From Fasciola hepatica (Eukaryota > Platyhelminthes > Trematoda > Plagiorchiida > Fasciolidae), in NCBI GenBank assembly GCA_948099385.1, contig CANUEZ040000193.1:1748501-1812500 (forward strand): a stretch of 64,000 nucleotides of DNA, in the 5' to 3' direction. The position numbers were made by a program, and so were the translations under genes. This document shows positions 1 through 64,000 of this stretch, in pieces. How positions within the stretch are numbered: position 1 is the first letter of the stretch; the number at the start of each line of letters is the position of its first letter. Under the pieces are notes generated by a model. That model ran no database searches and was not told the DNA's origin. It was given only the letters and a program-made list of their open reading frames with translations.

Positions 1-2290
1 TCGCATTCTTTCCAGTCAGAGGTGGGGGTAGTCGAGCGAGCATAGCTGAACGGGGCTGACATGAGCCATGCCTGACCAAAAGGTCACAGGTATAGGGCTA
101 TCAAGGAGTACCTTCGGAAAGCGCGCGTTTCTATTTGTGCTTGTACGTGCTCGTGTGTGTCCTTGTTTGTGCATGGAGAAGATGATCAGATATATCAGCG
201 ACGAGTTACACAGAAAGTCGACCATAAATTAAGTGAATAGGTGTCTAGGCCAAGACCATCAAAGGAGTTCATCAAATAGTCATGGCAGATGCAACAGTCA
301 TTTCCGTTATTAGGATCAGCAGTCATATCGAGTTGTCAAAAACATTGCACGCTAAATGCGCTTTAGATCAACACGGTGTAAATGCACTCTCCAGGTTTTG
401 CCTCCACACTCAACTACACATTCGCAAACCCGAACATACCAGTGAGTGACCACATTTACTTAGCTCGGCTGCTACCCTGCCAGATCAATGATGCATTCAA
501 ACCTAAGTAGTACAATTATTTCTTGCAACCACTGCTAATTTAGAGATAGGTTGAAATCACCCACTCACAATTCGCTCACCAGTAGACTCTTTACATATGC
601 CTACTTGGATGAGCTGACCCATCGTGCAAATGGGCACCAGCTCCTGAATTTATGACCTGGGGTCCCACACAGCTCAACGATGTCTAGAGGCCTGTGTAAT
701 TGCAAAGGCGAGCAGCAACCATCGTCAAATCATCAACTCAAACACTGTTTACCTTCGATGATGGTTTCTGCACATTCGGACAGCTATGGTATGCTCTTTG
801 GTCTTTCTGACCTAACATCACGGCATCGCCACTAGGATCATCAAACCCTAAGGCAAAACTTATAGAACCTTCATTCCCTCAGTGCTCCTATTGTGATTTA
901 TTTGTTGTACTGGTCACTGTCATGTATCATACGAAAATGCTGGAGAATGCCGTACTTCTTTCTAAGCATTTTGTTCACGGTCATCTCCATGTCGTTGTGT
1001 AAATTACAAGGTTCTTTAAGCTGAGGAGTTTCTTGACTGCACAATTTTGCCCTTTTCCCGGTTTGCTTATCCGATATCATTCCAGACTTCATCATCTTGT
1101 GATACTTGAGTAATCTGACTTGCCCAATCACCGGTACTTCCCGAATGTATATCATCAAGACATTCTCCTCGACTCTCCATCGAATGAACACTGACTAAAA
1201 ATTACTTGGCAAATGATCGACTGCTATAGAAGACGTTGTCGAGTTTGACGCTGGCTGCTTCCTAACCCTCAATTCAACAAAGACTGTTTCGATGGTCAAC
1301 CCGTTTGAGATTTGTGAGATACCATCGTCTTCTGCTTGACCAGTTTCGGGTAAAATAAAGCCTGAACACGCATCTGTGATTGTCGAAGTCAGTGGAGTTA
1401 CTCAAGACCCTGACACTCAGGGAGAAAGCTAAGAGTCCAATCACAATGGGTCGTGTGCATAGTAGGGTGCTGATACTATCTGGCATAGACAGTGATCTTG
1501 CCCTGTTATACGAATATGCATGATGTTTTCTATCGCTCTCATAGGTGACACATTTCTAATTGCTAGTGCAATCTGTAGCGTGATGTCGTAACTTATGGTA
1601 AACACAAAATAGGCATTGTTATTGCACATTGAAGTCAGCTTATTTGAATGGTGTGTGGGCAAGTATTATGACAGCACGTTTATGGAGACAGAAAAACGCG
1701 AAATGAAATCAGAAGACACACAAACTAGCACCGAAATGTACTCGTTCTTTGATAAATAATATAGGGCAGTTTGATAAGCATGAAATATGTAGGAGAAAAA
1801 CCTGAGCACAATTACTGATCCATAAATGATGATTGGTGGGCACTACCTTGTCAATTACTGTCACGTGATGAAGAAGCCCACTGTTATAATCAATATCCCA
1901 AGTTGCATTGGGATGAGATATACGTGACGAATAATTTGGTCTTTGGGAAAGGTGCCTGAGTGATGATAAGAGTAAAAACTGGGCAAACGAACAGTGATTG
2001 ATCAAAATGTGATTTCTTGTAAAATATGCGAGTTAGACTCAAAATCACACAGTTCTGAGTATACCAAGACGACAGTATCATATGTTCACACTGAGTGAGA
2101 ATTTGTTTTGGCTTTCTTAGCCAGAATTCATAATAATACTAGCAATCAGGGTCTATCTAGCTTGATGGAACTTCACCGACAGGACGAAAACATCAATTAG
2201 GTGGAGAAAGAAGTGGCTTATAGAAATCGCTTTTCGGGCTGGTAACCTAATTGAGATTTGCTTTCAATTTCGTTTGTTGGGTAGTAACTT
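1..2290. other. Outer left flank, no recognised feature
   Basis: No domain, RNA or repeat is recognised here. The longest open frames are below 100 codons and look like chance frames. If the inverted duplication continues outward, the partner of this stretch lies beyond the right edge of the window, so it cannot be tested here. Confidence 0.5.
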
Positions 2291-5200
2291 TATATATCTT
2301 CATTCGGCTGGTCAGTTCTTCCAATAAATCAGCACTCTTCGTGTTAGGCTCGGATGGGATTTTGAATCATTTAGAAGATAATGCAGTAGTGAGTGCTTCT
2401 GGTCGAACAAATACCCGAGCATCTCTCGGGATTGGTGTAGGAGGTGATTTATTTGAGCTCCTGTTGTATCAAAACCCTTACCCGTATAGTAACTCACAGA
2501 GCCAACCTTCAATATGGATTATAACACTGACACAATATTATAACTTGATATTATATTTTCAAGAACATCTGTGTCGTCCTCGAGGAACAAAAGTGCTCAT
2601 TTTTCGCCTCCATTATCAAAACTGAAAATAGTTCTGTGTTGTGGGTCTATAAAGCACGTATCGTAATAATTAATAGGATTTTCCTCGGAGTCAGCAACCC
2701 GTGAAGTGGAAACCTAACCTAAATTAGTATGAATCATGCACTTGAACAGTAATCACTCACCTTAGTAATCCCTCTGGTTTACTTTCAACCAATTCAAACT
2801 CTTTATCTCTCTCTATTCTTCTTAGTACCCATTGCACATTTTGGTTGGTTTGCGGGCTGACGACCCCTTTCCAAGTTTGGTTTGTATGTTTTTCTGTGTT
2901 GTGTCTCTATGTGGATACGTTGTGCATTGGTCTTCTCATTGTCGGTCTAGAATCACTGATTTGACCAAGCTGTGATCAATCAGATAAAGACGCTTGAAAT
3001 AATTTGCTTTATTTTCACGAATCATTAGACCAGTTTGACTGGGTTTAAACAGAAGTTTCGCCACAGAAGTCCTGCCACTTCGTATGAAGCAAATAATTTC
3101 CTATTCCGCTTTCTGGTTCTCCATATGTTTTACTTTGATCAACGGTAATGGTGACAATTGTGAGCGTTTCTCATTTATCTTCTCAGCGGAATTTTAATTG
3201 AGTCTAAGCTTGATTGGAATCACCGGGTCACATGCCTTTACGTGGTTAAATGGAGCATTATGAATAATTCATTTTTCAGCATTTACTAGTACTATTTTAG
3301 TAAAACTCTATTCGTTGTGAATAACTTTCACTGTGTCGTTTCATTGCTTGAAGTAGTTCACATTTCAGCTATATCGCTTTTTAAGTGCGTTAGATTTTTG
3401 ACTGAGCACGGTTGAAAATAATTGTGAGCTACAAATGCAGGTTTTGATCTGGCCAGACATCGAATCGAACTATGGATGTTTCGATCCTCGACTAGCGTCA
3501 CACGAGAGTCTGGTTGCTCGTATGTGACCATGCGGTAATTGCCATGTATGTGTGGTGTGTGATCGAATACTGCATAGCTGACAACAGTTTTACTACAAAT
3601 ATTTTATTACTAATGATACCATCTTACCCCTGTGTTCCGTGGCAGATCACGGAGGCTGTAGTACTAACAGGATATGGATTGATTCCGTCATATTGTGCAA
3701 AAACATCTTACAAACAAAAAAAAACGAAAAATCTTGTCATTGGATGAGGACGAACATTTTAATTTTGTTTGATATAACGATTTGTATCGGTTTACTTTGG
3801 ATTTTCCTCTGTTTTTAGTGTTTTGATACACTACCATTATTTGCATTCATTTTGGGCAGTTTATATTTTTACATATTTATATATATATCGAAGTATTTAT
3901 TTATGACTTCTGTCTGTATGTGATTTTCGCAAATTATATTGCTCAAGTCCAATGCAAAAGCACAATCAGATTTCGGAAGGCCATAATTTGCGTTACGTGT
4001 ACTTCAACAGACTGTTTGGCTACAGTTATGAGGGGTTTGTCAGAATAGATGACTGCCAACGTGTACCATAACGTTGAGTGGATCAGGGGGAACCCGCGTT
4101 TCCGTAATACGACAACAATAATGTTCATTTGGTTTTGAAATGAACGATATCCGTCATACATCGATACCAATGCAACTTTGGATTCAAAACATGACAGAAG
4201 GGAGGCCAAACATATTTGGAATGTATTTTGCGTGTGTGATGTCATAAAATCCAATACATCGGTGATACAGATTTTGTTTATATTGTTTTTCGAGTTTTTC
4301 CAACTGAAGCTTTTATTGGAGTGTCGTTATTACTGGATCACTTATTCTATTACATTGAAAAAGCAAGTTCTGATTTTTGAATACGGATTTATTTAACGCA
4401 TATCCAGTGCTTTGGAAGAATAACGAATCAAGGCACAATGGATCAGGCGAGTGAGGCAACCTACTTAAGAAAACAGTAAAGTTCACGAGAATGAATGGCT
4501 GTAACAATTGTTTTACGGGCTTTTCGGTTGAAACTTTGAGCCGCAAAATTTGTTTCCTCACCAGTTAGTTCTCGAATTTGAGAGGATTACCAACTTCAAC
4601 TTGAATGATCTGCATGAGGACACTGAGAAATAGACTCAACCTTCCGTTATATCGTAGACTTTCGAAATGCCACGCAGCTTGGTGGTTAAATTCGTTCTAA
4701 CATACATTTGTATGGCGTGCCGAAAACAATTTTGGATTTGCATTTTTTCCGATGCGTTTATTTGAGGCGTTAGCACATTTTTTTATTGTTATCGGTTTCA
4801 AAATCATCTTCATTTTGGCTTAGGTTACTGATGAGGTGGATTATAATGAATCAAAGGAATTGATGTCAGTTCATTGCCCTTACTTGAAACCAGTAGTTGA
4901 ATTTCACGGGGGTTTCCCTTTTCTCCTGAGGAAAACAACAACATTATATTGTTCACCTAAAATGTTTCGGCTGTTCCTCATCACGAACATTCTTAAATGA
5001 AATGCAAAGAAAATTGAGTAGGGCTCTCACACAACGGTTCGTAATTGTTCCTATGTTTATTAAAATCCAGCAGGATACTTTCGAATAATAGCAGCATATG
5101 CCTAATGAGGTGCATCAAATGTTTGTCCGGCTACCTCTCCTATTCTTCACTTTCATATTGGGGTGATCCATATTGTTATTCTTTCCTCAATAATCCCGTG

Positions 5201-6129
5201 CTTTCACTCGTCGAGAGCTGATGAATTTTGCTGTGAAATTATTTTCTTTCAAATACATCTGGGAATTCTCCACGAAAAACAATGAAAGTCAGTATAATGA
5301 GTACCCTGTTCAACTAACAGTTTGCATGTTTTTCTAAGAAAAAGTCAATCATTTTTGGAGAGGCAGATACAACTGTGGTTCCCCTGCACTTCGCTTAAGT
5401 TGTCATTCTATGCTACATTATCCTGGATTTTCAGGATAAGGTCACGAACTGTCGAGCATGCCGAAATATCCGTCTGTTCACTCAGTGAATTTTGCCCAAG
5501 TTGTACAACGACGATTTCCCGATTTTCTTTCGTGTTCTAGCTCTGACACAACGCATCAATGAATTGAAGTTGAACTATGCATTACTAACACAAAAGTGGA
5601 ATGAATTTATCTATCATGCCAACATAAATGGCCTACGTAAGTGTGCAATATACAGTATTTGAAAGCAAACATAACGATACATCTGATTCATCCCAAACTG
5701 ATTCACATCATCCATACTACATGTACTTTTGGAAGAATAAAAATGGTTCCCCATTGGCTGATTTGTTGCAGTTGATTCTTTAAATTGGGCCGCATGCGGA
5801 TGTTGCATGTGATAAGTTCTGAGGATTTTAACGGCCGATCCACCAACAAACTACCTTTGCCCCTATCATAAACTCTGGTACATTCCTATTACCAACATCG
5901 AAAGTCGTTAGAATATGATTTTTCAAGTTTTCATTCTTTAAGGAAGACTGTGCTCAACTACGGGATTTCATAAGGCAAAAAGCAACGATTAAAAGTTGAG
6001 CGTGAATTAGTTTCTACTATTTCTATGCGGTACGAAATGACGGGCAAGATCTTATGAGAATGTTCTTAATTAGCAGATGATCAGAGGGATGAACTGCACT
6101 TGATAACGTACAATAGTTCACTTGACTGG

Positions 6130-6762
6130 CCATAGTTGGTACTCCTGTTTCCAGGCTCACAACTCAGGTTAGCCGATAAACGTTGCACTCGCAAGCATCA
6201 GAACAACGTTCTTCTCTTGTTAGAGCCCATCAGCGGTACACATCCATTATCACCTCCAGGGTTTGAACCCGAGGGATTTTCTACTGAAGGGCGTGTTCAT
6301 TATCATTGCAACACCTGGCATGCCACCGGGCTTAATCATATGTCTTCCTCTACTGCATCCAGCAATGCCCGAGAGCTTCGAATGTAGACCAGGCATCAAA
6401 CCTTGGCAGGATTGAGACACTTTACCCATCTGCCCGCTTTGCATTTTCGATATTCGTGAACACTTCACAACTGCTTGGCAGCAGTTGTCGAGCACTGTCG
6501 GCTGTCATGGTGGACAACTTCTGGACAAACTTAACTCGGTAATTCGGATCGGCCCGGTTGGGTACGAGGTGATACAGTGGTAAGAAATACGCATTTCAGG
6601 TGAAACTTCCCGCGTCGAAACCTTGAACTTAGCAATAGATATGTACCATTGATAAGGTCTAACGAGAGAGGAACTCGAGTCTGGCGCTTCCGAGGGCAAG
6701 GTCGATCGGATGACCTGAGGTGTGTGAAACAAGTTCAAGCAGATTGTATTCAAAGTCACATA
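6130..6762. mobile_element. Inverted pair of tRNA-like SINE units, copy 1
   Basis: Two related units lie head to head. The minus-strand unit runs from a head near 6323-6334 down to about 6130, and the plus-strand unit runs from a head at 6551 up to about 6760. Each begins with a GGCCCGGT-like motif followed by a tRNA-like pol III promoter. On the minus strand, GGGTTCAAACCC near 6258-6270 fits the B-box consensus. On the plus strand, TGATACAGTGG (6570-6580) resembles an A box and GCGTCGAAACC follows. The spacer also matches the other copies. The matching right-arm copy is at 60100-60800. The element has no protein-coding capacity, as expected for a SINE that depends on enzymes from other elements. 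Confidence 0.7.
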
Positions 6763-6776
6763 CTACTCGCAGTGTA

Positions 6777-7000
6777 AAGTCTGTCCGAAAAAAATCGCGA
6801 TCACCTGGATTCGAATAAAACCTGACATACAGTCAATTTCCACTTTACAGAAATGATACTACTCTCGGTTGCTTAATTTAAACGATAAGCCCTATTCTCT
6901 AGCAAGGAGGATTAGTATCAGCGGGTAAACTTGGAATTCCACTGTATATCAGAATGTCGACCGAATTGAAGCGGTGCCGAAAATTTTTGGAATGAATGTG
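6777..7000. mobile_element. TA-flanked MITE, left-arm copy
   Basis: This is a short non-coding element with terminal inverted repeats. It starts AAGTCTGTCCGAAAAAAAT just after a TA and ends with a degraded inverse of that sequence near 7000. The same family is better preserved at 59301-59490. TA target duplication with simple inverted termini is typical of Tc1/mariner-driven MITEs, but no transposase is present, so the superfamily is inferred. It begins 15 bp after the inverted SINE pair and lies at the matching position in both arms, so it predates the duplication. The 3' boundary is approximate. Confidence 0.65.
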
Positions 7001-10000
7001 CATTTATTTCACTTTATATATTTAAACTTCGACTGCATGGGTGCTCACGTAATTGCTCATGATCGGAAGCTGAACGTATATAGAAGTCTTGTATCTTCTG
7101 AAGGGCGTGGACAAGCAGACCCACTCACGTAAAGGCGGATGAATGTTCCAGTTAGATGAAGTGTTTCATTCAGTGAGCATAGAGAGGCAGACAAAAAGGA
7201 TAGGGTTATTTTCGAAATTCATGCAAGTAAGACTGGTTTATAAAAGAGCGTCTGCTTTACATTGCATGTATTTGTCATATCGGATGTCGAGCTGTTTATA
7301 GGATGGTAAATTATGAGCAATTTTTGATAACTGATAGTCGATAAATAACTGAAGGAATAAATCAGTCATATTTCAAGTCACATCATCATGGAGTTCGTAG
7401 GAGACTGAGGTGTGCAGATCAATCACCGAAAATAACTAGTGAAATAATTTGATTTAGATCACAGAGATGAGTGGCAGGTTGAGAGCCCAATGCCGTGCAA
7501 TACTGTTACCTCTGAATCACTTTACTTTCAGTCGACCTTTGTGTGGAGACGTTCCCCGTCATTCTGTTCTGATGATGTCATCACCTCCGGTTCCCACAAG
7601 AAATGCAATATGTCATGTAGCCATTAGTGAGTATATGTATCTGTTATTGATGCGAGTTGTTACCAATTCATTTGTCATCATGCGATCAGTATGTGCTCCA
7701 TATTTATGTGTGTCAGCGCCTCAAAGTAAGTAATCGCTTTACAAACCAGCTTCTGCACTTGTGCACCGTGTATTGATGATAGACAATAATAATAGGAGGA
7801 ATGTTCCGTAATGTGTATTTGTGTGCATTTGTATGTATTTGTATCCGTTATGAGGCACTACCATTGTTCGAACCTTTGAATGCGTTCGGACCGAGCTTAT
7901 CTGATCTTTCGGTCGATTTTGGCTAGTGCAAAACGCACGCAAGCACACCATCATCGGCCTCTGGAAGTCTGGGCCTTGCACACAAATAAAACCAGCACAA
8001 ACACCAACTCCCATAGCTCACACTCCGCTGTCGCGTGAGCTAATTATCACCCGATGCATAATTCGGCCATCGGCACATGTTTCTTGGTTGAAGTTGACTC
8101 CTTCATTCTCCCCTGGTACATCTCTCCATCACTTATTAGCGAGACTTGTTTCCCACTTTTATCAATAATTCGTTCTCACATAAATATGATCTTACTTGCT
8201 TGGGAGTGAAATCATGGAAGCACATTTATATATACAGAACATAAAGGATCTTCGCTCATGTATTAACTGAAAAAACTATCTGGTTGCCAAAATTATCCGG
8301 ATGAGTTGCCCATTTGGTTTATAGTAATTGCCGTGGTACACTTATCCGTTCGCTGTTCATCGCAGGAGGAATTGGAGTATACCATCCCGGTTCCTTTTCC
8401 AGAGCCAGTATCCAGACAGAAGCTGTCGTCTACATGCTTTTTAATAACACATAAACCGGTGATAAGGAATTAATGTGTAATTTTCCATCTTTGAGATGAA
8501 TATATTCACAGGCAGAGGAAAAAGTGGGGATCGCACTGCTATGCCATCCATTTGTCTCAGGATGTTTCTTCGTACAAAAACTAGAAGAGTTTGTTCAAAA
8601 TCTAGAGGAAACAAACAATAATCATTCCTTTCCATGTCACTGGTATTTATGCTAAGACAAACGGAATGCGTGTTCTCGAATTGAAATGAGCTAAGTCAGA
8701 TCAGATCATTCTTCTGTCTTATGACCAAGTTCATCTCACAGATGATAATTAGGCTATCTTTAAAGATACTTTCGAGAAGTGATCAACACAAATCTCAGAT
8801 GAAAACAGGGATTCAGGATGACTGATTCACAAGCAGATAACACTGCACAGTTTTGTCATCGTCTCAAAGGTATTCTTCTTCTCAAAAACAAATAACAGTA
8901 CTCAATAATGTGCACGTCGTCCACCTAATTCTACTCTCAGTTATCTGTACTGATCAATGACTAATAAAATGAAATCAAGCCATATTCCTATTTGGTTTTG
9001 TGGTACACTTTATCGTTGTACGTGAACGGAAAGTATAAGCGATCTTTTGTAAGTTTCACATTCAGTTATTTGTAAAGTTGGTCACAAAAAGGAAAGTCCC
9101 AGATTCGCCGAAACAAATCCGGTGGCATACGGAGCAGTCGGTCAGACTTCTACATCACTAGCCACACTGAATAATTTGAACGTCATGATTTTATTAAATT
9201 GTTGTTTCGATTAGCTGATTAAATTGTGAGATCCACAAAGACCAGTGTTTGCCAAACACTCCTCCAAAATATGGTACGCAATAAATTTCGTCCTACAAGC
9301 ACTCGTTTGCACTAACATTCTTTACTGTAAAGTAATTGAGAATCAAGAATAATGTTATTATTCGTTTACAAATCGACAGTCAGTATCAAGCATTGTCCGT
9401 GATATCATGTAATTGATTAAGTTGTAATATATGACTGTAATGTTAAAACCTCATTGAAACTTTTTACGTGCAAATCTAATTGGGAAGCCGCTGCCATCAA
9501 TTCGACTCACACTTTGAGTATGTCAAACAGAGATAACCTCGAAACCATGATCCCATAATTCCATCATCCTACTAACAGAAGGAAGCACTGGAGGATGACA
9601 TTATTTGTTTCATTTCATATAATTATCAAAACGTGAAGTGGTTGCTAAATATATTTCAAATATCTACAAGTATTATTCTGATATCTCAAATGATCATCGT
9701 TGCATCGTATAGTACATCCCATTGGTAAGTGATTAAAAGTTTTTATGATGTTTCAGAACAACCAATTTATTCGTTGGTTTTTTCGCGCGAATTCCCTCCA
9801 GATACTTGTCACCCCATCTGCAAACAACAGACTTTTGAACAATAGAACTCATTGAAACTGGGTGGTTGTTCATGTTGTGCTCTCGATAGCTTAACTAATG
9901 AATACAATGGCCTACTAGAGAAAAACGAGATCTTTGGAGTTCCGATAAGAGTGTGCATGAAAATATGTACACTCAATGTAAGATTTCATGATTACGAGAA

Positions 10001-11721
10001 AAACTTTCATCTTCTCAGTTATTGAGAAACTCCTCAAAATTCAATCAACCGTTCAAAAATATGCCGTGCGCTTTTTCACTTCAAGTTTATGCACAATCGC
10101 AAAATGTAGGCATAACGGTTTTCGTGGCCGTAAATATGTTATTTCTCTTAACAAGACTGCTTCAAAGTTCTTCCCGTTCGCAATCACAAAGAGTTTTCAC
10201 AAATTGGTGTTGCTTACTCAGTAAACAAGACATACTTGTATAGATTTTTTCAAAAAATTGATGTATTTGCAATAAAATTCTTCTCTTTCACCGTCCAATT
10301 CGCTGCAGATTACGACAAACTAGGTAAGTTTAGGAAGTTCTGTTGTGCTCCATGTATTATTGTACTTGAAGTGGTCATTCGAGTTAAAATGAACTAAAAG
10401 GATATATGATTCGAATTCCTTCCACACAGTCGTTTTCTGACTTGGGATACAGTGTAAATTTTTGACCATATTTCGTTTCGTCTGTTATGGTTTGGATTGA
10501 TTTTCACGGGATGTCCAAGTGACCGTTTGGATGAACATATTTCTGGACGAGTCCCGCACGGCCAGTTAGAAATAAGGCGGCTGTTTTCTCTAACGCAATA
10601 TGTCCGTATTTTTTATATCAGAACTACGTCAGAAATGTGTGCCCATGAGAAGACTCTTGATGGAAGACATAGGCTAACCTATGAAAAGCGTACAGTTGGC
10701 TGTCAGTTAGTAGTCATAAGAGATTAACAGAATTCGTGCTGACATAGGCGAACTGATATAATTGATAATGTGACTTCCTTTTTATCTTGATTTTACCAGT
10801 ATTTTGGGCACGACATGAACAGCAATTGTCTTTCTGTTATTCTTTCCGATTGATTCAGAGGCCAGTTTGGAACGATGTAAACCAACGATAAGATCTATGT
10901 TTGTTTTCGGTCTCGGAATCCAAAGTTATATGAGACAGATAGGAAACGACCCACAAAGTGAGTACATATTCTCCGGAAAAATGAGAATATTATTTTGGGG
11001 ACGGTTAACGTATTTTTATTTGCATGGCAATATAATGTAATTACTATGCCGAGTTTTCAGATATTATGCTCAAAAATAGAAGGAATATGAAAAATAGGAA
11101 GGATATCATGAATAATAAAATATTCCGGTACATAATAAGAATCATTATAACTGGTATATTTTGGTAAGTGAAAAAGTACAGGGGAACTCAGTTAGTCATA
11201 GAGTCGTGTATGTAAATCAGTTCAATCATTTCCCGAAATAACTTGAAATGATCCAGTTTTGAATCAGATCGTGTGAGAGAATGTTCCATTGGAGACAGAT
11301 ATCTAGTAAAGATTCTGAACTTGAGGTTTTAGAAAAAACTTGACTATGAACAACATCATCAGCGTATTCAAATAAATCGGACGAAGGGAGATTCCGTTGG
11401 GTCATTGCTATATGAGTTTAGTGAGAAGGAACAAAATAAAGTCATCATGGATAACTCCAGAATTGTTGACGCAACGTTTGGAATATTTGTACCCGACTCA
11501 TTTGTCTGAATTTAAGTATGAAAATAGTCAAACAACTGAGCAAGAAGTTGTGGGGACAATCTATAATATCAAGCTGATGAAAAAGTGGAAGGAGTGCTGA
11601 ATCTGATTGAACGGGATAATATTAATATCAAAACGAAATGAACATCGGGCAGTTCCAACTGGTCCGTTTGGGGTTAGGATTCGGGGGGTGTATTCGATAG
11701 GGTTCTTAGGTGACTAAATAT

Positions 11722-11932
11722 AGCTGCAATCTCATTTGAATCGAATGGAGCGTGCATTGGCAGAGAGTCCATTTTTAGAAACATACGGTGATTCTTCCAA
11801 ATTGGATTTGACGAATAGCACGGCTCACCTTCAGAACGAGGGCGAATTAACTATAGAAGAATCACCGTGTGTTTCCGGAAATAGACTCCCCATTCATACG
11901 CACTCCATTCGATTCAAATGAGGTTGAAGCTG
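11722..11932. mobile_element. Hairpin (foldback/MITE-like) element
   Basis: A near-perfect inverted repeat has arms of about 70 bp around a loop of about 55-60 bp. The left arm starts near TAGCTGCAATCTCATTTGAA and contains ACGGTGATTCTTC at 11787-11799. The right arm contains GAAGAATCACCGT (11858-11870) and ends ATTCAAATGAGGTTGAAGCT. No clear target-site duplication was identified. It sits in a left-arm stretch (about 11.2-13.1 kb) with no right-arm match, so it is probably a late insertion. It directly adjoins a repeat that recurs at 16.0 and 48.8 kb, and may be the terminal part of that repeat. Confidence 0.65.
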
Positions 11933-12105
11933 CACACCAGCTGTGGAGTTCTCCAGTATAAGGACGACTGGGCAAAAGGGTACCGGGTTTGCATAACCGA
12001 TGAGCATCAATAATCGCGAAAGTGGTCGGGTGCTTCCGGGAAAATGTTGTCCTGTCATCCACACACAATACCATACAACTCATATCGAAAATAACTAAAT
12101 ATACC
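11905..12105 (+). repeat. Dispersed repeat R3, copy 1
   Basis: About 200 bp recurs at 15935-16175 and 48722-48955, always on the plus strand. Shared landmarks are CGAAAGTGGTCG followed by a GTGCTTCCGGG-like stretch, then CATCC and ACACAATACCATAC-type sequence, ending in ACTCATAT. No coding capacity or promoter boxes were recognised. All three copies face the same way although the arms around them are inverted, so at least some were inserted after the duplication. Confidence 0.55.
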
Positions 12106-13212
12106 CTACTGGACGGTTTTACTTTTGGTGATGAAAGAGCTTTTAAAAAACAAATTTACCCGTGTCGTTTGTGTTTTGACCCTTGAGAATCGGAACGATG
12201 GTGAATGGTCTCCAAAGACAGGGAATGATCATTTTGACAAGGATTCACTCAGAAGCGTTGTTATAGGCTCCTCAAAATGAACAATTCAAAGCCAGATGAT
12301 TACAGGGGAGAGGCAATCCGGACCTGCATTGTGGAGATCTAGACCTTAAAAGATGTTCATCTGTGCTGAATGTGGAAGGGGGTACGAAATCTGTGCTAAC
12401 ACAGAGACAATACTAAGGATATCTGTAAAGAGAAGCTGTAAAAAAGTAGTGTTGAGGTAGTCAACATCAGTTTCATCATGGCGGAATTTAGTTACATGAG
12501 CACAGATTAGTTTTATAGTGTGCCAGAGAGACTTGGGATTCTCGATCGTCAGCATATTCGGTCCTTCCATCTCCACCTTGATTAAGTGAAGGTATTATTT
12601 GATGTTGAAGCCTCTGCGAGACTTTTATGAGATTTCCATTGGCCTTTCCAGAATCTTCAGTAGGGAAAAAGCCATCATCACTAAGAATATAAGTAAATAG
12701 TTTAGCAAATCGGAAGAGGAATATCTGCGTTTTTCAGGGAGATTTTACGGTGCGAAAAGTTTCAAAGGAGAAATCTTATGTGATTTGCTTCTGCGAGAAA
12801 CCCTGTTTGTTTGTAGAACTATGGATTACGGAGGATGATTGGTGGTTACTTTGTCCAAAACAAAATTTGTTCTCATGCGGAGGTTTTGACATTTACTACC
12901 CCGAGAACAAGTAACGATTATGTACCAGTTAGATTCAAATCGCAACTAATAACGTTTAAATTGTCACCCCCAATAGTAACTACAAGTGGGATAAATGCAT
13001 TGTATGAAGAGTTGGTTTCTGACTGTGAACAAAAGAGGGCTACATACGTGTTCGTCCTTTAGGTTCTAATTTTACTTGTTGTACTTGTTTTATTTGTATC
13101 TCCTAAACGAAAAAACCTCGGTAAACCTGAAATAACCAAATAGTCAATACCTTCTGGAGAGTAATGAATATAACATTTGACTTGCCTCTAGGATAATTTG
13201 GAGTAGGTCGCT

Positions 13213-13232
13213 ACCCCCCCCCCCCTCCCCCC
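13213..13232 (+). repeat. Poly-C tract
   Basis: A cytosine run interrupted by one T follows a block (13150-13212) that matches 53208-53270 inverted. The right arm lacks the run, so it expanded in the left arm only. Confidence 0.8.
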
Positions 13233-15769
13233 TATTTCTTCTTCATGATGACCTATCTTGACAGCAGCACTGAGATCAATATACTTGCACCAAACAGTCA
13301 TCACTCATGTTCTGCAACCAACCTCAAACATAAAATACACTTCTGTGAACATGATTTCAAGTTTTCACAGTGTGTGTTGGATTTGATATCTTCAAGAATA
13401 GTTATCGTGGGTTCATACTGGTCACGGAGGGCATGGTCATCTTAGCAGAAGAGATGCTAGTGGGAACAGTTTGCCATCCAGCTCATTGAAGTGTTTTCAT
13501 CCAGATTCGATGTGTGCAAACCGCAACCATACATAACGGCCATAATTATTTAGAAGTCCCATTTCCGATGGAGAAAAATTACGATGGGGATGCATGCAAA
13601 TATAAAAAAACACGAAATTGCAAAATGATTGGTTGAGGGAAACCTAGCTCAGCCGATCGAAGAGCTCGCCATAGTGTAGAGCAAACTACAATGAGAATTC
13701 TGCGAAAGCAAGTGTGTTTATCAGTGAAAAACCTTTAGCTGAGGATCGCTAGTAGATATCACTCAATTTGCATAACAGATCTTAACTTCGAACATATGAG
13801 TGTTTTATGACAAGAATATATTCGGTGTAACGAATGGAGCCTGGATTGTGGAGGTTTATTTACTTTAGATTTTATTTGTAATGCAGTAGAAGAACATGTG
13901 GGAACCATGTTCATTGGGGCCTTTCGCGTTTTGCAGTAGTAACCAGCTTGACAGATCTTCATATTAGGCCACAGCGATTCGTGTACAATACTCGTTGTGT
14001 CAGTTCCATGTTTTGATTATATTGACTCGATGATTCTTATTTTTCTTTTGAAAAATGCTTCAATTCCCGCCAACTTCCTCAGCTTTCCTACCGTCAGCAA
14101 TCCGAAGTGCAACAGATTTGGCATATCGGGTATTCCGGATAATTGACACTATCATTCTCGAACTGGATTTTGCAGCAACTATGTCAAACGACTCTATCAG
14201 AGGAGATAAATAGCATCTGGAGACTGATAAGGGACGTTCAGGACATGGATCAAAACATGTTTTTGTAAGGTGTGGTTTCGTTTACATTGCTATTGTTATT
14301 TTGCACCTTATTACCCAGGACTGGTTCATCAAAACCCGAAATGTGTCTCTCAGAAAATGTTTGTTCTCAAAATCGAGAGTGGTAAGTGGTGAAATGTGGT
14401 ACAGTGGAAATCAGAGCTAGTGGTATTTTTCAGTGATATTCCAATCAACCAAATATGATGCACATTTCCGCAAATGTAGTTTGGAATGCTTTTTCTTACA
14501 TTCCATTATATGTATAACCAACTAGAAATAATTCGGATTCGCGAAGCTCTCACACTTGAACATCAACCACCAAAATATCGAATTTTGATTTTGCGGTTTA
14601 GCTATATGCTAATACCGCACCAAAGTTGAAACTGTCATTGTGACATGTGAATTTGTGTTCGCATAACTTATTTCGTACGAAATGTCCGAAAAAATGCAAC
14701 AAACTGCAGAGCTTCTGATTGGAAGTTTGACTAACCTTCACACTTTACATGGTATTGTGTCCGAAACTGATAGCTGCGCTGCATATACCATCGGGGTTGG
14801 CCGTTCAAGAGACATTCAAAACCGACCTTTGGTCTTACTAGTAATATAGATTGAATCTTGTGAACAAAAACCGATTAACCGTCTGATAAACATTTCATCA
14901 ATCATGGAGTGCTCATCTTCAGAATATATCCATTGTTGTTCCAACACAAATCACGTTGAACAGTCGGCACTACAGCTCTGGTCCACGCATGTGTTCGGAA
15001 GTGCTATGGCTTTCGTGACAACCAAAGACGGTAAAAAAGCTAACGAAGAAAATAATATTACTTTAGTTCAAACTTGGTATTTATAAATTTCGCCATGCGA
15101 ACGAGATGATAAAAGATAAGGATAAGGGAAGAAATTCAAGTGAATGATTCATTTAAATGTGGATAAAATGAGTGCACAAAAGACTCAATTGAAATATAAA
15201 GTTCAAAACGGAATAAGTGGAGTGTTTGACGACTTTTGATAAATGTCTTCTCACGGTTGACTTAGTTGAACTGATATCAATGGAAACTATCAAGTAAGCA
15301 AAGCCAAGCCTCATCCAATGCGTATCTCAATTCGTGAATAATACGATCACAATGTACACAAGAAACAATGAAAATCAAAACAAACGCCAAATGGAGTAGC
15401 GAAACCACGCATGAGGGATCGAGAATGAATTTCAATAATCGACCATTCGAGAAGAGTGGAAAGGGACGATCAATCACGAGCACCGGGCAGTGGCAGTGTG
15501 AAATGACAATCAGAGTCACAGAACAGGAAGGAGATTGGAGATTGTCTAAGCAAATGAGCAACATGAACGATGGATTAAGTAGACTGCATGAAGAGAATGA
15601 AGCATGTTAAGGGTTCCGTGTGAAGAGCAATGTGTCAGTGATCTGAGAAACACGGAGATGAATAATTTTGTGTTAGAAATAACACGCCATGAAAACCGCA
15701 GTTCATTGATGAGTGATACGATCACATATGAACAACAAACGAGCCAACACGAGACCGATTATAGGGACA

Positions 15770-17400
15770 TAGATTGTGTTGAAAACGAGAGCTGGCAAAT
15801 ATGCCACATAATCTGAGGTACGGGAATGAGGAAAGATCGAATGTGAGAACGCGTATGTAATTACTTGAACACTCTTTACCATGATCAATTTTACACACCC
15901 ACAAATTTCCGTAGATGGGTTTGAGATTTTGAATTGCGTAGTATTGCACTGTATCTGGATAACAGGACTACATTTTTCGGAAGCATATGACGGGTTCAAA
16001 TGAGATGGCAGCCGTGATCCAAGTGAAGAGTGCTCAATCGAATGGAAAGTGACGGAAAAAATCACTGTACATGCATATCTGATGAAGTGAAACAACCATC
16101 AAACTGGTCGTGTGCCTCCGGGAGAACGTTTTCCTTCCATCCTGATGCAATACCATATTACTCATATAAAATATCCTAATTTGGGACCACGTTTCCTTGT
16201 TCTGATGTTTGAGTGCAAAATAATAATATCAAAGATTCGCTGAGTGATTTTGAAAAGAACTCTTCTTGCATACAAGCTTCCTTAAAGTCAAATGAGATTG
16301 CAACAGATTTGGACTGTCACCAATATAGTCCGTCATCGTTTCTCATATTTTTTTGCGTCAGTCAATGTGATGTATGGGTGTCAACCTCAATAACTGTGAA
16401 AGAATATTTTTCCGCGGCTTTTCCCTCGAGACGTAAAGAGCTGCATACTCAAAACACGCACGGGTTAGCTCGAGCAAACAAACAATTGGCTGACATCTGA
16501 ATGGTTCAGTTTGAGAAGCAATCTTTGCAGTCTAGTTTGTGAGGCTCTGCAGTTTCTCACCGGAAATTACACAAAAGCGTGGTAATCTGTACAACTTGGT
16601 CCGGAAAAAAGGGTTTCATTTCTTTAGATAAACCGTAATCATTACCAACGTGGGTCAGAAATCTTCTGAATTCCTCTACAGTGACAAATCGCGATTAAAA
16701 GAGGCCGTAGATTGTGAGAACAATAAGACTGGGACAATCAGCGTGCTATATCCGCGTGCCACGGAGTAATTTTCGGATCCCGGATACAACCGATGTAATG
16801 AATTCCGAGTTTGCACATAAGTTTAATAGTTGAACTCCGTTAAAGCGCCGAGATAAATATGACCGTGTTATGTGTTATTCCTCATGATTCTTACTGTGGC
16901 AGTGCTGTGGTAACGAGATTGGTTGTCATTTTCCAGAGAAGATAAGTACCGCTAAAACTGGATGGCAAAGCCTGATAAAATCCATTTGTCACAAGTGAAC
17001 GTGATACGAAATGAGCATTGCGAAAATGACCGGAAATTGGTTGACTATTTGGCGGATCTATGTGAAACACGTTCACAGGAGTTTCAGAGGAAAACGGTAG
17101 TGAGTTGAACAAGTTGCAAATACTGAATGGGTGAATGAGAAACAAAAAAATAAAATATCCAGGAAAGAGATCGTCCTACATGAAATCTTTTGACACATTT
17201 GCTCAAAGCAAGAATGAAGGGAACAAAGAGGAAAATAAAGATCAGTTGCACCTGGATAGCCATCAACTGACCACCGTCTGCATAAACTGTATCATTCTTA
17301 TGTTTATAATATTGCTCATGAACCAGAACAACGTTTCATAAGAGTGGTGTTTAAACATTGGGATCGTTGTTCAGAAAGGTAACTGTACCGGAAGGACCAG
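15770..17400. other. Left-arm stretch without right-arm match, part 1
   Basis: Apart from R3 copy 2 (15935-16175), I recognise nothing here. The frame at 16213-16500 (95 codons) has no recognisable domain and ordinary composition. The inverted match to the right arm stops near 15760 and resumes only near 23600. Confidence 0.4.
15935..16175 (+). repeat. Dispersed repeat R3, copy 2
   Basis: This copy shares with 11905-12105 and 48722-48955 the order TGTATCTGGAT, a CTACATTTTTCGG-like stretch, GGTCGTGTGCCTCCGGGAGA (16110-16129), CATCC and ATACCATATTACTCATAT. Its upstream part also matches the 48.7 kb copy (TATCTGGAT...GACTACA), giving a repeat of at least 240 bp. Confidence 0.55.
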
Positions 17401-18065
17401 GTTGAAATTAAGGTCAGATATTTTCATGTAGAAAAACAACGATTTTCGCCCTCTTCCTGCTCCATTTTTCTGACGTTAACTGAACCCTGGCTCTTTCACC
17501 CGAAAAGCATGTGTTAACACAGCACCAGCCCGCTCCCGACCGGGCCAATCCGAATCACTCAGTTTATGTTCGCACACATGTCAACCTCTGTGACAGTCAG
17601 CAATGTTCGACGGCCTTGAAGAAAATGTGGCATCTGTCCACGTTAACTCCAGTCGAACGCCACCCATCACATCAGGTATTCTCCACAGGATGGGACAACG
17701 TACATATATATTTCAACCCAATTCGCGTTTGATATTTGTATTTACTTCACAAAAACGTTCGGGTAGCATGGAGGAATGATGGTACTTTCCTGGATCACTG
17801 TCCGCTGAACTCCACTGTCATAGACGACGCATCAGTATGAACTTAAACTCGGTTATTCGCACCAGGCTGGTCGGGTGCACGGGGCGCAATGGTAGCACAT
17901 GCCTTCGATCAGAAGAAGCATGGGCTCACACGTTTGTTGCGTCGGAGGTTTTCTACCAATAATATGCTCTAGCAAAAGCGAAACTCTTTTCCGGGTTCTT
18001 TAAAACGCAGTGTTGTTCAGATACCATGAGGTTTGGGCGTGAAAGGTGAAGTCCAAAATACACTC
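17400..18065. mobile_element. Inverted pair of tRNA-like SINE units, copy 2
   Basis: This is the third instance in the window of the head-to-head arrangement. The minus-strand head (CCCGACCGGGCC, 17536-17547) and the plus-strand head (CTGGTCGGGTGC, 17867-17878) are separated by about 330 bp of spacer. That spacer aligns along its length with the reverse complement of 60330-60600 and with 6390-6550. The tRNA-like parts are more degraded than in the other copies. It lies in a left-arm stretch with no right-arm counterpart. Recurrence of both units together with the spacer indicates that the dimer itself is the repeat unit. Confidence 0.6.
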
Positions 18066-21000
18066 AGCCATCAATCCCACACGCCAATCTCAAGTGACTT
18101 CGAGATAATTAAAGATAAAATTATCTATAATTTTACCCGACACTACGTTTTTCACGGCTTATGGGGAGTGGGGTCATCGTTTGAAGCTGTTAGAGATTAG
18201 TGTCGAAAAGCTTGACCTATCAAGTGAGGGTAATCATGTCAACAGAAGTTGAAATTCGCTGTTATTCAACTTAGGATTTCAGAGCTAACAGGTCTTACTA
18301 AAACGTATAACACCTTCGTTTATTATTCGAAACAAAACCATCCAACCAGGAAGACTGTTTTGCCTGAATGGAAATATTATCCTTTAGGTACACCTAGCAA
18401 ACATCAGTTTATCAGTTGCCCTCACATGTCATTCCTGATATTGAAATTATTCTCCCTTGCGCAACAGATCAACCAGTGGATATTTCCTAATATACCCCAT
18501 TACTTGAATAGGCGAATCAACTCTCTGTATTGCAAATCTATTTCGTATGCGGCCAAAAAACTACTCCAAAATGACTTTGCATGTGGAGCTGGTCACATTC
18601 AACTCTACTGAAGTCTCGCTCGATCATGATTGCATCCTGATAGCCCATGACTCGCACCGTCCAGTCTGATGTGAGTAGTTTGCTCCCTATATTCTCGGGT
18701 TGGTATTGTAGGTGGATGTTATTTAACTGTTGTTTCACAGTCACTCTACCTGAATCATTAGGAAGTTACGTTTTTTCTGACGCCAAGTTTGAAAGCCATG
18801 ATTCTCATTTTTGCATGAGAAAGAAATTTAATGATGTTATGGATGTGCCTATCACACAGTTGGGATGCACCTAGTTCATCCGTGCTGCAAACCCAAAGAA
18901 GGTCCCTAAACATCAATTCAACTCGAGCGGAGACGACTTGCGAAAGCCTCTGTGAAATGTTCCAATCCCTGAATGCGACATCATATGTCGCGCGGTGTTT
19001 AAGCTTAAGTTACGTGCACACATGGATTCATATCCTGCCAATGAAGAAAAGCTTTTCTCACAAACGGCTTGATCCAAAGTAGTTCGGTTTTCAATACTGA
19101 GGTGCTAGCCAAGATTAATGTTAGCAAAATGACATTGAACGCAATTATAATATGTTGGATCTAGTTATGACTAGATAGTAAATCATAATTCTTCAGTGGA
19201 TGATTCAACAGACAATTTCGGACCCCAGTTAAACACTGACAGTCCACAATACGTTGGGGAACATTATCAGCTTTCATTAAGGACTTCATAGTACGTTCAT
19301 AACAGTAAAACATTTATTTAATTTCTACCCTTTAGAACAGGTGTTCAAGAGCAGACTCAACCAACTCTCCAGCCTCAAGTACGACCCATCAGACAAAACC
19401 GTCATGTAACATCGGTAGCTTTAGAACTTTCTTTGTTTCATCACTCGAACACTTACCAAAGTAATCGTGGTTGTACATAGTGACCAAGGCGCCTATGAAT
19501 TTAGGCCACCAAATACCAACTTGTTTGATAGGGCAATACAACCGATATCATTCTCACACACATTCTCACATTTCAGCACCGCTTTCTTAGATGCACTGTT
19601 TGGTACACTCGAATGAATTTCACTAGTCAAAGGGAACAACCAGTCAGTCAGGGCTATCCATAGGCAAGCGCAGGAAACAAACAGGTGTGTGCGTGAATGT
19701 GTGTCAGGCTGAAATAATGTCGACGGAAGAGTCGTCTATACAATGTTGAATGGGGTTATCACGATTGGCTGTGCTGCAATTTGTTGTTGTCCTGAGTCAC
19801 TGTCACTTTCGAATCAATCTCTTTATCAGTCGGTCAGTACGGTACGGTAGTAAGGAATTTGTGTACAGCTCCCTTTTGCTCCCAAAGGAATATAAAACAA
19901 TCTTCTGTCTTTTTCTTACCCGTTTCAGTTATATTAGTGTCTGACTGTTCGTTTATTCATAATGCAACTAGATATTCCCTATTCTTTTCCTGGCTCATAT
20001 TTCTCTTGTCAGATACGAACCCGTAGAGAAGCTGTTGTAGACAGAATAACAAAAAAAGCAATCCGAACATTCCCATTTACAATTGAAATATATTGAGTCA
20101 TGGAGCGACCAAGTTCTTATTGCCGTAAGGTCCAATATTTATTCATATTCTGATTACTTTCTGATCAATAAGACGAAACATATAGCTGTCACTACGCTAG
20201 AGGTATCTCTAGTCAACATTGTTCGTGATAAAAGATCCCCATTCACTGTGTCTCCGTGAATCTCATTTGGGAGATCACCTGACCCGTAGAGTAACTTGCA
20301 GTATTCCACTTGTGTTCATGATTAGGCGCAGTTTTTCTCACCATTTTGTAATAATCTACGCGTTATACGGAAGTATACCTGAGATATTACATGTTCTCAC
20401 CTTGGAATTACCGTACGAACTTTGTTCTCTCGCACTGGCCTCGATTTATCGATGCCAATCCAGCACAATTCATTCGAATGTTCCATTTTCCTCACCGAAT
20501 ATAAAAACGCCAACATTTTCTGTTTGTATATCTAACAATGAGTTCATTGAAATTACAAATGTGAGAGGTGAAGCACCAGAGGAGTCTTAGTTCAGAGTTA
20601 CCAATTGGATTGGATTTCAGTGGCAGTTTTTGTATGCAAACAGTTTTCTACATATACAATCTAGTACGTGTGCCATTTTTCCTTTTAGGGATTGCAAGCT
20701 ACTGGTCGATTTACTTATAAATTAAACGAAGTCCAGACCACCGTCATTCTCAGCAACTAGATTTATTTACTAGTGTGTTTCAACGTGACTTCTCCTAACT
20801 GAACAATACAGCGGACGATAACCACGGTGAAAATTTGATTGGTGCGCTTGTTGCTTGTGACCGACTATCGCTCATGACAATGACGTTTGCATAACCACCG
20901 GCGTTGACCTTCTTCCTGTATTTGTCACATTTTAGGAATATTTTTTTGTGGAAAAGCCGTACTTCAGAACAAGCTAACATTTCAATTCGTTGGAATTGCG

Positions 21001-22025
21001 GCACGTGTGAATTAAATGACAACACAGCGTTAGTTACATGGATCGTAGCGACAGAGGCATTTTTTATGCCATCAGTTATTACTGTGTTCTTAGCAGGACA
21101 ACACAAGTCAGCCTCCGAAAACGATGAATAAATTTTAAGAAGGTAATGGAACTAAATTCGATATCTGGTGAAAAGGGAATCGATGTATGTACAACTGACT
21201 ACTGAAAGCAAGAAACCACGCATATTGATTTCGGTGAACGTGGCCAATTCGATCAGAACACATCGACGAATTTGTTGGACATACATCAAGATTATCTAAG
21301 GTCAAGGTTTCTCACTTCCACGCTAATCGGCACAATAAAACTGGGTGGTTATCCTGCCAACTCACGGAGTTTATTGAATAGGCAACTTAGTATTCGTTCT
21401 TTTTGTAACGGTTCACATTGACTGACCACAAATGCTGATAGTCTGACGTGCGGTACGTTGGTAACACGTCCAACCTGTAAACTGATATAGCTTAAAAACA
21501 AAAAGCATTGAGAAAATATATAGGATATGTATGTGGATGTTGAAAATTTGAACACCTATAAAATGTCGGTTGATCAGTTTATGTCACCATTAGTAAAGCT
21601 TTGTAAGAACAGTAAACTCTTTCGAATGATGATGAAGTTTGAAGCCAAAGTATCCACCGTATTTTAAGGAACTCCCAGAAAAAAAATTTGCAGCTTTCTG
21701 CCATGGTCTCAATTACGAGATAGACGCAAGATGTTCGTTACCGACTTTATTTTTTCTTACGGCAAAATACCTTGTTGGAGTGTCAACAATGAATATTTTA
21801 AAATATTACTCCGAGAGGTGAAGTGATGAGTTCAGCAATGCTTAGTTTGAACGACTTTTGTAAATAATGTTCCGATAACATTTCTACCCGTAGTACTCAT
21901 CATCGATCTCATCCACCCATAGCCCATTATCTCTGTTTCTAATGTTCTGACAATATTTTACGGTTTATATTGTTTGAACATTCCACGTTTATATTCCTGA
22001 CTCATCTATCCCATTCTTGTTTCAG

Positions 22026-22235
22026 TCGACTGGTCGGACTTCGTTCGTATTTCCCCTCAAGAATCGATGGAAGACACGTTCAGGATTCACTGGCCGCTGG
22101 TGTTCTATATTGGTGAGCTAGTTCTACTGGGTATCGGGTTTCGCTTAAAGTCAGGCGTCACAGAACTCATCTACGGCATGAAATTAGGACTGCCTGAGGA
22201 ATACTTTATGCCACGAAATTCAGATCCACACAAAG
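22026..22235 (+). CDS. Candidate internal coding exon, function unknown
   Basis: About 70 codons are open in one frame, preceded by a good acceptor (pyrimidine-rich CCATTCTTGTTTCAG ending at 22025) and followed by a donor-like AAA|GTATGT at 22236. The peptide begins DWSDFVRISPQESMEDTF and contains a hydrophobic stretch (WPLVFYIGELVLLGIGF), with a balanced, protein-like composition. I do not recognise a family. The frame remains open to 22304, but that extension runs into a SINE-B copy on the minus strand, so the GTATGT donor is the likelier end. No matching exon was found in the right arm. This could be a chance frame. Confidence 0.25.
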
Positions 22236-22402
22236 TATGTATCTTCAAACCAATAGAAACCGTGGAAACATTCCCCAGCTATTTCATGCTTGGTAGGAAT
22301 CATTAGCAATGCACATCCAAAAAGCCCCAACTCGGAGTCGAACCCAGGCTGATTGATTGTTAAGCTGCTGTGACCACGATCACTTGGTAATTATTCACCA
22401 TT
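22230..22402 (-). mobile_element. SINE-B copy (tRNA-derived)
   Basis: On the minus strand a tRNA-like head carries GGTTCGACTCC, a perfect B box (22335-22345). It is followed by GGGGCT, GGATGTGCATTGCT and AATGATTCC, which align with the element at 31476-31925 (GGTCGAGTCCCC...GGATGTGCACTGCT...ATGATTCC). The (TA)n tail of the other copy is not seen, so the 3' end is truncated or unrecognisable. Its body appears to overlap the end of the candidate exon at 22026. Confidence 0.6.
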
Positions 22403-22573
22403 GGTAGGGAGAAATGGTCTCAAATAGATGACGGGATGATATCTTTCTCTAAAATAAGGGTTATTATTTCCATTGTTATAAAATTGAGCGCATCATTATA
22501 GTCCCGAATACAAACAGTATCGACTTTGAATTTTCTATAGAGTGAACAACAAAAATAATGTATGGCATATAAG

Positions 22574-22875
22574 TGCTTCCAGAAAGGGCTCAAGCGATGA
22601 TGATAAATCTGATCGGGCCGTCAGTTCCTATCCCAGATGGCATTCGATTCAACCAGGATCTAAGTGCACAAAAGTTAAGAGAACTAGATTACGTAATATA
22701 TTCCGGAGCATTTCGCCACATCTTTACAGTGCCTACAGCATTAACGATAAGTGTTGCGAGGCTTTCAAATATCCTCCGAACAGTTATAACGCACTTTCGT
22801 CGTCGGTGCAAATCCAGCGTAGTTCAGGACTTTTTACAGAACGAAATGTGGATAGATAAACATTTTAGCACTTAG
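22574..22875 (+). CDS. Candidate terminal exon, function unknown
   Basis: A frame of about 100 codons ends at TAG 22873-22875. It follows possible acceptors at 22573 (ATAAG) or 22582 (CTTCCAG), both weak because no long pyrimidine tract precedes them. The peptide (for example GPSVPIPDGIRFNQDLSAQK) looks protein-like, but I recognise no family. A second plus frame is open over the same interval, which lowers the weight of openness as evidence. Joining it to the 22026 exon requires a donor at 22292 inside a SINE. Confidence 0.22.
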
Positions 22876-24304
22876 GATGAACGAGAGCCAAGTCAGTAAG
22901 CGTCCTTGTCAAAAAGTCGCCCGGACTTCTAACTATTTCACATGTCATCTCTACTAGTTTCCAATACACCTTTCTTATCTCCACACCGCCCACGCGATCT
23001 TTGTTGAAGGTTATTATGGATCCCAGAGTCAAATCTGGTACTTTACACGACTATTATTAGAACAACCTTCTGACTGACTTTTTCATTCACTACATGGTAT
23101 TGGCTTGACATTGCATTCTGGCAAGTTGGTGAAATTTGACCTTCCCTGGGGCTATTCAGTATTTTCTCCACATTATGTAATGACATTGGATTTCCTCACG
23201 GAAATGATGAGACATATTATAATATACCGATTACCAGTATTGGAATTTTTTCCACTCAGAACCAAATCACCGTAAGCTGAGGTAAAGACTGATTGACTAA
23301 TCACAATCCACCCTGCTTTTCACAAAGAACAAAGGTTTTGAAATTATCTCAATAATCTGAACAAATATACCCATTGTTTTCAACCGGTTTGGCTTGTTTC
23401 TTGATCGTTTTGGTGCTTGCTAGTGAAAGATGCTAAATGAATGATGACACTAAACCGCACTGCTATAAGATTTGTGGTATCCTATATTTGTATTTGTATC
23501 TCTAAGTTACAAGTTTGCAAGCAAGATGATTAATATCCAGTAAAAAATGTAAATAAATGCTGAAAAACTCATTTTCGGTTTTGTGCTCTGAAAACTACGG
23601 TACTGGGGGGGGGGTACTTGTTTTTGCCTTGCTCTCTATTCCGGTGATTCTATGACTTCACCATACCAGACAAGGTCGTCTGTTAGATGCTATATGACTT
23701 AGTAAGATGGAATGGGGGAGAGAGTAGTTACACTGGGATTTTAGTCTGGAGCACTTTTTCAGTCTCAAATTTGATCCACCGAAATTCCAGATATTGATTC
23801 ATTCTAAATTACATTCAAATCAGACCCATGCATTATGAGACTCCAAAAAGTGCGTAATGCTTAAGTTGAAGATGAGCATGTGGCCATCTTGTGTGTCGTT
23901 CAAACCGATCTGCTACAGTTCTCAAGATCGGTCTTTCCACGTCCGTAATGAAATCCGGCTGTTCAACGCTTACACAAACGCGACGATCTGTCTCACGTAA
24001 TAACTGCATGAGAAGGCACTTACAGCTGGCATTTGCAAATGGCTGTAAGGGAACCCATGTTAGGCAAAACAAGATTCTATTGTAAGTCCCAATCGCCAAA
24101 GAACCTCACGCATAGCTGTGCGTCCTGGCACCTTATTGACCACGCATTTGTTCACTACCAAAATCCTACTTTATCACTTCTCGATTGTGAACTTCACCGC
24201 TTCCCGACGAATACAGCCGTTTTCCTATATTCGATCTCGTGCTCTGTTCATCTTTGTTGAACAATCGGCAGACATTACCGAATCCAACATTTTTTTTATC
24301 TAGG

Positions 24305-24440
24305 ATTATCAGTATTTGCCATGTGATCATAGTGTTCTGACGGTCATCATGGTGGACACTCAACCCTTCTGTCCTGTGTTCGATTTCTGCCTCCAAAGTC
24401 GGTCTATTTCCCAAATCGGCAGCCTCCAGTTGGCCGGAAA
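24305..24440 (+). repeat. tRNA-like SINE-C head, left-arm copy
   Basis: About 135 bp match the reverse complement of 36985-37110. The sequence has tRNA-like organisation with GTTCGATTTC as a B-box-like motif (24378-24387), then CAAATCGGCAGCCTCCA (24413-24429). Flanking sequence on both sides also matches between arms, so this copy was present before the duplication. Family identity is unknown. Confidence 0.5.
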
Positions 24441-24778
24441 CCTTTATAAATAATCTAATTCGCACTGATAAACTATCGAGCTTGTATAATTTCGGTTTAG
24501 TAAGCACTGACATTCGTCAAACAATATTTGATCAAGAGCAACGCGGAAAAGTATGGAAATGATATGTTCACCGGATAAACACTTGCAAATAACGGAAAAT
24601 ATCCGCCATTTTTTCACACAGCCTATACTATTTGCTGACTGTTTTGTGGGCTTCATGAGAATAAGAATGATTTAAAATGTGGTAATCAAATTTGTTCATG
24701 ACGACATTTTCTAGTAAAAAACAGTATTTTTCAATCATGCTGGGATCACCAGAGACTCAATCAAACTAAAATGATCCG

Positions 24779-25033
24779 TGGTATCACGTTGGTATAACTG
24801 TGTAGTGAAAAAGCTGACGCGATGTGACTTGAAACGCGTTTATTCCAAAAGTGAATGATGGAACCATCACACGCAGGGACCGTACGTACTTGTGCGTGTG
24901 CCAGTAGAGTCAGCTGACTGCGGATCGATAGGCATACGAAGCAAACGAGAGTGGACTGTGTAGCGGGACTGAGAAAAAAAATCAATTTTGTCAATGTCCG
25001 GACCGATGTGTAGAAATCAATACAAACTCTACA
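24779..25033 (-). repeat. 3' LTR of a Ty3/gypsy element
   Basis: On the minus strand this runs from TGTAGAG (25033) to TACCA (24779), giving TG...CA termini. It is preceded by a purine tract with GGGGGGGAGGGGAGGGGAG (25038-25056), as expected for plus-strand priming. An AATAAA on the minus strand at 24839-24844 could be the polyadenylation signal. No partner 5' LTR is present because the element is 5'-truncated, so the ends are inferred and the distal end could shift by about 10 bp. Confidence 0.6.
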
Positions 25034-25095
25034 GTACTCCCCTCCCCTCCCCCCCAGAGCATCGCGACAATGTGTTTAGGTGCTTGTGGAAAAAA

Positions 25096-26310
25096 CTAAG
25101 GTTGCTGAAAACGCACGGGCTTAACAATATTGCGGTCAGTACTGGTTGTGAGAGAAGGGACAGTGTCAGTCTCCTGCTGAGTACTCAGATCATTGGAAAC
25201 ATGAGGACTGGCATCGTTGGAAACAGAAGTAGCAGTTTTCAGAGAGGAAACCGAATCCATGTAGTCTGAATCAAGGTATACTACTTCAAGGCGATCAATA
25301 CTGACAGTGTCTGGCCGACCAGCCTCATCGATGAAAAGAAATTTTTCTCGTTACGGGAAATGACATGAAACGGTCCTGAGTATACTGTATGTAGTCGGGG
25401 TTTAATAGCCTCACAACGAAGAAAACTTGAGAGCATGTAGTAATTCTTTGGGGAAGTGAGTATGACAAATGAAGGACCTATTTGGAAGCGAACGGAGTGA
25501 TTTGATTTACAACTGTAATTGCCGAACAAAACTGGAGGGGTCAACAAAATCAGAAATGCACCCGAAAAACGCGCCAGGATATTATACTGGTTTGCTGAGA
25601 ACCAAACCAGCGTATGGACAACATGGTTAAAGGAAGGGCGCTTGTCCACTTAACAGAAGGAGGGGTGGAGCCGAGAGAGAATCTCTGAATTGTCCGTGAA
25701 AGCGTTCCACTAATCCATTAGTTGTTGGTTGATATGCCGTTGCACGAAGATGTTGGAAACCAACGAAATAAATGGAATCGCAGAAGAGTTTGGATTGAAA
25801 TTGTGCACCACTCTCTGTGGTGATCGTAGATGGAAAACGAAACATAGAAATCCGATGGTGTACCAATGTTCTGAAAATTGTTTGACTGGAGGCGTCAGCT
25901 GTGAGGACAGCCATGGGCCAACGCGCAAAACGATCAACACAAGTGTGGAGAAAATGGTGTCCGTCGGCTAGTGGTGAGCGACCAACAATATCTTCGTAGC
26001 CATGAGAAAAACGTGCATTGTCCGTATACACTGTTTAGCCAATATTCCGCCAGACGTAGCAATCGGGAACGAGTATGAAGGAGGCGCGTATTCCAGAATG
26101 GGACATGGAATGCAAGTGCTTACAACTCAAGCGACGAAAGGAACAGGGAACAAACGGTCGAGGCTTGCCAGTGGAGACATCAAAAGCAATTGTACGATTC
26201 CCGTCAGGTAGAGACAAGTGCCTCAACACCAGGGTGGATAATGAGTGGCAGCTTTGTAGTTCTTGGTCATTCTTTTGACCCTGTTTTATCTCGGACCAGC
26301 TGAATGCCGT
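25096..26310 (-). pseudogene. Gypsy integrase, degenerate
   Basis: The minus-strand order is zinc-binding-like region (26035-26260, with GKPRPFVP and HLHSMSHSGIRAS, keeping the two histidines), catalytic core (25627-26031) and C-terminal region (25096-25649). The core keeps the first aspartate (VDRFARWP) and the glutamate (NGLVERFHGQ), but the second aspartate is replaced by glutamate (TITTESGAQF). The C-terminal part shows YSGPFHVISRNEKNFF and then, in another frame, SIDRLEVVYL, ending at TAG 25096-25098. At least two or three frame changes separate the pieces, so it cannot make a functional enzyme. Integrase inserts retrotransposon cDNA into the genome. Confidence 0.85.
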
Positions 26311-26315
26311 TGTGT

Positions 26316-26920
26316 CGGTTAATGGATGAATTCTTGGGGAGGGGGAGCGTGGGCGTCAGTCACAAGATTGCTGGATTGCTGTATATACCTAATGTCGGTG
26401 GTATATTGGGAAATGTGGTAGAGGTGCCTAATTCCCATGGGTGAGTAAGGGTTGCTGTTTGAAGCCAATGCATAAGTTGAAAGCTTATGATTGGTGTATA
26501 GAATAAAGCTATAACCTTCCAAAATATGTCGAAAGCGTTTCACTACCAGACAGATTGCAAGCATTTGCTGGCTAATATTGTTGCAAGGAGTCTGAGGCAG
26601 ATGTAGATATTGAGAGAGGAATGATAAGGACTGTCTGATCCCATTTAAATTATGGAGCAGCTCTGAGCCAACGACTATTCGGGAGGCATCTGTCGGCAAT
26701 ACGAGAATAGCGTTGTCATCATTGCTTGAGTGTGCGAGCGTGCGAACTTTGGACAATAATTGCTTAGCCTCTTGGAATGCCGATTGAGCCTCGGAAGTCA
26801 TTGAGAACTGGTGCAGCCCTTTCTTCAGAAGTCCAGTAACTGGCTGCAGGATCTCCGAACAGTTTGGTATGAACCGACGATAGTAGTCGATAGTGCCCAG
26901 GAATCGAGGGAGATTGTTGA
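26316..26920 (-). pseudogene. Gypsy RT connection and RNase H, degenerate
   Basis: One open frame of about 200 codons starts with an RT connection motif (FLGTIDYYRRFIPNC, near 26900) and continues into RNase H. The first catalytic aspartate is kept (LPTDAS). The catalytic glutamate position reads ISQQMLAI instead of the usual acidic form, and the next aspartate is asparagine (LYTNHKLSTYAL). RNase H normally removes RNA from the RNA-DNA hybrid during reverse transcription. These substitutions argue for loss of activity even though the frame is intact. A frame change near 26920 separates it from the upstream RT palm piece. Confidence 0.85.
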
Positions 26921-27250
26921 ACGATTAGGGTTTCGGATAGTCCTGGGTAGCATTCATTTCGTTTTGGAATGGTCGGATACCTTCACTGTCAACGTGATGG
27001 CCAAGGAAATTACCCGATTCAGCACCAAGCAAACATTTAGAGATATTGACTGAGATACCACAACCTTGGAATCTGTGGAATACCTGGCGCAAATGTACAC
27101 CATGTTGGTTTTCGTCCGTTCTAGCAACGAGGAAGTCGCAAATATAAAGGCAAGTAAAATCTAGACCACAGAAAAGTTGATCCATGAATCGCTGGAATGT
27201 TTGAGCTCCGTCATGCTCTCGTAAGGCGAAACTCATTGTGGTAAGCACGT
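26921..27250 (-). pseudogene. Gypsy reverse transcriptase, C-terminal palm fragment
   Basis: About 107 codons cover AQTFQRFMDQLFCGLDF, the catalytic strand and FLGHHVDSEGIRP. The YxDD motif is altered to YICD, so the second catalytic aspartate is displaced. The finger domain and everything N-terminal are absent because the element begins here at 27250. Reverse transcriptase would copy the element RNA into DNA; this fragment cannot. Confidence 0.85.
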
Positions 27251-27269
27251 CAGTTACGGTGACTTACGG

Positions 27270-27590
27270 ACATTGCACTCTCCCCCAGAGTCCCAATCGG
27301 CACTAGAATCCAACCTTAAATCAGACTATTCAGCACCACGCATTTAGTAAGAAGAAATCGGACTGAGATGCACACAGGAAAGGTGTGTCTATCCCATGTG
27401 TTTCCGTATGTTGCTTCACAATAGGAAACATTCACTTTGCCGATTATGTGGCACAACCAGTCTTTCAACATCGAACCAACCAGATGAACAATGCACACTG
27501 AAGAATGTTATCCGGTTACATGGTTTCCTCATGTCTCATCCTATACCAGTAAGATCCACCGTTTCATGCATTAGAATAAGCACATTACTA
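27270..27590 (-). repeat. Arm block strongly conserved with 36370-36670
   Basis: About 300 bp match the right arm inverted, with near-identical runs such as AAAGACTGGTTGTGCCACAT on the minus strand (36491-36510 on plus in the right arm) and GGATTCTAGTGCCGATTG (36642-36659). A minus frame of 60 codons is open here and a plus frame of 66 codons in the partner, both reading KDWLCHIIGK or related peptides. This could be a dispersed repeat or a degraded coding remnant. I do not recognise it. Confidence 0.6.
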
Positions 27591-29989
27591 ATCTAAGCGT
27601 ATTTGACGTTTTGTCCAAGGAAATTTAGAAGTAAAAGGAGATACTTGTTACGGAATTCTACCGTGCACTGGTCGCAGTTTTCAACTGTTGTCAACTTTAC
27701 AACTGAGATTCTTGGTGCTTGTTTCTACCATGTACTTCTATTTAGACGAAAATTCGGGCGTGCCTCATCTCCTGATGAAGCTGCTGCCTATACTCTGTCA
27801 AACATTGTCTTCAGAGTGATTGCAGTGGCTAACACAGGTGAGAAATTTCGAGATAGTGGAGCTGTCTGCAGCAGGATTTATCAGCTCTAGGGAGGTACAA
27901 TGTAGCCGCTTTCTACCAAGCACACTTTTGGCGAACTTGGACAACGATTCACTGAAACTACCCACAACCGCATTCATTCGGCTTTTCCACCCTGAGCCGA
28001 CGACTTCACGTATTCATACTGACATTGAACCAATCAAGCTCCATCATACGGAAACTGCAATAGCTGTTCGGATGAATGCCTACTGGAGGCACTGACTATG
28101 CCCTCAAGAAAACGGATATATCAGTTTCACTCAGATGGAGAGATTCTTTGAAAATAATATTTCAAAGTGTATAGGCAACCGAAATCTGAATTGAAATCCG
28201 ACTGTGACAGAGTGATTTTGTAGTTTTCCATTTGATTTACCAGCTTTATCCACAAATCAATATTTCCTTATTCGGTTTTACATTACACAATAAATCGTTT
28301 GATAGGTGTTGCACTACAACAAATTTTGAGCTGAATAACTCCGTTTTCTGTGTCCAAGGTGGACCAGACCACAATGTTTCACTGCCTCATCTGAACTATG
28401 ACGCAAACTATTTTTTTCGGTGCACATTTTCTTTATGTGTTACACCTTTTCCATTTCGAGGAATTCTTATTCCATATATCCTAACATATAGTATGATCCC
28501 GTGGGGCGATATGCGTTTGGCTTTTTCCTCTCTTATCACGTGTTGTTTCCGGCTTTTATTTATTTGATTCCAGATTGAGTGCCTTGATTTTCACTGGGAC
28601 CTGCAACTAGGGAAAATGAAGTTTACCTAACTCAGTCTAAACCTTGTTTACTCATTTATATCGCCAATCAGCCGTGAGGTTAGAACCATGTGGATCTCAT
28701 TCGTTAGTATCTCCGGTTGATTTGAGGGCTAGATTTTTCACAATCCTGTTCTGTCTGTCTAAATGTATCTGTGTGTATCTGTGTGGAGAGACCTTTCATT
28801 GGCATTCTCGAAATCCGTTTATTGTGATTGTTTACAGCAAAATGTGATCAGTCAGTCACCTAAGTTCGCACTTATTTACTTCATTTGCACTCGTCATTAT
28901 AATTTCCTGGTTCTGTTTAAAAAGAGATTGGCGTAATAGGCATCTCGCTCCATCTTGTCAATCGAATGTTGCAATGTTTCGTGCTCTGTGTTCTCGTATC
29001 TTTCCGTTTGATTGATATAAACAGTGAAACTAACGAGTTCTGTGATTTATTCTCCAAGATTCTTTCGATTTTGGATTATTCGTGACTGAGTTCAATATAA
29101 CCAGTTTTTGCATTGTGATTTCTAGAAGTCATATATACCCATGTACTTTTCTGCTGGTACAACTATTACACCTTACTATGAGTTATGATTTATTTTCGAG
29201 AGCTTTTCATATATTCGTGCCATCATTTGCAATATTATGGGTGCTAATTCCGTTCACGGAATTAGATTGAGACTCCCCTTCTGTGAGTGACCGAACGACT
29301 AAGATACGCGTGAAGCCCCGGATCGAACATAATGAACACCGAGACTGTCTGGGTATACGGTTCTACTACTAAATACTCGATGATCAAAAATGATGAATAT
29401 TACAAACCTCAATTTGTCAGGTACCTCGGGTATGATAGTCTTTCAATATACCTTCCCAAATAAGGCGCGTCTTCCGATGCACGAATAATGCTTGAAACTG
29501 ATCAATATTCCAGAGGGGAATAAGACAGAACGCAACTGTGCCCAAAGGGTTACCTACAATGGCAAAAGGCACTGTCGATTACGATGCGTCAACAAAGGCA
29601 GCCGCAGCTGTATCAAGGTGCGTTCAAGACAGCACTTGAGTGTGCAATAGTGCCAACGAACCTGGTCACAGGCAGTCAGACGAGATGCGATCAAGATCAA
29701 CATATGAAATACGTGATTGGACAGAGAGAGAAAACAGTGACATACCGCTCAAACGGGAACCAATCAAATCAAAGAAGTGAGGTGCACTCAGATGAACCAC
29801 GCAGTCAAGTATTTGTGAACAGGACACTTTAAATCAGTCAAAACCACGGACCAATCTCCCAACAAATCCAGAGCGTTATGTACACTACTTAGTTTGTTTA
29901 TGGATGCACCACTTCTGGGAGCGTTATCAGTATGTTTGAGTTTCTGTTGTCCAACGCTGAGGAAAGATAAACTAGATATAGAAGTTTAG

Positions 29990-31473
29990 TCTAAAAATTT
30001 ATACGCTCAAACTCGTTCACTAACAGCGACATCACAAGAGGCGATTGAAGATTTCAAATCCTCACTTGTTGACTGTTTTTATCAGTACCATCGAACCCAT
30101 AAGAAATTTAGAAGCGTTGTCAGTAACCGACACAGTAAAGCATTGAGGGTTCTAAGGGGAAATATAAACATTTTAATTGCCAGGCCTGATGAAGGCTCAG
30201 GAGTTGTGCCTGCGAATCGCAAAGACTACATTGATAAAATGGATACCATTTTAAATGACTCGACAAAATTTAAGGAGTTCAAAATAGAGAAGAACAGAAC
30301 CAAGACAGTGGAAGAACAACTAACTGCAGCACTGAGACTATTGAAATATCAGAATTATATTTCGAATGACAATTATGAACAGTTACGACCTACTGGCACT
30401 AGTATTCCCCGTCTATATGGCTTACCGAAGATACATAGATCGGGAGTACCACTAAGACCGATACTTGATATGAGCAACTCTCCCTTACGCTTTACTGCTC
30501 GTTGGCTCGCCGATATACTGAAACCAGTGCGCAGAAGCATTGCTCAATACAGCCTTAATGACACATTTCTGTTCGTAGAAATATTAATAGAACAAAATAC
30601 GATAAGACTTTAAAAAATGGCATCTCTGGACGCAACATCACTATTTACGAGCTTCCCACTTCTAGAAACTATCGAATATTTAATAAATTATATAATGGAA
30701 AACGAAATAAACGTTGGTACTCCGGTAACCAGTCTGAAAGAACTACTACTACGATGTACGCTAAATGTTCAGTTCGGGCTTCAACAAAAAGCTTTACCGA
30801 CAAACTGATGGAGCTGCCATGGGATCGCCTCTGGGGCTCCTACTTGCCGACATTTTCGTTGCCAAGCTGGAGAATAGAGTACTCAAAACACCATAGAAAG
30901 ACTACCAAGTTACTGACCGTATGTGATTGACATTTTCATTATGATTGACAAATATGTTCACCTAGATGAACTAGTGGAAACGTTTAACCAGGCTCACAGT
31001 GCGCTCAGTTCCACATCCGAAATGGAATTAGACGGCAACTTTCATTTTCTGGATGTAAACCTTACGAAAAGGGAAGATGGGAAGCTCGTCCATCGCGTCT
31101 TGCGTAAGCCAGCATGGACACGCCAATACACAAATTTTGGCAGTTTCGTGCCTCTCAAATGCAAACAGAACCTAGTCCGATCCCTAGCGTCTTGCATACG
31201 AAAGATCTGTTCCGAGAAATCAGTGAGTGAGGAATAAGATCACATAAACACATTAAACAACGAGTATCCGGAACGTTTCATTCAAAAGAACACTTCGGAA
31301 GTACCCAAGCGACCATTGATAATCAACGCCAAGAAGAAAGAATTGCACATGCAACTTCCCTTCAAAGATGATGTCAAATGCGAAGTACCAGTTCGGCGCC
31401 TGAGGGATACAATCACCCGTACATTTCCCGCCGCTACTCTACGCGCCCACTTCACAAGCCGGCCAATGATTTC
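29990..31473 (+). pseudogene. Penelope-like element reverse transcriptase, truncated and degenerate
   Basis: PLEs encode an RT followed by a GIY-YIG endonuclease. Visible here in order: an N-terminal segment (SLTATSQEAIEDFKSSLVD at about 30020-30078), RPDEGSGVV, the RT signature RLYGLPKIHRSGVPLRPIL (30410-30466), SLDATSLFTSFPLLETI after an in-frame TAA (30611-30613), then after a frameshift near 30780 [16 protein letters not shown] (30812-30860). After further disruption comes YVIDIF (30919-30936), where the family has YVDD. FLDVNLTKREDGKLVHR and a linker (MQLPFKDD ... FPAATLRAHFTSRPMIS, to about 31473) follow. Homology stops exactly before the expected endonuclease. The upstream boundary is unclear. 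It has no right-arm match, so it is a later insertion or lies near the fold. Confidence 0.9.
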
Positions 31474-31475
31474 TT

Positions 31476-31887
31476 TGGATAGCCTTGTGATTAAGGTGTT
31501 CGATTCACAATCGTTCACCCCGGGGTCGAGTCCCCATGGGGGCTCGGTGGATGTGCACTGCTGATGATTCCCAACAGGGCAGTAGCGATTAGGCTGTCAA
31601 ATCCATCGCTTTGTTCACACAAGCGATTTGTCAAATCACTTCAGCTACCCTGGCCGCGATCGGGAAATGGGAGATAAAATCACGGTGACCTCGACAGCAA
31701 CCTTTCAGTCGTGACAGGATACAGCCAACCCACCCCAGCTGTACTTTCTACACCGAGTTTTCCCAATCAAAAACAACCAACTTCCCACTCCTTCCCGAAC
31801 CACAAAACACCTACAATATTGATTGACCTTTCCTAATTTGATACTGTAAATACTCACTCTTATCTTCCGAAAATATGCATTCCTATC

Positions 31888-31919
<32 letters not shown>

Positions 31920-31925
31920 GTAACT
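31476..31925 (+). mobile_element. SINE-B copy with (TA)n tail
   Basis: A tRNA-like head (ATAGCCTTGTGATTAAGG at 31479-31496 as A-box region; GGGTCGAGTCCCC at 31522-31534 as B-box region) is followed by a body of about 330 bp and a TATATA tail at 31889-31920. This is the standard order of a tRNA-derived SINE ending in a simple repeat. The head and first part of the body match the minus-strand copy at 22230-22402. It begins within 5 bp of the end of the Penelope-like homology. No protein is encoded. Confidence 0.7.
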
Positions 31926-34900
31926 GTACTAGGCAGAGGATGAAGTTACCGAAAACGAGCTTGTTCGCTATCGTGCCTTTTTCTATATTTGTGAACAGTC
32001 AGTCATGCCGCGTGTACGTGGGTGCATTTGTATGTGACGAGCGGCTCAAGATACACCCCGTCTGACGGAAAGGGTCGGGAGCACTAGTGAACTGGGACAG
32101 AGAGCAGAATGTCCGTGAAATGTCCACTAAAAGGTGTGTGTGTGTGTCAACGAGTTTGCGACAAGCCAGACGAGTGAGAACGGCTTTCCGGGACAGGCTG
32201 AAGGTAGAGTGTGCTACGTCAACAGTGCGAATGTCAACGGCATCGAGGTTCGACTAGTGAGGAAAATAAGCATAAACTGGATACAAAGGTCCTGGTTCTG
32301 TGGGGAAAAACAACGTCGTATGACCTTAGATACAGTGCCCGAACGTGAAGTGAACAACGCGGAAGGGGTTGCTGTACACTGAAATAAGTGATCCACAGGC
32401 AACTTGGGCAACTCAGAAGTAATCAGGAGCAGCTCACAATTATTCTGGTGAGACGCTTAAACAGATTTAACAGTGGGTAAGTAATTGAGCAACAGCGTAT
32501 CCACCATATCTGAGTTGATGCTGAACACCAGAGAAAATAGTTACCAACTACATTTGCAGGCTTTCATCTGAACTGTCAGCTGATTTTCGGGTTTTCTTTT
32601 TGAGTCCCATCAGAGATGTACGATATTTTGTAACTTGGTGCAAATTGTAGCATGTGTGTGCTGCCATCACACTGAGAGCAATTAATGCAGATGTTCGCAT
32701 ATCAGGTAAATACACCCTTGTTAATTATAATGACATCCTTCCGTGACATTCTGCAAAGGACGAGTGAACGACTGGACTAACGAAGTCATGACTGTCTCGG
32801 TCATGTATGGGTCTTCTCTGTTGCTGACAGTTTTCCACAACATTATTTCTAGTGTTGTGGTGTTTTCCGCTTAGAAAGCACGAGACCCCTTTGTAGAGGA
32901 TCTCTCCATGTGTATTCATCTACAGCTGCAGTTAAAACCAGAATCAAAAATGATTTTCTTCGTTAAAAGTTTTAGTATCGTAACTTCCTTTACACAACCA
33001 TTGAAATAAGTTGGAAATATGGGAACCGTGAATGAAGTAATTCCACGTTAAATCGTAATACTTAGTAAGAGGTAGGTATTACTTAACCTAGCTAACTTTG
33101 GTTATAATGGTTGATCCCGGACACGCAGTTTATTGAAAAACATTATAAATGAACTTTAAAGCCATACGAATAATAAACATCGCATGCGCTTCTCAGCATT
33201 CAGGTGTAAATATGTATCTAGCCTGGATCAATTACTTTTGTTGAAGTTTCTGTCATATTTCTGCGTAGTTGAAATAAACAAGCGCAAAACAAAAACATTT
33301 AGACAAAACCGTATCGTCTGGTGTTTTATCACCACTTTCTCGGTTGTCTGTTTGTTCAAGAGAAAAAAACAGTCGACATTTTTGGAGTGTGATCTCAAAT
33401 TAGGGTCACTTGACTTGATCCATTAAACGATCAATATGCTTTCGCAATGATAAGAGAAATGCTCTTTCATGGAGGGAAATTTTCACCATGCTAGCAAGTA
33501 AGAGAAAGATAAAATCGTGAAACGTCCATGGAAGATTCCCCTAAAAATTTCGTGAACGAATGTCATCTTTTGCTTTATTTATTTAAAAGAAGACATTACT
33601 GAAGCAAGTGGTGGGGCAAAAAGCCAACATGATCGACGTGGGTAATAATATGTTCTGACTTTGGTGAAAAGGGCGATCAAAAAGCAACTAATATGTCCAG
33701 AAAGAGAGAGAATTTCTGTTCCATCTGATGCATGCCGTTGCGATGAGGGATGAAGTAAATCGAGGCGCTTACCCCGTTCACAAATCAGAAGCCGCCATCA
33801 TATGCCCAATACGGTTGGTCACTTGTTGCGTTGCGAAGGAATTCGAATTCCATCGTGATTTCTTTGACTATCGATATCATCTCCATGTTCCGTAGGAAAG
33901 ATAGGGGTTCACCAAGACACTCTGTACGGTGAAAAATTCCCAGAGGAACTAACTCCAGTGGCCTTCAGGTTGTAAACCTCATTAGGCTGGTTGAATACAA
34001 ATGGAATAAATCGTGATCATCCAAGCTGAGGGGTCATTACCTACGACACAATTATCAACACAGAATTCATCAGGCTGGAAGGACTATTTTTCCAGTTTTA
34101 AAATTTGTGATTTTCTGAAAGGAAAATTCTGTTGCGAGAAGATATATGAGAAGATGAGGGTGACTTAAGCATTCTGGGGTATATGCGTTTACAATAATTC
34201 AAAAAGTTGAAATTCTAAAGACTCATTTACAGCGATTACCTCATAAAAGCCCTGATCTGATTACGTGAGAAAGCATTTTAGGTGTTCGTGAAACACGCTG
34301 ATACAGTTCCTCGTAACTGACATCACATTTTTGAGTCAGGTTGTAACATTTTATGTAGAGGACAAATAGTAATTCCAACAACTAACATTCCATTCAAAAT
34401 TCGACAATACCTGCGTCGAGTTTTTCAATGTTTTGTTCTCTAGGCTTAGGGATCTACAATAAATGTGTTTGTGCGGTCCGAGTGTGATAATCTATATGCT
34501 TAGTTCCAGAATTTACCTATAATGTCTGTGCAACAAGTGATTTTAACTGTACTAATATACTACTGTAAAATATAATCGGACATCTGACGGTCATGGTTTG
34601 CGACATTTCGAATTCAGTTATAACCAGTATTGTTGAACAAAGGACTTTCACTTTCAAAATGCAGTATGAGGTGGGAATTCAAACTCAAGTTTTCATCGAA
34701 GGGCAACAAATTTGTTCGCCCTATCACAAAATTAAAATATCTTCAGTGTAATTGACAGAATTAGTATCATGAGAAAACAATTTTCGATTCACTGTTGGGT
34801 AAAACAGGCCAGAACTACAGTTCCCTTGTGTTCAATCAACCAGAGCTTGCATGGTACTGATATTGGTAACATATGTTTTATTACTGGCTCATAGTCATGG

Positions 34901-35190
34901 TATTTGTAGCATGCCCAACAATCTCCGTATCTACTTCATATTATCCGAGCTTCATTTTCCACTATGGTAAGCATTGCTAGTAGCCAAACGTCAATTTTCG
35001 AAGGAAAAGGTTTGCTAGCTACTTGACTGATTGTAATAGTGCTTCAGGATAAGACCAAAATGCTTTCATGTTAGGTTGAAATTAGGTCCAGTGAGTACTT
35101 AACTATTCAGACAATTTTTTCTCTACAGCTGAAAATTCGTAAAAGCACCATCTACAAGGTTGGTTTTTTTTCTAATTTGTACAAAAGCGC
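31926..35190. other. Central region around the presumed fold
   Basis: No gene or well-defined element is recognised. At 31935-31965, GAAAACGAGCTTGTTCGC repeats the arm end of the hairpin element at 59850-60095. A short TG run lies at 32132-32147. Weak inverted similarity between 28680-28800 and 34800-34870 suggests the fold axis lies within about 29-34 kb, but I could not trace a continuous match through it. Open frames stay below about 85 codons. Confidence 0.4.
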
Positions 35191-36984
35191 TTTTCCGATT
35201 TTCTTCTATTACCTAGTTTGACGCAAGAAATCAACAAAATAACGACCATCTATCCGTCAACAGCGCAGAAGTGGGAAAAACTTTGTTCAACATCCCAACA
35301 CGAATGTCATACATGAGTGCATAAACTTCCGTGTTCAAAACAAACAAACTTGTTGTTATAGTGTGATCATTCCTCATTGAATACCATCAAACGTACCTGT
35401 TTTACTTTTGGGAACAATAAAAATTGTTTCCTTCAAATGGATATCTTGTAGTTGGTGGCTTCAGGTGGGGTGCCTACTGCATGCAATCATTGTATGAGAT
35501 TATTTGTGATGCTTTTAGCGTCCACTCTAAATACGGTAACGTGTTCATACAAACGCTAACCCCGTGAAGATATCTAATAAAATGTACAGTAAAAAGCATG
35601 CTCACGAAATAAAATTTGGGTCTTCAGTACAACCCTGTGATCTAGTTTGATGTTCAGAACGTAAATATCAAATCAAGGGTTTTAGAGTACCAATAATTTA
35701 CACAATATAGGCAAGGATACAATTGGTGCGAAATATGTGCATTGTCTGTGAGTGATTGTGAACGGTTAATTAGTGTAACTTCCACCTGCCAGGTGGAATG
35801 CTGGTGTCTCAACGCCAACAATCACTTTTGGGGAGGGTAGGCCTTAGCTGCACCTGACGGAATGGAATAACATGATGTGTTCCAACTATACTCCAAAGAA
35901 TCACGTTTGTTTCTTATCAGTGAAGATGCCATGAAACCCATCTGCATTACTCATGCTAGAACAAGAATGATGAGTGAAGCTTGTGTTACCGACAAGGAGG
36001 GGAAGATAATTCGCGAGAGGATAATAATGACAGATGTAGTTTGGAATTCATCAGAGAGATTCAAAAGTCCATAGGAAAGAAAGACTAGGGAAAAGAGAGA
36101 ATGAAAGAAATACAAGGCATGCAAAATCATTTTTAAACGTCAAAGAAAAGATAACGGGCATAAACTATTAGACTCCGATAGGGCAGCTCACGAGACAGGA
36201 AGTTGGTGTAGGCTGGCATGCAGTGGAGACAATCATGGAAATTTCCAGTTGCAAAATCAACGATACTTGGTAAGTATGAGCCGTGCGTAGTCGAATCTCA
36301 TGAAATGCATTCATTTCCTTCTATTCATAAGCTTTGTAGGACGAAAATAGCAATTGCACTTAGATTAGTAACATGGTTAATCCAATGCATCAAACAGTTG
36401 ATCTTACTGGTATAGGATGAGACAAGAGGAAACCATGAAACCTGATAATATTCTTCACTGTGCAATGTTCATCTGGGTGGTTCGATATTGAAAGACTGGT
36501 TGTGCCACATAATCGGCAAAGTGAATGCCGTATATTGGGAAGCAGTGCAAGAAACACATGGCACAGACACGTTTTCTATGTGTATCTAAGTCCGATTCCA
36601 CCTGATCAAATGGGTCGTACTGAAATGTTTCATTTTGGGTTGGATTCTAGTGCCGATTGAGACTCTGGGGGGAAAGTACAATGGCCGTGATGATTCGAAA
36701 TATTCCAAAACACTACACAGTATAGCAGTAGTTCGTTTGCTTTGCACAATTAGTTTGACCTCGGGAAAGCATGACGGACCACTTAACACACCATTCAAAT
36801 GATTCCATGTTTGAAATGTTGCATCCGAGTGGTTAAGTTTGATTCAGTTTGTTTGACAGCGTTGTGCCCAATCAGATAATGTTTTAGGAAATTCAATGCC
36901 CATTGGACCAGATATATGCAAGCTTTATAGTTTATCTTTGCGAGTTTGATAATTTACCTTTATATTTTCCATTCCTTTCGAGTT

Positions 36985-37110
36985 TGTGTAGGAAGGTCTC
37001 GGCCAATTGGAGGCTGCCGATTTGGGATAGAGACCATCGTTGGGGGCAGAAGTCGAACTCAGGACAGAAGCGTTGAGTGTCCACCATGATGACCGTTAGA
37101 ATACAATGAT
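36985..37110 (-). repeat. tRNA-like SINE-C head, right-arm copy
   Basis: The reverse complement matches 24305-24440, including GTTCGACTTCTGCC (B-box-like) and CCCAAATCGGCAGCCTCCA. It sits at the position expected from the arm alignment, so it is the duplicated counterpart and not an independent insertion. Confidence 0.5.
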
Positions 37111-40100
37111 CACATAGCCGTTGAGAAACGCAAATGCTGATAACTATGGATAATATTACAGTATGATCCACTAGTGTTTACGGATTGTTGCACAAAAATG
37201 AGCAGAGAACATGATCAAATACAGCAGCGCAGTCATATTCGGCGTGAAGTGGTGAAATTGGCAGTGGATAAGTGATAGAGTTGGAGTTTTGTGATAAACA
37301 AATGCAGGGTATTAGGTCGCCAGGGTGCAGCAATTACCATCCGATACTTTCGCGTTGACTCCTACTTAGGGCAAGCATTTGAAGTGGTCACTTTTGCAAT
37401 ACTGTGCTAAAATTGAGTGTAACCTTCGTGGTTAACAAATATGTTCGGATCACTTCACGCGAACAGATCAGTTGGTTTGTAACGTATGCATCAGAATCGT
37501 TGATGGATATCGTGACTTCAAATAAGTTACCGCGGAAATCCAAACGTCAGCAAATTAAAATATCTTTCGACAACGCGTTGTTTTTGACATCAAACTTTCT
37601 GAACTACTTAGTCCTAGGGTGCACCAACTTTTCGATGCACTTCGAATTTCTTTTCAGTCCCTAAATACTCACGTCAAGTTCTTCTCTGAAAATTAAATAT
37701 TCAGAGCTTTTAAACAGTTATGTGTGAAACCTCAAGAAAACACATTCAAGAATCATTTATCTTGATGACTTTACTGATTTTCCAATGGATTTTAGAACAG
37801 TGTTGTATGAAAAAGCAGTTCATTGGCCCAATATGATGATGATTAGGTTTCCGTAATAGAAAACACTGGTTTTCAGCAAACCAGCACTGTGGAAAAGACG
37901 GAATCTTTCTTCATGACTCCTTACCGCGCCTAGTGCACGTGTTGAGCAATGGAGCTTCTGAAGAGAGCCACTTTGAAGGTGTGTACGGTGAGTCTCAAAT
38001 AAGAACTGGAGCCCGAACTTGATGATTGCATGATGTATATAGCAGAGATTGCCTAATACGGTCAGGGCTTGCTTCTTCTGGTGTTCCTAAGAGGAATGTG
38101 AACCAAACCCTATAATGTGGATTTCGGCTGTATACTTCAGGATAATTCATGACGAGATAATAAAGGCTGAGGTTGGGGGGGGGAATTCCAAACGACTCAG
38201 ATTGTACCTGTTAGAAGTAAATGATAGATACAGAGGAAAATCAATTTCAAAATCTCGGTAAAATTGAAAGTTGACAGAAAACCCGGAAAGTGCACCAAAA
38301 ATATGCCTTCATTGACCTGAATAAGTTCGATTGCATTTAAAATGATTATTTTGATACTGACGGTACCAGCTGTACTGATCTATCCAAATGCCGTACCTGT
38401 AATAGTTTACACTCACTTCCAGAGTCAAATGTTTTGTATGATCCACACCGCCACGTTCATGTCAAATATTCATAGAAATAATGATCTCAATAAACGAGAT
38501 CCACCTGTTACCTTGAGAAAATGTCTACTGCGTATATTTATGACAGAGAACACGACGTGCGCTAACGTCTACAGGTACATTATTTCATTCCATATTCCAA
38601 ACCTTCCTCAGCTCACGGTAACCGTCAAAATACCACCGATGTATGATTGCTTCCCATATCTGATTTGAATTTCACGCATCTTTGGTTTGCTTTGCACCAA
38701 TGAATAACCAACAGCCAGCTTTTGAGTAGAATACTCAGCCATTCCTATTTTTTCATGGGTGAATTTGACTGCATTGGTAGGCAAACTTTTATTCAGCCAC
38801 ACCATCTACTGGACGTTCTTACCCATTTTGCAGCTTCCAAAAACCTGTGGTGGAAATATTTCTCATTGATTATCATCGACTGTCAATCAGGCAGTGGAAG
38901 AGAATAAGCGACAAAGCATGTACTAAATCGACACACACTTGATTCTAGAAGACAATGTCGTCTAGGAACGGATGGCATTTAACACATTTCTGCCTGAGAA
39001 ATCCGTAGCGAAGTGAGAATGAGAATCCCTAACAAAGTCCTCGTATATGTCATTACTTGGGCAGCACTGCGTAGAGCTACATCTCTAATAACCCGAAAAC
39101 TGCTATGAGTTTCTTGGACAACAACTCCTTCGGTATGCATCTATGCAGCAAGGAGATAAGCTCGCAATTTAGACGAACTACGGTTCTAACTAATACTAGT
39201 CGGGGACAAACATAACGGAATATTAGCCCGTGAGGGGAAATGGAGTCGAAATATTAGTGGAAGCATGAAGTTCGCACATATTGATCAACTTGGGTTTGTA
39301 ACTCACTTTAGTACAGAATTACTCGCATTGGTCATGAAACAATTTGTTATTTTGTGTATTCAACTTTCAACTCTAATGACCATCACAGAGTTAGCCCAAG
39401 GAAAAAGAACATGCCTTTGATTACTCTTTTATTGGAATTCTAGAGGGTAGTTGTATGGACTGAATTCTGGAGTTGTGCACATTTTAACAGGTACAACAGT
39501 GAACCTTGAGTCGGCAAATTGTTTTGCATGAATATAGATACATGCCCATCGTGAAGCATCATAAAGCATCATAGTGATAATCAAATGCCCACCCAGGCGA
39601 GCCTACCCAGGCCCATCGAGTACCATGCACACGCGCACCAATTATATGGATCGCCAAAATGACGAGCGTCGTGATTTGAATCCTCCCCTTTGTTGAGTTC
39701 TGTGTGTACTGATCGTGTCCTCTGGTATTAGCGGTACTGAAAATTGGTTCATACTCAAATGCATTTTGGTGTAAGACAAACTGGAAATGTTCGTGCTCCA
39801 GATTGCAACCATGTATCTACTGCGTAGTGCTTATAAAATGTATATCCTCTTGGCCATGCTGGGTTTTCTGTTTCTGAACTGCGCTTTTTTTTGGGAGTTT
39901 CGTGAATTATCCAGTTAGCTGTGATGAACGAGATCCGTGCTAGAAAATTAAATTACTTATCTCTATTCAAAATCAACTTTTATCCTCTATGCAAACCACC
40001 AAAAACTCGAATTTGTAATAGTTCTTTTATTCGCTATTGCAATAACAATATAAGCGACCGATGGAGCACACTCGAATTAAATTGATACAGCACTAACGTT

Positions 40101-42887
40101 ATTGAAAACCAGAAGTCGTTCGTTATCGTTTAGATAGCCGTTATTAGGAACTATTATTGTTCTTGTATTCTGCCCAGTAATACGATGAACTTATTATCCG
40201 TGTTTGACCAGTAACTGTCAGTTTTGTTTCAATAAATTGTTTGAAACAATCGGACTTGAATGATAGCTTCGGTAGTTCGTTATGTCGGAATGCACGGCAA
40301 TTGCGATAACTGCGTGCACGGTGATCCGCACTCGGTCCCAACCTTGAATTACTGCAAGTGACCCGGTGTTTGCGGAATTCTCCCACAAATTTGTTTAGGT
40401 ATCAGTTTGTGTCACCTTGGGGAATGTTAGTAGTATTAGTACATACTGTTTAACTTCATTTCATAAAGCTAAAGTCAACTGAAACGAACGTTTGGCAAAC
40501 TTACACTGTTCCAGTTGGCCGCGCAGCAACTAAGATTTACGATCGACAACATCAGTCCTTATTGTTCTACTTTGTCCATACCAATGATTTAGTGGGGTGT
40601 TAGAACATATGGATATCGTTTGGTAATAGGGCCTCTCTGATAAACAAGCCCGTTATCTCAATGCGAAGGTTACATAGTTTCTTGGTCATAACTATTCATT
40701 GAAGAGTAGCATCATCGAATCAGTCAGAAGCGAAACTGCTTCAACAGCTGGATGACTGCAAAGCGCGGCCAACCCATCGGATGCAAGACAGTTGGCCAAC
40801 AGCTTTTACCTGTTGGATTTCTCTAATGTGCAAAAATACTCAATACAGTAACAGAAAATATGAGGTACACACCGACATTCACTGTTTTCTTGCTTTTCCA
40901 CTTTTAGTAACGACGTTCATCAAATATAGTAAAAACGAGAGGTTGTTAGCTTATTTTTTCCAGATAACATTCTCAGTTCAAGAGCATCTGCATTCAACTC
41001 TACTCTATGACGCCTCATTTACATAATTATCTTGGTGCTGATTTTGTACCTTAGAGAATTGAACGAATTACCGCTCAGTTTATCTGTCATAGTGATTTGT
41101 TTGCAAACCGTGCTCAGGTCAGTCGTAACAATGGTCAGAACTGATATGTGCAACCCGCAGAAAAGGTAATGAAATCCGGGCTCGTGCACCTGAGCATTTT
41201 GAGCGTGTCAAACTTTCTTAGTTGTGTTCGAGAAATCTATCCAGTGATATATTTCAGGCGGAAAGACCTGACTAGTTCTCGTGATCAACAATGTCGTGAT
41301 GTACGAAAAAAGTTATCATGGAGATGACACGATTATTTGTAGTTCCCTTCATGCTCCGTAATAAAGGTGCGTTCTGTGGGATTTTTCAGATATTTGCAAA
41401 GTGTTGAAATGCCCAACTTGAACAAAGGAAGATGAAATTCACCCAGAGTAATATGCCAAGGGCGACTGAATAATGGCTACCACGGCAGTAATCAGTTTAG
41501 CTAAAGGAAGTATCATGTACTTGCAAGAAGGAAAGAAGCGAATATTAAGGAGGCAGTCCTGGTGTTTTAAAGCCATAGCCTCCCTTTATCCTACAAATGT
41601 GAACAAAGAGAAGACACAAGTCGCGAGATGAAAGCATTTTGTTTAATCTTGTCTACCGCGTACGTGAAACATCCAGAAAATTATTACAATAGAAATGGAT
41701 GGATTGAAAACTATGATAGTGTGTTCGGTAGGGGAGGGAGAGGACTCTTTGTTCAGTGCTAAGGAAAGGAAAAACTTTGAGTTTCAACCATTTTGTGCGC
41801 AAAGCGCCGGCTGATGCGAGATGACCAGCATCGCTCCACTGAATGCGAGCAGGTTCGACTTGGGACTGCACAATGACACCGTGAAGTATTCAGTCAGGTC
41901 AACCCCGTGACCTGATGCAATTAGGTGTTTGCAACTGAAGAAGCTAGAAACTTGGCGTCATTCTCTTCAGTCGCATTGCGTTCAGTCGTTGATTTTGCCA
42001 ACCATTTGGGTATTCGCTCAGACATTCACTACACCAAACAGTGATCCACCTTGCCGATGTATGTTTCACCGCAGCTACAAGTGAACTGATGGACAGCATG
42101 TGAGACATAAGGATCAACAGGACTGTTCGAGGGATTTCAAAGCTTGACCCTTTGGTGGTCTGCAACAGACGTCATCACGCTACTGTCTATGTAAGCGTCA
42201 GGGTTGAATTAAGTCTCCCATTCATCTGGTGAAATGCGTGATAAACTTTAAACGGCAAATTTATTAAAGCTTGCTTCTTCTCGACCGTGATTGACAAGAC
42301 AAGACAATTCAAGTCAAGAAGATGCTTTTTGCACCCCTGTTGGTTGAATTCCAGCTTTCGTGTAAGCTAGTAATACATTCTCGAATTTCTGGGGGAACAC
42401 AGTCAATGCAAAGTACTGTGTTCTGATGAGTTACTGGTTCAGTCGATCTTTGAGACACGATATTACAGTTTCGGGGTTGTTCAAAAGCCTCACCATGTGC
42501 AGCATTGTGGAACTGCCGTATGTCCGGTAGCGTGCATGAAGATGTATATATTTCGAACACGTGACAGAAAAAGAAGTGCATATAATTATGTGCCCGTGAA
42601 TAGGGTGAGTAGGATCAGTGAATATTTTTGCGGAAAGCTCATGACATTTTTTATTGTGTTAGGAAATAAAGAACTGAGTGAATTGTTAGTCGGGTTAGAC
42701 CCCTTCAAGAAGATAAATACCTGAGGGATATAGAAATTGGACGCAGTAGGGTAGATCACATGGAAAAATAAAGCGTTTGATGAGGTGTGTCGGTACACAG
42801 TGAAATTTGAGCTGCGATACATATGAAGACAAACGTCTGATCCTTGTAAAAATGTGGCCTACATGTTGCGACCAAGTGAGATTTTAG

Positions 42888-43406
42888 TCCAGTATCAATC
42901 GAAAGTATTTTTTTGTATATGGCAATTCCGTTGCTTCCCAATTATTTATTACTGGAGTACGAGTCAGACAAATCGGAGTATGCGTCGCCTCTCATAAGCG
43001 AGAACAGAATGTCTCCACATTGGACGGGATGATCAGCCAAATTGTTTATCTTGAACCATTGAGAAAGTTCTGCGATACCACTTTAAATAATCGTAAAAGA
43101 AGAGTTACGGAAATATGTCGAGCCAAGAACGAGATCAACGGCGTAATTATTAAGGAGGCTTTTGCCATGGGTGGAGTACGAGTCAGACAAATCGGAGTAT
43201 GCGTCGCCTCTCATAAGCGAGAACAGAATGTCTCCACATTGGACGGGATGATCAGCCAAATTGTTTATCTTGAACCATTGAGAAAGTTCTGCGATACCAC
43301 TTTAAATAATCGTAAAAGAAGAGTTACGGAAATATGTCGAGCCAAGAACGAGATCAACGGCGTAATTATTAAGGAGGCTTTTGCCATGGGTGGGGATGGA
43401 GGGTAG
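42888..43406 (+). CDS. Open frame spanning two identical 73-codon repeats
   Basis: The frame is open from after TAG 42885-42887 to TAG 43404-43406, about 172 codons, and includes two identical 73-residue units. Each unit reads GVRVRQIGVCVASHKREQ ... DGMISQIVYLEPLRKF ... EICRAKNEINGVIIKEAFAM. A donor-like GAGG|GTAGGT lies at the end. The unit is charged and helix-prone in places, with no signal peptide or membrane segment, and I do not recognise it. A frame open through a unit whose length is a multiple of three stays open automatically on duplication, so only one unit's worth of openness counts as evidence of coding. Confidence 0.25.
   Translation, partial: SSINRKYFFVYGNSVASQLFITGVRVRQIGVCVASHKREQNVSTLDGMISQIVYLEPLRKFCDTTLNNRKRRVTEICRAKNEINGVIIKEAFAMGGVRVRQIGVCVASHKREQNVSTLDGMISQIVYLEPLRKFCDTTLNNRKRRVTEICRAKNEINGVIIKEAFAMGGDGG
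42953..43393 (+). repeat. Perfect 219-bp tandem duplication
   Basis: Copy 1 is 42953-43171 and copy 2 is 43172-43390, with identity continuing to 43393. I compared them base by base and found no difference. Period 219 equals 73 codons. Upstream (ATTACTGG) and downstream (GTGGGGATGG) sequences differ at once outside the repeat. Junctions show only TGG microhomology. Confidence 0.95.
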
Positions 43407-43518
43407 GTAGGCTGAAGACAGAGACTCTGATAGTACGGCACCCTGAGTAGAAATAACAAGAGAAGAGTTGGTGCCATTGTCACGGTGAAATGTTGACAGT
43501 TACGGAAATAATCGCCCA

Positions 43519-43521
<3 letters not shown>

Positions 43522-43555
<34 letters not shown>
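43522..43555 (+). repeat. (TA)n microsatellite
   Basis: This is a pure TA dinucleotide tract of about 34 bp, 130 bp downstream of the tandem duplication. It could be the tail of a decayed SINE of the type seen at 31476-31925, but no head was recognised nearby. Confidence 0.85.
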
Positions 43556-43559
<4 letters not shown>

Positions 43560-44245
43560 TATTCGGTATTAAAATATGCACGCCATAATAACTCAGTATT
43601 CCATAGAGAAAATATCAGGAGCCTATCTTTGGTGGTATCTAACAATGTATCCTTACTGTTGAGAGAATAATTCATGGAACTTTGTTCAGTCAAATGACCA
43701 GATCACAAGGTTCTATGTGAGGTAGAGGATAGTACACAAATTTATTGCATTCATCTACAATTTCGTTTGTAATGTATTTTCTTGTAGAATGCGACCACTG
43801 CACCTAGGCTGCCTGTGGAGAAATGGGAAACCACGTTGTAATTAGGCGACTTGGTTTGTTTAGCAGACGAAACGGTGGTTTGGTGAGCAGCCAGCTAGCG
43901 TTCATCTGTCCACAATCGGGGGTAAGACTAGAGCAAACGAAGTGGACCACAGGATCAATCAAATGCTGAATGTCGGCTGAACAATGGCCAGGGTCTTCGA
44001 CATCACGTTTGCTGTGTCGTTGGAACATAGAATAACTTTTTCTGTGAATTTTTCTATCGTTATTGGTGGTCGTAGTAATTTGAATGTCAATAATCCTATC
44101 ACACACGTGCACGCCTGTAGAATTCTCAGTCATTATCACGCATACTCAATATTCTGTGAATAATGACAATACAATTCAAAATAAATCCAGATGGATTATC
44201 AAAACGGAGAACCTAGTCTTGGACAAGGCAGTACGGGAAAAAACG

Positions 44246-44476
44246 TAGACTCCTATGATCCTAACAAGCAATGTCTATTCCTTGTTGGGAACCATCGATC
44301 ATTTGGCAGCAATATCACAGAAGAAGGAGATAGAAAACACACCAGTCATTTTGTTACTGGAGTCTTGGTTGCTTCACGATATGTTCAACCGAAACTGGAT
44401 GATTTTCATTCGTACCGGGCTGACTGTCCCACTGGTATCCACAATGGTGCCAGAGGATTTACCACTAGAGTGATAA
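44246..44476 (+). CDS. Candidate coding fragment, function unknown
   Basis: A frame of about 75 codons is open from after TAG (44246-44248) to TGA (44471-44473) and reads as a plausible protein, for example LGTIDHLAAISQKKEIENTP and LLLESWLLHDMFNRNW. A second, overlapping plus frame (44191-44505) is also open, so chance cannot be excluded. No family is recognised and no convincing acceptor flanks it. It lies inside the right-arm-only block. Confidence 0.18.
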
Positions 44477-47400
44477 TAATAACTGGAGGAAATCGACTAT
44501 TTTAGTCTCCACATCGTAGACAGTAAATCACACTTTCTGAGTGGATTTCTCTCGATACTCATGGGAAACACTTACTTGGGACCGAGCACATTATCATTTC
44601 AGTTAGACGCATTGTCTCATATCCAGGCTACCCCAGTAATCGCGCGCATGAAAGATACCTTCTGCATATGTGTCGAAAACCTTAACACGTATGACGGTGC
44701 ATTCTTCATCATGCTTGATTTGATAAATTCAGTACTTTTTCCACCAGACCTAAAGCACAACTAGACTTAGTTTTGACGAATAGGTCACATCGGTTTACTG
44801 GTCATATCTGATAGCTTTGAGTGGCTCTGACCAATGTATCCGGAATTATGTCCGATTGTGAAACATGAGACCAACCGGACACACAGTTCAGAAGATCATC
44901 CAGAGAAGTGAATCAGACAAATTGTTCACCATGCAATCTGATATTTTAAGGGCATGTAGTACCCACTTCCGATTTTCCTGTGTTTTCAAACCCTGACCAT
45001 TCTGTCTTCAGTGGACGTGTCCATAATTACGCCTATTTTGATTTATTCAGTGCTACCCATTTTGGAACTTTCCATGCCCAGATCGATTCATTTTATTCGT
45101 CATTACGGTGCCCTGTGAATTATTACTTCATTGACCTCGGTATTCGGTATGATATGAACTGATGGTAGTGATGCAGATTCGTTCAGTGGAGGATCCAAAT
45201 ATCCCGCTCTAGCATTTGCCCTGAGAGCTTCTGGATTACCCACCCTGACCAGTTTTACCGTTTCACTTGTCAACGCACAGAAAATCGAGCCCTCAGCTTT
45301 TGCACATGGCATGAGAGTAGCGACCGTTGGTATCAAGATATTCGGTCCATTATCGTCAATTTCTGGTAGACTGTTGTTTATATGCTTCCGTCTGCTTGTC
45401 TCGTGACCAGAGTGCCAAGACCTGAATATGAACTGAATGTGGACTTACACGAAGTGACGTGCGGACCCCGGAAACCGAATCCCGACTAGCAAAGTTATTT
45501 ATTGCGGTACTTTGAAATGGAATTCAATGAAATCGAACGGAATAATTGTAAACCTCAAATCTGTGAGTCTTCGGGGGAATTCCCAGTTCACTCAATTCCA
45601 CAACAGATACGATGATTAGCTTTGGCAAACTGCAGCCCAATGGCCTGATATCAGCTAAGGCTGCCGAGAGATGCTCACTGGTTAGCGGGGGCATGAACAC
45701 TCAGCAATGAATCACAGAGAAATGAAATCAAGTGATACAAACCAATACTTAAGTAGCTGCGAAGTAAGAAAGTGCGAGCATACCATCGAGGACAGAGGAC
45801 ACTAATCAAATACCGCACCAGTTTGATCAAATTCGAAGTTGAACGTCTGAATGTAAGTTGTATGCAGATATTGTCTGAGGGAACGTCAGCTATTCCAGCA
45901 TTTGGAAGCAACGATACAACGATTTGTTAGAAGCTCAATAAACATGTTTTTCCAACGCCCTGAAAAATTGTCATGGTGTACAGTGACAAATTCATGCTGT
46001 CAAATTCAATACAGTTTCTGCATTGTTTGCAAATTCATCTTCTTCCTCTTCACCACAACGAACTTCTTTCTCTGGTCGTCTCTGTTCGCTCGAATTCCGA
46101 TGTACAATTGAATTTTTACCTGGACACCTGTTTTCTTTTCGTTTCACGTAATGAAACTGATGTTGTAACTCAAGATGTCCTCGCCACGAACATAGAACGA
46201 GGGGATTATTTACCGGAGCACCCAAACCCAGTTAGACCTAATATTGTTCCCCACTCACTGAAATATTGTTATACGGTGCTTTTTTGGGACGGCCGAAGGT
46301 ATGATATGAATAAGCCATATGTTGTGGCACTAGTTTCGGCCATTAATCACAAGAGAGGATGGGGTACTGAGAGAGACAATGGCTTACTGGTTCGCTTGGT
46401 ATTGATACAAGAATATTCCTCAGTTTTGCTTATTTACTTCAAACATTGCACATAAGGAGAAATGCTCAGGTTGTGGAGTTGTTACATTTGATGTGATTTG
46501 AATAATCAAGGTATGGAATGACTATAATTCTACCCGTGTTGGAATGGGGAATCGGTCTCACCACAGCATACACATTTAGGCTGTAGCTAATCAATTAGAA
46601 TACACGGAACAAACCAGCTTGAGACATTAGTCACATTCATTCAAATTTAGCCGCATTTTTCATTTTAAACGTTCACCATGAGTAACCACCTTGCAGAAGT
46701 AATCTTGTTCATGGATCCGAATAGAATGTGGTGCACATTATCTATGCCATCGTAATCTATGAATGCGACATTATTGTGCATTAGTATTTTCTAAACTTGT
46801 TGTATTCGGTGTACTTGAGGATATATCTATCACCACGTTTATGATGAAATCAGGGTGATTATTTTCAGCTGAACCATGGGGAAGGGGAGAACGAAAGTAT
46901 AAGGTGCACACCACCGGTGCTACTCCACTTCATCAGATATATCGGAGTTGCATGAATATCTTATCGAAATAAATCGGTCTCTTCGAAAACAGAACACATG
47001 CAGCAAGCTATTCAACGTCACTAATGAAACTACCTCAGATCAAGCTCATGTGTGATTCATATTTTAGCGGATGAAATTGTTGAAGCCGTATCAATTAGAT
47101 CAACAGTTATTTCTTCAGACAGACAATCTTCAGATGAACGAAATTTGAGAGCAATTGTTTGTGAAAAAATGGTCAGGAATTATTTTGTAACTCTATTCAA
47201 CAAGTCTTTTACGCTCATCCAGAGTTCCGTTCTCTCGAAATGTTTTCAAGGATGACACAGACAAACCAGCTGTGGTTATAGTCCACATTTTAAATCAGAA
47301 GGTGCATGAAAATTATTGGTCTCTCTCCATGGCCCAAATAATATCATTCAAGCGTTCTGTCTAATAACCGTAAACAATTGGCGTTTATACCTCCCGATAT

Positions 47401-48721
47401 TCAACACCGAGTTTTACAATGTGCCGTGATTGGTCGGTAGATGAAGTACTAAAATCATCCACCGACACGCTGTTCTTACAATGCACTAACCGGTTTACTA
47501 GCACGCTTGCAAATTCCGAGAGTGAATGGACAAAATCTGTGTTGTCTCATCAATGAGGGTTTACATAGATTTCTGTCTTTGAGATTTTCCTTCCTAATAA
47601 GCTTTCGGAAATCCTTGTCACAGAAGACGTTTGTTGTGAATGTCGTAATCAGAAGTTAACTGGAAAGTTACGGTCACTCGTGGTATTTGTAATTATCAAG
47701 TGTGTGCGGCGAGTTCATTAACCGGTTGAAAAAGCAGTACACTCCACTGTGACACACCGGAAAATTCTATATGGTAAACTAGCCAGCCTTCAGTATTCGT
47801 TTGAAAACTATTCTCCTCTAAATTGCGAAAGGATTTGAGAAAAGTGTTGTGGAAAATTTAGGCCTCAGCTGACGATCATTTTCTTATGCACTTCATCACT
47901 GTGTCTGCCTTTTACTAACTGATTCGGATAGAAGTTAAATAAAGAAAATATAAAAAATCTCATGTAATGAATGATATTTCAGAAAAAATACGTACTCAGA
48001 CCACAATCGGAATTATCGCCTTCTAATTTTACTTCACCAAAGCAAATGCTTTCCGCCAGACGACCTCGTCTGGTTTGGTGAACTCAATAAATCATTAGAG
48101 TAGAAAAAACAAAATTTTATTTTAGTCTGCCCTCATTTTTATTGACCTGTGTCTGTGATAACCGGTTACGACGGAACCAATTTATAAAAACTCATCAGAA
48201 GATTGAACGTGAATCGCTAAGAATAACCACGGAAAACTTGAACTCCAGGACAAAAATGAATATGAAAATTTAGAAGGCAGCTTCACTTGGAAAACACAAA
48301 CACACATAAAATCAAGAGCCACGTTTAGCTGATAAAAAGCTTTACGCAATAAATCTTTCATTTAAACATCTGGTTTGAAAGGATCGCGGTTAACATGCAC
48401 TTGATTGCTGGAATTTGCTTGACATTTTCGTTGGTGAAGTGTGTTCGTTTTACTCACTGTGTATCGGGGAGTATGAAAGATCTTTTCACGGAGCTCTTGC
48501 TTGGTTCATTGGTTTCTAAGAAAATGCTAAGAGAACCAGAACTAGATGCTGAACTGCTAGTTGCTCTCCACAAACTCTTTTGAATAGTAAAGAACGTTCA
48601 CAGAAAAAGAGTCCATTTTTGAAATCACAAGATGATTATTCGAAAGTGGATTCGTCGGTTGGTCAATGTTAACCTACCGAACGAGAATATATGGTCCCAT
48701 GTTTTGATTTATACTATAAGA

Positions 48722-48955
48722 TATAGTATCTGGATGCAAGGAAAGCAGTATCTCGGGTGCATTCCAAACTAGACTACAGTGAAAATATATATGAAGACTG
48801 TCCATATGTGGGGGTGGATGGGTGGTAGAGGACCACATACACATACCAAACGAACGGCAGCAACCGCGAAAGTGGTCGTGTGATTCCAAGGGAATGGTTT
48901 CCTCTCATCCAGACACGACTATTCTACTCACACCAGTCAGCCTATCCTATCACTT
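48722..48955 (+). repeat. Dispersed repeat R3, copy 3
   Basis: This copy contains TATCTGGATGCAAGG, GACTACAGTG, CGCGAAAGTGGTCGTGTG (48868-48885), CTCTCATCCAGACACGA and ACTCACACC, in the same order as the copies at 11905 and 15935, and on the same strand. Confidence 0.55.
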
Positions 48956-51199
48956 GAATATGTTATCCGTCAACTTCAGGCCATCCAGAAAAGCGTTCGA
49001 CCTCTGGTGGACACCATTGCATGTGATCACTAGAATAAGCTTTCTTAGTTGCTTTTGTTTCACAATATTGGAACAGAGAGCTGTGGAAGAGCATTTCTTC
49101 ATGTGTACATGCAGAGCTTCAAAGGGGAACCATAACCATAAAACAGTTTGAATTTTCTTTGAAGGCACCCTTACTTGATCAAACCCAAAGTGAACCACTC
49201 AAAAATATCAATGTCGCAGGAAGGAATAACACAATTCAATCAGAAGTATATTATTTTAGCCAATGTATCAGTTTTGTGACAGAATTGTTCACAAAATTAG
49301 GCGGGTGAATTTTAGATGGAAGAATAGAAGTCTTCCAAGATAGAGCAATATTCCATGCTTTGTGGGAGTAGCATTATAATTACAAAATGGATCACAAACG
49401 AAGTGCATAGATTATTCAGTTACCACCGAGTTTACTGGATCTGAACTTGGATGAAAGCATTTATCTGATCTACAGAGAGAAGGGCACGGGCTTTATTGGG
49501 TATTCCATGAAGTGTATTTCAGTTATCTCGTTAAGTCTGTTATAGGTGAAGTTACCCGGAAATGGCGAAAATGAAAAAGTGTCTCCCACCATTGGTCATT
49601 ATCACTCAATTATTAGAAGCAGACCACATCAATTATTGTTCCAGAACTTCTATACAATAATTGATATACAGATGCAAGTGTGAATTATTTCGCAATAAAG
49701 CCTTTGGTCAAAAGGTCGTCATGGTGAGATTTCAACGCTCCTGTTCCGCGTTTGACGTCACGACTTTTCGACCCAAGCTAGGATTCGTCGTTAAACGTGA
49801 CTGAATGAGTGTGTGAATGGGATAACAGGTTTCGCGTGTTTTTGGTGTGCTACTCGTCTGTCCGTTTCCCGTTTGTTCGGTACAGATTTTGCCAAGATCA
49901 CTTGACATTATCAATTTTGACGTGTCAGTCAGGCGTGCTGACCGAAAGGAAGGCTTCGACGATCAGCTCTTTCGGTGTTACACTCATATGACATAGCTTA
50001 TTAGCAAATCCTGGTTTTCAACATCCCGTCTCTTGTTGGCTCGTTTGTTATTCATGTGATCGTGTCGCTCATCAATGAATTATGGTCTTCAAATTATGTT
50101 ATTGCTAACACGTTATTTATCATCTCGGTGGTTCTCAGACCACCAATCCATTGGTCTTTACACATAATCCATTGGCATATTTTCTTTATCATTCTTTACC
50201 TTACTTCAATCCAGTCAGGCAGTCTACTTATTTAATCGTTCACTTTGCTCATTCGCCTAGACAATCTTCAATCTCCTTCCTGTTCTGTGACTCCGAGTGT
50301 CATCTCACATTGCCGCTGCCTAGATCTCGTGATTAGTCGGCCTTTTCTACTAGTCTCAAATGGTCAATTATTTACCCATACTCTCGATCTTGCATGAATT
50401 GAACTTTCTGATCGGATTCCCCACGAATTGAGATATGCATTGGACAGCTCTTGGCTTTGTTTACCTGATAGTTCACATTGATGTCAGTTCAACTTTGTCA
50501 ACCGTGAACAGACATTTATCAAAAGTCGGCGAACACTCCACTTCATGTGTTTTGAACCTCACATTTCAATAGAGTCTTACGTGCACTCATTTCAACCACA
50601 ATGAAACAAATAACTCACCGAGATTACTTACCGTATCGTTAGCTGATGTTAATTTCTAAGCTTGGCGAAATATATAATTATCATTTTTGAACTAAATTAA
50701 TGCCATTTGCCCCGTCAGAACTGTAATGACTTTAGTTGTCATGATAGCCGAAACGCTTGCGGAAACGTGCGTGGAACAGACTTGTTTTGCCGGCTGTTCA
50801 ATGTGATCTGTATTGAGAACAAAATGGGGAATATTCTGAAGGTGAGTGTTTCATGACTGATCAAATGTTTCACAGATGGCCAATCGCTTAGGGTTCAGAA
50901 GTTTCAGTCAGTAATACTAATTGGACCAAAGGTCATTTGTGAACGTCAAATGCGCAGTCAAACCAGATGACAAAATATCATGTGAAATGTAAATGTCAAC
51001 CGGGCTTCCAAACAAAAGATCTGTAGTTTAACGTATTCTGTAGGACAGTTCATACGAATTAAGTTATTCGAACACGGAGCCTTATGTCACGATGACATTT
51101 TTATCTCTGATGCGATGCCAGCATACAAAAAACCGTAAAAGCTTGAAGCTCTACGGCTTTGGTTGATATTCAAGGGTGAGATGGTTGTGAACCTGGATT

Positions 51200-52040
51200 A
51201 GTTTTAGTTGATTATATATATATACATATATATATATATATTTATATATATGTATATATATAGGGATACATATATATTATTGTAGTACAAGACATTCTAG
51301 ACTACAACTGCGGAAATATACATCACATATCCTTGATGCAAATTTTCACTGAAAATTACTACTTGTAACGGTAATTTGGTACATTGTGTGAAATACCCAC
51401 GCAGTTTCCTTTTCTCACTCACCTGACTCCAATCAGCTTGCTACCCGGTCCTTCTCAACAAATTCAACCTACAAGTCTTCCCTTTCTCTCACGTGTTGAA
51501 CCCGGTTACCTTGCCTCGTTTCACCTACCGTCTTCCTATGAGAGTACTTTTACAGTAGACCGATTTTCCGTTTCCGGCCAATCCAGGGGTCTACGACCTT
51601 CACGTTTTAGGCGCCATATGTACCTGATCTTGTGTGTCATGCTTACCTCCGGTCTCTGTTCACTTTCTCACTCGCACCGCACGGGTGACCTTTGTACTTT
51701 CCTTCCAGGCTGGAGATCCCGCTATGCCTGCGTGAGGGTCTAGGTCAAGCGTGAGTGTGATTCTCTTGGTCCTTGTCTGAACTAATTTCATGGTCATATC
51801 CGTCCCTCCGTCTCATGTACGCTCATCACTCTTTCCCTGATTGGTCGACAGTTCTTCCTATAAAAGATGGATTTCGCCGTATTCTAATGACTCGGTCCCG
51901 TATTGCTCGGCATACGTTTCTCAACAGACCCTTCAGACGATTTGAAGTCCATTTCCGGACCCTTGTGACTGGATTGCGCCACAAACAGAGGTATGTTGCT
52001 TGTAATTGCAATGACTGTTCTCTTTCGCCGTTTCACCTTA
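51200..52040. other. Right-arm-only block starting with a TA tract
   Basis: The left arm is continuous at about 14450-14600 where the right arm has this extra sequence of roughly 0.8 kb. A long interrupted (TA)n tract (51214-51262) marks one end, which would fit the tail of a minus-strand non-LTR insertion, but no head or domain was recognised. The plus strand is pyrimidine-rich between 51400 and 51750, and frames of about 120 codons there have biased composition and no recognised motif. Confidence 0.4.
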
Positions 52041-55000
52041 TTCGATTTTGGTTTCGGGTTCGTGTTCTACAAGTTATTCATTCACTGGACAGCAGTTCAG
52101 TTACACTACTGGTCCTGATTTCCACTGTATCATCTTTCATCATTTGACTCCCTCGATTTTGAGAACAGACGATTTTGCAAGAAGCATTTATAGTTTTATT
52201 GAACGAGTCATAGGTAACAAGGCGCAAATTATCAAAACCAATGGTAGCGAAATTACACATTATAAAAAAAACGTTTTGATCCGTATTCTGGACCTTCATG
52301 ATCAGCACAAAGTTGCCCAATGTTATTTGTCTCTTCTGGTAGTTTCGTTTAGCATAGCTGTTGCCAAATCCACTTGGAAAATGATAGCACCAATTATCTC
52401 GATTATCTGATGTGCTAAAGCTGTTGCACTTCGGATTGTTGGTAGTAAGGAAGCTGCAGAAGTTGTCGGAAATAAAAGCATTTTTCAAAAGGGAATAACA
52501 ATCACTGAGTATATAACAATATTACAGAAATGATAAGACTATTATTGTGCACAAATTATTGGGGCTCAGTGTGATAATCTGTCAAGGTGGTAAAACAGTC
52601 GCACATGTTCTCGTGTTCCAGTACAAATAAATCTACCATGAATAAGCCTCCACGAGTCTGGCTTTGTTCTTTACACCAAACATATATTCTTATCTTAAGG
52701 AAGTCGCATTTTCTACCTTACGATCTTTTAAATAAATTGAGTGATATCTACTAAACGATCCTCATACAAATGTTTTTTTGTTGATGCACACCTCTGGTCT
52801 CGCAGAATTCTCATGATAGTTTGATGTATACTACGGCGTGTTTTTCGATCGGATGAGTTAGGTTTTTCTCCTTCTGTCAAGTTGGAATTTCGTGTAGTCT
52901 TGTAAATTTCCATGCACCGTCACCGTAATTGTTGTGTCCAAAAATATTACATCTTGAAAATCATAACTCTTATAAATCATTGCGCTTCGCACAGATCGAA
53001 CCTGGATCAAAACATGTCAATGATCTGGATGGCAATCTGCTCTTATCAGCACCTCTTCTGCTAAGATTGCTGTGCTATCCTGAAAACACGAAATCATATA
53101 CGCAAAAGTGAGATTTCTGTTCGAGAAAGGTGGCTGAACGTGAATGTTGACTCTCTGGTAAGCGTAGATTGGTTTCAGTGCTCCTGTTAAGACAGGTTAC
53201 CATGGAGAAGTAATATGGGGCAGAGTAGCGACCTACTCCAAATAATCCAAGAGAGGCAAAACTAGTGTTTTATTCAAGTAATGACTAAACATATTGACTA
53301 TCTGGCTACTCCGTGTTTTCTGAGATTGTTCTCGTTTCCAGGGTAAATTTAAAACAAGTGCAACACGTACAACTTCAAAAACTAGGACAACATGTATTTA
53401 GCCCTCTTTCGCCTACAGTCGGAAGTCAATTCTTCCTACAATGCATTTACTACACTTGTAGTTCCTATTAGGGATGACAAGTTAAACATTATTAGTTGCG
53501 ATTTTAATCTTCGTCTGATCTTTGTCTAAGATGAGGCCAGTCAAGTACTAAGAGTTACCTGGGATAACAATCTAGAGTAGACCAATCGTATTCGAAACTA
53601 TACCAGAAAATCAAGACTTCTTTCTTTTCAAACAGAGAAACTCAATTTGGACAAGACATACAATCACTTCCAAGTTTTCTCAAAAGTGTTGTTCCTGTCC
53701 TACTTAATTGTTTCCTTGCAAATAGTGTAGGTCTTCTGAAACGCGGTCTCGAGGCTCTGCGTCTCGATGTGGCAGTTGTAAGTCGCGTTCCATCGTTACA
53801 CGCAGATATTTATTTTACTGAACCGCTGATCAGTTTAGTATAGCCTACGAGGTACTTCAAAACCCTAATAATCTGTTACACACAGGCAATCCGGCCTTCT
53901 TCATTTTGAATGAATCTGTTGAGAACCCCCCAACACCTTATCTTACTCGGGTTCTGACCAATGCAGAGAATATAAAAGAGATCGGCAGGCACGACCCTCT
54001 GCTCTTTCACCTAACAAACCGCAACAGGTATAATAACAATTAATATATACCTAAAAGTTTTATTATTTGTGATATCCTGCTTATTTCTCATGTTTCGTTT
54101 AATATTTTGCGTACAACAACTGAAACCTCTGTGCACTGATTGCATTAGTTAGCCGTGCGAATCAGAATACTATGAGTTCCCCAAAATAATTATATTATTT
54201 CTCTGGAAGTAATAGCTTGAATGAGATTATATACTTACTTTGTGGGTCGTTTCCCATCTGTCCCATATCTCTTTGGATTCCGTGACCGAAAACCAACAAA
54301 GATTTTATCGTTTTTTCACATTTTTCAAAACTCGTCTCTAAATCGATCGAAAAGAATAACAGAAAGAACAATTGCCGTTCATGGCATGTTCAAAATATTA
54401 GTAAAATTCTGACTGACAATTTGATTTTGAAATCATGATGAAAAGGAACTCACGTTATCTACGAAAACAGCCTGCCTACTTGAGCACGATTTCTGTTGAT
54501 CTTATAATCTTAATCACTGACAGCCAACTGTACGTTTTTCTTAGGTTAGCCAATGACTCTCGTCGATTCCACCAAGAGTTTTTCTCGTGGGTAAATATTC
54601 CTGACGCAGTTCCGGTACAAAAAGATGCCGATATAAAGTGCCAGAGAAAATAGCCACCGTTTTCCTAACTGCCCGTGCAGGATTCGTCCACAAATACGTT
54701 CAGCCATACGGTCAGCTGGAAGTCCCCTTGTAAACTAATTCACAACCCAACAGTCTGAATAAATATGGTCAGTAGTTTTTAATGTGTGGAGGACATTCAA
54801 ATCACACTCGAATGACCAATTCAAGTAAAATCTTACAATCAGCTCAACTGGATAACCTGAATTTACCTAGTTTGTCGTAATCTGCAATGAATTGGGAAGT
54901 TGCAGAGAAAAACTTGAATACAAACAAATCAAGATTTTGTCGAAAATCTACACAAGTAGGTATTGTTTACTGAGTAAGCAATATCAACTCGAAAAAAACA

Positions 55001-58000
55001 CTGATTGTCAATGTGAAAAAATATAAAGAAGTCTTGTTTTCAAAAGAAAACACATGTACGGTCAGAAAAAACGTTAAGCTCCAATTTTGTGACTGTGATA
55101 AGCCTAAAGCGAAAACGCGCAAATCCCATTTTCGAACAGATTTATGACATTTGCAAAGTTTCTAAATACCGTAGAAGCCGAATATTTTCCTTGCAATTAG
55201 GGAATCGTAAAATGAGTGCACCCGTTTTCACGCGAAATCTCACCGGGGCTTGGAAAGTCTCGTTTTGCTTTATAAGTCACGTGCACTCATTGTTTGAGCT
55301 ATGAAGAGCACAACATGAACGTCTGCTCAGTTCCCGTGCTTTCTTTCGTAAAAAAGCCTGTTATCCGTATGGGGGATGAAAATTATCTTGAGGAAATTTG
55401 CACGACAAAATGAGGGATTAAATTAGATATCCTGTAATACCAAAAAATCTTTTTGAACACTTACCAATGGGATGTACTACACGATGCAATAAAGGTCATT
55501 TTGGATTTCGGAATAATACCTTTGGGTATTCAATATAGATTTGGAAATCACCTTTCTCTTTGATAATCATATGAGGTGAAACTAATGATGACAATATCCA
55601 GTGCTTAATTGTGTCAACAAGATGATGGAACGATGGGAGTCATGATTCAGAGGTGTTCTTTGCCTGGCGTATCCATAACTTGAACCGAGTCGACGGGGAA
55701 ATTGTGAACAGCCACATTTGATCGGCCACCAGATTGCAAACATCAAAATCTTTTCCTCATTGGGATTTGAGCCAATCACTCGTTCTCCTCAGCAGTTACA
55801 TCTTTGAGAGCAATATCTTTTACACCTTGAACAGCTCGGGTAATGGCGAGATTATTTAGAATATTTGGATTTGTGATTTAATTTCATACTTGTGATGACG
55901 TATTATTCGGCGATCTGTTCGTGGTGTGACCGGTAGTCCTAATGCTCATGTATTTTGAAACCACTGTTGAGTTTCGCTAATTTTCCAGAGAGTGAGGCAC
56001 AAGTCGCATAGAAAAACATTTGCTTTTTTCATGAAAGCTAACATGGATTTATCGCCTTCATCTTCAATCAAACAACCGTCCCAAAAACTGCGTTTTTCCG
56101 ACAAACAACGCTAGAAAATGAGTTGCATTCAAAAAGGGCGTTCAAGCTAGTGGTGATTGGGAGTAATTCATTTCAGTCAGTATTTCAAACAGCTTCTGGA
56201 AAACACTGATCTGTGTTGATCTCACGATTTAGGCAGATTATTGACAAAACATAATAAAACCATGACCTTAAAGCTATTCAGTGTGGCTATTGATGCAGGA
56301 GTCGGAGCGGTTGCTCGGTATGCGACCGGATTTATTTCGGCCAATCTGGGGATTCTTATTTCATGGCCAACTTTTAAATAACTGAATGTAAAAACTGCCT
56401 TAGGTAAAATCGTTCCATATTCATTCCCGTTCATGTGATGAGATAAAAATCATTGTTAGACCAGATAAGAATGACCCTTGTTTTTACTTGTTTGTCATGG
56501 ATTATTAGGGATAGCTAGGAGCAGATTCATGGAGACAACTTGCACGTATTGAGGTAAGATTAAATGGTTTTGAGAAATGGAATACATTTGTAGGGTTGAT
56601 CCCAGTGCCCAGTGTTCGCCGTTTGTGTTCAGTTATCCAGTAGTCCTCATTCCATTTGAGAGTCTGCTTTGATGCCTTCTTGATGGTATCTTTAAAGATA
56701 CCTTACGTATCATCTGCGAGACGAGTTTGGTAGTGATACTCAAGAGCTATCTGATACAATTTAGCTCACGTTATTTGGTTAACGTACATCAATGTTGTAT
56801 TTCGCAGGGAACTTATCATGATTGTTATGGGTGATAAAACCAATGACTAGCGCCAGAATATTCGATTTGCCCTAGCATACCTACTAGTGACATGGAAATG
56901 AGCAGTCATTCCTAATCTTGCTTCTGTTGACGGAAATGCGTGAAAAAAACAACCTGGCACCTGTCCAATCGAATTCAGGAACACCATCCGACATGGTTAG
57001 CCAAAGGGATCAAAGAGACTTCAACCAGAGCCATACTTGCCCGTACAATCAATGTCGGTGACACTAACTCGGGATGGGCCATTTAGAGTTATCTGCCGTG
57101 AGTCAGCAAACCACTCTAAAAGATTCAGATTCAATAAGGCCGAAGCAATCGCATTCAAGTCAAACAGACCGACCTTGTGCTCGGAAGCTTAGTGTCTAGT
57201 TCTTCCCCTTAACAACGATAAACAAACGAATAATGGCTTGCTCTAAGTTTCTAAAAATAAAAATTTTTTTCCCACAGCCCAGTACTTGTTGGTCACCGTT
57301 TTTGATACTGTGTAATCATCTATGGGTATTCTGCAGAGGGTCCTTACGCATTGGATTGCACAACAGCTACGCTAAAATGGTGCACATGAAAATCGTAAGC
57401 ACGTTGATGAACTCACATGCCTGCATAATTTCGCTCTCGTGACTGTTGAGCTTGGTTGAAAAGTGTTCCATTCTGGACAATGCTAGTTCAAATGCAAATG
57501 ATGTAGTTATCACAAGCCTGCATGTATCGAACAAGATATAGACAGAGTTGTCAAAAATAGAGCATAGTAGCCGGTGTGTGCCTCCTTGTTTACTGGATAA
57601 CAAATGAGTTCAAGATTGGTTACTGAGACCTTTCATTAGTGTCACCGAACTAGGTATACAGTATACTTCAGAATCGTTTCACTGGATGATGGGAATGCCT
57701 AAGGCACCATGAAGGAACAAAGACGGATGTTTGGTCTGAACACAGTGTTATCCAGTTTTGTCAAGTATGATCGGCATTCGACTGTTCACCAGAAGTATGA
57801 TGGTCGACAGTGGTGGGGCTCGCACATTTCACCCGGAGGGTAAAATGAGCTTTCGTCAACTGCCCACTGCGACCATGGACGATGCACTATATACACCACA
57901 CCAGATCAATCCCTGTCCTTAGACAGTGCTTTGCAAAAGAAAGACAACCATAAATTTATCATTAGGTATAAACCTTTGGAATCAGGACAATGCCATTTTA

Positions 58001-59300
58001 AGTGTAGTATTCATGTGATAATTCCACTCCAGTCGATAACGTTCACAGAATCACATCATGACCATCGCATCATTGTAAAAACTTTACTCTACTAGTCTGC
58101 GAACATCCCGAATATAGGTGTTTATTCCCCCATCTATTCTTCAGGGAACCGAAGATCTGTTTTGGACCGATGATTCGAGCAATGGGTTATTCGAGATGAT
58201 GTGCGTGCGTGCGCGTTACATTAGGCAGAATCGATCAGCAGAACGCTGTCAGACGTTCGGACAGTAGCGGTACCTAACAACGGACATAATGCACATTCGT
58301 GACACAAATGCAAACACCAAAACATCCATTTTATCAATTCTGCATATATTCAATTTGCAGAGCACCACTGCACCAGTTGGTGAGTGAGATGCTTACTCAC
58401 TTCGGGGAGCTGGCAGACATAGATAAAGAGAACATATTGGTCGCACGATAAAAAAGGAGTTAATGAGTACTCACATCAAGGACAGATACATGTGTTCACA
58501 AATAGCTACATGTCAGACAGAATTTCGAAGGAGAGTAAAGTGATTCAGGGCAAACAACACTGGACAACATTGGGCTCTCACACTCCCACTCATCTCTGTG
58601 ATCTAACAATAGATCGATAGGTTATTTTGAGCAACGTTTGAGTCGGTAATTTTGCTTCAGAAAAATGGACTGGCTTATTTTGAAATGCTAGCTCAAAACG
58701 CGGCTATTATATCAGTTTATAATAGGAAATTGTCTCACTATTCCGCTGTTCACGTAATTCTGAATAGCAGTTCACCAAAAGTCTCCTAGCATGTCTATCA
58801 CATACATGCCCACTTTGCTAGAAGCATTAACCATACCAAACTCTTTGTACAGATTTCCCCGGTGATTGAGTTGCATACATCGATCGTCTATGAACACCAT
58901 GGTGAGTTCACGTGAAATATGACTGGTTTATTCCTTCAATTAACTAAAAGCTTTCAGTTACTGGAAAATTGCTTTTAATTTGCCCTTCTATATGCAACTC
59001 GATATCCAATATGACAAATACACTATCCATCATGCATCGTAAAACAGACGCTCGTTTATACACCAGTCTAACTTGCATGACTTTCGAAAATAACCCATTC
59101 CTTTGCCATCAGGTTGTCTATGCTTACTCAACGAAACACTTCATGGACCTGAGCGCTCATACGCCTTTACTTGAGTGGGCCTGCTTGTTCACGCTCTTCA
59201 ACAGACACAAGAATTCTATATATGTTCAGCTCCCGACGATGGACATACATGTGAGCACCCGTGCAAATACAATTTAAATGTACCGAGTGAAATATGTGTA

Positions 59301-59490
59301 CATTCTGTCCGAAAAAAATTGGCATAACCTCGGAGGGGTCGAAATCCTGACGTGCAGACGAATCCTCATCTATATTACTGATACTTCTCCTCCGCGTTAA
59401 ACGATAGTATCGGTTGTGCAAAGTGGAACTCCACGGTATGATGGAACTTCGACCGAATCGAATTGATCCCGATTTTTTTCGGATAGACTA
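59301..59490. mobile_element. TA-flanked MITE, right-arm copy
   Basis: This 190-bp element is flanked by TA on both sides (59299-59300 and 59491-59492). It starts CATTCTGTCCGAAAAAAATT and ends with the inverse, GATTTTTTTCGGATAGACTA. The inverted termini extend about 45 bp (GGGGTCGAAATCC near the start; ACTTCGACCGAATC near the end). It has no coding capacity. It lies at the position matching the copy at 6777-7000. Confidence 0.8.
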
Positions 59491-59849
59491 TACACTTCAC
59501 CACGTGTCAAGCCAAACACTGCAAAGGGTCACCTGACCTGATCCCCTCTTCGGTCAATAGTGCTACGTAGTGAATCTGAATGAAGAACAGTTTGTTTCTT
59601 GAATCAGTTCCACAATGACCAACGTGAGTGAATTTAAACGAGACGTTTCTCGTCCTGTGTAGTTTCACTTAACCCAGTACCATTTTAAAGACTTTTCTGG
59701 TCACTATAATATGATATTTTTGGGAACTGTCTTCATTTAGCGGTAATCGTAGTTTTTTTCCGCGGTGTCTTTTGCAAAACAGCGCTTCGGTAGATCACAT
59801 TGGAGAACGACATCGTCGAACCAAGAAGCTGGTTATGGCAGTCTGCGAT

Positions 59850-60095
59850 GATAGTCAGTTTATGAGAACACTGTTTGGTGAACAAGCTCGTTTTCAATGA
59901 TTCGTACTCAAGCCATTACATCACAATACATAACGATAAGTTACGAAATCGGACCAATTCGAATTATTGCAAGTGATAGAGATTATTGCTGATATGTCAG
60001 CATTGTGATGTAATGTCATGAGTATGAATCACTGAAAACGAGCTTGTTCGCCAATCTGTGTTCTAATCATGTGCTCACTGGGAGTAATCAGACAA
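59850..60095. mobile_element. Hairpin (foldback/MITE-like) element, right arm only
   Basis: The inverted-repeat core is very clear: GGTGAACAAGCTCGTTTTCA (59878-59897) to CATTACATCACAAT, mirrored by ATTGTGATGTAATGTCATGA (60002-60021) to GAAAACGAGCTTGTTCGCC (60034-60052). Weaker symmetry extends outward to about 59850 and 60095. The loop is about 70 bp. In the left arm the MITE and the SINE pair are only 15 bp apart at this position, so this element (within about 600 bp of extra sequence) inserted after the duplication or was lost on the left. Confidence 0.7.
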
Positions 60096-60099
60096 CATA

Positions 60100-60800
60100 G
60101 ATGGTTACTGTAATGAATTGTCTTGGACAAGATTTTTCACATACAAACCTCAGGTCATCCGATCAACCTTGTCCTCGTAAGCACGAGACTGGAGTTTTCC
60201 TCTGGTTAGAGCTCATCAGTGGTACATATATATTGCTGGGCTCAGGATTTCGACCCAGAAAGTCTCACCTGAAATGTGTGAGTGTTACCACTGCACTACT
60301 TTGCCCGCGACCGAGCTAACTCAAATAACCAAGTCAGGTTTATTGAGAGGTAGTCCACTATGACCCCAGGCAGTGCTCCATGACTGCTGGCAAGCAGTTA
60401 TGAGGTATACACAAATGTCAAAATCGCGAAGCGAGCAGATGGAAGTAGTACCCCAATTCTACGGAGAAGACATGACTTGGAGAGAGGTATTCGCTCGAGG
60501 TCAACGGTATGATGCCGTATCTATATTCGAAGCCATCGGGCACTACTGATTGCCTTAGAGGACGATATATGAACAAATATACCTCGGTGATTTGGATGAG
60601 CCCGGTCGGGTGCGAATTGGTACAGTGGTAGTACACACATCCTTCAAGTGTGCATATCTCGGTCAAACCCTAAGCATGGCAGTGGATATGCACCGCTAAT
60701 TAGTTCTAACAAGAGAAGATCTCAAGTCTATTGCCTCCGAATGCAACTTTGGTCGGATAACCTGATGTGTGGTATGAAAAAGGAAGTGCAAACTACAATC
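60100..60800. mobile_element. Inverted pair of tRNA-like SINE units, copy 3
   Basis: This is the best preserved copy. The minus-strand unit (head 60303-60316, tail toward 60100) has a perfect A box TAGTGCAGTGG and GGGTCGAAATCC about 32 bases later. The plus-strand unit (head 60600-60612, tail to about 60800) has a perfect A box TGGTACAGTGG and a B-box-like GGTCAAACCC. A-to-B spacing is tRNA-like. Both tails share TCTAACnAGAG and GTCGGATnACCTGA-type sequence. The spacer of about 290 bp contains a direct relative of the region just upstream of each head. It corresponds to 6130-6762 in the left arm. Confidence 0.75.
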
Positions 60801-63462
60801 AATCAAGTAAACTATTGTACGTTGTCAGTTGCAGTTTATCCCTCTCACCATCTGCTAATTAGGAACATTCTCATAAGATTTTCCCCGTAATGTTGTACCG
60901 GGTGAAAACAATCGACACCAATTCACGTTCAACTTATGATCGTTGATTTTCGCCTACTTAAATCCCGTAGCTGAGCACAGTGTCCCAAAAATAAATAAAA
61001 TTTGAAAAATCAGATTCTAATGAACTCTAACAATGGCCATAAAAATGTGCTAGGGTTCATGACACCAGAAAAAGCAGTATGTTGGTGGAGCCGCCGACAA
61101 AATTCTCAGAACGTATAAAACACAATACCCGCATGCGAAATGCGATTCGATTTGAAAAATAAATTGCAACTAATCCACAAATGGGGATTCATTATTATGC
61201 TTGCAAAAGTAATTTTAGTATGGGTTCTCCCAATTAATTTGTAATAGGACACATCATTATATTCGTTTTCAAATATTGTATCTCGTACACTTACGTAGGC
61301 CATTTATGTTGGAATGATAGATAAGTTCATTCCACTTTTGTGTTAGTATTTGATAGTTCAATTTGAATTCGTTGATGCGTTGTGTCAGATCTGGAACACG
61401 AAATAAAATCGGAAAATCGTCACTGTTCAATTTGGAGAAAATTCACTGAGTGAACGGATTGATGATTCGGCATGCACGACAGTGCGTGACCTTAGCACGA
61501 AAATCCAGGAGAATGCAGCAAAGAATGACAAGTTCAGCGGGGTGCAGCAGAACAATAATCGAATCTGCCTCTCCAAAAAGCTAGTTGATCATGTTTGAAA
61601 AGAACAAGCAGATTTTCATTGAAAAGGGATACAGATTAGGCTAACTTTCATCGTTTTGCGTGGAGAATTCTCAGATTATTTACGAAGAATGAAATTTGCA
61701 GCGAAATTGATCAGTTCCCGGTGAGAGAACGCAGGATTGATAGCCGGGAAACATTTGATGCACCTCATTAGACGCAAGGTATAATTATTCGAAAGCATCC
61801 AGCCGAATTTTAATAAAAACAGGAACGCTCACGAATGCTGATCTGATGGCTATTGTAATATGTTCATGATATGAAACAACCGGAACATTCAAGATGAAGA
61901 GTGTGTACCTACAATTTGTTGGTCTTTGCAGGAGAAAACAAGGACCTCTTAAGTTCATCTGCTGAGTCCTAGTGAGGGCAATGAACGAACACCAGTTGCT
62001 GAGATTCATTTCAATCATGTTCACCACCAACCTGAGTTGAAAATCAAACGATTTTGAAAAAGATAATAAAACAAGAAGATCTGCGAAGACCCCAGTTTCG
62101 GGCACCGGAGAACATCTGAATCCCAAAACGTTACCGGTGAACAATACTAATATATATACATAAGAGAGAATACAACCAATGAGCTGCATGACATCCCGAA
62201 AGTCTATGACATCACCCAAGGTTGAGTCTATTCTTCGTGGTCTTCATGCAATTATGGTAAGAGAGAATTGGTCATCCTCCCAAATTCGAAATCTAACTGG
62301 TATGGAAACAAGTTGTGGAGCTCAAATTCCCTTTCGAAATCACCTGAAGCACACGTTACAACCATTCATCTTGGTGAGCTTTACTGTTTTCTCAAGTAGG
62401 TTGTCCCACTCGCTTATTCTATTGTGCCTTGAGTCTTTGTTCCTGAAAAGTACTGATGATACAATAAATGATTCTTATTCAGACATGAGAAATTGGTTTT
62501 TATTTATTGCCAGAAAACTGACTAGTGAAACAGAATAACTGGTCTAACAATACCGACACGTCAATATTAGATTCGGTAGGTAAAAAACGAGCCAGCCCGT
62601 TGACATACCGTGACTTAAAATCGACGTACTGGATTTCGTGGTACCACACATGAAACATAGATTCCAAATATGTTTGGGTTAAGTTTTATCAAGCTTTCAA
62701 ACTAGATTTATATTGGGATTATCATACTACTCTGCTGTGTGACAAATATAAATCGCTTCAAAAACCAGCGGAACACCATTGTTGTCGTATTATGAAAACG
62801 CTGGTTCTATCTGACTCATTCAGTTGAATTATGCCAATCAGCTGTTCTCTGTTTTAGCAAACCCTTTAAAATTGAGGCGCAACAGCCTGTTAAGATAAAC
62901 AGAGCGCGATTCGGGGTCTTCAGATATCTGATTGTGATTTTCCATTGGATCCAACCAATATGATTTGAAAAAATTGCATACAATATGAAGAAAAGCTTCA
63001 ATAATTACTTCTATATACATATATATATATATAATGTATGTAAGGCATGTTACACGGTTGGTTTACATCAAGAGTGGTCCCAATGTTAACTTAGCTTGCA
63101 CAATAAACCAAGAGAACTCACCGTTGTCACCATTCACGTTGGTCGAATAAAAACATATGAAGAGCCAAAAAATGAACCAGGCAATTATGTGATTCACACG
63201 ATACAGCAAGATGTCCATGATGAAACTTCTGTTTGAACCCCGTCAAATTTGTCGAATGACTAGTGGAAACAATGCAAAGCTTCTCAAGCCTGTTTAACCG
63301 ATTGGTCACAGCTTGGTCAAATCAGTGATTCTAGACCGACAATGAGAAGACCAATGCAAGACGTACCCGTATATAGGCACAACACAGAAAGACATACAAA
63401 CCCAACTTGGAACGAGTTCGTCAGCGCGCAAACCAACCAAAAGTTTCAACGGGTACCGCGAA

Positions 63463-63495
63463 GGAGAGAGAGAGAGGGAGAGAGAGAGAGAGATA
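63463..63495 (+). repeat. (GA)n microsatellite
   Basis: About 33 bp of GA repeats are interrupted by GGG. The matching left-arm site (2803-2816, TCTCTCTCT on plus) holds only about four units, so the tract expanded in the right arm or shrank in the left. Confidence 0.85.
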
Positions 63496-64000
63496 AAGTT
63501 TGAATTGGTTGAAAATTAACAGGAGGGATTGATGAGATGAGAGACTAGGCTTGAAGTACATGATTCACTGTAATTTATGTTAGATTTCAACTTTACGGTT
63601 TGCTAACTCCTAGTAAAATCCTATCAATCATCACGAGACATACTTTATAGATTCACAACAAGAAACTCTTTTCAGGCGAAAGGGAAGCCCTTTTGCTGCT
63701 CAAGGATGACACATGTTGAAAATATAATATGATGTTTCAATATTTTGCTAGTGATGTGATCCATATTGAAGGTAGCTCTTATCATGTGTTGTGCAATACT
63801 ATACGGGTAAGGCGTTGATGCAACAGGAGCTTAAATAAATCACCTCCTACCCAATTCCCGAGAATTAATCGGGAATTTATTCGAACAGAAGCGCGTATTA
63901 GTGCATTCCTTTTAAATGGTTCTACGTTCAATTCAAGCCCAACACAGAGAGTGCTAAATTATTAGTAAAACTGGCCATCCGAATGAAGATTTGTTAAGTT

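Follow-up and report, generated by a model that had tools for sequence, protein, structure and literature searches.

The window, a 64,000-nucleotide stretch of contig CANUEZ040000193.1 of Fasciola hepatica (C193:1748501–1812500), contains an imperfect palindrome with one predicted four-exon gene in each arm. The exons, which are too short for open reading frame (ORF) calling, were located by scoring AG...GT intervals of one arm against the other, and the intervals 5541–5636 and 10859–10957 stood out above all others, with identical phase. Gene A (+ strand, 3084–14213) comprises coding exon 1 (3084–3159, 76 bp, signal-peptide-like by eye and ending in phase 1), exon 2 (5541–5636, 96 bp) and exon 3 (10859–10957, 99 bp), each with phase-1 introns on both sides, and terminal exon 4 (14083–14213, 131 bp including the stop), giving a spliced model of 133 aa. 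Gene B (− strand, 52323–63218) comprises exon 1 (63122–63218, 97 bp, also signal-peptide-like by eye), exon 2 (61295–61390, 96 bp), exon 3 (54239–54337, 99 bp) and terminal exon 4 (52323–52453, 131 bp including the stop), giving a spliced model of 140 aa; relative to gene A, exon 1 of the sister copies has seven extra codons upstream. The exon structure is common to both arms, with conserved splice sites (the AG and GTAAGT sites of exon 2 in gene A are kept in gene B) and a single intron phase (phase 1). Between the two genes, identity is 91% for exon 2 and 84% for exon 3, both above the block means (z 5.1 and 3.8). Two further candidates were discarded: the interval 13085–13169, prompted by contig C120 hits, lies in a region (13040–13220) with stops in all six frames, while a conserved stretch at approximately 2.87–2.98 kb carries a 10-base gap in a sister copy and is more likely to be upstream or untranslated sequence.

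Searching the spliced gene A model against the nr protein database (E ≤1) identified three proteins, all from F. hepatica (P0002, P0003 and P0004), by a method that requires shared five-residue words and similar length and may thus miss distant relatives; a profile search (E ≤0.1) returned the identical three, and in these database searches the family is so far matched in F. hepatica alone. The sister copy B1513, spliced in the same manner, is identical to P0002 over 140/140 residues, and the gene models are therefore matched by an independent record, which overturns the description of this DNA as non-coding in the earlier note. The product of gene B is identical to P0002 at 132 of 140 residues, while P0003 equals copy A1582 across 64 residues of exons 1–2 (by eye). 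In nr, P0002 and P0003 are named 'unnamed protein product' and P0004 'hypothetical protein D915_007529', for which a literature search found no paper. No precomputed Pfam domain is attached to P0002–P0004, the best PDB sequence match has an E value of 0.071, and an AlphaFold2 model of P0002 built from three sequences is all-helical at low confidence (pLDDT 55, pTM 0.35). The product is probably a small (133–140 aa) protein, predicted to be secreted from the look of its first exon, and may act at the host interface. Beyond this family, Pfam searches of 137 window ORFs (E <0.001) and 88 flank ORFs (E 0.001) returned nothing but retroelement families, and neither Rfam at gathering scores, nor ARAGORN, nor a comparison of one block with a phage collection gave a match. 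Twenty weak Pfam families (E 0.002–0.05) among the window ORFs were taken as chance.

Half-against-half comparison of the window yielded 24 inverted rows, 11 of which are collinear blocks in exactly reversed order, running from 2286/64000 inward to 27728/36223 (rank correlation −1.0). Left out of these 11 were one alternative alignment of the 14.4–15.8 kb block and six AT-repeat rows, and six further inverted rows lie off the diagonal (counting them, rho = −0.43, p 0.08). The inverted similarity between the arms is real, with a maximum of 1437 bits and 13 hits of at least 60 bits, as against a best score of 36.8 bits and no hit of at least 60 bits in 20 dinucleotide shuffles. The collinear inward pairing noticed earlier was thus recovered, in 11 collinear blocks rather than the more than 20 originally counted; these cover 10,946 bp on the left and 10,867 bp on the right, and the palindrome, said to organise the whole window, pairs about one third of it. 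Identity per block is 66–79% with gaps counted and 68–77% with gaps excluded. Divergence is mainly substitutional, as the earlier note had it; the transition/transversion ratio per block is 0.98–1.60 and no codon periodicity was found over whole blocks. Same-orientation matches between the window halves are also present, and are weaker.

The left (A) arm (2286–15817, + strand) holds nine of the collinear inverted blocks, with their partners at 49983–64000, which constitutes the right (B) arm (− strand); the collinear inverted similarity covers the introns and flanks of both gene copies. As had been proposed, the right arm runs on past the window end, where the segment 51–2107 of the window also finds its partner. 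The region from 16 to 50 kb is mostly unpaired except for the inner blocks (24.1–27.7/36.2–37.3 kb), of which the left one (24119–27728, consisting of 24119–24544 and 27266–27728) matches the right one (36223–37329) in inverted orientation. Between the halves of the inner left block lies a left-arm-only interval (24545–27265, − strand) occupied by a decayed retroelement pol relic with RVT_1, RNaseH and rve pieces below the cut-off, presumably a 'Gypsy' element as we label it. The claim that insertions are confined to one arm stands for this relic (24.5–27.3 kb), which is the clear one-sided insertion, but not for indels in general, which are present on both arms of the palindrome. Within the spacer, the relic of a more diverged paralogue at 28715–29085 (+ strand) resembles the upstream/exon-1 region at approximately 59% identity without a GT donor, and an exon-2-like segment at 35166–35523 (+ strand, the same orientation) has 62.5% identity and an altered donor. 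Both segments (28.7–29.1 and 35.2–35.5 kb) are older relics.

The recurrence of this gene pair along C193 is not visible from the window alone. Three blocks were searched against the F. hepatica assembly (1.4998 Gb, 656 contigs). All 16 matches to block 9494–11183 lie within 1.110–1.901 Mb of C193. Block 12931–14414 gave 37 matches, 14 of them on C193 (1.107–1.903 Mb) and 23 elsewhere, the latter being pieces of 79–405 bases. Block 5192–6725 gave 163 matches and, among the matches listed, the nine near-full copies are all on C193 and those on other contigs fall in a fold-back-element part of the block (query 931–1534). Long block copies are therefore found, among the matches listed, at C193:1.107–1.903 Mb only, and the alternative that the earlier note had set against its own reading, of blocks occurring at many genomic sites in varied order, is not what was found. 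Its guess of an amplified unit proved right in spirit, as A- or B-type copies occupy at least 12 places over approximately 0.8 Mb of C193. The C193 matches fall mostly into two classes, A, with 84–98% identity to the left arm, and B, with 69–73%, although the classes are not perfectly clean since several pieces are intermediate (76–81%), two of which, near 1199 and 1227 kb, were left out of the assignment. The order on C193 is A−, B+, mosaic−, B−, A+, B−, A+, B−, A+ (window), B− (window), A+, B+, with neighbouring places approximately 37–137 kb apart, representing an irregular array. Of the six A/B pairs formed by neighbouring places, three are convergent; these A+/B− pairs are consecutive, suggesting that the pair may have been copied as a unit. 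Other repeats, in direct as well as inverted orientation, are numerous in the 200 kb around the window, and some are more alike (e.g. 92.5%) than the A/B arms; the locus is therefore a mosaic rather than a simple series. Copies beyond these 200 kb were mostly seen in pieces only.

Eight copies were covered at all four exons, and five of these (A1582, A1753, B1513, B1655 and B1809) keep frames and splice sites. Of the remaining three, A1864 is interrupted by a stop in exon 3, the exon-3 donor of A1439 is altered and B1302 has an altered first codon, with an in-frame ATG further on. Four more copies were covered in part: exon 2 carries a stop in A1117 and a frameshift in B1171, B1901 was seen at exons 3 and 4 alone, and the copy at approximately 1241–1252 kb is a mosaic in which exon 2 reads identically to its B1302 counterpart, exon 4 is A-like and the splice sites of exon 3 are altered.

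Distances were calculated on the exon-2 block of eight copies. All 15 A–B pairs have K2P distances of 0.280–0.328, while within-type distances are lower (A–A 0.032–0.166, 10 pairs; B–B 0.038–0.137, 3 pairs), and an unrooted tree of the eight copies separates A from B. The inverted duplication thus predates the spread of the copies, and its designation as ancient is upheld. Outward from the old arm, gap-free A–B identity climbs through 0.73, 0.76, 0.80, 0.82 and 0.88, and the left arm extends beyond the start of the window at increasing identity; the palindrome consists of an old arm and a younger outer extension, the latter mostly outside the window. Comparison of five 5′ flanks (A1753, A1582, A1864, B1809 and B1655) suggests a possible reason for this rise: beyond approximately 4.0–4.4 kb upstream of exon 1, A1753 matches B1809 and B1655 (78–90%) and not A1582 or A1864, whose 5′ flanks are 94–97% identical to each other. 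From these alignments, the A-type flank of A1753 seems to have been swapped later for a B-type flank.

For the A/B pair of the window, dN is 0.236–0.251 and dS 0.150–0.173, depending on the codons used. None of the 15 pairs among six copies departs from neutrality in the comparison of dN with dS (smallest Fisher p 0.19), and positive selection, which was also considered, found no support in these dN/dS comparisons. If the introns are assumed to differ by 0.27, synonymous sites differ by less than this (binomial p 0.002), indicating that the exons are more conserved than the introns, with no clear signal at the protein level.

The palindrome is very probably the product of an old inverted duplication of one gene, whose A and B copies then spread as a local cluster. 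An ancestral gene would have been duplicated in inverted orientation, together with its introns and a few kb of flanking sequence, creating convergent, tail-to-tail paralogues A (+) and B (−). Copies of both types would then have spread locally into the irregular array on C193, possibly with the A+/B− pair copied as a unit and with unequal exchange as a plausible mechanism, and would have been reshuffled, as in the mosaic copy and in the copy whose 5′ flank was replaced, while several decayed. The several local copies of mixed age, with intact beside broken ones, are as in birth-and-death gene arrays, and the family may represent a secreted protein under this mode of evolution. Overall, the earlier interpretation is partly supported, and what appeared to be a giant non-coding palindrome becomes a gene array.

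The neutral-relic explanation, in which the array is functionless and open frames merely reflect the youth of the copies, accommodates the lack of a significant dN–dS difference in all 15 pairs, the stop, altered donor or altered first codon found in three of the eight fully covered copies, and the damage or missing exons in all four partly covered ones. It is nevertheless rather unlikely, as A and B keep open frames and splice sites despite an intron K2P of approximately 0.3, exons 2 and 3 exceed the block means in identity and the synonymous difference falls below that assumed for introns. It is also doubtful, and a little more so, that the A/B pair is a maintained diversification cassette, in which two diverged, oppositely oriented secreted-protein genes would be co-copied and occasional A/B exchange would generate host-facing variants; the exchange cited for such a cassette is that of the mosaic copy at approximately 1241–1252 kb and the B-type flank on A1753. 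A giant dispersed mobile element, present here as two copies in opposite orientation by chance, would explain why a fold-back element (6158–6724 and 60091–60826) and short pieces of block 12931–14414 recur on other contigs. The three block searches found, among the matches listed, no whole-unit copies dispersed in the genome and only short repeat pieces elsewhere; with every match to block 9494–11183 and all long or near-full copies listed for the other two blocks on C193, and with the conserved frames belonging to an intron-containing gene without transposon domains, a mobile element is very improbable.

Adjacent inverted copies are the usual product both of fold-back amplification and of assembly inversion artefacts, and the arrangement observed here is in itself what either process would give. 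The substitution level of approximately 27% and the indels on both arms are incompatible with a recent event or a read-through, as the earlier note had argued, and the other A and B copies on C193 show an equal A–B distance, leaving hardly any room for this explanation. Primate Y ampliconic palindromes have large, near-identical inverted arms carrying gene-family members, and the arms described here, which are inverted, longer than 10 kb, gene-bearing and parted by a spacer, share this layout. A sex-chromosome palindrome, as suggested earlier, with arms kept alike by gene conversion, is nonetheless the faintest of prospects, since the arms are only 66–79% identical, A–A and B–B copies are much closer to each other, which is the opposite of arm-to-arm conversion, and F. 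hepatica is a hermaphrodite (PMC4404566).

An old inverted duplication followed by local spread gives an architecture that belongs to a known kind. Birth-and-death gene clusters likewise amplify locally and hold intact next to broken copies of different ages, but the unit described here holds an old inverted pair, so that some neighbouring genes are convergent. In flukes, PMC8519440 reports tandem-driven expansions from F. gigantica and PMC5613093 from S. mansoni, and the word 'inverted' does not occur in the available main text of these two papers. The array is not named in the literature surveyed, which comprised part of the matching papers. Three steps of different age, namely the A/B split, the later copying and the replacement of a flank, make the locus, which sits in a large, repeat-rich fluke genome, a layered case of inverted gene pairs arising, multiplying and eroding. 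Four-exon models are now available for a family whose only entries in the searched database are three F. hepatica proteins, named as unnamed or hypothetical.

Schistosome micro-exon genes encode small secreted fluke proteins from phase-symmetric exons, many of their coding exons being ≤36 bp. No micro-exon gene member was among the protein-search matches, and the four coding exons described here measure 76–131 bp; small predicted-secreted products and phase-symmetric exons are common to both.

An inverted-repeat (fold-back) element occupies corresponding positions in the left (A) and right (B) arms of the inverted duplication (window 6158-6724 and 60091-60826, respectively), and it is therefore probably older than the duplication of the arms. 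Parts of this element were also found on two other contigs of the assembly, C41 and C312, where they recur in satellite-like fashion at 451-base steps.

Reverse-transcriptase-like frames, which by eye we take to be Penelope-like, are located at window 29990-30927 and in flanking DNA at L025:5947-7593. In the Pfam comparison, the 549-aa frame of the latter matched RVT_1, and the window frames at 29990-30927 matched no family. Additionally, the DNA to the left of the window contains a LINE-like relic, as judged from its reading frames (L009:4092-8036), which displays 85-89% identity between the A and B flanks, a value above that of most of the adjoining sequence. A 219-base unit is tandemly repeated (2.0 copies, 100% match) at window 42953-43393 inside a 172-codon open frame, and this duplication looks very recent.

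Pieces resembling left-arm blocks were also observed outside the window. A 79-85-base piece of block 12931-14414 occurs five times on contig C120 (near 6.54, 6.64, 6.76, 6.88 and 7.11 Mb, at 104-231 kb steps), which may be a sign of another segmental array. Two minus-strand pieces near 1199 and 1227 kb of the window's own contig, with 77-78% identity to block 9494-11183, match neither the A nor the B type well and may represent a third copy type.
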